Origin: Coniferiporia sulphurascens
Taxonomy: Eukaryota > Basidiomycota > Agaricomycetes > Hymenochaetales > Hymenochaetaceae
Assembly: GCA_002794785.1 (NCBI GenBank)
Contig: NBBA01000008.1
Location: 1,612,001 to 1,676,000 of the forward strand
Reading direction: 5' to 3'
Length of the DNA: 64,000 nt
The translations under genes were made by a program, and so were the position numbers. How positions within the stretch are numbered: position 1 is the stretch's first letter; each line of letters begins with the position of its first letter. The notes under the pieces are model-generated. The model was not told where the DNA came from. It saw only the letters and a list, made by a program, of their open reading frames with translations, and searched no databases. Of this stretch, positions 1-64,000 are shown in pieces.

Positions 1-455
1 ATGCATGTTGGGATGTCATAGTCAAGTTCGATGTCAATAAGAAAATGAATGTTGTTGCCTAGAATCCCTGAACCGTAATTGTAGCAATTAATAAGATGGA
101 ACGTTTTTTCAAGGTAAGTGACATCGATGGTCATAAAATCTTTGTGGTTAGTGATATCTTGTCGAGAGATTGCCGAAAGGTGTGGAAAAGATTTCCGAAC
201 GTAAATGATGACGTGAGGTTTAATTGGTGAGAGTGGATCGTAGGACGGTATGAAATAATCCCAAGCAGGATGTTTGATAGGTAATAAAATTGGAATGCCA
301 TCTGGAGAGGAGTCGGAACAAGAGAGACCAGAAAAACCGATGAAAGGCTCTTGAAGTGCGAGAATATGAAGATTTGGGTTATTCAATAGGCGAGTTGTTC
401 AGGGTCCACTTTTTGCTACATTTAGCTGAAGTATTCTTAGGGCCATATGATTCAT
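1..455 (-). pseudogene. LINE-A ORF2 start: APE-type endonuclease, partial
   Basis: Reading leftward from an ATG at 455 gives an endonuclease-like N-terminus: ILQLNVAKS near the start, LALQEPF (metal-binding Glu region), IYVRKSF, and NCYNYG, the usual order in LINE endonucleases. The frame carries one in-frame TGA at 399-401 just after the first motif, so this copy would not make full-length ORF2 without readthrough. The TGA may be a decayed CGA, as in many other ORFs here, but LINE-A has no second copy in the window to prove it. The ORF runs off the left edge, so reverse transcriptase and RNase H are not seen. The 176 bp between this start and the ORF1 stop hold nothing I recognise. Confidence 0.75.
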
Positions 456-631
456 AGAGTATCTTCGTGGACTGAGTTGTGGGGGTCTACCTGCATTGAC
501 AGGGATGATGAGCGAGTGAAAGCTGGGTCCGAAATGAATTGTCTGCACATAGGATGAATGGGGATGAGGTTAGGATTCATTGATGACGGTGAGGGTGGTG
601 ATGATAGAGTCATTCAGACGGGTGTGGGGTT

Positions 632-2812
632 TCAGTTAAAATAGAAGGCATGCTGAGGGCAATCTATGGAGTCGGCCGGGTGGGCGCCTGAACAGTTGAC
701 GCAATGGAAATGGTCACATGGTTGGTTATCCTGGTATTGCGTGCTTGAGCATCCTGAGCACATTTCCCGATGTTGAGATGTAAGGTGACGTTTTGAAGCG
801 CAATAGCGACATCCTAGCGGCTGGGTACAGTTAATCGTTAAGTGTCCGAATTTCCAACATTTAGTGCATTGAGAGAAGCGAGGTTTTTCTTTCCAAACGA
901 CTGGAACCGTAGATTGACCAAAAATGAAAAATACGGAAGTGGTAACTTTACGAAGTAAGTCCCTGTTAGGGTCCTCGAATGCGAATGAAATTGATGACCA
1001 CGGTTTTGTGATGAATTCTGGGTTTCTCGCCCATCTCAGTGGTTGCGTGATTTTAAGTGTACGGAAAAGGTCGTTGAGTAAAAGAGAACGGAGAATTTCT
1101 AGCTCAGTGAAAATAGGCATATTCGGACCGGTTGATGTGATTATGTTGCTAAGTATGACTTTTGACCATTTGATATCACGAGTGATCGTCAGAGGATGGT
1201 TGGGTCGGAGTTCGAAAGCGTCCTTAAGGATGGGAATGATAGCGTTGATCAAATTGATAGAAATGTTACTGGGGAAGGAAAAAATGCAGTTTCCGGACAT
1301 ATTCCAGTCCGCACCGATGATCCGAATGTGACGGGCAGTAGGGATACGGTCTAATTTTGCTTGTATGTGATCGATGAGGGTTTTGGAGTTTGGTTGAGAT
1401 GATAATGGCATGTTTTGACCTTGGAAGCATGCAACGTAGCGGGTGAGATTTGAAATGGAAGCAGGTGCTGACGGAAGAAGTTTCGGTTGCGTTGTAGGCA
1501 TGTTAAGACCCAAATGATCCTTATATGTCAAAGTGCTGATGGGTTGTTCAGCTATTGGATTGCAAAGAGTGACTGGAGAAGGGGTACGTTGTCTGGGCCC
1601 GAGTGGACGTGTATGGTTGATTGGGGCTGTCTGAGGTGGGGCTGGTTGAATAAACCCATGGCTGACGTTGTCTTGTTCATAAGAGTTGTCTTCATGGAAA
1701 GAAACATGGCATGTGGGTGACGGGATGTTAGGTATGATATTACGGACAGGAGGGCCGAATGATGCTACGGTTTCTTCCAACTGAACCATTCTGGATATGA
1801 TGCGAAGTTTGAGATCTTTGGTGTGTTGTTTGGCTTGTTCTTGAAGAGTGGTCTGTAGAGAGGTAATCATAGACGAGATTGTAGAGAAGTTGGGGCCGGA
1901 GACTATGGTAGCAGCGATGGGTTCAACTACGTTATCCTGTACAGAATTCGGAAAAAGAATTGGATTGCGGACTCGAAAGTCGAATTGGCTGGTGTCGTCA
2001 ATAGGCGTTTTGTGGTATGTAATGGGAAGGTTTGGCTCCGCAGGGTGGACGATAGTGACTGAGGTGTTCGACGGGACAAAATGTAGGTGGAAGAGTTGGA
2101 TTGCATTGGCAAGAGAATTCATGGAGTGGTCGGTGAGATGTTGATTAAAACGAGTAGGCCAAGTGTTTGCAATGAGAGACAGAATTTGTTCGATAGATAG
2201 AGTCCATTTGTCAAAGGATTGTGGGGCTAAAATGTTTTCAAGAGAATCATGTGCTTCAGAGATGAGAATTCTATCTTCGATATTGGCCTCATCAGGTGAT
2301 GGGGTAAAGCGGATGTGGCGTTGTTGGTGCATGGGATGTTCGGAAGAATTCGACGACTGTGATTGGTTGGAATTGTGATGTGCGAGGATAGGGGCCTGTG
2401 GGTTCTGTGCCGAGTCAGATGCGTGTGTTGAGGGGGAGGCAGCTTGTATGAGGGATTCAGAGTCGAGGGGAAAAGTGATGTCCATAGGTGTAGTGATTGG
2501 AGCTGCTAACGTGATATCCGAGTAGTTTGCATATGTAGTGGAAAAGTCTTGAAAGTGGGCGTTAAAGGATGGGTCTTGAGACGTTGGCATAGATAGGATT
2601 GAAGGAGACTGAGAAGAAGGAAGAATTTGCTGATATCCTGTTATGTCTGTGTTTTTGTTAGTTTCATTATTTTCCTTAGGTGGAGATGGAAGAGGATGAG
2701 GAGGCGAGTGAGAAGCTGGAAGGTTAGGAGACATGGAGTTGTAAGCATGCATTTCTTCGGGGGTGTTGGCAAATGTGGGGCTGCTGAAGGATGGGGTGTG
2801 AGGTTGCGCCAT
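632..2812 (-). CDS. LINE-A ORF1, gag-like nucleic-acid-binding protein
   Basis: An uninterrupted 726-residue ORF. The first 200 or so residues are low-complexity and rich in Ser, Pro, Thr, Asn and Gln. The middle is a folded-looking region with no motif I can name. The C-terminus (about residues 640-720) is a Cys/His cluster: CTKCWKFGHLTINC is a CX2CX4HX4C knuckle, followed by CRYCASKRHLTSQH and CVNCSGAHPADSIDC. This matches ORF1 of Tad-like and related LINEs, whose product coats element RNA. The ATG follows a pyrimidine/purine-mixed leader of about 190 bp. It is one of only two long undamaged reading frames in the window, which suggests a recent insertion. Confidence 0.88.
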   Translation of the reverse strand: MAQPHTPSFSSPTFANTPEEMHAYNSMSPNLPASHSPPHPLPSPPKENNETNKNTDITGYQQILPSSQSPSILSMPTSQDPSFNAHFQDFSTTYANYSDITLAAPITTPMDITFPLDSESLIQAASPSTHASDSAQNPQAPILAHHNSNQSQSSNSSEHPMHQQRHIRFTPSPDEANIEDRILISEAHDSLENILAPQSFDKWTLSIEQILSLIANTWPTRFNQHLTDHSMNSLANAIQLFHLHFVPSNTSVTIVHPAEPNLPITYHKTPIDDTSQFDFRVRNPILFPNSVQDNVVEPIAATIVSGPNFSTISSMITSLQTTLQEQAKQHTKDLKLRIISRMVQLEETVASFGPPVRNIIPNIPSPTCHVSFHEDNSYEQDNVSHGFIQPAPPQTAPINHTRPLGPRQRTPSPVTLCNPIAEQPISTLTYKDHLGLNMPTTQPKLLPSAPASISNLTRYVACFQGQNMPLSSQPNSKTLIDHIQAKLDRIPTARHIRIIGADWNMSGNCIFSFPSNISINLINAIIPILKDAFELRPNHPLTITRDIKWSKVILSNIITSTGPNMPIFTELEILRSLLLNDLFRTLKITQPLRWARNPEFITKPWSSISFAFEDPNRDLLRKVTTSVFFIFGQSTVPVVWKEKPRFSQCTKCWKFGHLTINCTQPLGCRYCASKRHLTSQHREMCSGCSSTQYQDNQPCDHFHCVNCSGAHPADSIDCPQHAFYFN

Positions 2813-3007
2813 TGGGAAAGAAAAATAAAGGAGGTAGGGGATGGGGGGGGATAGGGAAGTGGATGGGGTTGAAGTTAGGTGAAAAACAGCTCGACAGATG
2901 TCTACTGTGAGGGAGAACTGGTGTGGGTAGTTAACCCAGGAAGTTTAGGGGCGGCGGATGTGGCTGTGCAAAGGGTGAGATGATGGTGGTAAGAGGTCAA
3001 GGGGTTT
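2813..3007 (-). promoter_or_regulatory. LINE-A 5' UTR with shared start motif
   Basis: The leader before LINE-A ORF1. It begins on the minus strand with a CTTGACCTCTTACCACC motif (about 2987-3003) closely resembling the first bases of LINE-B, LINE-C and N1. LINEs of this type usually carry an internal promoter at the very 5' end, so this is the likely promoter. There is no TATA box; the assignment is by position only. Confidence 0.45.
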
Positions 3008-3179
3008 GAGCCAGAGTGGGAAGGGCCCCTATTAGTAAGTAGATGGAAGGAGGGAGGAATACATATCACTACAGCCAAGCCAAACGGACAACATCAGGCA
3101 ACAAAAGGGGGTAGCTTAGAATTGGAAAGGGAGGGCAAGAGCGCCAGCCGGGACATATGTGGGAGAGTCCGAATGGCAG

Positions 3180-6100
3180 TCATAGATCAGAGGAAAAGGG
3201 AGGAAGCGCACCTGAGAGCTCCAAGAGAGCCGGGTCCGGGTCCTGGGTATGGGGTCCAAGCATACGACTCATGTATTCCCTGAGGAGGTCCAAGTCCATA
3301 TCTTCGTTGGTAGGGTGCCCCTCCATCTCCATTGTGGCGAAGGCCAGGCGGATGACGGCAGAGGTGCAGTTGGAGAGGCAGTTAAGATGCCCTGTCAGTT
3401 TAAGCCAATGGCGCAGAACCTGGAGGCAGTTTTCATCGGCCCACTTGGTGTGGTGGGTCGGAAGTGGGTCACGGGGGGGCCAGACCTTGTGGATCCATGG
3501 TCAGAAAGTGCGACATCCGCCCAGGACATGGGCGGTCGATTGGGCTGGCCAGGGGGGGTGGTTGTGCCAACAGCAATGCGAGATCAGGCCGTGCCTGTGT
3601 CGGTAGGCTGAGTCGAAGCTCAGCCAGTAACCCCCATAGGGACCGGCACGGCATAGGACCTGGGTGACTGCTGAGAGCTCCCGGCAGGGTGGTTGACTGA
3701 CTGAGTGATGAGCTTGTGGGGCCGGTGGGAAGGGACGCTGTTGACAGCTAGGTATTTGTCGGCTGTCAAGGCAAGGGGGCAAGCAAGAGAGAGGGTCCAT
3801 CGCTCCATGAGGGTGTTGATGGCGGCCTCTTTCAATGCAGAGATGGAGGGTGCGAGGGGAGATGGGGGGAGATTTGTTGCGAACTTCGCCTTGCGGTCCG
3901 CCCATTCATTCCCTGGGATGTCGGAGTGACCCGGACACCAGACAAAATGCATGGAGAGATCCAGGTATGAGTCCAATAGAGTCTGGACCCCTGCCTTCCA
4001 TTGGTGGAGGAGGTGCGCACCTGGAACTGGCGCCCATGTTCGGATCAGGTGGAGTGCCATCAGTGAATCTGACAGAAAGAAGATGTCGGATGCGACAGGC
4101 AGGAGCTCCTGGAGGTGGTGTGCTGCCCAGCTTGGTGCGGAGGTGAGAGAGAATAATTCTGCATCTGTGGCAGTAGCACAGGTGGGGGAGGCAAGCCGGC
4201 AGGACTTTAGGCGTATGAGGCCTTCCATGGCGCAGACAGCTGAGCCAAACTTTGATCCGATGCAGGAGCCATTGGTGAAAACCTGAAGATGGGGGAGGGT
4301 GCTCAGGGAGCGCACAGTGCCCACAAATTCCTTGTGGGTGTCTTTGCTGACTGGAGTGATAGGAGTGGCAAACAAGACTCGACCATTTGTAAATGCCAGA
4401 GGATCCATCCATGGGGGATGAGTGTATGCAGGGACCGGTTGTACCCGAGGGACCCGGACCTGCAAAGAAGTGGAGAAGGGATGGTTAGCTACTGATTTGT
4501 TATATCGTTTTCTACCAACGGAGTGCAGGGTGCACCATAGGCGAAGAGAATGGAGAGTCTTAATATACTCGAAATAGTAAGAGAGAGGGGGAAGGGAACA
4601 AAGAAAGTTTGTGGAAAAAGGGGAGGCGCCTTTGTAGACGCCCAGAATCCATCTACATGCCGTGTTTTGCACTGCCTGCAGACGGCTTACTAATGTTTTT
4701 TGGCACTGGCCATGGTACCACACCGGGGCACCCCATGTGAGAACAGAGCGCATGCAGGCGGTGTATAGTCGGCGGAGGAGGAGGGCCGAGATTCCGCGTT
4801 CTGTGTTACCAAGGATGCGGAGGGCGGCTAGCATGGAGAGGCCCTTGGAGCGCATGCACTCTACATGGGCCTTGAAGGTGAGGGTGGGGTCCCACCATAT
4901 TCCCAGCCAGCAAAGTGGGATGGAGGGTCGGATTAGCATGGTAGGTGCCACCCACACCCCAGTGGTGTCCCAGTCAGTGTAGGCAGCTGAGTGGTGTCGA
5001 GGTGGGTGGAAGTGCTGGCACTCCGTTTTGGCGGCTTCAATATTGAGCCCGATGGTGCCGAAATGGGCATTGAGTTGATGGTAGGCATTAGACAGTTGTT
5101 GACAGTTGGATGCCATGCTAGGTCCGACACATACGAGGAGGTGGTCGTCCACATATGCTAGGGTGGTGGTGCTGGTTTGGTGAAATTTCCAGAGGACCAC
5201 GCCTGTGAATATGGTTGAGAGGATTGGGGATACCGGCAACCCTTGGGGGGTGCCGAGGTCTGGTTTCTGGGCGGTTGGGAGGGTGGTGCCGTTGAAAGCG
5301 ATGGCTACCTGCCGATCCGTCATGAAGGACAGACACCAATCCGCCATGTCTGGCAGGCATTGGAGGTCCAGCAGTTGCCAGTGGAGGAGTTGAGGGTTTA
5401 CTGAGTCGAAGAAACCTTGTATGTCGACTGCAAGGACCGAGCATACATGGCCCTCGGCATGGGCGCATTCCGCAATCTGAAGGAGGTGCTGGGCGGTGTC
5501 GTAGACAGAATGTCCTTGATGCCCCCCATATTGGTTAGGTGGCAGCCAATTTCTTGTATTAGCGAGGAATTGGAGCTGGTTAGCAATGATCTTTTCGAGG
5601 AGTTTCCCTAGGGTCTCTTCGAGGGAGATGGGTCGGTATGAGCATGGTGAGAAAGGGTCCTTCTTGTTTGGCTTCTGGAGCATGACCACTTTTGCTGCCC
5701 ACCAGCACTTAGGGTGGTGCCCCATGTGCAGGCAGTCATTGAAAAGGGCGAGGATCTCGTCTGGGTATGCGCCTACCACCCACTTTAGTGGGTGTAGCCG
5801 ATTCCCGAGAGGCCCGGAGCCGACAAGTTGGAGGTGTTGGACAGTGCCCTGTGAGCTCTGCAAGGAGTATGGGCGGGGCAGCTGGTTGGGGGGGGGCGGT
5901 GGGGTGGGTGCCGCTTTTGGGGGTGGAGGGGGTGCAAAGAATGTAGTGCGGAATAGCTCACCTTTCTCGGCATCCGACTGGGTGAAGGTGCCATCTCTCT
6001 TTTTGAGCGAGGGGATTGGGTGGGTCGGTTGCCGAGGCCTCGTTTGGCCCAGTTCCATATGTTGGAGGCATCTGCCTGGTCAGCTTGTTTGGCATAAAAG

Positions 6101-7179
6101 TGCTGTTTGGCCGCTTGTACACCGCGTTTGAAGGCACGGCGAGCTGCTGATCGCTGGAGGGGGTGGTGGCCGTTGAAATCGCCTGGAGGAGCAATTTGCA
6201 AGTCGGGGTCCACCAGGGGACCTCGGTTTTTGACGGCCTGGTGATTCTGGTGAATGGGGCGAGGGTGGTGATCATAGAGTCGACCATGGCCTGTGCTTTG
6301 GAGTCGAGGGTGGTGGGGTTGTCCGCTGATATGAGGAAGGCAGATTCTAGGAGTGGGAAGGCAATGTCGGACCATTCCTCTCTGTCAGCTGGGAGCAGTC
6401 GATGTGTTTTCATGACTGGAGGGGGGGCCAGGATGGCAGGGACCAGCGTAGCATCGCATGGTTGGACAGTGGGGAGGTGGTTGATGAACCCAAGTCTATA
6501 ATGGCATCGGGATTGATTGCAGGTGGGGCCCAGATCATGTCAATGGGGCACCATCAACAATTGTCCATGGGCCACGAGTCAGAGTCCGGGAGGTGGGCTG
6601 GTGCAAGGCCATGCTCCGGAAGAAGTCATCGAGGGGTTGAGCCCTCAAGTCCTCCTGCCGGGCTGCAAGGAGATCAGACCATGAGCGGTGGCGATGGTTG
6701 AAGTCACCAGCCACGAGTAGGGTGGAGGCCAAGGCGGGTGGGATCGTGAAGAGGAACAACTCACCGGGGTATTGTGGGGTGGCAGTGGTATGATCCAGCA
6801 CATGCATACCATAGTAGTTGCAGAGGCGGATGGTTACTTGGGAGCGGATTTCGATAGTGAGGACGTCAGTGCTGGACGAGGCGGCACCAAGGACCGACCA
6901 TGCGGTTGAGGGGATGGCGCGGGATACATAGGTGACTACCCAAGGCCGAGTGGCTGGGGGTAGGACCACTATGTACCCGGGGAGGGAAGGTACGTTGAGG
7001 ACCAGTGTGCCGGTTGGGTCGGTGAGGGATGGCTGGAGACCTATTTGGTACCATGGTGGTTCCTGTAGCAAAATAACGGTGGGCGGGGATGGGTCAGTGG
7101 TAAGAGTCGGAATGAGGGAATGGACTGCGGCTAAGGAGCGGGCAGCATTCCACTGAAGAATAGAGATGTCCCTATTCAT
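3180..7179 (-). pseudogene. LINE-B1 ORF2: endonuclease, reverse transcriptase, RNase H (frameshifted)
   Basis: Domain order is complete. Endonuclease: ILQWNAARS, LLQEPPW, NYYGMH, VAGDFN, then SDH. A proline-rich linker follows, then reverse transcriptase from about 5800 with the YVDD box at 5145-5156, then a C-terminal RNase H with DAE, SDS and GHSDIPGNEWAD. Breaks: a lost base near 6620 (FFRSMAL where relatives read FFREHGL), another in the linker near 6170, and a lost base near 3685 before the C-terminal ELSAVTQVL block. The first RNase H aspartate is changed: FTNG in place of FTDG near 4268. It would have reverse-transcribed element RNA at a nicked target. It is dead as it stands. Confidence 0.9.
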
Positions 7180-9469
7180 TGATCCTCCATGTGGTCATCA
7201 TCGGGCCCATCAAATGCTGCCTCGATCTGGCGAAAACGCTGTTTCTTGGGGCACTGAGGGAGGGTGGCAGGGTGGTCACCTTTGCAGTTAGTGCAGTAGC
7301 AGGGGTGAGGGCAGTGGTCGCCCTCGATGGCTTCAGAGGCACAGGATGCACACGACTTACGGTGGTTGCGGGTGAGGTGTCCTCCCCCACAGTTGGCGCA
7401 GCAGGGCTGGGCGCGGCACCCTCTCGTTCCGTGGCCGAGGCCCTGGCAGCGCTCACATTGTGTGAGGCCAGGGTGGAAGGGCGGGACGGAGAGGGAGAGA
7501 GCCGAGCCGAAGAGCCACACTCGCAGGCACTTTAGTAGCTGAGCCCGGATGGACCCATCGGGGTCGGAGAAGGAGAATGCCATGGGGCACTTCTGGAGGG
7601 TCAGGAGGTGCTCCTCGGTGGCAGCAAAGTGGGGGTCAACTACAAAGTCGAGGGGGCGGAGGGCCGGGTTGTTCCGGATTTCGGCCATGAGGGCCTTCGG
7701 GGAGATGGTGTGGCCGTTTTGGCCAAAGAGGTAGTCCACACAGGGCACCATGGAGATGCGGAGGGCGGACCGGGGGTGGACGCAGACAGGGTTGAGCATG
7801 TACTGCTCGGGGATCTTGTCGGTCTCCACCAAGAGGCAGTGCTCATGCATATGGGCTGCAAAGGCCATGGAGTGCCGATCGATGATTGTGTCTGTGGCCG
7901 GGGAGGCAGAGGCGGGGCGCTTAGCTATTAAATAAATATAACAAATGATATAAATATAGCATGTGGTCATATGAACAACCACCTTACTAAGTGAACGATA
8001 ACGCAACGATAACGCCATACGATATACGAGCTAGATAGTTATAGTAGTACTAGCCCATGGAACGTGTATATAAGGGGAGCTGGTCTCGCCCTAGAAATAC
8101 ATCAGTTTATGCTGATAACCCACCTTTGCCTCAACCTCACCACTGCACCTCATCGTCTACCACAACGTGTGTAGATTTTAAGATTAGTGAAGGAGGTCAC
8201 AAGGTTCCCCTTTACATTGAAGGAGGAGGCCAAGACTGTGACCTGGTCAGCGGTGGGGAGGGAAGAGAAAAACTCATGGGCAGTAGTGGTAAGGCGCATG
8301 GCCAGGAGCTGAATCTCGGCTTTGAGCGAGATGGCTGGGATGAGGACCAGGGTCGGGTCCTTGGTGTACATCAGGGGTGGGGGCGGAACTTGGCGTTGCT
8401 TTTTCTTCTTCTTGTGGGTTACCATTGTGAAGACGGCGCCTGCAGCAGGTGCAACTGGGTTGGGGTTGGTGGCCATGGGTGGAGCTGGGGAGGCTGCCAC
8501 CTGGGCGTAGGAAGTTGGTGCCATGGTGATAGCGGCCTGGGTAGTGGTGGTGGGGGCCTGGGCCTTCTGGGCCTGTGGGGCATGGGGGGCAGGCCGGTTG
8601 ATGAGGGTTGAGACCTGTTGGGAGATGGAAGTGACTTCTGTGGAGAGCTGCTTAACAATGTTAGTCAGCGCAGCTACATCGGGAGAAACATTAGTGGTGC
8701 CGGGGGTCCTTGTCTGGGCAGAGGGTTGGGGGGCGGTGGCTGGGGTCCTTTGACGGGGGGGAGCTGGGGCGAAGGGTGCTGGGAGGGAGGCTTCTGCCCC
8801 CTTCCTGGCAAAGTTGTAGGCCATCTCCATATTGTGGGAGACGATGTGTTGGGGGTCCTTCTCATCCCTAATGACACCGGCAATGGTTTGCTGGAGATTC
8901 CAGAGGAGGTCTCCTACAAACTGGGCGGCAGCTGTGTCGGTCTCAGTGATGTTGGTGCGGAGGGTCTTCCGGTCGAAGTCCTCTAAGGCGTGGGAGAGGG
9001 AGTACATGAAGCCCGCCATGTGCGGCCTGAACTGGTCTCGAGGGTGGGGGCGGGGGGTGTGCGGGGAGAGGTTCTCTGAGGAGCGCTTGTGGGTAAGCGG
9101 TGGTGAGGGAGTGTGAGGGTTCTCAAGGATGTCCATCACACCCAACTCGTTGGAGCCGGCCAGGGGGTTGGAGCCTGTAGATGGGGGGCGGCTGATGTGT
9201 GCGAATGACTGAGTGAACTCGGTGTTTGAGACGCCTATGGCGGGGGATGGTGCAAGCCGGAGGGCGTCTGGAGACAACACCGGGAGGCCTGGGTCAATTT
9301 GGGCGGGGGTGGGGGTCGTGCTGTGCAAGGCGGCGGCAACATTGCCGGCGGCCACCCAGTTGGCGGTGGCTCTGGTGGCCCTGTCTGCATCGGCGCTGGC
9401 TGATGAGGGAGGTGGGAGGGGTGGTCGAGTCGAACATAGAGTGTTTCTGTATCTACCTGGGTTCAACAT
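7176..9469 (-). pseudogene. LINE-B1 ORF1, interrupted only by a solo LTR
   Basis: The protein starts MLNPGRYRNT and is Pro/Ala-rich through its first 450 residues. It has a conserved central stretch (FMYSLSHALEDFD ... DEKDPQHIVSHN) and a basic KKKKK patch. After the LTR the frame resumes and ends in a Cys/His cluster: CERCQGLGHGTRGC, CCANCGGGHLTRNH, CTNCKGDHPATLPQC. Removing the LTR and one TSD copy would leave about 676 codons with no other break, so the LTR was probably the first inactivating event. The stop codon overlaps the ORF2 start as ATGA at 7176-7179. Role: RNA-binding partner of ORF2 in the ribonucleoprotein particle. Confidence 0.88.
7926..8183 (+). repeat. Solo LTR of the Copia element
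   Basis: 258 bp, same length and ends (TATTAAATAA ... TTTTAAGA) as the two LTRs of the complete Copia at 27672-33113. Flanked by TTAGC (7921-7925) and TTAGT (8184-8188), a 5-bp TSD with one transition. Contains the same TATATAAGG promoter core. It is what remains after recombination between two LTRs, and it lies inside LINE-B1 ORF1. Confidence 0.95.
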
Positions 9470-9527
9470 GGGGGAGTTTTAGCTGCCCACACTAGTCGAT
9501 GGTGGTGGTTACTGGTCAAGAAGGATG

Positions 9528-10014
9528 CGCCCAGGTTCTCTGTTGCGCCAGTCCCTATGGGGGCTACTGGCTGAGCTTCGACTCAGCCTACTGGCACAGA
9601 CATGGCCTGATTTCACACTGCAGATGGCACAACCACCCACCCTGGCCGGCCCAGTTGACTGCCCATGTGTTAGGCAGGTGTCTCACATTCCGACCCTGGA
9701 TCCACAAGGTCTGGCCCCCCCGTGACCCTCTCCTGACCCACCACACCGAGTGGGCTGATGAAAACCGTCTCCAGGTTCTGCGCTGCTGGCTTAAGCTGAC
9801 GAAGCACCTTAACCGCCTTTCCGACCGCACCTCCACGGCCATCCGCCTGGCCTTCGCCATGATGGAGCTGGACGGCCACCCGACCAATGAAGATATGGAC
9901 TTGGACCTCCTTCGGGACTACATGAGTCGTATGCTTGGACCCCGCACCCAGGACCCGGACCCGGCTCTCTTGGAGCTTTCAGGTGTGCTTCCTCCCTTTT
10001 CCTCTGATCTATGA
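9528..10014 (+). pseudogene. LINE-B ORF2 C-terminus fragment
   Basis: Encodes the last part of ORF2: GYWLSFDSAYWHRHGL, CRWHNHPPWPAQ, then LGRCLTFRPWI, WADENRLQVL and the conserved end DPDPALLELSG with a stop at 10012-10014. This region lies downstream of the RNase H catalytic residues. It has CX-H type conserved positions in all copies but no function I can name. It is cut on the left by LINE-B1, so it has no start codon of its own. Confidence 0.85.
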
Positions 10015-10283
10015 ATGCCTTTTGGACTCTCCCACGTATGTCCCAGCTGGCACTCTCGCCCTCCCTTTCCAATTCTAAGCTACCCCCTTTAACCTGATAT
10101 TGTCTGTGTTGGATTTGCTCCCTAACTAAAGGGATTGAAGCAAGTGATAACAGATTCACACAATAATACTAGTTAGTTTAGGGTAGGCTTATTACCCTCC
10201 ACTCGCTAGAGTGTTAGAGCTGATGATGGTGGTAAGGGACAAGAGATGAATTAAACTGCTTTTTACTGCAATTTTACATTGGG

Positions 10284-10291
10284 CTTTTATA
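10284..10291 (-). promoter_or_regulatory. TATA box of the LTR-like element
   Basis: TATAAAAG on the minus strand in a GC-flanked setting. About 35-60 bp downstream (10221-10250) is a CTTGTCCCTTACCACCATC stretch resembling the first bases of the LINE and N1 elements. Three copies of TACCGGAA (minus strand) lie upstream at 10320-10327, 10371-10378 and 10432-10439. The arrangement fits a polymerase II promoter with upstream sites. Confidence 0.6.
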
Positions 10292-10319
10292 CCCTACATG
10301 TTGTAGTCTATTTACTATG

Positions 10320-10439
10320 TTCCGGTAGATACTACAACATACTACTCTCGCTTTATAAGTCATAAGAATGTTCCGGTACAATCCTGTACATGCTATTTAC
10401 TATTCTTAGCTTCTTATGAGTCAGTTACATATTCCGGTA
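10320..10439. repeat. Three spaced TTCCGGTA boxes
   Basis: TTCCGGTA occurs at 10320, 10371 and 10432, spaced 51 and 61 bp, two of them near a TTTACTAT run. They lie just upstream of the TATA box on the minus strand, so they are candidate activator sites. They could also be remains of an imperfect tandem duplication. Confidence 0.5.
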
Positions 10440-10750
10440 CATTCTACAGCCTACCGTGTTATCTTTATCTTATGCCAGAACCTTCCCTGAGTTTTCATCT
10501 AGTCATACAATATAATACCTGAGTTAACCATTCTCGGATACTACTATACCTATGATGCTTCTCCTTATTTCCTAATCGGTTCTGCTGTGTGATGCACTAT
10601 ACTTGGCTCCCATCAATTGCGTCTTCTAATTGATTGCCATGCTTCCATTGGCTATTCTTAGCCGAACGCTTAGATATACTTGTGTGGCTCAGTGATTATG
10701 CTAGCCTTCTTAATCTTATCTTGTTGTGGCTTGTTACTTATTACCATAGA

Positions 10751-11401
10751 CTAAGATTGAGTCATACCTTCCATAATATCATTAAAAGGGGTTTGTTCTG
10801 GTGTCCTATCATCTACTGGCATAAAGAGCACCTCGGGTCCTATAGCATTTATATTTGTTATCCTACTATACCCTGGTGTGACTCTGTATAACGGTTCATC
10901 ATTGAACCACCATATTATAATCTCCTTATCTATTGGTACTAACTCCTGTCTTTGGTTTGGTTCCTTTCGATCTACTGTTGTGTGTCCTTTGGCTATGAAG
11001 TTGGCTTTGTATGTGAATAGTTGTTCTCGTAGTTGTTTATTGATAGTATGAACTATTTGGTGTGCTGCTTCTGCATAATCAGTTGATGTAATAACTGCCC
11101 TTTGATAACATAATTCATTATGTGGCTGATTATAAATCTTGGTTCTTGTGTAAGCACTGATTACATATCTATTCAATTGGTATGAGAACATAGTCGCTCT
11201 ATGTTCAATTATTACTTCTAGCCTTTCCGCCACTTGTTGTTCCCTTGTAGTATGATTGAATGTAATTTGACAGTTATCGTATCCTGCATTCTGTCCTACT
11301 GTTGCACATGCAATATTGAATGCTTTCCATGCTACTTGGTCTGCATCTTTACAGTGTTGGCATAAATTCCTGGTGTTGATTAAATTTATGGGTCTTGCCA
11401 T
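10751..11401 (-). CDS. Unknown 216-aa protein inside the LTR-like element
   Basis: Begins MARPINLINTRNLCQHC. An in-frame stop lies about 45 bp upstream of the ATG and still inside the element, so the start looks genuine. It is predominantly hydrophilic with no membrane segment or signal peptide. There is one CX2C pair (CQHC), a helical-looking centre (TREQQVAERLEVIIEHR) and a C-terminus with WWFNDEPLYRVTPGYSR. I recognise no domain. Codon and base use are AT-richer than the surrounding LINEs. It lies upstream of the element's own TATA box, so if this is an LTR the ORF sits in U3 and would be transcribed as the 3' end of a full-length RNA, or from another promoter. It could also be a captured gene piece. 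Confidence 0.55.
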   Translation of the reverse strand: MARPINLINTRNLCQHCKDADQVAWKAFNIACATVGQNAGYDNCQITFNHTTREQQVAERLEVIIEHRATMFSYQLNRYVISAYTRTKIYNQPHNELCYQRAVITSTDYAEAAHQIVHTINKQLREQLFTYKANFIAKGHTTVDRKEPNQRQELVPIDKEIIIWWFNDEPLYRVTPGYSRITNINAIGPEVLFMPVDDRTPEQTPFNDIMEGMTQS

Positions 11402-11936
11402 GTCGATCTTGCTAATCCGTCGATCCGGCGATCATGATTTTCATCAATTTACTAACAGTCTGTTTGGCTTGGCTGTAGTTACACATATTCCTCCCTCTTT
11501 CCTTTGTTACTCACTAATAGGGGCCCTTCCCACTCTGGCACCCTTCGGGGAGCAGGGCCCCCACCCAGTTTCATGCATTGTGTGATGACAGGCGCCTCTG
11601 TTGTTATGTAGTTAGGGCCCCCCCTTTGGGGGGGCAGCTTGTAATTATGTAATACTGCAGGAATAATTAAAAAAAAAAAAAAAGGAGCCGACAAGTTGGA
11701 GGTGTTGGCCAGTGCCCCCATTAGCTCCATGAGGAGGATGGGTGGGGCAGCTGGTTGGGGGGGGGGCGGCTGAGTGTCGGCCGCATGTTGTTGTGGCAGG
11801 GGTGCAAAGAAAGTCATGCAGAATAGCTCACCTTTCTCACTGTCCGATTGGGTGAAGGAGCCATCGCACTTTTTGAGCGATGGTATTGGTGTAGGTTGGT
11901 TGCCGAGGCCTCTTTTTGCCCAGCCCCAGATGTTGG

Positions 11937-11953
11937 TTTTTTTTAATTTTTAA

Positions 11954-11984
<31 letters not shown>

Positions 11985-12948
11985 CCTGCAGTGTTACATA
12001 ATTACAAGCTGCCCTCCTGAAGGGGGGGCCCTAACTACATAACAACGGAGGTGCCCGTCATTGTGCATCGCACAAAACTGGGCAGGGGCTCTGCTCCCCA
12101 AGGGGTGCCGACATGTGTAGAGCCCCTATTTAGTAAGAAACAAATGAGAGGGAGGAATACATATTGCTACGAACAAACCAAACGGATAAGGGCAGGTTAA
12201 GGTAAGAAGCTTAGAAGTGGAAAGGGGAGGGCAAGAGTGCTGGCCAAGACGTATCATGGGGAATTTGAAGGGTGGGCATCTAGTCAGATGGAAAAGGGGG
12301 GAGCGTACCTGATAGCTCCAAAAGGGCTGGGTCCGAGTCCCGAGTTCTGGGTCCGAGCATATGACGCATGTATTCCCTTAGGAGGTCCAAGTCCATATCC
12401 TCGTCGGTAGGGTGGCCGTCTAGGTCCATAGCGGCAAAAGCTAGCCTGATGGTGCCTGTGGTGTGGTCGGAAAGGTGGTTCAAATGCCCCGTTAGCTTAA
12501 GCCAGCAGTGCAGAACCGGGAGGCGGTTTTCATCTGCCCACTCTGAGTGGTGGATGGGGAGAGGGTCACGTGGTGGCCACACATGTCGTATCCATGGGTG
12601 GAAGGTACTGCAGCCGCCGAGGATGTGGGCAGTCGACTGTGCAGGCCAGGGGGGGTGGTTGTGCCACCTGCAATGCGAGATCAGGCCATGCCTGCAGTGG
12701 TAGACTGAGTCAAAGCTCAACCAGTATCCCCTGTAGGGACCGGCATGGCGGAGGACCTGTGTGACTGCAGCTAGCTCATTGCGTGGGTGGTCGACCGAAT
12801 GCATTAGGAGCTTTCTAGGTCGGCATGAGGGTAGACCATGGACCGCCAAGTATTTGTTGGCTGTCGAGGCTAGGGGGCAGGCTAGTGAAAGCGTCCATCG
12901 TTCCATAAGGGTGCGGATGGCAGCTTTTTTTAATGCGGAGATGGAGGG
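11937..12948 (-). mobile_element. LINE-C 5'-truncated insertion (1.0 kb) with 14-bp TSD
   Basis: Only the 3' kilobase of a LINE-C: ORF2 C-terminus, 3' UTR and a poly-T/ATT tail at 11937-11983 (minus-strand AAT tail). Flanked by perfect GCCCCAGATGTTGG at 11923-11936 and 12949-12962. This is a textbook 5'-truncated target-primed insertion. It is younger than LINE-B2. Confidence 0.95.
12280..12948 (-). pseudogene. LINE-C ORF2 C-terminus fragment
   Basis: Open from the truncation point to the natural ORF2 stop: ERWTLSLACPL, KYLAVHGLPS, GYWLSFDSVY, HILGGCSTFHPWI, WADENRLPVL, and the terminal DSDPALLELSGTLPPFPSD. It marks the LINE-C subfamily (LAVHGLP and HILGGCSTF, where LINE-B has LAVNG and HVLGGCRTF). 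It lacks the catalytic RNase H part and has no start signal. Confidence 0.88.
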
Positions 12949-12962
12949 GCCCCAGATGTTGG

Positions 12963-14080
12963 TGGCATCTGCTTGATCTGCCTGCTCAGCATAAAAAATT
13001 TCGCTTTGCTGCCTGGATGCCCCGCTTGAATGCGTGGCGGGCTGCTGACTGTTGAAGGGGGGTGGGGGCCGCTGAAATTGCCTGGAGAAGTGTTTTGCAT
13101 GTTGGGGTCCACCAAGGGACCTCGGTTTTAGACGGCTTACTGATTCAGGTGAAGGGGGCGAGGGCGGTGATCATGGAGTCGACCACTGCCTGCACTTTGA
13201 TGTCGAGGGTGAGGGTGTTGTCCACCTGTTGTAGAAAGGCAGTTTTGAGTAGTGGGAAGGCGATGTCGGTCCACTCCTCCTTGTCGGCTGGTAGTAGCCG
13301 GCAGGTTTTGACAGTAGGAGGTGGGGGCCGAGACGGCAGGGATCAGCGTAGGATGGCATGGTCGGACAGGGCAGAGGTGGTTGTGGTGCCTGAGTCTAGG
13401 ATTGAGTTGGGGTTTATTGTGGGGGGGGACCAGATCATGTCAATTGGGCACTGCTGACAATTGTCAACGGGCCTAGAGTCAGAGTCCAGGAGGTGAGCTG
13501 GCACAAGGCCATGCTCCTGGAAGAAGTCATTGAGAGGTTGCGCTCTCGAGTCCTCCTGCCATGAGGCGAGGAGTTCGGACCACGAATGGTGGCGACAGTT
13601 GAAGTCACCTGCCACAAGTAGAGTGGAGGCCAGAGCCGGTGGGATTGTGAAGAGAAATGACTCACTGGGGTAGAGGGGAGTGGCAGTGGTGTGGTCTGGC
13701 ACATGCATGCCATAGTAGTTGCAGAGGCGGATCATTCGGAGTGAGCAGATTTTGATGGTGAGGACGTCAGTGCTGGAGGATGTGGCGCCTAGGACTGACC
13801 ATGCGGTTGAAGGGATGGCTCGGGATACGTACGTAACTACCCTTGGCCGGGTGGCCGGGGGGAGAACGGCTGTGTATCCTGGGAGGGATGGGACGTTGAA
13901 AACCAGCATGCTGGCCAGGTCGGTGAGTGAGGGCTGGAGACCAATTTGATACCATGGCAGTTCCTGAATCAACATGATGGTGGGTGGGGATGGGTCAGTG
14001 GTGAGGATCGGAATGAGGGAATGGACTGCGGCTAAAGAGCGGGCGGCATTCCACTGAAGAATAGAGATGTCTCTATTCAT
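12963..14080 (-). pseudogene. LINE-B2 ORF2 endonuclease and linker
   Basis: Starts at 14080, overlapping the ORF1 stop by ATGA. Endonuclease motifs in order: ILQWNAARS, LIQELPW, NYYGMH, VAGDFNCRHHSWSE, DSRPVDN with CPIDMIW, and LSDHAIL, so all the catalytic positions I can check are present. The frame stays open to about 13343 and is then shifted in the proline-rich linker. The linker continues across the LINE-C insertion to 11685-11936, where the FTQSD...GELF block just before RT is recognisable. The enzyme would have nicked target DNA to prime reverse transcription. Confidence 0.87.
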
Positions 14081-16124
14081 TGCCCCTCCATATGTTCATC
14101 TTTGGGTTCCTCAACAGCCTCTAGGATCTGGCGGAAGCACCGTTTCTTGGGACATTGAGGGAGGGTGGCGGGGTGGTCACCTTTGCAGTTGGTGCAGTAG
14201 TGGGGGTGAGGGCACTGGTTGCCCTTGATGGCTTCAGTGGCGCAGGATGCACATGACTTATGGTGGTTATGGGTGAGATGACCTCCCCCACAGTCTGCGC
14301 AGCATGGCTGGGTGCGGCAGCCCTTCATCCCATGGCCTAATCCCTGACAGTGCTCGCATTGAGTGAGGCTGGGGCAGTAGAGGGGGACGGAGAGGGAGAG
14401 GGCGGAGCTGAAGAGCCATACTCATGGGCATTTGAGTAGCTGTGCATGGATGGATCTGTCAGGGTCAGAGAAGGAGAAGGCCATGGGGCATTTTTGAAGG
14501 GTCGGGAGGTGGTCCTCAGTGGTGGCAAAGTGGGGGTCGACCACAAAGTCGAGGGGGCGGAGCACCAGGTTGTTCCGGATTTCGGCCATGAGGGCCTTTG
14601 GGGAAATGGTGTGGCCGTTCTGGCTGAAGAGGTAGTCCATGCAGGGCACCATGGAGATGCGAAGGGCAGACTGGGGGCGGACTCGGATGGGGGTGAGGGT
14701 GAACCGGGCGGATATTTGGTCGGCTGATGTGGATAAGCACCTGTCATGCATATGGGCCGCGAATGCCACTGAGTGATGGTCTATGATCGTGTCGGTGGCA
14801 GGTGAGGCAGAGGAGGGTCGCTTGGTGAAGGAGGTCACAAGGTTTCCCTTCACATTGAAGGAGGATGTGAGGACTGTGACCTGGTCAGCAGTTGGGAGGG
14901 AGGCGAAGAACTCACGTGCGGTGGCTGTGAGGCGCATGGCCGGGAGCTGTAGCTCGGTTTTGGGGATGACGGCCGGGATGAGGACCAATGTTGGGTCCTT
15001 GGTGTAGACCGGTGGTGGGGGCAGGACCTGGCATTGCTTCTTTTTCTTTTTGTGGGTCACCGTCGTGAAGGCAGTGCTTGGAGCTGGTGCTGCAGGGTTG
15101 GGGTTGGTGGCTGTGGGTGGGGCTGGTGCTGCCGCCACCTGGGCATAGGAGGTTGGCACCGCAGTGATGGCGGCCTGGGCAGTGGTGGTGGTGGTGGTGG
15201 TGGTGGGGGCCTGGGCCTTCTGGGCCTGTGGGGCATGGGGCATGGGCCGGTTGACAAGTGTGGAGACTTGCCGGGAGATGGAGGCTACTTCGGTGGAGAG
15301 CTGTTTGACAATGTTAGTCAGCGCAGCCATATCCGGTGATAGGTTAGTGGTTCCTGGGGTCCTGGTCAGGGCAGAGGGTTGGGTGGCAGTGGTCAGGGTC
15401 CGTTGTTGGGGGCGACCTGGGGCGAAGGGTGCTGGCAGGGAGGCTTCCACCCCCCCCGTGCGATGTTGTAGGCCATCTCGATGTTGCAGGAGATGATGTA
15501 CTGGGGGTCCTTCTCATCTCTCAAAACACCGGTGATGGTCTGTTGGACGTTCCAGAGGAGGTCGCCCACGAACTTAGCCGCTGCTCGGTCAATCTCTTCA
15601 GGGTTGTAGCGGTGGGTCTTCCTGTCAAAGTCCTCTAGCACTCGGGAAATGGCATACATGAAGCCCGATGTGTGCGGCTCGAACTGGGCTCGAGGGTGGG
15701 GTTGGGGGGTGTGCAGTGACAGGTTTTCGGACGAACACTTGTTGGTGAGTGGCGGCGAAGGTGTGTGTGGGTTCTCGAGGATGTCTTCCATCTCGCCCTG
15801 CTTGTTGGAGCTGGCAGGGGGGTTAGAGCCTACTGACGGGAGGCGGCTAATGTGCTCGAATGTGCAGGTGAATTCCGTGTTCGAGATGCCGATGATGGGG
15901 GATGGGGCGAGGCGGAGGGCATCTGGGGACGACGCTGGGAGGCCTGGGTCGATTTGGGCGGGGGTGGGGGTAGTGCTGTGTATAGCAATGGTGACGTTGC
16001 CGGTGGCCACCCAGTTGGCGGCGGCCCTGGCAGCCCTGTCGGCATCGGTGCTGGCCGATGAGGGAGGTGGGAGGGGTGGTCAATTCGAGTGTAGAGCGTT
16101 CCGATACCCACTGGGGTTCAACAT
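14077..16124 (-). pseudogene. LINE-B2 ORF1, with stop and frameshifts
   Basis: Start at 16124 (MLNPSGYRNAL), then an in-frame TGA 15 codons in, at a site where sister copies have CGA. A second lesion follows an 8-G run near 15456 (minus strand), identical to the break in LINE-B7 ORF1. Further damage lies near 14425, just before the Cys/His cluster. A GGT run at 15182-15205 encodes an expanded Thr tract. The C-terminal knuckle cluster (14077-14328) is intact and ends in the ATGA overlap with ORF2. Confidence 0.87.
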
Positions 16125-16187
16125 TCTTGAGGAGTTTTAGCTGCCTGCAAAAATTTCGATGGTGGTGGTTACTGGTCAAGAAGGATG

Positions 16188-16291
16188 TTAGGGAAACTCC
16201 TCGAAAAGATCATAGCTAACTGGCTCCAGTTCCTCACTAACACGCGGGACTGGCTGCCACCTAACCAATATGAGGGATGTCAGGGACACTC
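16188..16291 (+). mobile_element. LINE-B reverse transcriptase scrap
   Basis: 104 bp of plus-strand LINE-B RT (GKLLEKIIANWLQFLTNTRD region through NQY). It ends in GATGTCAGGGACACTC (16276-16291). The same 16 bp, inverted and sharing two diagnostic variant bases, ends the minus LINE-B6 at 46454-46469. This is therefore one flank of the LINE-D insertion; the other flank now lies 30 kb away after an inversion. Confidence 0.8.
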
Positions 16292-16396
16292 TCCCACACG
16301 ATGACCAAGAAAGCTCATAACAATCTCGGTCGACCACCCTCACGCGGAACTCACTGTGGTGGCGCAGGTCCTCTGCCATGCTGGTCCCTACAGGGG
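16292..16396 (+). mobile_element. LINE-D 5'-truncated start
   Basis: 105 bp encoding the ORF2 region just before GYWLSFDS (CTCTGCCATGCTGGTCCC). It is cut at 16396 by LINE-C1. The rest of this element is at 46470-47270 on the opposite strand. The first 60 bp (16292-16350) match no other copy here; they may be diverged LINE-D sequence. Confidence 0.65.
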
Positions 16397-16454
16397 CATC
16401 CTTCTTGACCAGTAACCACCACCTTCGACTAGTGAGGGCAGCTAAAACTCCCCC

Positions 16455-17040
16455 ATGTTGAACCCAGGCGATTACCAGAATACTCTCCGTCGAACAAATC
16501 GAACCAACCCCCCACCCGCCCCATCGGCCAACGCCGATCCAGACCAGGTCGCCAGGATGGCCGCAAACTGGGCCTCCGCAGGCGCCGCCACGGTCGCAAG
16601 ACACGGAACAACTGCACCCACCACCCCCACCCCCAACCTCCCCCAAGAACCGACGTCCTCACCAGACATCTTGGCCCCCTCCCCTGCCATTGGCGACTCC
16701 CAATTGATCTTGGCCTACAATTTCACTGCCCAAGTGCAAGCGGAATCAAGGGCAGCATCCCGAGTCGGCTCCCCAGCCGCATTGGTAGGATCGATCCATG
16801 GCTCCATTGAAACCGGTGAGACAGCCCCAGGAATGGTGGTTGACCCCCACACCCCCCGCAACAGGTGGGAGGCGCAAGCCTCGGGCAGAAACGCTCCTCA
16901 GCTGCCATGTTGCCCCTCACACCAAGGGGTCCCCCTGCCCAACAACATGAACAGCACACTGCAGGATTCATGTACTCCCTCACCTGTGCCCTGGATGACT
17001 TTGATCAGCAAACCAGGAATGCCACCACCGAGACCATCTA
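16455..17040 (+). pseudogene. LINE-C1 ORF1 N-terminal part
   Basis: Begins MLNPGDYQNTLRRTNRTN, the LINE-C counterpart of the LINE-B MLNPSGYRN start. Pro/Thr-rich, with the LINE-C blocks SPAIGDSQLI and GSIHGSIETGE. It loses frame around the RNRWEAQ stretch (16860) and ends at the deletion joint near 17040, where it runs into RT-linker sequence. There is no Cys/His cluster. Confidence 0.82.
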
Positions 17041-19715
17041 TCGGAGCTTACAGGGGCACTGGCTGATACATCCAACTTGTCGGCTCCAGGCCTCTTGGGA
17101 ATAGGTTACCGCCCCCTGAAATGGGTGGTGGATGCTTACCCCGACAAGATACTTACACTTTTCAATGACTGCCTGCGCTTGGGCCACCACCTGGAGTGCT
17201 GGTGGGCAGCAAAAGTTGTGATGCTCAGGAAACTGAACAAGAAGGACCCATTTTTGCCGCGTTCATACCGGCCCATCACCCTCGAGGAGACCCTAGGGAA
17301 ACTCCTGGAAAAAAATTATTGCTAACCAGCTCCAGTTCCTCGCTAATACACGGGACTGGCTGCCACCTAACCAGTATGGGGGGTGCCAAGGCCATTCGGT
17401 CTATGATGCTGCCCAACACCTCTTACAGATTGCAGAGCGGGCCCACTCAGAGGGCCTCATCTGTTCGGTCCTAGCGGTTGACATTCAGGGCTTCTTTGAC
17501 TCGGTACACCCCCACCTCCTCCACCGACAACTGTTGGACCTCGGCTGCACCCCAGATATGGCCAACTGGTGCCTATCCTTCATGACAGATCGGTGGGTCG
17601 CTGTCTCTTTCGATGGCACCACCCTCCCCACCGCCCCTAAACCCGACTTCGGCACCCCACAGGGATCACCTGTCTCCCCCATCTTATCAACAATTTTTGC
17701 GGGGGTGGTCCTCTGGCGCTTTCACCAAGCCGGCACCACAGCCCTGGCATATGTTGATGACCACTTACTTATTTGCGTAGGTCCCTCCATGGCATCCAAC
17801 TGCTGCGCACTAGCCTGCACATACCAACAACTAGACACCCTCTTTGGCACCATCAGTCTTAACATCAAAGCTGCCAAGACGGAATGCCTCCACTTCCACC
17901 CCCCCCGGTGACGAACTGGCTATGAAGGCTGGGACACAGCCAGGGTCCAGGTTGACCCCAACACCCTGATCCGCCCCTCAATCCCCCTCCAGTGGTTGGG
18001 GATATGGTGGGACCCGGGCCTCTCCTTCAAACCCCATGTCAAGCGCATGTGCTCCAAGGGACTCTCCACCCTCGCCGCTCTCCACATTTTAGGCAACACA
18101 CAACGCGGTATTTCGGCCCTCCTCCTCTGCCGCCTGTACACCTCTTGCATCCGCTCCGTGCTTGCATGGGGGGCACCAGTATGGTACCATGGCCACCGCC
18201 AAAAAACCTTGGTAAACCACCTACAGGCCGTGCAGAACATGGCTTGCAGATGGATCTTAGGCATCTTTAAAGGCGCCTCCCCCTACTCCACAAATTTTCT
18301 TTGCTCTGTCCCCCTCTTTCTTTCTATTTCGAATATATAAAGATGACCCATTCTCTACGCCTATGGTGAACCCCCCACTCTATTGGCCGAAAACTTTTTA
18401 AAAACATAGCTAATAGACCTTTTTCCCTTTCTTTGCAGGTCCGAGCCCCCTGGGTTCAACAGGTCCCAGCATACACACATCCCCCATGGACGGACCCCCT
18501 GGCCTTTACAAAGGGCTGCGTTCGATTCACCACCCCTGTCACCCCAGTCAGTGCCGACACTCGGAAGTCATTCATGGCCGCCACGCGCCAACTAGGCCTC
18601 ACCCCACACATACAGGTTTTCACCGATGGCTCCCGCATTGACAATAAGTCAGGCTCGGCCATCTGTGCCATGCTTGGCCACATCCGACTCCAGTCCTGAC
18701 AACTGGAGTCCCCCACCTGCGCCACAGCCATGGATGCCGAGGAATTTTCCCTTGCCACGGCTCCGGGCTGGGTAGCACGCCGCCTCCCGGCACAATTGCG
18801 CATCACATCAGATATCTTCTTTCTGTCCAATTCGCTGACCACCCTCCACCTTTTCCACACCTGGGCCGCCGCACCTGGCACCCACCTCCTTCACATCTGG
18901 AAAGCGGGTGTGGAGACTCTGCTAGACTCGTACCCCCAACTCACCATCCATTTTGTATGGTGCCCCAGACACTTGGACATCCCTGGAAATGAATGGGCTG
19001 ACATGGAAGCTAAGCTGGCGACTGAGCTCCCTCCATCCGACCTTAAACCCTCCACCTCCGCACTAAAAGAAGCTGCCGTCTGAACTCTTATGGAACGATG
19101 GATGCTCTCTCTAGCCCGCCCACTAGCCTTGACCGCCGACAAATTCCTGGCAGTCCACGGTCTACCCTCACGCCGACCTCGAAAGCTCCTCATGCATTCA
19201 GTTGACCACCCACGCAATGAGCTATCCACAGTTGCACAGGTCCTCTGCCGTGCTGGTCCCTACAGGGGATACTGGCTGAGTTTCGACTCATCCTACTGCC
19301 GCAGACATGGCCTGATCTCACACTGCAGATGGCACAACCACCCCCCATGGCCAGCGCAGTCGACTGCCCACATCCTCGGCGGCTGCAGTACCTTCCACCC
19401 GTGGATATGGTGCATGTGGCCACCTCAAGACCCTCTCCCAGTCCACCACTCAGAGTGGGCTGATGAAAACCACCTCCCAGTTTTGTGCCGCTGGCTAAAG
19501 CTGACAGGGCATCTTAACCGCCTCTCTGACTGCACCGCTGGCGCCATCCGGCTGGCCTTTGCCGTGATGGACCTTGACGGCCACCCCACTGACAAGGATA
19601 TGGACTTGGACCCCTAAGGGAATACATGTGCCATATGCTTGGACCCTGAACTCGGGACTCGGACCCAGCCCTATTGGAGCTATCAGGTACGCTCCCCCCT
19701 TTTCCATCTGACTAA
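17041..19715 (+). pseudogene. LINE-C1 ORF2 remainder: RT and RNase H
   Basis: RT is recognisable from GIGYRPLKWVVDAYP through YVDDHLLI (about 17751-17774) and the thumb region. RNase H has FTDGSRID, DAEEF, SNS (for SDS) and RHLDIPGNEWAD. Lesions: an extra A near 17313 (LLEKNYC), TGA at about 17909 and 18366, and TGA near 19081. The 18366 stop is CGA in LINE-C3, so it arose by C to T. The APE endonuclease is deleted. The ORF2 stop is at about 19713. Confidence 0.85.
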
Positions 19716-20048
19716 TGCCTGCCTTTCGAATTCCCCATGATACGTCTTGGCCAGCAATCTCACCCTCCCTTTCCACTTCTAAGCTTCTTACCTTAACCTG
19801 CCCTCACCTGTGTGGTTTGTTCATAGCGATATGTATTCCTCCCTCTCAAGTTGTTTCTTACTAAATAGGGGCTCTCCACACTTCGGCACCCTTTGGGGAG
19901 CAGAGCCCCCGCCCAGTTTTGTGCAATGCGCAATGACGGGCGCCTCTGTTGTTATGTAGTTAGGGCCCCCCCTTCAGGAGGGCAGCTTGTAATTATGTAA
20001 TACTGCAGGAATAATAATAAAAAATTAAAAATTAAAAATTAAAAAAAA

Positions 20049-21881
20049 CACTCAGCGCAGCAGGGTTGGGCTCAGCAGCCCTTAGTTCCGTGGCCGAGGC
20101 CCTGGCACCGCTCACATTGGGTGAGGGTGGGGCGGACTGGCGGGACCGAGAGCCGGAGGGCAGATCCGAACATCCAAACACGTGGCCTCTTGAGGAGGTG
20201 TTTGCGGATGGAGCCATCGGGGTCAACGAAGGAGAAGACCACTGGGCACCTGTCAAGTGTCGGCAGGTGATCCTCGGTGGCGGCAAAGTGTGGGGTGACT
20301 ATGAAGTCGAGGTTGCGGAGTGCCAGGTCATGCCGGATTTCAGCCATAAGGGCCTTCTCATTTATGGTGTGTCTGTTTTGGCCAAACAGAAAGTCCTTGC
20401 AGGGCACCATGGAGATGCGCAGTGCGGACCATGGGCGGACTCTGGAGGGGGTTAGGGAAAAGGCGGCTGGAACGTTAATTCCAGTCGTGATGCACTCTGT
20501 GCGCATATGGGAGGCATAGGCCACGGAGTGCCGATCAATGATCGTTTCCGTGGTCAGGTTTGCCAAGGATGGGCATGTCGCAAATGTGGTCACGATGTTC
20601 CCCTTTATGTTGTATGAAGAGGACAAGACTGGGACTTGGTCTGTGGTTGGGAGGGAGGCAAAGAACTCATGGGACGTTTTTGTCAGTGCCATTGCTGACT
20701 TCTGGTTTTCAGCCTGTATGCCGACTGTGGGGGTTAGGACCAAGGTTGGGTCCTTGGCATACATTGTAGGGGGTGGGGGCACTCTCCTCTGGCACTTCTT
20801 CTTCTTTGGTGCCGGGTTAATGACTGCCCCAGTGGCTGGGGCCACTGGGGATGGGTTGGCAGTTGTCAGGGGGGCCGCTGCTGCAGCCACTTGGGCATAG
20901 GAGGTGGGGGTGGCCTGGACAGCGGCTTGGGGGGCCGGTTGTTGCGGTTGTTGTTGCTGTTGGCGCTGGGTGGGCCTAGAACTGATAGAAGACATCTGAT
21001 GTGAAATAGAAGCCACATCAGTTGTCAGGCACTTGACTGCCTCAGTCAGCACCCTCATTTCTGGGTCATGGGAGCGGTGCCAGGGGTCCCGATGGTGGCC
21101 AGGGCCCTTTGGGGGGGGCATGCTGGGGCGAAGGGTTCTGGGAGGGTGATTACTGCCCCCTCCCTCGCGAAGTTGTAGGCCATTACTGCATTGCGGTATA
21201 TGATGTTCTGGGGGTATGTCCTGTCTTGCTCTATGTTGACCAGCATCTGTTGGACATTCCAGAGGAGGTTGCCCACAAACTGCGTGGCCTTGATATTGAT
21301 CGTCTCGGTGGTGGCGTCCCTGGTTTGCTGGTCGAAGTCGTCCAGGGCGTGTGTGAGGGAGTACATGAACCCTGCAGTGTGCTGTTCATGTTGTTGGGCG
21401 GGGGGGCCCCTCAGTGTGAGGGGCGACATGGTGGCGGATGAGCGTTTCTGCCCTAGGCTTGTGCCTCCTACCTGTTGCGGGGGGGTATGGGGGTCAACCA
21501 CCATTCCTGGGGCTGTCTCACCGGTTTCGATGGAGCCATGGATTGACCCTACCAAGGCAGCTGGGGAGCCGACTCGGGATGCCGCCCTTGATTCCGCGCA
21601 CGCTTGAGCGGTGAAATCGTAGGCCGATATCAGTTGGGAGTCGCCAATGGCTGGGGAGGGGGCCAGGACGTCTGGCGAGGATGTCAGTTCTTGGGGGGGT
21701 TGGGGGTGGGGGTGGTGGGGGCGGCCGTTTCATACCTTGCAGCAGCGGCGGTGCCGGCGGAGGCCCAGTTGGCGGCCATCCTAGCGACCCGGTCTGGATC
21801 GGCGTTGGCCGATGTGGCGGGCGGGGGGTTGGTTCGATTTGTTCGACGGAGAGTATTCCTGTAGTCACCTGGGTTCGACAT
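20049..21881 (-). pseudogene. LINE-C2 ORF1, cut in the zinc-knuckle cluster
   Basis: Start MSNPGDYRNTLRRTN at 21881. A frame break after about 65 codons (near 21690) moves the reading frame to the block SPAIGDSQLI...GSIHGSIETGE...FMYSLTHALDDFD. A further break near 21090 leads to a Gln/Pro tract (QRQQQQQPQQP), the basic KKKK patch, the conserved central domain (SALRISMVPCKDFLF) and the first knuckle CERCQGLGHGTKGC. It ends there. It lets one compare LINE-C with LINE-B ORF1: same plan, clearly different sequence. Confidence 0.85.
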
Positions 21882-21939
21882 GGGGGAGTTTTAGCTGCCC
21901 GCACTAGTCGATGGTGGTGGTTACTGGTCAAGAAGGATG
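20049..21939 (-). mobile_element. LINE-C2, 5' third (ORF1 only)
   Basis: Minus LINE-C from its 5' end at 21939 to the middle of the ORF1 Cys/His cluster, where it stops at 20049. The cut point CACTCAGCGCAGCA is the same ORF1 position at which LINE-C3 begins (52072-52085). The two pieces probably belonged to one full-length copy split by a plus LINE insertion and later moved apart. The 5' end abuts a LINE-B RNase H piece at 21940. Confidence 0.82.
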
Positions 21940-22799
21940 CGACTGCCGAGAGCTCATGGCAGGGATGGTTGACCGACTGGTTGAGTAACTTCCATGGTCT
22001 GCAGGAGGGGACGCCATTGACAGCCAAGTACTTGTCGGCTGTCAAGGCCAGAGGGCGGGCGAGAGAAAGAGACCACCATTCCATTAGGGTTTTGACAGCG
22101 GCTTCCTTCAGGGCGGAGGTAGAGGGGGCGAGGGAGGATGAGGGGAGATTTGTCGTGAACTTGGCCTCATGGTCAGCCCATTCATTCCCTGGAATGTCGG
22201 AGTGACCCAGGCACCAGACGAAATGTACGGAAAGTTCTGGATATGAGTCTAAGAGAGTCTGAACCCCAGCCTTCCATTGGTGAAGGAGATGGGTGCCTGG
22301 GACCAGTGTCCATGTGTGGATAAGGTGGAGTGCCATCAGCGAATCTGACAAAAAGAAGATGTCAGATGCAACAGGCAATAGCTCCCGGAGGTGGTGTGCA
22401 GCCCACATGGGCACAGGTGAGGGAAAAAATTTCCACATCCATTGCTGTGGCACATGTAGGGGAGGCGAGTCGGCGAGATTTTAGGCGGGTGAGGCCCATC
22501 ATGGCGCAGACGGCGGAGCCAGACTTCATCCCCATGCGGGGGCCATCGGTGAAGACCTGGAGGTGGGGGAGGGTGCTCAGGGAGTGTGCGGCTTCCACAA
22601 ATTGTTCGTGGGTGTCTTTGCTGACCAGAGTGATAGGAGAGGCAAATGATACTCGGCCATTCATAAATGCCAGAGGATCTGTCCATGGGGGATGAGTGTA
22701 TGCAGGAACCGGTTGAACCCAGGGGACCCAGACCTGCAGAGAAGTGGAGAAGGGATGGTTAGCTACGGTTTTATAATAACATTTTCTACCGACGGAGTG
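21940..22799 (-). pseudogene. LINE-B RNase H fragment fused to N1
   Basis: Minus-strand LINE-B ORF2 from just before the RNase H domain (PAYTHPPWTDPLAF) to HPCHELSAVA. RNase H motifs FTDG, DVEIFSL, SDS and GHSDIPGNEWAD are present; TGA and frame lesions break the frame near 22480. Upstream (22800 rightward) it joins directly to the 3' end of N1, one of four such joints. On its other side it is cut by the 5' end of LINE-C2. A longer open frame that runs on into LINE-C2 leader sequence is accidental. Confidence 0.83.
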
Positions 22800-22881
22800 C
22801 CTGACTAAAGGGCGCCCTTGCGGGGCCCAACATATGCATGTACCTTCCTCGGGATATGGGGCCCAACAAACCCCTCCCGCT
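22800..22881 (-). mobile_element. N1 3' end (chimera A)
   Basis: The last 82 bp of an N1 subtype-1 module (ending CCTTTAGTCAGG), fused to the LINE-B RNase H piece in the same orientation. Its upstream part is displaced by the N1 copy that starts at 22882. Confidence 0.8.
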
Positions 22882-24071
22882 CATCCTTCTTGTCCTCTTA
22901 CCACCACCATCTCTGGTTTTCACTGGGGGTCATCTGGGGGTTTGTCACAGCAACCCGTACTCTGGTCTGGTATACTACTGGGTCAATATGAGAGAAGGCT
23001 ACCGACTGCACACCGGTCTTCCGGAGTGTGCGCTTACTGGTCGTCCAGTCACTGTAACAGCAGTTTCGAAGATGCGAAAGGGGCTCTAGGGCTTGCCAGA
23101 GGGTATGCAACCTGTCGTTAACGTTGCATTGGGGGGATGACTCGGTGAGGATGATTCCTTTTCATGTCTGCTGCACCCTCTCGGGGTGCGGTGCCTCAAC
23201 TGGTCTGCTGGTCATGCCCTCAGGCCCAGTCAGCAGGGCAAGGTGCAAAGTGCGCCAGTCAGGGGGGAACATGACAATAATGTTTCCATGGGAGTTGGGA
23301 AACCCTCTGCCCACTAGCGGTCAGTGAAATCCGGGAAACCTCGGTTTTGGCGAAAGTCGGGTCTAATCCTCCGGGATTGATGCGCTTGCATTGAGGCTGT
23401 GATGACTGGCATGTCATATCAAAAACTGCTCCCCAAATTCCCAAAAGGGTCTCTGATGACAGCACTAGTTGCTAAAAGGAGATAGGGGTCTCATAACACA
23501 TGGCATGGCGGTAATAACCATCCGATGCAGAAATGCGACAGGACACCATGGGCCTCTCGGGTGGGACGGGCCCCCTTGAGGTGGTTAGTAAGAGGCACTC
23601 CCTGGCGGCTGTAAAAAGTGTCGGGGTCCACCCCTCTGCGACACGGAGATTCTGGTACGCTGTGGATCCAGAAGCAGGAAAACCCTTAAATGCGGGCCCC
23701 GAGTATTCCCCGTGGAGCGTGTTGGGGTAACACCTGATGCTGATGTGGGTTCTGAAGCGCGTGCCAGGGCACGGGAAACTCAGTGCACTGAGCGGGCCGT
23801 AGCAGCAGGGGATAGTTCCCCCTGTTGGCTTGAGAGGACTAAATCCTCCATGGGTTCTAATGGGGGTAATTCCCATTCGGGCTTAAGTTGATTCCTTGAC
23901 ACGCAGCAGCGCTTCACATCACCAAGCAGGTACGGGGGGGCGTGAGTCCAGGCAGCTGGGGGTGGTGGGGTAGTGCCTACGGTGCCACGACCCTCACACT
24001 ACACCTCTGGTGCATTGGGTAGCTCTAATCTCACCTTTAGGCCTGTGCAGCATGAAGGACAGTGGGAGGGG
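22882..24071 (+). mobile_element. N1 module, subtype 1, plus strand
   Basis: Starts CATCCTTCTTGTCCTCTTACC and runs 1.19 kb to GGGAGGGG, where a LINE-C tail interrupts it. Moderately GC-rich, with no LINE domain and no ORF conserved among N1 copies. An inverted copy at 25863-26717 (plus 43935-44340) is nearly identical; in the part I aligned the three differences are all at CpG. It contains a 134-codon antisense ORF shared with that copy but not with subtype 2. Best description: a non-coding retroposed module. Confidence 0.8.
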
Positions 24072-24540
24072 TTTTTTTATTTTTATTTTTATTTTTTAAA
24101 TTTATTATTCCTGCAGTATTACATAATTACAAGCTGCCCCCCTGAAGGGGGGGCCCTAACTACATAACAACGGAGGCACCCATCATCGCGCATCTCACAA
24201 AACTGGGCGGGGGCTCTGCTCCCTAGAGGGGTGCCATAGTGTGAAGAGCCCCTATTTAGTAAGTAAAAGGGAAGAAGGAGGGATACATATCGCTACAAAC
24301 AAACTGAGTGGTTAAGGGCAGGTTAAAGTAAGAAGCTTAGAAATGGAAAGGGAGGGCGAGAGCGCCAGCTGAGACGTATTCCAGGGAATTTGAAAGGCAG
24401 TCGCTAGTCAGTGGGAAAGGGGGGGAGTGTACCTGCAAGCTCCAAAAGGGCTGGGTTCGAGTCCTGAGTTCTGGGTCTGAGCATATGACGCATGTAATCC
24501 CATAGGAGGTCCAAGTCCATATCCCCATCCTTCCCCCACC
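24072..24540 (-). mobile_element. LINE-C 3' tail piece (chimera B)
   Basis: Tail (T/A-rich, 24072-24107), conserved 3' end CTGCAGTATTACATAATTAC, 3' UTR, and the last codons of ORF2 up to the GATATGGACTTGGAC block. At its 5' side it continued directly into N1 (now at 25863) before a plus LINE-C piece inserted at 24541. It is therefore an N1 module fused to the last 0.47 kb of LINE-C. Confidence 0.8.
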
Positions 24541-25523
24541 TGTGCCACAGCCACAGACGCGGAGGAGTTTTCCCTCGCCACGGCCCCAGGCTGGGTAGCA
24601 CACCATCTCCCAGCGCAACTGCGTGTCGCATTGGATGTCTTCTTTCTATCTGATTCGCTGACTACACTTCACCTTTTCCGAACATGGGCCGCCGCCCCCG
24701 GCGCCCACCTCCTCCACATTTGGAAAGTGGGTGTGGAGACTCTGCTGGACTTGTACCCCCAGCTCACCATCCATTTCGCATGGTGCCCTGGACACTTGGA
24801 CATCCCCGGAAATGAATGGGCTGACACAGAGGCAAAGCTGGCAACTGAGCTCCCCCCATCTGACCTCAAACCCTCCACCTCCACCCTAAAAGAAGCAGCC
24901 ATCTGCACCCTCATGGAACGATGGACGCTCTCACTAGCCTGCCCCCTCGCCTCGACAGCTGATAAATACCTGGCAGTCCACGGCCTACCATCATGCTGAC
25001 CCCAAAAGCTCCTCATGCATTCAGTCGACCACCCATGAAATGAACTATCCGCAGTCACGCCGGTCCCTACGGGGGATACTGGCTGAGCTTTGACTCGGCC
25101 TACCGCCGCAGGCGCGGCCTGATCTCGCACTGCAGATGGCACAACCACCCCCCCTGGCCAGCGCAGTCAACCGCCCACATCCTCGGTGGCTGTAGCACCT
25201 TCCACTCGTGGATACGACGCATGTGGCCACCTCGGGACCCTCTCCCAGTCCACCACTCTGAGTGGGCTGACAAAAACCGCCTCCCGGTTCTGCGCCATTG
25301 GCTAAGGCTAACGGGACATCTCAACCACCTTTCGGAACACGCAGCAGGTGCCATACGGCTATCCTTTGCCACAATGGACCTGGATGGGCACCCCACTGAC
25401 GAGGATATGGACTTGGACCTCCTAAGGGAATACATGCATTGTATGCTCGGACCTCAAACCCAGGACTCGGACCCAGCCCTTTTGGAACTTTCAGGTATGC
25501 TCCCCCCCTTCCCGCTCGAGTAA
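24541..25523 (+). pseudogene. LINE-C RNase H and ORF2 C-terminus fragment
   Basis: Starts in the RNase H domain at the DAEEFSLATAPGW motif, followed by SDSLTTLHLF and WCPGHLDIPGNEWAD, so the first catalytic Asp strand is missing by truncation. TGA at about 24998 and a lost segment near 25053 break the frame; it recovers at GYWLSFDSAYRRRR and ends DSDPALLELSGMLPPFPLE at 25523. Confidence 0.85.
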
Positions 25524-25816
25524 AAGCCTGCCCTTCGGAATCCTATATGATATGTCTCAGCCAGCACTCTCGCCCTCCCTTTCCACTTCTAAGCTTCCTA
25601 CTTTAACCTGCTTTCAACCACTTGGTTTGTTTGTAGCGATATGTATCCCTCCCTCTCTCAGTTTCATTACTAAATAGGGGCTCTCCACACATCGGCACCC
25701 TCCGGGGAGCAGAGCCCCCGCCCAGTTTGGTGCGATGCGCCATGATGGGCGCCTCCGTTGTTATGTAGTTAGGGCCCCCCTTCAGGGGGGCAGCTTGTAA
25801 TTAGATAATACTGCAG

Positions 25817-25817
<1 letters not shown>

Positions 25818-25851
<34 letters not shown>
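25818..25851 (+). repeat. AAT microsatellite tail
   Basis: About eleven AAT units at the 3' end of the LINE-C insertion. All LINE-B and LINE-C 3' ends carry a version of this tail, so it is made at insertion rather than being host sequence. Confidence 0.9.
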
Positions 25852-25855
<4 letters not shown>

Positions 25856-25862
25856 TCCCCAT

Positions 25863-26717
25863 CCTGACTAAAGGACGCCCTTGCGGGGCCCAACATATGC
25901 GTGCACCTTCCTCGGGATATGGGGCCTGACAAACCCCTCCCACTGTCCTTCATGCTGCACAGGCCTAAAGGTGAGATTAGAGCTACCCGACGCACCAGAG
26001 GTGTAGTGTGAGGGTCGCAGCACCGTAGGCACTACCCCACCACCCCCAGCTGCCTGGACTCATGCCCCCCTGTACCCGCTTGGTGATGTGAAGCGCTGCT
26101 GCATGTCAAGGAATCAACTTAAGCCCGAATGGGAATTACCCCCATTAGAACCCATGGAGGATTTAGTCCTCTCAAGCCAACAGAGGGAACTATCCCCTGC
26201 TGCTACGGCCCGCTCAGTGCACTGAGTTTCCCGTGCCCTGGCACGCGCTTCAGAACCCATATCAGCATCAGGTGTTACCCCAACACGCTCCACGGGGAAT
26301 ACTCGGGGCCTGCATTTAAGGGTTTTCCCGCTTCTGGATCCACAGCGTACCAGAATCTCTGTGTCACAGAGGGGTGGACCCCAACACTTTTTACAGCCAC
26401 CAGGGAGTGCCTCTTACTGACCACCTCAAGGGGGCCCATCCCACCCGAGAGGCCCATGGTGTCCTGTCGCATTTCTGCATCGGATGGTTATTACCGCCAT
26501 GCCATGTGTTATGAGACCCCTATCTCCTTTTAGCAACTAGTGCTGTCATCAGAGACCCTTTTGGGAATTTGGGGAGCAGTTTTTGATATGACATGCCAGT
26601 CATCACGGCCTCAATGCAAGCACATCAATCCCAGAGGATTAGACCCGACTTTCGCCAAAACCGAGGTTTCCCGGATTTCACTGACCGCTAGTGGGCAGAG
26701 GGTTTCCCAACTCCCAT
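25863..26717 (-). mobile_element. N1 module, subtype 1, 3' two-thirds (chimera B)
   Basis: Inverted near-copy of 23280-24071, completed by the 3' end CCTTTAGTCAGG. It is split at 26717 by the large insertion 26718-43920, whose TSD is TTCCCAACTCCCAT (26704-26717 and 43921-43934). The 5' part is at 43935-44340. Rejoined, N1 is about 1.26 kb. Confidence 0.85.
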
Positions 26718-27037
26718 TTTATTATTATTATTATTATTATTATTCCTGCAGTATTACATAATTACAAGCTGCCCCCCCAAAGGGGGGGCCCTAACTACAT
26801 AACAATGGAGGCACCTGTCATTGCACAACGCACAAAACTGGGCGGGGGCCCTGCTCCCCAAGGGGAGCCAGAGTGGGAAGGGCCCCTATTGATGATGTGA
26901 CAGAAAGAGGGAGGAATACGTATCACTACAGCCAAGCCAAATGGACAACATCAGGCAAAAGGGGGTAGCTTAGAAATGGAAAGGGGGGGCGAGAGCACCA
27001 GCCGGGACATACATGGGAGAGTCCGAAAGGCATTCAC

Positions 27038-27671
27038 AGAGCAGAGGAAAAGGGAGGAAGCGCACCTGAAAGCTCCAAGAGAGCCAGGTCCAGGTCCTAG
27101 GTATGGGCTCCAAGCATATGACTCATGTAATCCCGGAGGAGGTCCAAGTCCATATCTTCATCGGTCGGGTGCCCCTCGAGTTCCATCATGGCGAAGGCCA
27201 GGCAGATGAAGGTGGAGGTGTGGTCAGAAAAGCGGTTAAGATGCCCTGTCAGCTTAAGCCAGCGGTGCAGAACCTGGAGGCGGTTTTCATTGGCCCATTC
27301 GGCATGGTGGGTCGGAAGTGGGTCACGGGGGGGCCAGACCCTATGGATCCAGGGGCGGAAAGTGCGACATCCACCCAATACGTGGGTGGTCGACTGGGCT
27401 GGCCAGAGGGGGTGGTTATGCCATCAGCAGTGCGAGATCAGGCCGTGCCTGTGTCGGTAGGCTGAGTCGAAGCTCAGCCAGTAACCCCCATAGGGACTGG
27501 CATGACATAGAACCTGAGCGACTGCTGAGAGCTCCCAGCAGGGGTGGTCCACTGACTGTGTCATGAGCTTTTGGGGACGGCGGGAGGGGACACCGCTGAC
27601 AGCTAGGTACTTATCGGCTATCGAGGCGAGGGGACGGGCGAGAGAAAGGGTCCATCGCTCCATGAGGGTTT
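27038..27671 (-). pseudogene. LINE-B4 ORF2 C-terminus (left of Copia)
   Basis: Continues from RNase H across the Copia insertion: ERWTLSLARPLAS, KYLAVSGVPS, GYWLSFDSAYRHRHGL, WANENRLQVL, DLLRDYMSHMLG. The terminal ALLELSG region is present but the frame is shifted near 27355 and a stop lies before it. 3' UTR and tail follow to 26718, with the GC hairpin at about 26774-26792. Confidence 0.83.
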
Positions 27672-27929
27672 TATTAAATAAATATAACGAATGACATAAA
27701 TATAGTACGTGGTCATATGATCAACCACCTTACTAAGTGAACGATAACGCAACGATAACGCCATATGATATAGGAGCTAGATAGTTATAGTAGTACTAGC
27801 CCACGGAACGTGTATATAAGGAGAGCTGGTCTCATCCTAGAAATACATCGGTTTACACTGATAACCCACCTTTGCCTCAATCTCACCACTGCACCTCATC
27901 ATCTACCACAATGTGCATAGATTTTAAGA
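27672..27929 (+). repeat. Copia 5' LTR
   Basis: 258 bp, TATTAAATAA to TTTTAAGA. TATATAAG at 27813-27820 is the probable promoter core. It differs from the right LTR at six positions, five of them CpG sites. The ends are not the canonical TG...CA; they form a weak inverted pair (TATTAA and TTAAGA). Confidence 0.95.
27813..27820 (+). promoter_or_regulatory. Copia LTR TATA box
   Basis: TATATAAG in the left LTR, conserved in the right LTR and both solo LTRs. It places the transcript start near 27845 and leaves roughly 85 bp of R-U5. Confidence 0.7.
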
Positions 27930-27940
27930 GGTTATGAGCC
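27930..27940 (+). promoter_or_regulatory. Primer-binding site, initiator tRNA-Met half-molecule type
   Basis: GGTTATGAGCC follows the LTR without spacer. It is complementary to the anticodon stem-loop of fungal-type initiator tRNA-Met (GGCUCAUAACC), the site used by Drosophila copia, rather than to a tRNA 3' end. This also fixes the LTR boundary. Confidence 0.75.
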
Positions 27941-27998
27941 TTGACTCTACAACTAACGAAACGATTAATGAACATATACATCCTCGAATAACGAAATC

Positions 27999-30900
27999 AT
28001 GTCTGACAGACAGAAACCAAACACTTGTGAGCAAACACATTTGCAAAAATTATCAGGATTACGAATAATAGCTAACAAACTAAAAATAACGTACACACAG
28101 TCATCTACTATCGAAGAACTCGAAGAAAAAATTCAAAAAGCTAAAGATAGCAAAAGGTTAGTTGACCTAATACTTCAATGTAACCTAAGACAAATACCAA
28201 TTAATGGAACGGAACAACAAATACAAGATCGAATTAACAGGTATGATAATTCTACCAAAGATGAAAAATTAAAAATTAAAACTGATTATAAAATGGAACT
28301 AACGAATCACGCCAAAGATTTAGGAATATCAGATCAAGGAAAATCATCCGAAATCAGATACCGAATAAGTACGTATTTGGGCATATCAGATCCAAAAGAA
28401 AAAGAACAATTTAAAATTGATAACCCTTATATTAAGCCAGAAGAAGAAAGCGATAAGAAAGAAGACGACGATAAAAAAGAAGATAACAAAGAAGAAAACT
28501 CCGAAGAATCCAAAAATAACCCATCACGTGAGCCATCAGAACCATCTGATCCTGACGATTCAGATGCTAACGATACCGAGGAAGATGAACCGAGTATGGC
28601 AACTAAACTCGCGGAACTCCAGAAATTCTTTGACGGAATCGAGAAACTCGACAGGCACAGAAACTACAAACTCTGGAATTACAGAGTCCGCAGCGCAATT
28701 GAGAGTGCAGGTTACGGTAACCTGCTCATTAACTCCCCAGGAACTGGAGAGGCTGATATATCAAGCACTTTATATAACAGCATTATGTGCACTATGCCCA
28801 ACAAAATATTGGCTTATTATCTTAATTTCTCTAAAGATATTCCGGCGCTACTCAAAGCGCTTGACGGATGATATAATGTCCAGACAACAATTACAAAGGG
28901 CTTTAACAAGGCTGCCCTTTTTGATATCAGAGGTCATGTCAGCCATTTCGATGGAACGCTCGATAACCTCAGCAATAAATACGAGGAACTCATAGCCCAA
29001 GGGGTAAAAGTTTCAGAGTCGACATACATATCGGCTATTACGCGGGCAACGCCCGAACAATATCAATACGTACTCACGCAGAGTGAGTTATATATTAAAA
29101 CAATTAATGAAACGAACCCAGACAAAGATGAAATTGAACTAACCCCTCAATTCCTACTAACGGCACTAAGAAACACCTTCAAGGGGTGGTGTAAAAATCA
29201 CCAAAGGACAGGAGCGGCAGCTAACCACCTGCCCAAGGACGAGCGGAATCACCCCTATTTTAGGGGCCACGGACGTGGTAACAGCCGCGGAGTTCAACCA
29301 CGAGGTCGCGGCTATAGGGGCCGTGGAGGATACATGCAAGGACGAGGACAAGGGGGATATTCCCCTAACCAACAATCACACGTTATTAAGTGCTATAATT
29401 GTAACAAACTAGGGCACTTTAGTCGAGACTGCTGGGCGCCAAAAATGGAATGGACGAAGGCAGCTCAGAAGAAAAAAGAGGACGCGAATGACGACAAAGG
29501 AAAAGGGAAGGAAATGGGTGCGTCAGCGGCACCGACAACGACTGGGGCAAGTGCGGCCCAGGCTAAACATACCGCAGCATCAGCAGCAGCAGCAAACATC
29601 ACATTGAGCTCTCGAATCGAGTTAAGCGCCGTAATTGGCCAAGGCGAAATCGGCGCCTTCATAACCGAAGTCGATGACAACGATTTCGACATGGGAGAAT
29701 TCCCAATATATTCATATAATGACTTCCTTGACAAAATAGGAAATTATGATAGCGCCATGGAAGACGTAAATGACAATAATTTGGATGTAAGCATTAACGC
29801 TATTACAACAGAAGAAATTGCTAACAACATTTATTCCTCAATGGATATAATTGATACTGGTGCAACGATACATCTAACACCATATCTAAATCGATTACGA
29901 AACACATACAAAACCGACACAATCACGATAACGGCTGCAAACAAAACAACATTTATGGCAAATATAGTAGGGGATCTTAAGCTTTACATCCCCAACGGAC
30001 ACTCAGTAAGTGTCATAATATTATCAAACGTATACTACAATCCTAAAATAAATATGACATTAGTCTCTCAAGGACTTCTATGTCAAGACAGCTATGAATT
30101 TATTTATAAAGAAAACAAATGTACAATAAAGTATCCTAATGGATCTTTATGTGGAAAAATCATAAATAAAAATGGATTGTATAGTATATTTAATAACAAT
30201 GTACAAGTGGCTACAAAAAATGTAACATTATTTGAACTTCACAAAAAACTCGGGCATATAAGTTATGCTTACATAAAACGATTATTAAAAGAAGATAAAA
30301 TTACAAATAATAACATATCAAATTACGACGAAACTCAATGCACAATCTGCATAGAAGCAAATATTAAAAGAATGCAAATTCCAAAATTATGTACTTCAAA
30401 ATTAGCCGAAAAATTTGGCGATCATATACATATGGACATATGGGGTCCAGCATCCACACATTCAATAGGAGGATATAAATATCTTCTAACACTTGTAGAT
30501 GACGCTACAAGGTGGATAAAAATGATTTTATTAAAAACAAAAGACGAGGGCTTAAATGCTTACACAACATGGGCTACAATGCTCAACACACAATTTAACA
30601 TAAAAATAAAAATATTACAAAGCGATAATGATACAATGTTTTTAAGCAAACAATTCACTGAATATTTAGAAAAACATGGAACAATACGAAAGCTGACTGT
30701 TCACGATATGCCACAACAAAATGGAGTAGCAGAACGATCACATCAAACGATTTTAAATAATACACAAGTAAATCTGCTACAAGCAAAATTACCACCCAGT
30801 CTATGGGGAGAAGCTGTAAAATACAGTACTTACGTTTACAATAGAATGCCAAAGAGCGCTATTGATTTTAAAACACCATATTTTAAACAATATAACGAAA

Positions 30901-32848
30901 ATTATAACATTGATGATCTAAAAGAATTCGGCCAATATTGCATTATACGACAAGAAGACATTAATAAATTACAACCAAAAGGAAAATATGCACAATGGCT
31001 AGGATTTGATGAAGAAAGCAAAGGTCATAGAACCTATAATAATAGAAAAATTACAGTCGAACGAAATTTACAATTTTTAGACTCTTCCCCATCTAAAATT
31101 GAAGGGGAGAATATAACAGAAAAACAAAACGAGCAAATAAAAGAATTAACAAATGAAAGACCAATAAGAACTATTAAACCAACGAAACGATCATTAGGTC
31201 TAAACTTTGACAAACAAAATACAGTCGCTTATCTTATGGAATTTAATCAATTCAATACGGAATTAATAGGCGATCCTAATTCATATCAACAAGCAATCAA
31301 TAGAATCAATGCAAATCAGTGGATCACGGCAATGAAAGAAGAAATAAAAATGTTAATCGAAAGATCTACATGGAAAATCATTGATCCACCAAAAGAAGCA
31401 AACATAATCGGAACAAGATTCGTTTACAAAACAAAAAGATTAGCAAACGGAGAAATCGAACAATACAAAGCAAGATTAGTAGTTCAAGGATTTGCCCAGA
31501 AAGAAGGCATAGACTACTATTCAAATGACACATTCGCTCCAGTAGCACGATTAGCTACAGTAAGAACTATATTAAGTTGGAGCACAACAAACAATTATGA
31601 AATTCACCAAATCGATATTAAATCAGCTTACTTATATGGTGAATTAGAAAAAGACGAAAATATATACATAAAACCACCACCAGGAAATTTAATCATAATA
31701 AAACCTGGACAAGTTTTAAAATTAAATAAAGCCTTATACAGATTAAAACAAGCAGGCAGACGATGGTATAAAAAATTATCTGAAATATTAATTGGAATAG
31801 GACTAACACAAGTGTCCAAGATAACGCAGTATTCCTAAGAAAAGTAAAAGGAAAAACAATTCTAATACTTTTCATACATGTTGATGACATAACAATATGT
31901 GGCTTAAATCTATTAATAATAAAAGCCTTTAAAGATGAAATAGGAAAACATGTAAAATTTACTGATGGAAACGATATACATTGGTTACTCGGCATTGAAA
32001 TCGAAAGAAACTGAGATGAAAGAATTATAAAATTAAGACAAAAACATTATATTGATAATATAATAGAAAAATATAAATTAAAAAATGCTGCAACGGTATG
32101 AACACCAATGACACCTGGTCAAGTGTTAAAATCACTCGAAAACCCAACTAATGAAGAATTAAACTTCATGAATCAAATACCGTATATGAACATGGTTGGA
32201 GCATTATGATATGCAGCAGATTGTACAAGACCTGACATATCATTCGCAACAGGTCAATTTGCTAGGCATTTAAATAAACCTAGTATTGAACATTACAATG
32301 CAGTAAAACACTGCTTCAAATATTTAAAAGGAACGAATGATTATTGGTTAATACTCGGAGGAAAAGAACCAATCGAGTTAATCGGATATACCGATGCTGA
32401 TGGAATGACACAAGAAGGCCATAAAGCAATATCAGGATATATATTCCAAATAGGAAACGCAACGACATCATGGTCAAGTAAAAAACAAGAATTAGTGTCA
32501 TTATCAGTATGTGAAGCGGAATTACAAGCTTTAACTCATGGAGTAAAAGAAGCTATATGGCTAAGAAGACTGGTTGAAGAGGTACTGCAGACCTTGGATA
32601 CACCTACGAAAATATTATGCAATAATCAAGCAGCCATAACTATAGTAAATTCAACAGAACAAAAATATATGCAACAAACAAAACACATAGATATACGAAA
32701 AGATTTCTTATGAGACTATATTGAAAATGAAATCATAACAGTTTCATATATTCCAACTGGACAGCAAAAGGCTGATATTATGATGAAAGCGCTAACGATC
32801 GAATTAATCAAACATTTTACAAGTCTACTCTGCCTAGTAAAAGTTTGA
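27999..32848 (+). pseudogene. Copia gag-pol, five stops and one frameshift
   Basis: One frame of about 1,617 codons. Gag: three SAP/HeH-like helical repeats (28044-28385), a very acidic Glu/Asp/Lys/Ser linker (28436-28600), a gag core, an RGG-rich stretch (29260-29370), and a CCHC knuckle CYNCNKLGHFSRDC (29391-29432). Pol: protease DTGA (about 29853), integrase HHCC and DDE regions (30240-30760), RT with HVDD (about 31880), and RNase H with YTDAD and SKKQE (32380-32560). TGA at 28869, 32012, 32099, 32207 and 32711; a one-base loss at about 31820 shifts the frame inside RT. At 32207 and 32711 the family residue is Arg, so CGA to TGA is likely. Enzyme residues otherwise look preserved, so decay is recent. 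Confidence 0.93.
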
Positions 32849-32855
32849 AGGGGAG
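32845..32855 (+). promoter_or_regulatory. Polypurine tract
   Basis: TTGAAGGGGAG immediately before the right LTR; it would prime plus-strand DNA synthesis. It overlaps the end of pol (stop TGA at 32846-32848). Confidence 0.85.
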
Positions 32856-33113
32856 TATTAAATAAATATAACGAATGACATAAATATAGTACATGGTCAT
32901 ATGATCAACCACCTTACTAAGTGAACGATAATGCAACGATAACGCCATACGATATAGGAGCTAGATAGTTATAGTAGTACTAGCCCACGGAACGTGTATA
33001 TAAGGAGAGCTGGTCTCATCCTAGAAATACATCGGTTTACACTGATAACCCACCTTTGCCTCAATCTCACCACTGCACCTCATCATCTACTACAACGTGC
33101 GTAGATTTTAAGA
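32856..33113 (+). repeat. Copia 3' LTR
   Basis: 258 bp, paired with 27672-27929. Followed by GGTTT (33114-33118), after which LINE-B4 resumes as TTGACAG. The uninterrupted site AGGGTTTTGACA is seen in other LINE-B copies. Confidence 0.96.
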
Positions 33114-33118
33114 GGTTT

Positions 33119-35360
33119 TGACAGTGACCTCTTTCAGTGCAGAGGTGGAGGGTGCGAGGGGAGATGGGGGGAGATTCATTGTGAACTTAGCCTTGCGGTC
33201 TGCCCATTCATTCCCTGGGATGTCTGAGTGACCCGGGCACCAGACGAAATGAACAGAAAGATCCGGGTAAGAGTCCAAGAGAGTCTGGACCCCTGCCTTC
33301 CATTGGTGGAGGTGATGTGCACCTGGAACTGGCGCCCATGTTCAGATCAGGTGGAGTGCTGTCAGTGAATCCAACAAAAAGAAGATGTCAGATGTGACCG
33401 GCAGGTGCTCCTGGAGATGGTGTGTGGCCCAGCTAGGTGCGGAGGTGAGAGAGAAAATTTCTGCGTCCGTAGCTGTGGCACAGGTGGGGGAGGCAAGCTG
33501 GTGAGACTTGAGGTGGGTAAGGCCTTGCATGGCGCAGACTGCTGAACCGGATTTTGAGCCGATGCGGGAGCCATCGGTGAAAACCTGGAGATGGGGGAGG
33601 GTGCTCAGGGAGCACGCGGCACCCACAAATTCCTTGCGGGTGTCTTTGCTGACCAGAGTGATAGGAGTGGCAAACGAAACTCGACCATTTGTAAATGCCA
33701 GAGGATCCATCCACAGGGGATGAGTGTATGCAGGAACTGGTTGTACCCAGGGGACCCGGACCTGCAGAGAAGTGGAAAAGGGGCAGTTAGTTACTGATTT
33801 ATTATATCATTTTCTACCGATGGAGTGCAGGGTGTGCCAGAGGTGCAGAGAATGGAGGGTCTTAGCATATTCAAAATAATAAGAGAGAGGGGGAAGGGAA
33901 CAAAGAAAATTTGTTGAGAAAGGGGAGGTGCCTTTGTAGATGCCCAGAATTCATCTGCAGGCCGTGTTTTGCACTGCCTGCAGGCGGCTTACTAGTGTTT
34001 TTTGGTGCCGGCCATGGTACCACACCGGGGCGCCCCACATGAGGATGGAGCAGATGCAGGCAGTATACAGTCGACAGAGGAGAAGGGCCGAAATTCCGCG
34101 TTCCGTGTTGCCAAGGATGCGGAGGGCGGCTAGGGTGGAGAGGCCCTTGGAGCGCATGCGTTCCACGTGGGCCTTAAACGTGAGGGCGGGATCCCACCAT
34201 ATTCCCAGCCAGCGAAGCGGGATGGAGGGTCGGATTAGCGTGGTGGGGGCGACCCAGACCCCCGCAGTGTCCCAGTCGGTGTAGGCGGCTGAGCAGCATC
34301 GGGGTGGGTGAAAGTGTTGGCACTCCGTTTTGGTGGCTTCGATGTTGAGACCAATTGCGCCAAAATGGGCATTGAGTTGGTGGTATGTGTTGGACAGTTG
34401 CTGGCAGTTGGATGCCATGCTGGGTCCGATGCATACAAGGAGATGGTCATCGACGTATGCCAGTGCGGTGGTGCCGGTTTGATGAAATTTCCGGAGGACC
34501 ACACCCACAAAGATCGTTGAGAGTATCGGGGATACCGGCGACCCTTGGGGGGTACCGAGGTCGGGTTTCTGGGCAGTTGGGAGGGTAGTGCCATTGAAGG
34601 CAATAGCTACCTGCCGATCCGTCATGAAGGACAGACACCAGTTCGCCATGTCCGGCAGACACTGGAGGTCCAACAATTGCCAGTGAAGGAGTTGGGGGTT
34701 TACCAAGTCAAAGAAACCTTGTATGTTGACTGCGAGGGCTGAACAGACTTGGCCCTCAGCATGGGCTTGTTCCGCAATCTGAAGGAGGTGCTGGGCAGCA
34801 TCGTAGATGGAATGTCCTTGACGCCCCCCATATTGGTTAGGTGGCAGCCAGTTTCTCATGTTAGCGAGGAATTGGAGCCAGTTAGCAATGATCTTTTCGA
34901 GGAGTTTCCCTAAGGTCTCTTCGAGGGAGATGGGTCGGTATGAGTGGGGTGAGAAAGGGTCCTTCTTGTTTGGCTTCTGAAGCATGACCACTTTTGCCGA
35001 CTGCCAGCACTTAGGGTGGTGCCCCATGTGCAGGCAGTCATTGAAAAGGGCGAGGATCTCGTTTGGGTAAGCATCTACTACTCATTTTAAAGGGCGGTAT
35101 CCGATCCCTGAGAGGCCCGGAGCTGACAAGTTGGAGGTGTTGGACAGTGCCCCCGTAAGCTCCGTGAGGAGGATGGGTGGGGCAGCTGGTTGGGGGGGGG
35201 CGGTGGTGTGTCAGCCGCTTGTCATGGTGGCGGGGGTGTGAAGAAAGTAGTGCAGAAGAGCTCACCTTTCTTGGTGTCGGACTGGGTGAAGGTACTGTCA
35301 TGCTTTCTGAGCGAGGGGATAGGTGTAGGTCGGTTGCCGAGGCCACGTTTGGCCCAGCCC
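33119..35360 (-). pseudogene. LINE-B4 RT and RNase H
   Basis: Middle of ORF2 between Copia and LINE-B5. RT is open over 358 codons (33951-35027) with SYRPISLEETLGKLLEKII, DIQGFFDLVNP, GTPQGSPVSPILS and YVDD. RNase H (33119-33710) has FTDGSRIG, DAEIFSL, LDS (for SDS) and GHSDIPGNEWAD. Breaks: ATC in place of a Trp codon near 33953, a stop near 35080, and a frameshift in the connection region. The linker at 35100-35360 is interrupted by LINE-B5 at GTTTGGCCCAGCCC. Confidence 0.87.
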
Positions 35361-35417
35361 ATCCTTCTTGACCAGTAACCACCACCATCGACTAGTGTGG
35401 GCAGCTAAAACTCCCCC

Positions 35418-36328
35418 ATGTTGAACCCCAGTGGATACAGAAATGCTCTACATTCGACTTGACCACCCCTCCCACCTCCCTCATTGGCCAGCACCGATGC
35501 GGACAGGGCCACCAGGGCCGCCGCCAACTGGGTGGCCGCCAGCAACGTCGCTGCTGCCATGCATGGCACAACCCCCACCCCCGCCCAAATTGACCCAGGC
35601 CTCCCAGTGTCGTCCCTAGACACCCTCCAGCTCGCCCCATCCCCCATCATTGGCGTCTCGAACACCGAGTTCACTCGATTGTTTGCGCACATCAGCCGCC
35701 CCCTGTCCGAAGGCTCCAACCCCCCGGTGGGCTCCAACGAGCCCGGCAAGATGGAGGACATCCTCGAGAACCCACACATGCCCTCACCACCACTCACCCA
35801 CAAGCGTTCTTCAGAGAACCTCTCCCCACCCTCAAGACCAGTTCAAGCCGCACATGGCAGGCTTCATGTACCCCATCTCCTGTGCCTTGGAGGACTTCGA
35901 CCAGAAGATGCTCCGCACCAACATCGCTGAGACCGACATGGCAGCGGCACAGTTTGTAGGGGACCTCTTCTGGAACCTTCAGCAAACTATCGCCAGCATA
36001 ATTAGGGATGAGAAGGACCCCCAGCACATCGTCTCCCGCAACATGGAGATGGCCTACAACTTTGCCAGGAAGGGGGCAGAAGCCTCCCTCCCAGCACCCT
36101 TCGCCCCAGCCCCCCCCTGTCAAAGGACCCCGGCCACCGCCCCCCAACCCTCTGCCCAGACCAGGACCCCCGGAACCGCTAACATCTCGCCCGATGTGGC
36201 CGCACTGACTAACATTGTTAAACAGCTCTCCACAGAGGTAGCCTCCATCTCCCGACAGGTCTCAACCCTTGTCAACTGGCCTGCCCCCCACACCCCCTCG
36301 GCCCAGAAGGCCCAGGCCCCCACCACCA
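35418..36328 (+). pseudogene. LINE-B5 ORF1 N-terminal part
   Basis: Starts with an ATG at 35418 (MLNPSGYRNALHST). Alanine/Pro-rich; conserved SPIIGVSNTEFTR and MEDILENPH. A loss of about 16 bp near 35828 shifts the frame; the block FMYPISCALEDFD ... DEKDPQHIVSRN ... QLSTEVASISRQVSTL continues in the new frame to the deletion joint. The basic patch, central domain and Cys/His cluster are absent. Confidence 0.85.
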
Positions 36329-39197
36329 CCCATCCCATCGTTAAAAAAGGGCAATGGCACCTTCACCCAATTGGACGATGAGAAAGGTGAGCTCTTCCAC
36401 ACAACCTTCTTCATGCCCCCCCAACCCCCAGTAGCAGCCATCACCCCTCTACCCCCCCCCCAACCAGCTGCCCCACCCATACTCCTTGCGGAGCTTACTG
36501 GGGCACTGGCCGACACCTCCAACTTGTCGGCTCCAGGCCTCTCAGGGATCGGCTATTGCCCACTCAAATGGGTGGTAGACGCTTACCCAGAAGAGATACT
36601 TACACTTTTCAACGACTGCCTGCACATGGGGCACCACCCCAAGTGCTGGCGGGTGGCAAAGGTGGTAATGCTTCGGAAGCCTAACAAGAAGGACCCATTC
36701 TCACCAAGATCATATCGGCCCATCACCCTCGAGGAGACCCTAGGGAAACTCCTCGAAAAGATCATAGCTAACCGGCTCCAGTTCCTCACTAACACACGGG
36801 ACTGGTTGCCACCTAACCAATACGGTGGGCGTCAGGGACACTCAGTCTACGACGCCACCCAGCACCTCTTACAGATAGCAGAGCGTGCCCATGCAGAGGG
36901 CCTTGTATGCTTGGTCCTCGCGGTCGACATACAGGGCTTCTTTGATTCAGTGCATCCGCAACTCCTCCACCAACAACTGCTGGACCTCCAGTGCCCGCCC
37001 GACATGGCGGACTGGTGCCTCTCCTTCATGACAGATCGGCAGGTCACCATCGCATTCGACAGCACCACCCTCCCAACTGCCCAAAAACCCGATCTCGGCA
37101 CCCCTCAGGGATCGCCAGTATCCCCTATCCTGTCCACCATCTTCGTGGGAGTGGTCCTCCAGAAATTTCACCAAACTGGCACCACCACCCTCACATATGT
37201 GGACGATCACCTCCAAGTGCGTGTCAGCCCCAGCGTGGCATCTAACTGCCAGCAACTTGCCGCCACCTACCACCAACTTGATGCTCTCTTTGGCGACATC
37301 GGTCTCAACATTGAGGCCGCCAAGACAGAGTGCCTGCACTTCCACCCACCCCGGCACCGCTCCTCAGCATATACCAACTGGGACTCAGCAGGGGTGCAGG
37401 TCAACCCAACCACGCTAATCCGACCTTCAATCCCCCTCTGGTGGCTGGGGATTTGGTGGGACCCTGCCTTCTCCTTCAAGGCCCATGTCGAGCGAATGCA
37501 CTCCAAAGGCCTCTCCACCCTCGCTGCCCTCCGCATCCTCGGCAACACTGGGCGCGGAATCTCGGCCCTTCTCCTATGTCGCCTATACATCGCCTGTGTC
37601 CGCTCAGTACTCACCTGGGGCGCACCGGTTTGGTACCATGGACGACGCCAAAAAACCTTAGTAAGCCACCTGCAGGCTGTGCAAAACACGGCATGCAGAT
37701 GGATTCTGGGCATCTACAAAGGTGCCTCCCCTTTCTCTACAAATTTCCTTTGTTCCCTTCCCCCCCTTTCTTATTACTTTGAATATGCTAAGACCCTCCA
37801 TTCTCTGTGCCTATGGTGCACCCTGCACTCTGTCAGTAGAAAACGTTTTTACAAAACAGTAACTAATCGCCCCTTTTCCACTTCTCTGCAGGTCCGGGTC
37901 CCCCGGGTTCAACCGGTCCCTGCATACACTCATCCCCTGTGGACGGATCCTCTGGCATTTACGAATGGTCGAGTTTCGTTTGCCTCTCCTATCACTCCAG
38001 TCAGCAAAGACACCCGCAAGGAATTCGTGGAAGCTGCATGCTCCCTGAGCACCCTCCCCCACCTCCAGGTCTTCACCGATGGCTCCCGCATGGGCACAAA
38101 GTCTGGTTCCGCCATCTGCACCATGATGGGCCTCAACCGTCTAAAATTGTGCTGACTCGCCTCCCCCACATGTGCCACAGCAACGGATGCAGAGATCTTC
38201 TCCCTCACCTCTGCGCCTACATGGGCCGCACACCACCTCTGGGAGCTTCTGCCTGTCGCATCTGACATCTTCTTTCTGTCAGATTCGCTGATGGCACTCC
38301 ACCTCATCCGAACATGGGCGCCAGTCCCAGGCGCACATCTCCTTCATCAATGGAAGGCTGGGGTCCAGACTCTCTTGGACTCATACCCGGATCTCTCCGT
38401 CCATTTCATATGGTGTCCAGGCCACTCCGATATACCAGGGAATGAATGGGCCGACCACGAGGCCAAGTTCGTGATGAATCTCCCCCCGTCCTCCCTTGCC
38501 CCCTCTACCTCCACTCTGAAGGAGTCCGCCATCAAAACCCTAATGGAACGGTGGTCTCTCTCTCTCGCCCGCCCCAGGGCCTCGACAGCCGACAAGTACT
38601 TGGCTGTCAACGGCACCCCCTCCCACAGACCACGGAAGTTACTCAACCAGTTGGTCAACCATCCCTGCCAGGAGCTCTCGGCAGTCGCCCAGGTCCTCTG
38701 CCACGCTGGTCCCTACAGGGGTTACTGGCTGAGCTTTGACTCAGTCTACCGGCACAGACATGGCCTGATCTCGCACTGCAGGTGGCACAACCACCCCCCA
38801 TGGCCAGCCCAATCCACCGCCCATGTCCTGGGCAGGTGCCGCACTTTCCGGCCATGGATCTGTAAGGTCTGGCCTCCCTGCAACCCACTTCCGACCCACC
38901 ACACCGAGTGGGCTGACGAAAACTGCCTCCAGGTCCTGTGCTGCTGGCTGAAAATGACTGGGCACTTGAACTGCCTCTCTGACTGGGCACTTGAACCGCC
39001 TCTCTGACCGCACCTCCGCCACCATCCGCCTGGCCTTTGCCGCAATGGACTTAGAGGGGCACCCCACCAACGAAGATATGGACTTGGACCTCCTTAGGGA
39101 ATACATGAGTCGTATGCTTGGACCCTGAACCAAGGACCTGGACCCGGCTCTCTTGGAGCTCTCAGGTACGCTTCCTCCCTTTTCCTCTACTCAATGA
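36329..39197 (+). pseudogene. LINE-B5 ORF2 remainder: RT and RNase H
   Basis: From IPSLKKGNGTFTQ the frame is open for about 600 codons through RT: GIGYCPLKWVVDAYP, DIQGFFDSVHP, FMTDRQVTIAF, GTPQGSPVSPILS, YVDDHLQV, then the thumb (WGAPVWYHG) and the RNase H start FTDGSRMG. TGA at 38153-38155 (LKLC then stop) breaks it. DAEIF, SDSLMAL and GHSDIPGNEWAD follow. A 22-bp duplication near 38985 repeats ACTGGGCACTTGAACYGCCTCTCTGAC, and TGA is found at 39126. ORF2 ends at 39197. It is the best-preserved RT in the window but has no endonuclease. Confidence 0.88.
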
Positions 39198-39529
39198 CTG
39201 CCTTTCAGACTCTCCCACATATGTCCCGGCCGGCACTCTCGCCCTCCCTTTCCAATTCTAAGCTACCCCCTTTACCTGCCCTAACCCGCTTGGTTTCACC
39301 ATAGCGATATGTATTCCTCTCCCTGGCTCTCCTTTTACTAATAGGGACCCTTCCCACTTTGGCATCCTTCGGGGAGCAGGGTCCCCGCCCAGTTTCATGC
39401 ATTGTGCGATGATGGGCGCCTCTGTTGTTATGTAGTTAGGGCCCCCCCTTTGGGGGGCAGCTTGTAAATTACGTAATACTGCAAGAATAATAAAATAAAA
39501 TAAAATAAAATAAAAGTTTGGCCCAGCCC

Positions 39530-40656
39530 CAGATGTTGGAGGCGTCTGCCTGGTCTGCTTGCTCAGCGTAAAAGTTTCACTTTGCTGCTCGGATGCCCTG
39601 CTTAAAGGCACGGTGGGCTGCTGACCGTTGAAGGGGGGTGGCGGCCATTGAAATTGCCCTTAGGAGCACTTTGCATGTCGGGGTCCACCAAGGGACCTCA
39701 GTTTTGGATGGCTTGGTGATTCAGGTGAATGGGGTGAGGGCTGCAATCATAGAGTCGACCACAGCCTGTGCTTTGATGTCTAGGGTGAGGGTGTCATCCG
39801 CCTGTAGTGTGAAGGCAGTTTTGAGTAGTGGAAAGGTGATATCGGTCCACTCCTCCCTGTCGGCCGGTGTTAGCCAGTGGGTTTTGGCAGTAGGAGGCAG
39901 GGGCCGAGTCGGCAACGACCAGTGTATGATGGCATGGTCGGATAATGTGGAGGTGGTTGAGGTGCCTGAATCTAGAATAGAGTCGGGGTTGATTGCGGGA
40001 GGGGACCAGATCATGTCAATTGGGCACCACCAACAATTGTCGACAGGCCTTGAGTCCGAGTCTGGGAGGTGGGCTGGCGCAAGGCCGTGCTCCCGGAAGA
40101 AGTCATTGAGAGGTTGCACTCTCAAGTCCTCCTGCCAGGAAGCAAGTAGTTTGGACCATGAGTGGTGGCGACGGTTAAAGTCGCCTGCCACCAGGAGAGT
40201 GGATGCCAATGCCAGTGGAATTGCAAAGAGAAACAACTCACCAGGGTAGAGGGGGGTGGCCATGGTGCGGTCCAGTGCATGCATGCCATAGTAGTTGCAG
40301 AGGCAGATCGTCCACTGGGAGTGGATTTCGATGGTGAGTACATCGGTGCCGGAGGATGTGGCACCGAGGACGGACCAGGCGGTTGATGGGATGGTCCGGG
40401 ATACATACATTACGACCCTTGGCCAGGTGGCTGGGGGAAGCACGGCTATGTAACCTGGAAGGGACAGGATGTTGAGAACCGGCATGCCAGCTGGGTCAGT
40501 GAGTGAGGGTTGGAGGCCTATTTGGTACCAGGGCAGTTCCTGTATCAAAATGATGGTGGGTGGGGATGGGTCAGTGGTGAGGATCAGGATAAGGGAATGG
40601 ACCGCAGCTAGAGAGCAAGCGGCATTCCACTGAAGAATAGAGATGTCCCTATTCAT
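39530..40656 (-). pseudogene. LINE-B4 ORF2 endonuclease and linker
   Basis: Starts at 40656; open for 311 codons with ILQWNAACS, LIQELPW, NYYGMH, VAGDFNRRHHSWS, CPIDMIW and LSDHAII. The stop at 39721 is TGA where relatives read CGA (FTRI). A second TGA is at about 39577 (AAKRNFY in relatives). The linker meets LINE-B5 at 39530. The ATG would overlap the ORF1 end by ATGA as in the other copies. Confidence 0.88.
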
Positions 40657-42686
40657 TGGTCCTCCATAATTTCGTCGTTGGTACCTTCAACAGCCTCGAG
40701 GATTTGGCGGAATCGCCGTTTCTTGGGGCATTAAGGGAGGGTGGTGGGGTGGTCGCCTTTGCAGTTCATGCAGTAGCGAGGGTGAGGGCACTGGTCGCCC
40801 TCAATGGCTTTGGTTGCACAGGATGCACACGACTTATGGTGGTTGTGGGAGAGATGACCTCCTCCACAGTCGGCGCAGCATGGCTGGGCTTGGCACCCTT
40901 TCGTCCCATGGCCTAGGCCCTGGCAGCGCTCGCACTGGGTGAGGCTTGGGCGGTAAGGAGGGACGGAGAGGGAGAGGGAGGCGCTGAACAACCAAACTCG
41001 TGGGTGCTTGAGGAGCTGTGCACGAATTGATCTGTTGGGGTCGGAGAAGGAGAAAGCCATGGGGCACTTCTGAAGGGTCGGGAGGTGGTCCTCAGTGGCG
41101 GCAAAGTGGGGGTCGACAATGAAGTTGAGGGTGCGGAGTGCTGGGTTATTCCGGATTTCGGCCATCAGGGCCTTTGGGGAGATGGTGTGGCCGTTCTGGC
41201 CAAATAGGTAGTCCACACATGGCACCATGGAGATGTGGAGGGCGGACCGGGGGCGGACTCGGACTGGGGTGAGGGTGAACCGGGCGGAAATTTGATCGGC
41301 TGTTGCGGATAGGCACCTGTCGCGCATGTGGGCCACAAATGCCACTGAGTGTCGATCAATGATCATGTCGGTGGTGGGAGAGGCAGAGGAGGGGCGCTTG
41401 GCGAATGAGGTCACGAGATTTCCCTTCACATTGAAGGAGGATGCGAGGACCATGACCTGGTCAGCAGTGGGAAGGGAGGAGAAGAACTCACGGGCAGTGG
41501 CGGTGAGGCGCATGGCAGGAAGTTGCAGCTCCATCTTTGGGATGACGGCAGGGATTAGGACCAGAGTTGGGTCCTTGGTGTATACCAGGGGCGGGGGCGG
41601 AACCTGGTGTTGCTTCTTCTTCTTTTTGTGGGTCACTGTTGTGAAGACCATGCCCGAAGTCGGTGCAACCAGGTTGGGATTGGAGGCAGTGGGTGGGGCT
41701 GGGGCGGTTGCCACCTGGGCATAGGAGGGTGCTGGCACCACAGTGTTAGCAGGCTGGGCGGTGGTAGTGGTGGTAGCGGCCTGGGCCTTCTGGGGCTGTG
41801 GGGCCCGGGGCCCGGGCCGGTTGACCAGGGTTGAGACCTGTTGGGAGATGGAAGCTACTTCTGTGGATAGCTGTTTGACAATATTGGTCAGTGCTGCCAC
41901 ATCTGGTGAAACATTAGTGGTTCCGGGGGTCCTGGTGAGGGCAGAGGGTTGGGTGGCGGTGATCGGGGTCCTTTGTTGGGGGCGAACTGGGGCGAAGGGT
42001 GCTGGCAGGGAGGCTTCCGACCCCCCCCTTGCAATGTTGTAGGCCATCTCAATATTGTGTGAGATGATGTGTTGGGGGTCCTTCTCGTCCCTCAGAACAC
42101 TGGTGATGGTCTGTTGGATGTTCCAGAGGAGGTTGCCAACAAACTTAGCCGCTGCTCGGTCAATCTCTTCGGGATTGTAGTGGTGGGTCTTCCTGTCAAA
42201 GTCCTCTAGTGCTCGGGAAATGGCATACATGAAGCCTGACATGTGCAGTTCGAACTGAGCTCGAGGGCAGGGTCGGGGGGTGTGCGGTGACAGGTTTTCG
42301 GATGACCTCTTGTTGGTGAGTGGCGGTGAAGGTGTGTGCAGGTTCTTGAGGATGTCCTCCATTTCGCCTGGCTCATTGGAGCTGGCCGGTGGGTTGGAGC
42401 CTTCGGACGGGGGGCGGCTGACATGCTCGAACGTGCAGGTGAATTCCATGTTCGTTACTCTGATAGCGGGGGAGGGTGCAAGGCGGAGCGTGTCTGGGGA
42501 CGACACTGGGAGGCCTGGGTCTATTTGGGCAGGGGTGGGGGTGGTGCCGTGCATAGCTGCGGCAACGTTGCCAGCAGCCACCCAGTTGGCGGCCCTGTCG
42601 GCATCGGTGCTGGCCAATGAGGGAGGTGGGAGGGGTGGTCGAGTTGAGCCAGAATTAAGAGCGCCCTTGCGGGACTCAGACAACAC
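40653..42686 (-). pseudogene. N1-LINE-B4 chimeric ORF1
   Basis: Open for 651 codons from an ATG at 42686 that lies inside N1: the first 13 residues MLSESRKGALNSG are N1-derived and then run in frame into STRPPLPPP, which in normal LINE-B follows MLNPSGYRNALR. The rest is complete: central domain SALHISMVPCVDYLF, CERCQGLGHGTKGC and the following Cys/His pairs. It stops at 40731 (TAA where relatives have a Gln codon), about 26 codons before the normal end. Function as for other ORF1 proteins. Confidence 0.85.
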
Positions 42687-43920
42687 ATGTACCTTCCTTG
42701 GGATATGCAGCCGACCAAAACTGCTCCCGCTGTCCTCTACGACATATGGGCGCTATATTGGAGCACTAGGGTAAGGCGTGCCGCGCCAGGAGGCCATCCC
42801 AGGTGAGGGTCGCGGTGCCATAGGCACTACCCTGCCCATGTGGAACAACCCCCCTACCCTACACATTTCCTCCCCGACCATAGAGGTCTTGTAGAGTACT
42901 GTTGCGCTTCTGGGAATCAACTTAAGCCCGTAGTGGGAATTACCCCCACATGAACTGATGGAGGATTTAGTCCTCTGGAGCCACTATGGGGGACTATCCC
43001 ACAGCGCTATGGCCCGAGACACTACACTTCAGCGCGCCAGGATGCCGACGCACACTCCATGCAGGCCCTTTCCCATGCCCTGGCACGTGCTTCAGAAACA
43101 GCCATTACAGCCGGAATACTCAGGCACCGAGGTCATGGGACAAGCGCCCAGTCAACCCCCAGCCCCCGCTTCTGGATCCACGATCATACCAGGATCTCCG
43201 TCTCACATACCCAACCCCAGTGGCAAAGCCATCCCAGGGAGTAAGGGATACTAACCACCTCAAGGGGGTCCAACCCACCCAAGAGGCCCATGGTGCCCTG
43301 TCGCCTTTCAGCGTCGGGTGGTTCTTACCGCCACGCCATGTGTTATGAGCCCCCTATCTCCTTTTAGCATGAGGTGCTGTCATCAGAGACCCTTTCGGGA
43401 GTTTGGGGGGGCAGTTTTTGATTTGTCATGCCAGGGACAACGCAGGCCCCGAGGTACCCAGGAGGGCATTGCTCAGCACCTGAAGGCGTGATCCGAGTTG
43501 CCCCAAACCAAGATCTCCCGACCGAAGTCGCCCGCTGCGAGGCAGGGGGTTTCCCCCCCCCCCCCCTGTGAGGACGTTAACGTCGTGTCCCCCCCCACCA
43601 AGCCCACATACAATGCAAGCCCAATGAGCACACCACCCTGAGAGAGCAGTGCAGACGCCAGAAGGATACAAGCTTACCGAGAATCCAACCAGAGGCAACG
43701 TTTTCGACAGGTTGCCATGACCACCGGCAAGCTCCGTGCCTGTTCCCCACCGCGTTATGGCGACCAACGACCAGCCCCAGCGCACTAGGGTGAGTCGGAA
43801 CCTTCTCTCGTACAATGCCCAGTCCCAGAGAGTCCAAGCAAGGTCGGGTAGCTGCGACTTCCCCCAGCCGACCCCAGTTGCAAAACCGAGATGGTGGTGG
43901 TAAGAGGACAAGAAGGGATG
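42648..43920 (-). mobile_element. N1 module, subtype 2 (chimera C)
   Basis: Starts CATCCCTTCTTGTCCTCTTACC at 43920 and ends CTTAATTCTGGC at 42648, fused to LINE-B ORF1. It shares blocks with subtype 1, for example TTAAGCCCG...GGGAATTACCCCCA, ATGGAGGATTTAGTCCTC, CGCCATGTGTTATGAG and CTGTCATCAGAGACCCTT, but with many indels. A 14-C run lies at 43553-43566. No conserved ORF. Confidence 0.8.
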
Positions 43921-43934
43921 TTCCCAACTCCCAT

Positions 43935-44340
43935 GGAAACGTTATTGTCATGTTCCCCCCCGACTGGCGCACTTTGCACCTTGCCCCACTGACCAGGCCC
44001 AAGGGCATGACCAGCAGACCAGTCGAGGCACCACACCCCAAGAGGGCATGGCAGATGTGAAGAGGAATCATCCTCACCGAGTTACCCCCCCAATGCAATG
44101 TTAACGACAGATTGTATACCCTCTGGCGAGCCCTAGAGCCCCTCTCGTGTCTTCGAAACCGCTGTTACAGCAACTGGACAACCAGTGAGCATGCACTCCA
44201 GAAGACCGGTGTGCAGTTGGTAGCCTTCTCTTGTATCGACCCAGTAGTATACCAGCCCAGAGTACGGGTTGCTGCAATGAACCCCCAGACGACCCCCAGT
44301 GAAAACCAGAGATGGTGGTGGTAAGAGGACAAGAAGGATG
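43935..44340 (-). mobile_element. N1 module, subtype 1, 5' third (chimera B)
   Basis: 5' end CATCCTTCTTGTCC at 44340. Continues the copy at 25863-26717 across the 17-kb insertion. Beyond it (44341) lies LINE-B6 RNase H sequence. Confidence 0.83.
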
Positions 44341-46469
44341 TAGTTTCAACCAGCAGCGCAGAACCTGGAGACAGTTTTTGTCGGCCCATTCAGTGTGGTG
44401 GGTCAGGAGTGGGTCACAGGGTGGCCATACCTTGCGAATCCATGGCCAGAAGGTGCGGCACCCACCCAGCACATGGGTGGTGGACTGGGCTGGCCAGGGG
44501 GGGTGGTTATGCCATTGGCAGTGCGAGATCAGACCATGCCTGTGCCGGTAGACTGAGTCAAAGCTCAGCCAGTAGCCCCCATAGGGACCGGCCTGGCAGA
44601 GGATCTGGGCAACTGCGGAGAGCTCATGACAGGGGTGGTCAACCGAGTGCGTCAGGAGTTTGCGTGGTCGGCGAGAGGGGGCGCCATTGACCGCCAGGTA
44701 CTTATTGGCAGTCGAGGCAAGTGGGTGGGCAAGTGAGAGGGACCATCGCTCCATGAGGGTGTTCACAGCGGCCTCTTTCAGTGCAGAGGTGGAGGGTGCA
44801 AGGGAAGATGGGGGTAGGTTTGTGGCAAACTTTGCCTCGCTGTCTGCCCATTCATTGCCGGGGATGTCGGAGTGACCTGGGCACCAGATGAAGTGAATGG
44901 ATAGATCCGGGTATGAGTCCAAGAGAGTCAGGACTCCGGCCTTCCATTGGTGCAGGAGGTGGGCGCCTGGGACTGGCGCCCATGTGCGGATAAGGTGAAG
45001 TGCCGTCAGCGAATCTGACAGAAAGAAGATGTCAGATGCAACAGGCAGGAGGTCCTGTAGGTGGTGTGCAGCCCACATGGGCATGGAGGTAAGGGAAAAG
45101 ATTTCCATGTCCGTCGCAGTGGCGCATGTGGGGGAGGCGAGCCAGTGAGATTTGAGGCGTATGAGGCCTTGCATGGCGCAAACGGCTGATCCAGACTTCG
45201 AGCCCATGCATGAGCCATCGGTGAAGACCTAGAGGTGGGGGAGGGTGCTCAGGGAGCACGTGGCTTCCACAAATTCCTTGTGGGTGTCTTTGCTGACCGG
45301 AGTGATAGGAGAGGTGAACGAAACTTGACCATTTGTAAATGCCAGGGGATCCGTCCATGGGGGATGAGTGTATGCAGGGACTGGTTGAACCCGAGGGACC
45401 CAGACCTGCAGAGAAGTGGAAAAGGGGCAGTTAGTTACTGTTTTATAAAAACATTTTCTACCAACAGAGTGCAGGGTGCGCCATAGGCACAGAGAATGGA
45501 GAGTCTTAGCATATTCAAAATAATAAGAAAGGGGGGGAAGGGAACAAAGGAAATTTGTAGAGAAAGGAGAGGCGCCTTTGTAGACGCCCAGAATCCATCT
45601 GCATGCCGTGTTTTGCACAGCCTGCAGGCGGCTTACTAGTGTTTTTTGGTGCCGACTGTGGTACCATACTGGCGCGCCCCAGGTGAGGACAGAGCGGACA
45701 CAGGCAGTATACAATCGGTGGAGGAGGAGGGCCGAAATGCCATGCTCAGTGTTGCCAAGGATGTGGAGGGCGGCAAGAGTGGAGAGGCCCTTGGAGTGCA
45801 TTTGCTCCACATGGGCTTTGAAGGTGAGGGTGGGGTCCCACCATATCCCGAGCCATCGAAGCGGGATAGAGGGTCGGATTAGTGTGGCAGGGTCAACCTG
45901 AACCCTGGCAGTGTCCCAGTTGGTGTATGCTGCAGAGCAGCGCCATGGTGGGTGGAAGTGAAGGCACTCGGTTTTGGTGGCCTCGATGTTGAGACCGATG
46001 TCGCCAAAGTGAGTGTTAAGTTGGTGATAGGCATTGGACAGTTGCTGGCAGTTGGATGCCATGCTGGGTCCGACGCACATGAGGAGGTGGTTGTCTACAT
46101 AGGCGAGGGTGGTGGTGCCGGTTTGGTGAAATTTCTGGAGGACCACACCCACAAATATGGTGGAGAGGATAGGGGATACCAGCGACCCTTGGGGGGTGCC
46201 AAGGTCGGGTTTCTGGACAGTTGGGAGGGTGGTGCCATCGAATGCTATGGCGACCTGCCGATCCGTCATGAAGGACAGGCACCAGTCCGCCATGTTGGGT
46301 GGGCACTGGAGGTCCAGCAGTTGTCAGTGGAGGAGTTGTGGGTGCACCGAGTCGAAGAAGCCCTGTATGTCGACTGCAAGGACCGAGCATACACAGCCCT
46401 CTGCATGGGCATGCTCTGCAATCTGTAAGAGGTGTTGGGCAGCATCATAGACTGAGTGTCCCTGACATC
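44341..46469 (-). pseudogene. LINE-B6 RT and RNase H fragment
   Basis: Minus LINE-B ORF2 from the RT fingers (HSVYDAAQHLLQI at the right end) to the C-terminal region (WADKNCLQVLRCWLKL). RT: DIQGFFDSVHP, FMTDRQVAIAF, GTPQGSLVSPILS and YVDN in place of YVDD near 46100, an inactivating change. RNase H: FTDGSCMG, DMEIFSL, SDS, GHSDIPGNEWAD. Stops lie near 45229 and 46325. The right end GAGTGTCCCTGACATC (46454-46469) is one TSD of the LINE-D insertion. Confidence 0.86.
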
Positions 46470-47270
46470 TTTTTTTTTTTTAAATTTTTTTTTTTAAATT
46501 TATTATTCCTACTGTGTTATGTAATACACCTGCGGCCCTGGAGGGGCCGCCTGTAAACTACCTAACTACTGAGGTGCCTGTCATCGCTCATCAAGTGAAA
46601 CTGGGCAGGGCACATGCCTCCAAGGAGGCCTAGTGTACTTATGCGCCCTATTAGGGATAAATAGGGGGGGAGAGGGAGGGATACATATTGCGACTACAGA
46701 AAACCATAACCAGTTAAAACAAGGTCAGGAAGAGAGAGTCCCTTAGAAGTGAAAAGGAGTGGCTGCATTTGCCATAGAAGAAACCGAGGGGAATCCGAAT
46801 GGCAGTCACAGGCCAGAGGGAAATAGGGGGAGCGTACCTGAGAGCTCCAAAAGGGCCGGGTCTGTGTCCTGAGTCCTGGATCCAAGCAACCTATGCATGT
46901 AGCCCCGGAGGGTATCCAAGTCGAGGTTGTTATCAGTGAGGAGTCCGTCCAGGTCCATAGCTGCAAAGGCAAGGCATATCACCCTGGCTGTGCGGTTGGA
47001 CATGCGGTTGAGGTGGCCTGTAAGACGTAGCCAGTGTCTTAGGACTAGAAGGTGGTTTTCGTCCACCCATTCGGTATGGTGGACAGGGAGGGGGTCGCTC
47101 TTGGGCCAAACACAGCATATCCAGGGCTGGAATGTTTCGCATCCGCCGAGGATATGAGGGGTCGATTGTGCTGGCCAGGGAGGGTGGTTGTGCCACCTGC
47201 AGTGGGAGATCAGGCCATGTCTGTGCCGGTAGGCTGAGTCGAAGCTCAGCCAGTAGCCCCCATAGGGACC
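46470..47270 (-). mobile_element. LINE-D 3' piece
   Basis: A diverged LINE: tail at 46470-46503, a 3' end related to the others (ATTCCTACTGTGTTATGTAATAC), a different GC hairpin (46532-46551), a distinct 3' UTR, and an ORF2 C-terminus. Its 5'-truncated beginning is at 16292-16396 on the other strand. LINE-C3 interrupts it at 47270. Confidence 0.82.
46806..47270 (-). pseudogene. LINE-D ORF2 C-terminus
   Basis: Encodes GYWLSFDSAYRHRHGL, CRWHNHPPWPAQST, WVDENHLLVLRHWLRLTGHLNRMSN, MDLDGLLTDNNLDLDTL and the end DTDPALLELSGTLPLFPSGL. About as long as the LINE-B and LINE-C counterparts, but with many replacements, so it is a third lineage. A frame change near 47065 breaks it. Confidence 0.8.
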
Positions 47271-47593
47271 TTTTTTTTATTTTTTATTATTATTATTCCT
47301 GCAGTATTACATAATTACAAGACGTCCCCCCGAAGGGGGGGCCCTAACTACATAACAACAGAGGCGCCCATCATTGTGCATCGCACAAAACTGGGTGGGG
47401 GCTCTGCTCCCCAAAGGGTGCCAAAGTGTGGAGAGCCCCTATTTAGTAAGAAACAAAACGAGAGGGCAGAATACATATTGCTACGAACAAACCAAGCAGA
47501 TGAGGGCAGGTTTAAAGTAAGAAGCTTAGAAATGGAGGGGGAGGGCGAGAGCGCCGGCCAAGACGTATCATGGGGGATTCCGAAAGGCAGGCG

Positions 47594-50500
47594 TTAGTCC
47601 GATGGGAAAGTGAGGAGCGTACCTAATAGCTCCAAAAGGGCTGGGTCCGAGTCCCGAGTTCAAGGTCCAAGCATACGACGCATGTATTCCCTTAGGAGGT
47701 CCAGGTCCATATCCTCGTCAGTGGGGTGGCCGTCAAGGTCCATCGTGGCAAAGGCCAGCCGGATGGTGCCTGCGGTGCAGTCGGAGAGGCGGTTAAGATG
47801 CCCCGTCAGCTTTAGCCAGCGGTGCAAAACTGGGAGGCAGTTTTTGTCAGCCCACTCAGAGTGGTGGACTGGGAGAGGGTCCCGAGGTGGCCACACGTGT
47901 CGTATCCAGGGGTGGAAAGTACTACAGCCGCCGAGGATGTGGGTGGTCGACTGCGCGGGCCAGGGGGGGTGGTTGTGCCATCTACAATGCGAGATCAGGC
48001 CATGCCTGCGTTGGTAGGCTGAGTCAAAGCTCAGCCAGTAACCCCTGTAGGGACCGGTGCGGCAGAGGACCTGCACGACTGCGGATAGCTCACTGCAAGG
48101 GTGGTCAACCAAATGCATGAGGAGCTTTCGGGGTCGGCATGAGGGTAGGCCATGGACTGCCAGATATTTGTCGGCGGTCGAGGCTAGGGGGCAGGCTAGT
48201 GAAAGCGTCCATCATTCCATAAGGGTGCAGACAGCGGCTTCTTTTAGTGTGGAGGTGGAGGGTTTAAGGTCGGATGGAGGGAGCTCAGTCGCCAGCTTAG
48301 CTTCTGTGTCAGCCCATTCATTTCCGGGGATGTCCGAGTGTCCAGGGCACCATGTGAAGTGAACAGTGAGTTGAGGGTATGAGTCTAGTAGAGTCTCCAC
48401 ACCTGCTTTCCAAATGTGTAGGAGGTGGGCACCAGGGGCAGCAGCCCATGTGTGGAAAAGGTGGAGGGTGGTCAGCGAATTGGACAGAAAGAAAATGTCC
48501 GATGTGACCTGCAGTTGTGCTGGGAGACAGCGTGCCACCCAGCCCAGGGCCGTGGCGAGGGAGAACTCCTCAGCGTCCATGGCTGTGGCGCATGTGGGGG
48601 ACTCCAGTCGTTGGGACCAGAGTCAGGTGTGGCCAAGCATGGCACAGATGGCTGAGCCCGACTTATTGTCAATGTGGGAGCCATCGGTGAAAACATGGAC
48701 ATGTGGGGTGAGGCCTAGTTGGTGTGTGGCAGTCATGAATGACTTTCGAGTGTCAGTGCTAACTGGGGTGATGGGCATGGTGAAACGGACTCGGCCTTTT
48801 GTGAAGGCCAGGGGGTCCATCCATGGGGGATGCATGTATGCTGGAACCTGTTGGACCTGGGGGGCTCGGACCTGCAAAGAAAGGGAGAAAGGTCTATTAG
48901 CTACGTTTTTAAAAAGTTTTCGGCCGATAGAGTGGGGGGTTCGCCATAGGTGTAGGGAATGGGTCATCTTTATATATTCGAAATAGAAAGGGAGAGGAGG
49001 AATGGAGCAAAGAAAATTTGTGGAGTGGGGGGAGGCACCTTTAAAGACGCCTAGGATCCATCTACAAGCCGTGTTTTGCACAGCCTGTAGGCAGTTTACC
49101 AATGTTTTTTGGCGGCGGCCATGGTACCATACCGGCACCCCCCATGCAAGCACAGATCGGATGCAGGAGGTGTATAGGCGGCAGAGGAGGAGGGCCGAGA
49201 TACCATGTTGGGTGTTGCCTAATATGTGGAGAGCAGCGAGGGTGGAGAGTCCCTTGGAGCACATGCGCTCGACATGGGGCTTGAAGGAGAGGCCTGGGTC
49301 CCACCATATCCCCAACCACTGGAGGGGGATTGAGGGGCGGATCAGTGTGTTGGGGTCGACCTGAACCCTGGCCATGTCCCAGCCATCATAGCCAGTCCGT
49401 CACCGGGGGGGGTGGAAGTGGAGGCATTCCGTCTTGGCGGCTTCGATGTTAAGACCGATGGTGCCAAAGAGGGTGTCGAGTTGCTGGTATGTGTGGGCCA
49501 GTGTGCGGCAGTTGGAAGCCACTGAGGGACCTATGCAAATAAGTAAATGGTCGTCAATGTATGCCAGGGCTGTGGTGCCGGCTTGGTGAAAGCGCCAGAG
49601 GACCACCCCCGCAAAGATCGTTGATAGGATGGGGGAGACAGGCGATCCCTGTGGGGTGCCGAAGTCGGGTTTAGGGGTGGTGGGGAGGGTGGTGCCGTCG
49701 AAGGAGACAGTGACCCACCGATCTGTCATGAAGGATAGGCACCAATTGGCCATATCTGGGGCGCATCCCAGATCCAGCAATTGTCGGTGGAGTAGGTGGG
49801 GGTGTACCGAGTCGAAGAAGCCCTGAATGTCGACCACTAGAACCAAACAGACAAGGCCCTCTGAGTGGGCGTGTTCCGCAATCTGTAGGAGGTGTTGGGC
49901 GGTGTCATAGACTGAATGGCCTTGGCGCCCCCTGTACTGGTTAGGTGGCAGCCAGTCCCACGTGTTAGCGAGGAACTGGAGCCGGTTAGCAATAATTTTT
50001 TCCAGGAGTTTCCCTAGGGTCTCCTCAAGGGCAATGGGCCAGTATGAGTGTGGCGAAAATGGGTCCTTCTTGTTCAGTTTCCTGAGCATCGCGACTTTTG
50101 CTGCCTGCCAGCACTCAGGGTGGTGGCCCAGGCGCAGACAGTCATTGAAAAGTGTAAGTATCTCATTGGGGTAAGCGTCCACCACCCATTTCAGGGGGTG
50201 GTAACCTATTCCCAAGAGGCCCAGAGCCGACAAGTTGGATGTATCGGCCAGTGCCCCTGTAAGCTCTGATAGGAGTATGGGTGGGGCAGCTGGTTGGGTT
50301 GGGGGTAGCGGGATGTCGGCCGCTGCATGTGCTGGAGGGGGCATGAAGAAGGTTTCTTGAAAAAGCTCACCTTTCTCGGCATCTGTCTGGGTGAAGGATC
50401 CATTCTGTCGTCTAAGTGAGGGGATGGGGGTAGGTCGGTTGCCTAGGCCTCGCTTGGCCCAGTTCCAGATGTTGGAGGCGTCTGCTTCTGCTGCCTGGTC

Positions 50501-51855
50501 GGCGTAGAACTGCCGTTTGGCTGTCCTAATGCCCCTTTTGAAGGCGCATCGGGCTGATGAGCGCTGGAGGGGGGTGGTGGCCGTCTGAATTGCGGATAGG
50601 AGGGTCTTGCAGTGGGGTGACCACCATGGGACTTCCGTTTTAGATGGTTTTGAGAGGCGGGTGAACGGCTGGAGGGCGGCAACCATGGAGTTGAGAACCG
50701 CCTTTGCTTTGATGTCCAGGGCATGGGTGTCGAGCCCCGGGAGTTGTAGGGCTTCTTCAAGGAGGGGGAAGGCGATGTTGGTCCATTCCTCCTTGTCGGC
50801 TGGTAGTAGCCGGTGTGTCTTTAGGACATCTTAAAATCTACGCACGTTGTGGTAGATGATGAGGTGCAGTGGTGAGTTTGAGGCAAAGGTGGGTTATCAG
50901 TGTAAACCAATGTATTTCTAGGGCGAGACCAGCTCCCCTTATATACACGTTCCGTGGGCTAGTACTACTATAACTATCTAGCTCCTATATTGTATGGCGT
51001 TATTATTGCGTTATCGTTCACTTAGTAAGGTGGTTGTTCATATGACCACGTACTATATTTATATCGTTCATTATATTTATTTAATAGGACAGGTGGTGGG
51101 GGCCAAGACGGCAGGGACCAGCACAGAATGGCATGGTCGGACAGTGGGGAGTGGTTGGAGGTAGCCGAGTCTAAAATAGAGTCGGGATTGACCACGGGTG
51201 GGGCCCAGATCATGTCAATGGGGCACCGATGATGATTGCCATCGGGCCTTGAGTCAGAGTCAGGGAGGTGGGCAGGCTCCAGGCCATGCCCACGGAAAAA
51301 GTCATCGAGGGGTTGTGCCCCCAAGTCATCTCACCGTGTGGCTGCGAGTTCGGACCACGTGTGGTGGTGACAGTTGAAGTCGCCTGCCACAAGTAGAGTG
51401 GTGGCTAGCACCGAGGGGAGTGAGAACAGGAAGGACTCACCTGGGTACTGGGGGGAGATGTGCTCACAGTCCGGAGGGTGCATGCCATAGTAGTTGCACA
51501 CCCAGAGGGTGAGTTGGGATTGTACCTCCACCGTCAGTACGTCAGTGCCATGTGAGGCGGCGCCAAGGATCGACCATGAGGTGGTGGGAAGGGCCTGGGC
51601 TACATACGTTACTACTTGAGGGCGGACCTCTGGTGGCAGAACAGGTACATAGCCTGGGATGGTTGGGACGTTGAATACCGGGGTGCCAGCAGGGTCACTG
51701 AGTGAGGGTTGCAGTCCTATTTGATACCAGGGTGGTTCCTGTATAAGAATTAGGTGTGGGGGGGATGGATCAGTTGTAAGGACAGGAATGAGGGAATGTA
51801 TCGCCGCTAGTGAGCAGGCGGTGTTCCACTGCAAGATAGAGAGTGTCTCAATCAT
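47594..51855 (-). pseudogene. LINE-C3 ORF2: endonuclease, RT, RNase H
   Basis: Endonuclease from 51855: ILQWNTACS, LIQEPPW, NYYGMH, VAGDFNCHHHTWSE, CPIDMIWAPP, LSDHAIL, broken by TGA near 51334 (relatives CGA) and by the solo LTR. Linker and RT are open for 428 codons (49400-50686): SYWPIALEETLGKLLEKII, DIQGFFDSVHP, GTPQGSPVSPILS, YIDDHLLI. RNase H: FTDGSHID, DAEEFSL, SNS, GHSDIPGNEWAD. TGA near 49400 and 47660, with others between. The intact codon CGA at about 48938, where LINE-C1 and C4 have TGA, shows the direction of decay. Confidence 0.88.
50829..51086 (-). repeat. Solo Copia LTR (minus)
   Basis: 258 bp, same ends as the complete element, perfect TSD GGACA (50824-50828 and 51087-51091). 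Empty-site sequence TTTAGGACAGG is seen in LINE-C5 near 55406. Confidence 0.96.
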
Positions 51856-52085
51856 ATTTCCTCCATCTGATCTTCGATGGGGTTGGTGGTGAGGGCCTCT
51901 TCGATTTGGCGGTAATGCCTCTTCTTAGGGCAGGCCGGCAGGGTGGCTGGGTGGTCACCCTTGCAGTTGTTGCATAGGCGGGGGTGGGGGCATGTGTCGC
52001 CTTCGGGTACTGTGTCGGTTGCGCAGTGGGTGCACGATTTGCGATGGTTGCGGGTGAGATGGGCGCCCGCACACTCAGCGCAGCA
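51852..52085 (-). pseudogene. LINE-C3 ORF1 C-terminus
   Basis: Last 78 codons: CCAECAGAHLTRNHRKSC, CPHPRLCNNCKGDHPATLPACPKKRHYRQIEEAL, ending MEEI and a stop that overlaps the ORF2 ATG as ATGA. The upstream part is cut at 52085 and is probably LINE-C2 (20049-21881). Confidence 0.83.
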
Positions 52086-54795
52086 CCCAACCCAACCAGC
52101 TGCCCCGCCCATACTCCTATCGGAGCTTACAGGGGCACTGGCCGATACATCCAACTTGTCGGCTCTGGGCCTCTTGGGAATAGGTTACCACCCCCTGAAA
52201 TGGGTGGTGGACGCTTACCCCAATGAGATACTTACACTTTTCAATGACTGTCTGCGCTTGGGCCACCACCTGGAGTGCTGGCGGGCAGCAAAAGTTGTGA
52301 TGCTCAGGAAACCGAACAAGAAGGACCCATTCTTGCTGCATTCATACCGGCCCATCACCCTCGAGGAGACCCTAGGGAAACTCCTGGAGAAAATCATCGC
52401 TAACTGGCTCCAGTTCCTCGCTAACATGCGGGACTGGCTGCCACCCAACCAGTACGGGGGGCGCCAAGGCCATTCGGTCTATGATGCCGCCCAACACCTC
52501 TTACAGATTGCGGAACGTGCCCACTCAGAGGGCCTTGTCTGTTCGGTCCTAGCAGTTGACATTCAGGGCTTCTTTGACTCGGTACACCCCCACCTCCTCC
52601 ACCGACAACTGTTGGATCTCAGCTGTGCCCCGGATATGGCCAACTGGTGCCTATCCTTCATGACAGATCGGTGGGTTGCTGTCTCCTTCGATGGCACCAC
52701 CCTCCCCACCACCCCTAAACCCGACTTCGGCACCCCACAGGGATCGCCTGTCTCCCCCATCCTATCAACAATTTTCACAGGGGTGGTCCTCTGGCACTTT
52801 CACCAAGCCGGCACCACTGCCCTGGCATATGTTGACGACCACTTACTTATTTGCGTAGGTCCCTCAGTGGCATCCAACTGCTGCGCGCTAGCCTGCACAT
52901 ACCAACAACTAGACACCCTCTTTGGCGCCATCGGTCTCAACATCGAAGCCACCAAGACGGAATGCCTCCACTTCCACCCCCCCCGGCAATGAACTGGCTA
53001 TGAAGGCTGGGACACAGCCGGGGTCCAGGTTGACCCCAACACCCTGATCCGCCCCTCAATCCCCCTCCAGTGGTTGGGGATATGGTGGGACCCAGGCCTC
53101 TCCTTCAAACCCCATGTCGAGTGCATGTGCTCCAAGGGACTCTCCACCCTCACCGCTCTCTGCATTTTAGGCAACACACAATGTGGTATTTTGGCCCTCC
53201 TCCTCCGCCGCCTGTACACCTCTTGCATCTGCTCCATGCTTGCATGGGGGGCACCAGTATGGTACCATGGCCGCTGCCAAAAAACATTGGTAAACCACCT
53301 ACAGGCTGTGCAGAACATGGCTTGCAGATGGATCTTAGGCGTCTTTAAAGGTGCCTCCTCCCACTCCACAAATTTTCTTTGCTCCATTCCTCCTCTCCCT
53401 TTCTATTTCGAATATATAAAGACAACCCATTCCCTACGCCTATGGTGAACCCCCCACTCTATCAGCCGAAAACTTTTTAAAAATGTAGCTAATAGACCTT
53501 TCTCCCTTTCTTTGCAGGTCCGAGCCCCCCGGGTCCATCAGGTTCCAGCATACACGCATCCCCCATGGACGGACACCCTGGCCTTCACAAAAGGCCGAGT
53601 CCGTTTCACCATGCCCATCACCCCAGTTAGCGCTGACACTCGAAAGTCATTCGTGACCACCGCATGCCAACTAGGCCTCACCCCACATGTACAGGTTTTC
53701 ACCAATGGCTCCCACATTGACAATAAGTCGGGCTCAGCCATCTGTGCCATGCTTGGCCACATCCGACTCCGGTCCCAACAACTGGAGTCCACCACCTGCA
53801 CCACAGCCATGGATGCCGAGGAATTTTCCCTTGCCATGGCTCCGGGCTGGGTAGCATGCCACCTCCCGGCACAATTGCGCGTCGCACCGGATATCTTCTT
53901 TCTGTCCGATTCGCTGACCGCCCTCCACCTTTTCCGCACCTGGGCCACCGCCCCTGGCGCCCACCTCCTTCACATCTGGAAAGCGGGTGTGGAGACTCTG
54001 CTAGACTCGTACCCCCAACTCACCATCCATTTTGTATGGTGCCCCAGACACTTGGACATCCCTGGAAATGAATGGGCTGACATGGAAGCTAAGCTGGCGA
54101 CTGAGCTCCCTCCATCCGACCTTAAACCCTCCACCTCCGCACTAAAAGAAGCTGCCGTCCGAACTCTTATGGAACGATGGATGCTCTCTCTAGCCCGCCC
54201 ACTAGCCTTGACCGCCAACAAATTCCTGGCAGTCCACGGTCTACCCTCACGCTGACCTTGAAAGCTCCTCATGCATTCGGTCGACCACCCACACAATGAG
54301 CTATCCACAGTCATGCAGGTCCTCTGCCGTGCCGGTCCCTATGGGGGATACTGGCTGAGTTTCAACTCATCCTACTGCTGCAGGCATGGCCTGATCTAGC
54401 ATTGTAGATGGCACAATCACCCCCCCTGGCCTGCGCAGTCGACCGCCCACGTCCCAGGCGGCTGCAGTACTTTCCACCCGTGGATATGGTGCATGTGGCC
54501 ACCTTGAGACCCTCTCCCAGTCCACCACTCAGAATGGGCTGACGAAAACCGCCTCCCAGTTTTGCACCGCTGGCTAAAGCTAACAGGGCACATGAACCGC
54601 CTTTCGGAACACGCCACAGGCGCCATCCGGCTGTCTTTCGCCGTGATGGACCTTGATGGGCACCCCACCAACGAGGATATGGACCTGGACCTCCTACAGG
54701 ATTACATGTGTTGTATGCTCGGACCCCGAACCCAGGACTCGGACCCAGCCCTTTTGGAGCTCTCAGGTACGCTCCCCCCTTTCCCATCTGACTAA
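52086..54795 (+). pseudogene. LINE-C4 RT and RNase H
   Basis: RT is open from 52086 to about 52990: GIGYHPLKWVVDAYP, SYRPITLEETLGK, DIQGFFDSVHP, GTPQGSPVSPILS, YVDDHLLI. TGA at 52990-52992 and at about 53446 (same site as LINE-C1; CGA in C3). RNase H is open at 53512-54255 with FTNGSHID (Asp to Asn at the first catalytic position), DAEEFSL, SDSLTAL and RHLDIPGNEWAD. A TGA at about 54253 and a TAG near 54397 follow. The end DSDPALLELSGTLPPFPSD is at 54795. Confidence 0.87.
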
Positions 54796-55117
54796 CGCCT
54801 GCCTTTCGAATTCCCCATGATACATCTCGGCCGGCGCTCTTGCCCTCCCTTTCTCAATTCTAAGCTTCTTATTTTAACCTGCTCTCACATGCGTGGTTTG
54901 TTCGTAGCGATATGTATCCCTCCCTCACGGTTTTTGTGCTTTTTTTGTTTCGTACTAAATAGGGGCTCTTCACACTTAGGCACCCTCTGGGGAGCAGAGC
55001 CCCCGCCCAGTTTTACGTGATGCACAATGACGGGCGCCTCCGTTGTTATGTAGTTAGGGCCCCCCCTTTGGGGGGGCAGCTTGTAATTATGTAATACTGC
55101 AGGAATAATAATAATAA
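52086..55117 (+). mobile_element. LINE-C4, 5'-truncated, plus
   Basis: Starts in the RT linker (PTQPAAPPILLSELTGALADTSN), runs through RT, RNase H and 3' UTR to an AAT tail (about 55106-55117). The left flank CACTCAGCGCAGCA (52072-52085) is repeated after the tail of LINE-C1 (20049-20062), not after its own tail. The right flank is minus LINE-C5 linker sequence. Confidence 0.86.
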
Positions 55118-56558
55118 TAAAAAGAAGGCACGTTGGGCTGATGAGCGCTGAAGGGGGGTGGTGGCCATCGTGATTGCGGATAGGAGGGTCTTGCAGTGGG
55201 GTGACCACCATGGGACTTCCGTTTTTGACAGTTTGGCGAGGTGGGTGAACGGCTGGAGTGCGGCAACCATTGAGTCGATTACCGCCTTTGCTTTGATGTT
55301 CAAGGAGTGGGTGTTGAGCCCTGGGAGTCAGAAGGCTTCTTCAAGTAGAGGGAAGGCAATGTTGGTCCATTCCTCTTTGTCGGCTGGTAGTAGCCATTGT
55401 GTCTTTAGGACAGGAGGGGGGGGCCGAAACGGCAGGGACCAGCGCAGGATGGCGTGGTCGGACAGTGGTGAGTGGGTGGAGGTAACCAAATCTAGAATAG
55501 AGTTGGGGTTGACTGCAGGTGGGGCCCAGATCATGTCAATGGGGCACCGGCAATGATTGCTGTTGGGCCTTGAGTCAGAGTCAGGGAGGTGGGCAGGCTC
55601 CAGGCCATGCCCACGGAAAAAGTCACCAAGGGGTTGCGCCCCCAAGTCATCTCGCTGTGTGGCTGCGAGTTCGGACCACATGTGGTGGCGACAGTTGAAG
55701 TCGCCTGCCATGAGTAGTGTGGTGGCTAGCACTGAGGGGAGTGAAAACAAGAAGGACTCACCTGGGTACTGGGGGGAGGCATGCTCGTGGTCCGGGGGGT
55801 GCATGCCATAGTAGTTGCACACCTGGAGGGTGAGTTGGGATTGTACCTCCACCGTCAGTACATCAGTGCCGTGTGAGGTGGCGCCGAGGATCGACCATGA
55901 GGTAGTGGGTAGGGTCCGGGCTACATACGTTACTACTTGAGGGCGGACCTCTGGTGGTAGAACGGGTATGTAGCCTGGGATGGTTGGGACATTGAATACC
56001 AGGGTGCTGGTAGGGTCGTTGAGTGATGGTTGCAGTCCTATTTGGTACCAAGGTGGTTCCTGTATAAGAATTAGGTGCAGGGGGGATGGGTCAGTTGTAA
56101 GGACAGGTATGAGGGAATGTATCACCGCTAGTGAGCAGGCAGCGTTCCACTGCAAGATAGAGATCGTCTCTATCATATTTCCTCCATCTGATCGTCGGAG
56201 GGGTTGGTGGCGAGGGCCTCTTCGATTTGGTGGTAATGCCTCTTCTTAGGGCAGGGTGGCTGGGTGGCTGGGTGGTTGCCCTTGCAGTTGTTGCATAGGT
56301 GGGGGTGGGGACACGTGTTGCCTTCGGGCACTGTGTCAGTTGCGCAGTGGGTGCATGATTTGCGGTGGTTGCGGGTCAAGTGGGCACCCGTGCAGTCAGC
56401 GCAGCAGGGTTGGGCTCGGCAGCCCTTAGTTCTGTGGCCAAGGCCCTGGCACCACTCACATTGGGTGAGGGTGGGGTGGACTGGCAGGACCGAGAGCCGG
56501 AGGGCAGATCCAAACATCCATACACATGGCCTCTTGAGGAGGCATTCACAGATGGAGA
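55118..56558 (-). pseudogene. LINE-C5 endonuclease and ORF1 end
   Basis: ORF2 from 56176: ILQWNAACS, LIQEPPW, NYYGMH, MAGDFNCRHHMWSE, CPIDMIWAPP, LSDHAIL, open for 282 codons to 55328, where a stop follows EEAF; the linker (FTHLAKLSKTEVPWW) runs to 55118. The ORF1 end (56173-56558) has CEWCQGLGHRTKGC, CCADCTGAHLTRNH and CNNCKGNHPATQPPC. The ATGA overlap is kept. At 56558 it joins RT sequence, an unnatural order (RT upstream of ORF1), so a deletion or recombination joint lies here. Confidence 0.86.
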
Positions 56559-56813
56559 GACAAGGCCTTCTGAGTGGGCACACTCCACGATCTGTAAAAG
56601 GTGTTGGGCAGCGTCATAGACCGAATGTCCTTGACGCCCCCTGTACTGGTTGGGTGGCAGCCAGTCCCTTGTGTTCGTGAGGTACTGCAGCCGGTTAGCA
56701 ATTATCTTTTCGAGGAGTTTCCCTAGGGTCTCCTCGAGAGTGATGGGCTGGTATGAATGCAGCGAGAAGGGGTCTTTCTTGTTGGGCTTCTGGAGCATCA
56801 CCACTTTTGCCGC
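56559..56813 (-). pseudogene. LINE RT scrap
   Basis: 255 bp of minus RT: AAKVVMLQKPNKKDPFS, SYQPITLEETLGKLLEKIIANRLQYL, HSVYDAAQHLLQI. Joined on the left to LINE-C5 ORF1 and cut on the right by the 5' end of LINE-B7. Confidence 0.8.
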
Positions 56814-56871
56814 CATCCTTCTTGACCAGTAACCACCACCATCGACTAGTGCGGGCAGCTAAAACTCCCCC

Positions 56872-58898
56872 ATGTCGAACCCCAGTGGATACAGGAATGC
56901 TCTGCGATCGACTCGACCACCCCTCCCACCTCCCTCATCAGCCAGCGCTGATGCAGACAGGGCCACCAGGGCCGCTGCCAATTGGGTGGCCGCTGGCAAT
57001 GTTGCCGCTGCTATGCATGGTATGACCCCCACTCCCGCCCAAATCGACCCAGGCCTCCTGGTGTCGTCCCTAGATGCACTCCATCTCGCCCCATCCCCTG
57101 TTATCGGAGTCTCGAACACAGAGTTCACCCGCACATTCGAACACATCAGCTGCCCCCCTTCCGAAGGCTCCAACACCACTGCTGGCCCCCAAAGCGAGAT
57201 GGAAGATATCCTCGAGAACCCACACACACCTTCACTGCCACTCACCAACAAGAGGTCGTCCGAAAACCTATCCCCACACACCCCCCAACCCCGCCCTCGA
57301 GCCCAGTTCGAGCCACACACCTCGGGCTTCATGTATGCCATCTCCCGAGTGCTGGAGGATTTCGACAGGAAGACCCACCACTACAACCCCGAAGAGATTG
57401 ACCGTGCGGTGGCTAAGTTTGTAGGCGACCTCCTCTGGAACGTCCAACAGACCATCGCCGGCGTTTTGAGAGACGAGAAGGACCCCCAACACATCATCTC
57501 ACACAACATTGAGATGGCCTACAACATCGCAAGGGGGGGGTGGAAGCCTCCCTACCAGCACCCTTCGCCCCAGCTCACCCCCAACAAAGGACCCCGGCCA
57601 CCGCCCCCCAACCCTCTGCCCCGATCAGGACTTCGGGCACTGCTAACGTCTCGCCCGATGTGGCTGTGCTGACTAACATCATTAAACAGCTCTCCACAGA
57701 GGTCGCCTCCATCTCCCGACAGGTCTCAACCCTTGTCAACCGGCCTGCCCCCTGCGCCCCACAGGCCCAGAAGGCCCAGGCCCCTACCACCACCAACCAG
57801 GCTGCTATCACTGCAGCACCAACTTCCTACACCCAGGTGGCAGCCGCTCCGGCACCACCCATGACCACCAACCCCAACCCAGTTGCACCTGCTGCAGGCG
57901 CCATCTTCACAATGGTGACCCACAAGAAGAAGAAAAAGCAATGCCAAGTCCTGCCCCCGCCCCCGATGTACGCCAAGGACCTGACCCTGGTCCTTATCCC
58001 AGCCATCTCGCTCAAATCCGAGATTCAGCTCCCAGCCATGTGCCTCACTGCCACTGCCCATGAGTTCTTCTCTTCCCTTCCCACTGCTGACCAGGTCACA
58101 GTCTTGGCCTCCTCCTTTAATGTAAAGGGGAACCTTGTGACCTCCTTTGCTAAGCACCCCGCCTCTGCCTCTCCGGCCATGGACATGATCATCGATCGGC
58201 ACTCCGTGGCCTTTGCGGCCCATATGCATGAGCACTGCCTCTCAGTCAAGATCGAGAAGATCCCCGCACAGTACATGCTCAACCCTATCTGTGTCCGCCC
58301 CCAGTCCGCCCTCCGCATCTCCATGGTGCCCTGCATGGACTACCTCTTCAGCCAAAATGGCCACACCATCTCCCCGAAGGCCCTCATGGCCGAAATCCGG
58401 AACAACCCGTCACTCCGTCCCCTTGACTTCATAGTTGACCCTCACTTTGCCACCACCAAGGAGCACCTCCTGACCCTCCAGAAGTGCCCCATGGCGTTCT
58501 CCTTTTCCGACCCCGACGGATCCATCCAGGCTCAGCTACTTAAGCGCCCGCGAGTGTGGCTCTTTGGCTCCACTCTCTCACTCTCGGTCCCGCCCTACCG
58601 CCCCGGCCTCATGCAATGTGAACGCTGCCAGGGCCTCGGCCATGGAACAAAAGGGTGCCACGCCCAGCCCTGCTGTGCCGACTGTGGGGGAGGACACCTC
58701 ACCCGCAACCACCGTAAGTCGTGTGCATCATGCGCCTCCGAAGCCATCAAGGGCGACCACTGCCCTCATCCTCGCTACTGCACCAACTGCAAAGGCGACC
58801 ACCCCGCCACCCTCCCTCAGTGCCCCAAGAAACGGTGTTTTCGCCAAATCGAGGCGGCATTTGACAGGCCTGACAACGACCATATGGAGGACCAATGA
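56872..58898 (+). pseudogene. LINE-B7 ORF1, single frameshift
   Basis: MSNPSGYRNALRSTRPPLPPP start, SPVIGVSNTEFTR, MEDILENPH, FMYAISRVLEDFD, DEKDPQHIISHN, then a break at the GGGGGGGGTGG run (57532-57542), where one base is missing relative to LINE-B4. The second frame is open for 452 codons: QLSTEVASISRQVSTL, KKKKK, SALRISMVPCMDYLF, CERCQGLGHGTKGC, CCADCGGGHLTRNH, CTNCKGDHPATLPQC, ending MEDQ with the ATGA overlap at 58895-58898. LINE-B2 carries the same break. Confidence 0.9.
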
Positions 58899-59152
58899 AT
58901 AGAGACATCTCCATTCTTCAGTGGAATGCTGCCCACTCTTTAGCTGCGGTCCATTCCCTCATTCCTATCCTCACCACTGACCCATCCCCACCCACTGTCA
59001 TTTTGCTACAGGAACCACCATGGTACCAAATCAGTCTCCAGCCATCCCTCACCAACCCAACTGGCACACCGGTCCTCAACATACCCTCCCTCCCAGGGTA
59101 CATAGCAGTCCTACCCCCAGCCACTCGGCCTAGGGTAGTCACCTATGTATCT

Positions 59153-60240
59153 TGCCCCGCATTGACAATAAGTCGGGCTCGGCCATTTGCACAATGCTGG
59201 GCAACGCCCGGCTCCGGTCACACCGACTGGAGTCCCCCACCTGCGCCACAGCCACAGACGCCAAGGAGTTCTCACTCACCACGGCCCCAGGCTGGGTTGC
59301 ACACCGTCTCCCAGCACAATTGCGTGTCACATCGGATATCTTCTTTCTATCCGATTCGCTGACTGCTCTCCACCTCTTCTGCACATGGGCCGCTGCCCCG
59401 GGCGCCCACCTCCTTCACATCTGGAAAGCGGGTGTGGAGACTCTGCTGGACTCATACCCCCAGCTCACCATCCATTTCGTCTGGTGCCCCGGACACTCAG
59501 ACATCCCTGGAAATGAATGGGCTGACATGGAGGTGAAGCTAGCAACTGAGCTCCCCCCATCCGACCTTAAACTGTCCACCTCTGCCCTAAAAGAAATTGC
59601 CGTCCGCACCCTCATGGAAAGATGGACACTCTCACTAGCCCGCCCCCTCACCTCAACCACCAATAAATATCTGGCAGTCCACGGCCTACCATCATGCCGA
59701 CCTCGAAAGCTCCTCATGCATTCAGTCGACCACCCACGAAGTGAGCTATCTGCAGTCGCTCAGGTCCTCTGCTGCGCCAGTCCCTATGGGGGTTACTGGC
59801 TGAGTTTTGACTCAGCCTACCGCCACAGACATGGCCTGATCTCGCACTGCAGATGGCACAACCACCCCCCCTGGCCAGCGCAGTCGACCGCTCATATCCT
59901 AGGCGGCTGCAGCACCTTCCACTCATGGATACGATGTGTCTGGCCACCTCGGGACCCTCTCCCAGTCCACCACTCAGAATGGGCTGACGAAAACTGCCTC
60001 CCGGTTCTGCGCTGCTGGCTAAAGCTAACAGGGCACCTTAACCGCCTCTCTGACCGCGCTGCAGGCGCCATCCGACTGTCTTTTGCAGCGATGGACCTGA
60101 ACGGACACCCCACCGACAAGGATATGGACTTGGACCTCCTATGGGAATACATGTGTTGTATGCTCGGACCACAAACCCAGGACTCGGACCCAGCCCTTTT
60201 GAAGCTCTCAGGTACGCTTCCTCCCTTCCTGCTCGAATAG
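59153..60240 (+). pseudogene. LINE-C6 RNase H and ORF2 C-terminus
   Basis: Open for about 360 codons to the natural stop: IDNKSGSAIC, DAKEFSL (DAEEF in relatives), SDSLTALHLF, GHSDIPGNEWAD, KYLAVHGLPS, GYWLSFDSAYRHRHGL, HILGGCSTFHSWI, DSDPALLKLSGTLPPFLLE. The insertion starts just after the FTDG strand, so the first catalytic Asp is missing. It is the longest undamaged stretch of this region, hence a young insertion. There is no native start codon. Confidence 0.87.
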
Positions 60241-60567
60241 AGCCTGCCTTTCGGAATCCCACACGATATGTCTCGGCCAGCGCCCATGCCCCCCCTTTCC
60301 ACTTCTAAGCTTCCTACTTTAACCTGCCCTCAACCGCTTGGTTTGTTTGTAGCGATATGTATCCCTCCTTCTTGCAGTTTCTCTTACTAAATAGGGGCTC
60401 TTCACACTTTGGCACCCCTTGGGGAGCAGAGCCCCCGCCCAGTTTGGTGCGATGCGCCATGATGGGCACCTCCGTTGTTATGTAGTTAGGGCCCCCCCTT
60501 CGGGGGGGCAGCTTGTAATTATGTAATACTGCAGGAATAATAATAATAATAATAAAATAAAATAAAA
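59153..60567 (+). mobile_element. LINE-C6, 5'-truncated insertion (1.4 kb), 12-bp TSD
   Basis: RNase H to tail of a LINE-C in LINE-B7. TSD ACCTATGTATCT at 59141-59152 and 60568-60579. The tail is AAT then AAAAT repeats (60536-60567). The 3' UTR shows the clearest GC hairpin (about 60491-60512, TTCG loop). Confidence 0.95.
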
Positions 60568-61903
60568 ACCTATGTATCTCACGCCATCCCCTCAACCACA
60601 TGGTCGGTCCTTGGCGCCGCCTCATCCAGCACTGACGTCCTTACCATCGAAATCTGCTCCCAAATAACCATCCGCCTCTGCAACTATTACAGTATGCATG
60701 CGCCAGACCATACCACCACCACCCCACAATACCCCAGTGAGTCGTTCCTTTTTATGCTCCCCCCAGTCTTGGCCTCTACTCTGCTCATGGCCAGCGACTT
60801 TAACCGTCACCACCACTCATGGTCCGAACTCCTTGCCACTCAGCAGGAGGACTTGAGGGCACAACCCCTTGATGACTTCTTCCAGGAGCATGGCCTTGAG
60901 CCAGCCCACCTCCCGGATTCTGACTCACGGCCCATGGACAATCATCGATGGTGCCCCATTGACATGATCTGGGCTCCACCTGCAATCAACCCCGATGCCA
61001 TTATAGACTCAGGTTCATCAACCACCTCCCCACTGTCCGACCATGCGATGCTACACTGGTCCCTGCCATCCCGGCCCCCCCCTCCAGTCATGAAAACACG
61101 CCGGCTGCTCCCAGCCGACAGAGAGGAATGGTCCGACATTGCCTTTCCACTACTTGAATCTGCCTTCCTCATATCAGCAGATAACCCCCTCACCCTTGAC
61201 GTCAAAGCGCAGACAGTGGTCGACGCAATGATCACTGCCCTTGCCCCCTTCACCAGAATTGCCAAGCCATCAAAAACCGAGGTCCCCTGGTGGACCCCAG
61301 CCTGCAAAGCACTCCTCCAGGCGATCTCAACGGCCACCACCCCCCTCCAGTGATCAGCAGCCCACTGTGCCTTTAAATGCAGTGTATGAGTGGCTAAACG
61401 GCACTTTTATGCCAAACAAGCTGACCAGGTGGATGCCTCCAACATATGGAGCTGGGCCAAACGAGGCCTCGGCAACCGACCCACCCCAATCCCCTCACTC
61501 AAGAAGTGTGACGGCACCTTCACCCAGTCGGACCTTGAGAAAGGTGAGCTCTTCTGCACTACTTTCTTCGCACCCCCCCCACCCCCAAAAGCGGCGCCCA
61601 CCCCACTGCCTCCCCCCCAACCAGCTGCCCCGCCCATACTCCTCACAGAGCTCATGGGGGCACTGTCCGACACCTCCAACTTGTCAGCTCCAGGCCTCTC
61701 GGGGATCGGCTACTGCCCACTAAAATGGGTGGTAGATGCCTACCCCGCCGAGATCCTTACCCTTTTCAATGACTGCCTACACATGGGGCACCACCCTAAG
61801 TGCTGGTGGGTGGCAAAAGTGGTAATGCTATGGAAGCCTAACAAGAAGGACCCCTTCTCACTGAGATCATATCGGCCCATCACCCTTGAGGAGACCTTAG
61901 GGA

Positions 61904-63172
61904 CATCCTTCTTGTCCTCTTACCACCACCATCTCTGGTTTTCACTGGGGGTCATCTCGGGGTTTGTTGCAGCAACCCATGCTCTGGTCTGGTATTCTAC
62001 TGGGTTGACATGAGAGAAGGTTCCCGACTGCGCACCTTTTATAAAGGAGTGCTGCTCACTGGTCGCTGAGGCGCTGTAGCGGCGTTGTCTGATGGCGCGA
62101 AAGGGGCTCACACCCGCCAGGAGGTATGCAACCCGTTGTTAACGTTGCAGTGGGGGGGGATGGCTCAGTGAGTACCAAGATCCTCTCTCACGTCTGCCGT
62201 GCTCTCTCGGGGCATGGTGCTCGGCTGGTCCGCCTCTCAGTGGCGCAAGGGGTGCATGCCTGCCAGTCAGGGGGGGACATGACATTAATGTCCCCACACC
62301 CATGCAGGGGGGGTAACCCTCTGCCCTTCAGCAGTTGGCTTCAGTCGGGAGACCTCGGGTTTGGGGAGACTCGGATCTGACCTTAGGGTCGGGACTTAAA
62401 ATCCTGGGGCCGCGTTGTCCCTGGCAAGACAAACCATAAAAACTGCCACCCCAAATCCCAAAAGGGTCTCTGATGACGGCACTAGTTGCTATAAGGAGAT
62501 AGGGGCTTCATAACACATGGCGTTGTGGTAAGAACCAGCCGACGCAAAAGTGACAGGCCACCATGGGCCTTTTGGGGGGGTGTGGCTGGCCCTAGCCCTT
62601 TTGAGGGTAGGCATTGGTGCCCCCCAAGAGGTGGTTAGTCAAGCGGACTCCCTGGCAGCCTCGGAAGAGATAGGCTGGGGTCCAAGCCTCTGGCGACACA
62701 TCAACTCCGGTATGCCATGGATCCAGAAGCGGGCCTTGTGCCTGAGTATTCCCCTTCGGGGCTCTGAAGCATGTGCCGGGGAACAGGAAACTCCGGGGGG
62801 GCCTAGGAAACCCCTCCATTATGGAGCGAGCTGTAGTGGTGGGGGATAGTTCCCTCCACTGGCTCCAGAGCACTAAATCTGGCATGGGTGTGTGTAGGAG
62901 TAAGTCCTATTGTGTGCTTAAGTTGATTCCCAGAAATGAGCGGCACTCTACAATGGAAAGCGGGGTAAGGGGGGGAATGTGTAGGGTAGGGGGGGCACCC
63001 AATGGGTGGGGTAGTGCCTACGGCGCTGCAACCCCCACTCGGAATGTCTCCCTGGCGCGGCACGCCCTTCCCAATCCAGCGTGTCGGGTGTAAGTCCTAC
63101 CGGTCAGGCTTCTATGTCACGAGGAAGGTGCACGCATAGTGGGGCCCCACAAGGGTGCTCTTTAATTCTGGC
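61904..63172 (+). mobile_element. N1 module, subtype 2 (chimera D)
   Basis: Starts CATCCTTCTTGTCCTCTTACC and ends TTTAATTCTGGC, directly followed by LINE-B 3' UTR (63173-63297). It shares blocks with the other N1 copies (AACGTTGCAGTGGGGGGG, CTGCCC...CGGGAGACCTCGG, AAAGGGTCTCTGATGACGGCACTAGTTGC). It contains TGGCTCAGTGAG, which resembles a polymerase III A box; I see no convincing B box. No conserved ORF. Confidence 0.82.
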
Positions 63173-63174
63173 CA

Positions 63175-63424
63175 TCCCTTTCCAATTCTAAGCTACCCCC
63201 TTTGCCTGATGTCGTCCATTTGGCCTGGCTGTAGTGATACATATTCCTCTCTCCTTCTGTGTACTTACCAATAGGGGCCCTTCCCACTCTGGCTCCCTCC
63301 GGGGAGCCAGAGTGGGAAGGGCCCCTATTGGTAAGTACACAGAAGGAGAGAGGAATATGTATCACTACAGCCAGGCCAAATGGACGACATCAGGCAAAGG
63401 GGGTAGCTTAGAATTGGAAAGGGA
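63175..63424. repeat. Perfect palindrome of LINE-B 3' UTR, 123-bp arms
   Basis: Arms 63175-63297 and 63302-63424 are identical inverted copies with a 4-bp centre (TCCG). The left arm is plus LINE-B 3' UTR, the right arm the same sequence on the minus strand. The centre coincides with a natural small hairpin (GGCTCCC...GGGAGCC). Confidence 0.95.
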
Positions 63425-64000
63425 GGGCGAGAGCGCCAGCCGGGACACACATGGGAGAGTCCGAAAGGCAGTCACAGAACAGAGGGAAGGGGGGGAAGCA
63501 CACCTGAGAGCTCCAAAAGAGCCGGGTCTGGGTCCTGGGAACAGGGTCCAAGCATATGACTCATGTATTCCCGGAGGAGGTCCAAGTCCATATCTTTGTC
63601 GGTCGGGTGTCCCTCCAGCTCCATCGCGGTGAAGGCCAGTCGAATGGTGGCGGAGGTGCAGTCGGATAGGCAGGTCATGTGTCCTGTCAGCTTTAGCCAG
63701 CGATGCAGGGCCTGGAGGCGGTTTTCGTCGGCCCATTCGGTGTGGTGGGTCGGGAGAGGGTCACGTGGTGGCCAGACCTTGCGGATCCATGGCCGGAAAG
63801 TACGGCAGCCACCCAGGACGTGGGTGGTGGATTGGGCAGGCCAGGGGGGGTGGTTGTGCCATCGGCAATGCGAGATCAGACCGTGCCTGTGTTGGTAGGC
63901 TGAGTCAAAGCTCAGCCAGTAACCCCCATAGGGACCAGCACAACAGAGGATCTGGGCCACTGCCGAGAGCTCTTTGCGTGGGTGGTTGACCACGTGTGTT
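63302..64000 (-). mobile_element. LINE-B8 3' end, continuing past the window
   Basis: Minus LINE-B: 3' UTR from the palindrome centre and ORF2 C-terminus. The conserved last 100 bp of the 3' UTR (hairpin and AAT tail) are missing, replaced by the inverted arm. Confidence 0.88.
63472..64000 (-). pseudogene. LINE-B8 ORF2 C-terminus, partial
   Basis: VNHPRKELSAVAQILCCAGPY, GYWLSFDSAYQHRHGL, HVLGGCRTFRPWI, WADENRLQALHRWLKL, DLLREYMSHMLG and the end DPDPALLELSGVLPPLPSVL with the stop at about 63472. No lesion is visible in this stretch, so the copy may be fairly intact beyond the window. Confidence 0.82.

Follow-up and report, generated by a model that had tools for sequence, protein, structure and literature searches.

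How does one non-coding module come to stand directly upstream of LINE bodies, in the same orientation but at a different LINE position each time? The question is raised by four composites (A to D) in a stretch of 64,000 nucleotides of the basidiomycete Coniferiporia sulphurascens (contig NBBA01000008.1, positions 1,612,001 to 1,676,000; the whole stretch is referred to as the window), in which the 3′ end of a module designated N1 meets the LINE. The initial annotation had described the four joints and attributed them to template switching during reverse transcription. Letter-by-letter inspection confirmed all four (Table 1), with same-sense LINE directly after N1 in each; joint B was read by eye, having been missed by the best-match routine, which can overlook further N1 ends in one locus.

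Table 1 Features of the N1-LINE composites in the window; identities refer to N1 copies of other loci
Feature	Positions	Strand	Basis and remarks
Composite A, N1 subtype i positions 1-1193, inverted 5′ part	22882..24074	+	92% identity to full N1 of L015; inverted relative to the adjoining 3′ part
Composite A, N1 3′ end, terminal ...CTTTAGTCAGG at 22800	22800..22881	-	N1 3′ end match; joint A, ...CCTTTAGTCAGG, last base 22800
Composite A, LINE part, starting upstream of the RNase H region	21940..22799	-	Joined to N1 3′ end
Composite B, N1 subtype i positions 1-420, 5′ part	43921..44340	-	92% identity to L015 N1 1-420
Composite B, N1 subtype i positions 407-1261, 3′ part	25863..26717	-	92% identity to L015 N1; joint B at 25863, N1 end type as in A
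Composite B, LINE 3′ part (3′-terminal ORF2 region, 3′ UTR and A-rich tail)	24074..24524	-	
Separate 5′-truncated LINE inserted at joint B	24532..25857	+	Short target duplication ATCCCCATCC
Composite C, complete N1 subtype iii, 5′ part	42649..43920	-	91% identity to L014 N1; joint C, ...CTTAATTCTGG, last base 42649
Composite C, LINE part, from LINE position ~95	39516..42648	-	
Composite C, 14-bp target duplication ATGGGAGTTGGGAA	26704..26717 (3′ copy); 43921..43934 (5′ copy)	-	Exact
Composite D, complete N1 subtype d, 5′ part	61904..63171	+	87% identity to L016 N1; joint D, ...CTTTAATTCTGG, last base 63171
Composite D, LINE 3′ UTR part	63172..63295	+	Runs into a fold-back with minus-strand LINE 3′ UTR

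Composite A is 5′-inverted, the first 1193 positions of its N1 facing the last ~82 bp with overlapping letters GGGAGGGGTTT at the inversion point, an arrangement such as twin priming would produce; its LINE part is cut at 21939 by the 5′ end of a LINE inserted later. Composite C has been inserted into the N1 of composite B, splitting off the first 420 bp of the latter, and the overlap of the two N1 parts of B is the 14-bp duplication around C, which the initial annotation had already reported. Resolving the nest by eye, we find two later insertions in the LINE of composite C, the apparent remainder of which lies at about 33117-35357 and at about 26719-27671. The name Tad1 may be applicable in this context.

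N1 is an apparently non-coding module of ~1.0-1.3 kb with both its 5′ and 3′ ends fixed. Among 19 chosen complete copies, running from CATCC to a terminal GG, 17 measure 1191-1324 nt and two, of subtype iv, 980-981 nt; the 3′-terminal letters are TTCTGG, GTCAGG or TGTTGG, and in six sequences the longest stop-free stretches span 55-195 codons per frame. The 5′ ends in the window lie at 22882 (+), 44340 (-), 61904 (+) and 43920 (-, in the form CATCCC), and the 5′ end pattern has 257 matches genome-wide, compared with 292 LINE 5′ ends and 930 LINE 3′ ends, while the cluster-type 3′ ends give 70, 69 and 33 matches. The two subtypes originally proposed proved too few: at least five can be distinguished, with a mutual identity of 59-82% (the labels i, ii, iii, iv, v and d were coined in this analysis). 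The motif CATCCTTCTTGTCC occurs nine times in the window at up to two mismatches (0.70 expected), three of these matches being N1 and six, in the GACC form, the LINE 5′ end, and 26 of the first 30 nt are identical in N1 and at the LINE 5′ end. Unlike SINEs and LINE-derived non-autonomous elements, N1 does not end in an imitation of the LINE 3′ terminus; its 3′ end meets the LINE at many positions. No Rfam 15 family matched the window at gathering scores, and at E≤5 five N1-bearing loci gave three matches (E 3.4-4.6), none inside N1, so that in the window and these loci no Rfam family, ribozymes among them, was matched in N1; a tRNA scan of L047 and L048 returned nothing. The view of N1 as a putative new partner sequence, distinct from the WEIRD sequence of Magnaporthe, holds only to the extent that Rfam offers no match.

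A total of 120 N1 3′ ends was examined, comprising 98 short stretches from the 172 listed cluster-type matches and 22 ends in the window and longer loci. Sense LINE follows directly in 118; one of the remaining two is joined to another N1 and the other is interrupted after ~21 bases. The sole antisense placement (L044) concerns a later stretch, the first ~56 bases being sense LINE. The search for solo copies suggested at the outset yielded none demonstrable among the 120 ends, and no solo N1 gene was found from which a free N1 RNA with such a 3′ end could derive, a point against template jumping. The 114 joints placed on the LINE (coordinates mapped with fixed offsets and approximate; four more joints confirmed separately) range from position 94 to 6221 with a median of 5495, the median LINE part being about 765 bp, and by 13-nt context 89 different sites were counted among 118 joints. 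What follows N1 in the ends examined is neither unrelated sequence nor a constant LINE position, in support of the template switching first proposed. Fifteen sites have been used repeatedly, and at ten of them the N1 end types differ, so many of the putative jumps would be independent events repeated at hot spots; some joints may stem from a composite that was itself copied, e.g. those of L022 and L023, which have the joint and the N1 end variant in common. In 6 of 20 loci a target duplication adjoining an A/T-rich tail brackets the whole composite, as against 1 of 380 swapped flanks, none being detectable automatically in the other 14 (nesting, ends of fetched stretches). These six loci and composite C bear out the earlier statement that the fusion was inserted as one piece.

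The LINE carries CC at positions -3 and -2 before the joint in 79 of 118 joints (background 0.143), the other 39 lacking it; G is found at -1 in 73 and C at +1 in 98. This count includes the N1-N1 joint of L028 and leaves out L023 and L085, for which there were too few comparison copies. Immediately before the joint, the resemblance of the LINE to the N1 3′ end does not go beyond one G, which speaks against an exon-like exchange. We rejected CC as a general stop of reverse transcription, since ordinary truncated LINE copies have it at -3,-2 in 0/8 (with the full-length copy at 35360 set aside) and 1/8 cases in two small, overlapping samples, the single copy with CC having a doubtful A-run duplication.

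N1 subtype iv lies outside the clusters and is joined mostly to another LINE family. The 20 copies sampled (19 of the 25 with identical ends and one variant, L141) are followed by a LINE protein match in 12 cases, and two more (L132, L143) overlap L142. Downstream sequences of L048, L133 and L135 match only one another and those of L136, L141 and L145 have no LINE assignment, so these six copies could hide solo N1. Ten joints, at nine sites, were comparable with an overlapping copy; CC stands at -3,-2 in nine (for L138 in one of two copies) and CCG in six.

In each of 15 aligned copies the last 6 nt of N1 pair with a 6-mer inside the module: 90 of 90 cells are paired, four of the six pairs show compensatory changes on both sides, and the covariation score of this terminal helix was reached by none of 500 shuffles. 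Five covariation measures were used and two do not stand out; pairs with both-side changes in the terminal helix were matched by 22/500 shuffles and do not stand out, nor do further pair types (99/500 for the 30-pair structure, 128/500 for the terminal helix). Hairpins drawn by hand are 92.6% paired, their number of both-side-change pairs being reached by 37/500 shuffles. The last 75 nt folded alone as a single strand are no better than shuffles (z -1.2 to +2.0), hence the structural claim rests on covariation and not on energy; z-scores from column shuffles, a weak null, carry no weight in it. On this basis N1 is a predicted structured RNA with a conserved 3′-terminal helix, and the covariation indicates that selection has acted on the fold of the putative jump acceptor, which would then not be random debris.

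We consider it very probable from these comparisons that the composites have arisen by template jumping, the enzyme leaving the LINE RNA for the 3′ end of a separate N1 RNA, in a manner like that of the Magnaporthe MINE elements. N1 would be a discrete non-coding RNA of about 1.0-1.3 kb, folded so that the helix closes its defined 3′ end, and transcribed from its LINE-like 5′ end as a putative promoter. During target-primed reverse transcription the enzyme would halt part-way on the LINE RNA, the commonest stop lying directly ahead of CC(G) in the template, jump to the 3′-terminal G of N1 RNA, presumably aided by the 1-nt match, and copy N1 through to its 5′ end, the composite then being inserted with an ordinary target duplication. 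For B. mori R2, whose enzyme is related, jumping is reported to be maximal when an overhang of 1, at most 2, nt can pair with the 3′ end of the acceptor (PMC8857657).

The two RNAs might also be joined before being copied, by ligation or through the N1 3′ end acting in the manner of a ribozyme, the LINE enzyme copying the fused RNA. Such a reaction would be in keeping with the conserved structure of N1, whose 3′ end lies in a helix, and with a joint motif unlike that of general 5′ truncation; however, the likeness of the LINE to the N1 end is limited to one G, no ribozyme family was matched in the N1 copies scanned, and pairing of N1 end type with LINE position -1, which was tried and dropped, amounts to a trend only (T at -1 in 9/96 versus 5/22, p=0.13; 0.29 on unique sites). 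We regard RNA joining as unlikely. Amplification of a few founder composites as units from the N1 promoter, with a joint variety of old date, is very unlikely: although it agrees with the LINE-like 5′ end of N1 and with the joint and end type common to L022/L023, L086/L088 and L017/L018/L039, it has to contend with the number of different sites, with the shared sites bearing different end types and with seven subtype iii copies whose joints differ in spite of low non-CpG divergence (98 minor-state cells in about 1034 columns x 7).

The common 5′ end and the joint of composite C near LINE position 95 could also be taken to mean that one LINE family has N1 as its true 5′ UTR and that the joints reflect internal deletions. 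Just two of the 114 placed joints (at 94 and 981) fall within the first 1000 LINE positions, on which ground we rejected N1 as a fixed LINE 5′ UTR, and the LINEs carry a different 5′ sequence of their own; we find this explanation scarcely credible. Splicing of N1 as an upstream exon to cryptic acceptors in LINE RNA would explain its fixed 3′ end, but is contradicted by the joint sequences, with AG at LINE -2,-1 in only 4 of 118, and has a negligible chance of being correct.

Within template jumping, we tentatively propose as a possibility that N1 is a selfish lineage of structured RNA spreading only as an acceptor of LINE jumps, which would borrow a promoter-like 5′ end from the LINE, mature its own 3′ end at the closing helix, possibly from composite transcripts, need no LINE 3′ tail and cap a large share of LINE insertions, its subtypes accompanying different LINE families. 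With more than 100 readable jump joints, one genome would offer a natural experiment on the sites at which a LINE enzyme jumps and on the acceptors that it chooses, and the question arises whether template jumping alone can maintain an RNA as a genomic parasite.

In trypanosomes, NARTc is a non-autonomous element that has the 5′ end of the LINE L1Tc, probably a promoter module, and its own tail. N1 likewise has a 5′-terminal, probably promoter, module in common with a LINE, but differs in having no LINE 3′ end of its own, the examined copies appearing fused to LINE. Mammalian U6-L1 and similar chimeras resemble the N1 composites in joining a full-length RNA copy to a 5′-truncated LINE between direct repeats; their partners are cellular RNAs such as U6 and their truncation sites are described as random (PMC2104539). 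Such chimeras also appear to be the subject of PMC4476161. In open-licence literature, judged by title and start of abstract, the only fungal chimeras of such kind found were those of PMC2104539 and PMC3978060. The former reports 31 MINEs (WEIRD-MGL chimeric retroelements of Magnaporthe) and gives five features of LINE-made chimeric retroelements, namely a 5′ part with fixed ends (in our case a putative RNA), a truncated LINE, varying sites, the same orientation and flanking repeats, all of which are found in the N1 composites, the repeats in part of the loci. Judging from the same text (PMC2104539), the likeness to MINE extends to a full-length non-coding 5′ part (1.1 kb in MINE) and a variably 5′-truncated same-sense LINE as 3′ part, to the position of the unit between target duplications with no solo copies found, and to joint sites that recur and are immediately preceded in the LINE by a C-rich motif. 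N1 differs from MINE (PMC2104539) in abundance, with 257 5′ ends here against 31 elements reported, and in its joint motif CC(G)|C, with the G common to the N1 end, which shares CC with the switch motif GCC*A/U at an offset of one base and continues mostly with C instead of A/U. N1 further comprises several subtypes, one of them mostly accompanying a second LINE family. These associations with another family, the first 30 nt that resemble a LINE, and a putative structured RNA whose 3′-terminal helix covaries through compensatory changes are what the N1 composites add to the known systems.

Across the genome searched (39.35 Mb in 31 contigs, the window being C8:1612001-1676000), 114 of 120 3′ ends of the non-coding module N1 were placed in sense on LINE references, at scattered positions between 94 and 6221 (median 5495). 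In four of the six unplaced ends (loci L044, L067, L085 and L115) sense LINE also begins directly at the joint. At L023, 19 of the first 21 bases past the joint agree with those of L022 before an interruption, and at L028 a subtype i N1 is fused at position 2262 to a 5′-truncated N1 of a different subtype, possibly by a double jump. No solo copy of N1, a form raised in the initial annotation, was seen among the 120 3′ ends examined. The interpretation proposed there, fusion of N1 to LINEs by template switching, is correct in outline, and the pattern is real and strongly non-random.

Self-comparison showed that nested LINEs, in which EN, RT and RNase H domains are present, make up most of the window. 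The four N1-LINE composites described from it (A to D) all have real joints, confirmed in the sequence. An exact 14-bp duplication, ATGGGAGTTGGGAA, brackets composite C and is positioned after the (TAA)n tail; the joint of composite B holds a plus-strand LINE with a short duplication of its own, and at its end composite D folds back on a LINE 3′ UTR of the minus strand (self-comparison). Composite A is 5′-inverted: N1 1-1193 opposes the last ~82 bp, with the letters GGGAGGGGTTT overlapping. Twin priming predicts 5′-inverted copies with overlapping letters, as in composite A.

Features of the window and their coordinates
Feature	Position	Description
Composite B	N1 44340-43921 + 26717-25863, then LINE 24524-24074	obtained by de-nesting
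Composite C	N1 43920-42649, LINE from 42648	inserted within N1 of composite B
LINE ORF2 frame	3620-6079	top protein matches from Coniferiporia weirii; best full-length match 64% identity, 96% query coverage; by these matches the host would probably be a hymenochaetoid basidiomycete
Fold-back	63167-63432	133 bp; formed by two LINE 3′ UTRs that are 97% complementary and lack A-rich tails; end of composite D
Ty1/copia-type LTR element	27672-33116	AT-rich, 30-42% GC (2-kb windows) vs ~57% around; ~260-bp end repeats 97% alike
Solo LTRs of this element	7925-8184; 50828-51087	
Low-GC segments	1-2000 (GC 0.44); 10001-12000 (GC 0.41)	below the GC of adjoining LINE sequence

Duplications around whole composites, bordered by N1 on one side and by an A/T-rich LINE tail on the opposite side, were sought in 20 retrieved loci. 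The idea that the units carry them holds for composite C and for six loci (L014, L016, L018, L022, L023 and L024; 1 of 380 with swapped flanks), but in the other 14 no target duplication was found by the same test.

The LINE bases at the joint were determined for 118 joints comparable with uninterrupted copies (117 LINE, one N1). C occupies position -3 in 93 and -2 in 102, G occupies -1 in 73, and C occupies +1 in 98; CC at -3,-2 occurs in 79 of the 118 against a background of 0.143. Ordinary 5′-truncated LINE copies have it in 0/8 and 1/8 (two samples; Fisher p 0.0003 and 0.004, respectively, versus N1 joints). The G that ends N1 is a 1-nt match to the G at LINE position -1. The joints represent 89 distinct sites (13-nt context). 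Fifteen sites are re-used (10-nt context), ten of them by differing N1 end types, and since one LINE site has thus served different N1 RNAs, repeated independent jumps are indicated.

The N1 system is richer than initially described. Nineteen complete copies form groups with 88-96% identity within and 59-82% between them, groups ii and d being closer to each other (83-87%). Subtypes d, i and v are near-identical over the first ~110 nt and diverge further 3′ward in the alignment of N1 5′ ends, as if N1 subtypes recombined. CpG columns, 234 of the 1268 columns compared among seven copies of subtype iii, hold 370 of the 468 minor-state cells, so these copies are young apart from CpG decay; the CpG-centred differences point to decay linked to methylation or to a process resembling RIP. 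A shorter subtype (980-981 nt, from two extended copies) was recognized by 25 identical 21-mers of its 3′ end, spread over 14 contigs outside the clusters. Among 20 such dispersed places 12 lead into sequence matching LINE proteins and two more overlap one of those, the downstream sequence of the remaining six being unassigned to LINE. Ten dispersed joints were comparable with overlapping copies: nine have CC at -3,-2 (for L138, against one of the two copies compared), six have CCG and only three have C at +1.

Both ends of N1 are fixed. Its first 32 nt are nearly invariant across otherwise strongly differing subtypes, and within the first 30, 26 are the same as in the LINE 5′ end; this common end may be a shared internal promoter. 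Other families carry this 5′ end too. Three examples from a dispersed one (L149, L150 and L151, starting CATCCCTTCTTGATCTCTTACCACCACC) have no match to the cluster LINE or N1 past the first ~33 nt. In the last 300 nt of N1, RNAalifold predicted a set of helices (15 copies). Five of them, placed on the alignment, have 96.9% of 449 cells paired and both-side changes in 17 of 30 pairs, and 0/500 shuffles reach their covariation score; controls slid along the alignment gave 32-53% pairing, a comparison partly biased as the structure was derived from the alignment it was scored on. Further pair types are unremarkable (reached by 99/500 shuffles). The terminal helix is the clearest (TTCTGG/CCAGAA, GTCAGG/CTTGAC and TGTTGG/CCAACA; 90/90 cells paired, CTAACA in one copy giving a G-U pair), and its partner 6-mer directly follows the invariant block AGTTGATTC. 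Closure of an RNA domain by this predicted helix would explain the fixed 3′ end of N1, as would be expected if the RNA were trimmed or processed there.

Genome-wide pattern matches at ≤3 mismatches, which miss decayed copies, numbered 257 for the N1 5′ end, 292 for the LINE 5′ end and 930 for the LINE 3′ end (controls 0). The N1 3′ end types gave 70 (CTTTAATTCTGG; control 1), 69 (CTTAATTCTGG; control 0) and 60 matches (CTTTAGTCAGG, 33 at ≤2 mismatches; control 0). Among the matches listed, at most 100 per search, N1 and LINE copies sit in a single block per contig (e.g. C8:1.43-1.74 Mb), which looks like centromeric LINE arrays.

Assigned N1 copies are all fused to LINE except one, fused to another N1. 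Free N1 RNA would come either from an unsampled solo gene or from processing out of composite transcripts; in the latter case N1 would be a self-sustaining parasite of template jumping. The 1-nt G match at the joints fits the preference of the R2 enzyme, which, according to PMC8857657, jumped best at a complementary overhang of 1 or at most 2 nt. In the Magnaporthe MINE chimeras (WEIRD fused to truncated MGL LINEs) the switch motif is GCC*A/U, according to PMC2104539. CC just upstream of the copied LINE part is common to this motif and to the CC(G) of N1, and since it is shared though the partner RNAs are differently named (their sequences uncompared), it suggests a property of the enzyme and not of the partner. 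The five features listed for LINE-made chimeras in PMC2104539 are all found in the N1 composites. It is well supported by their anatomy, the letters of WEIRD and MGL aside, that N1 composites would work like MINE.
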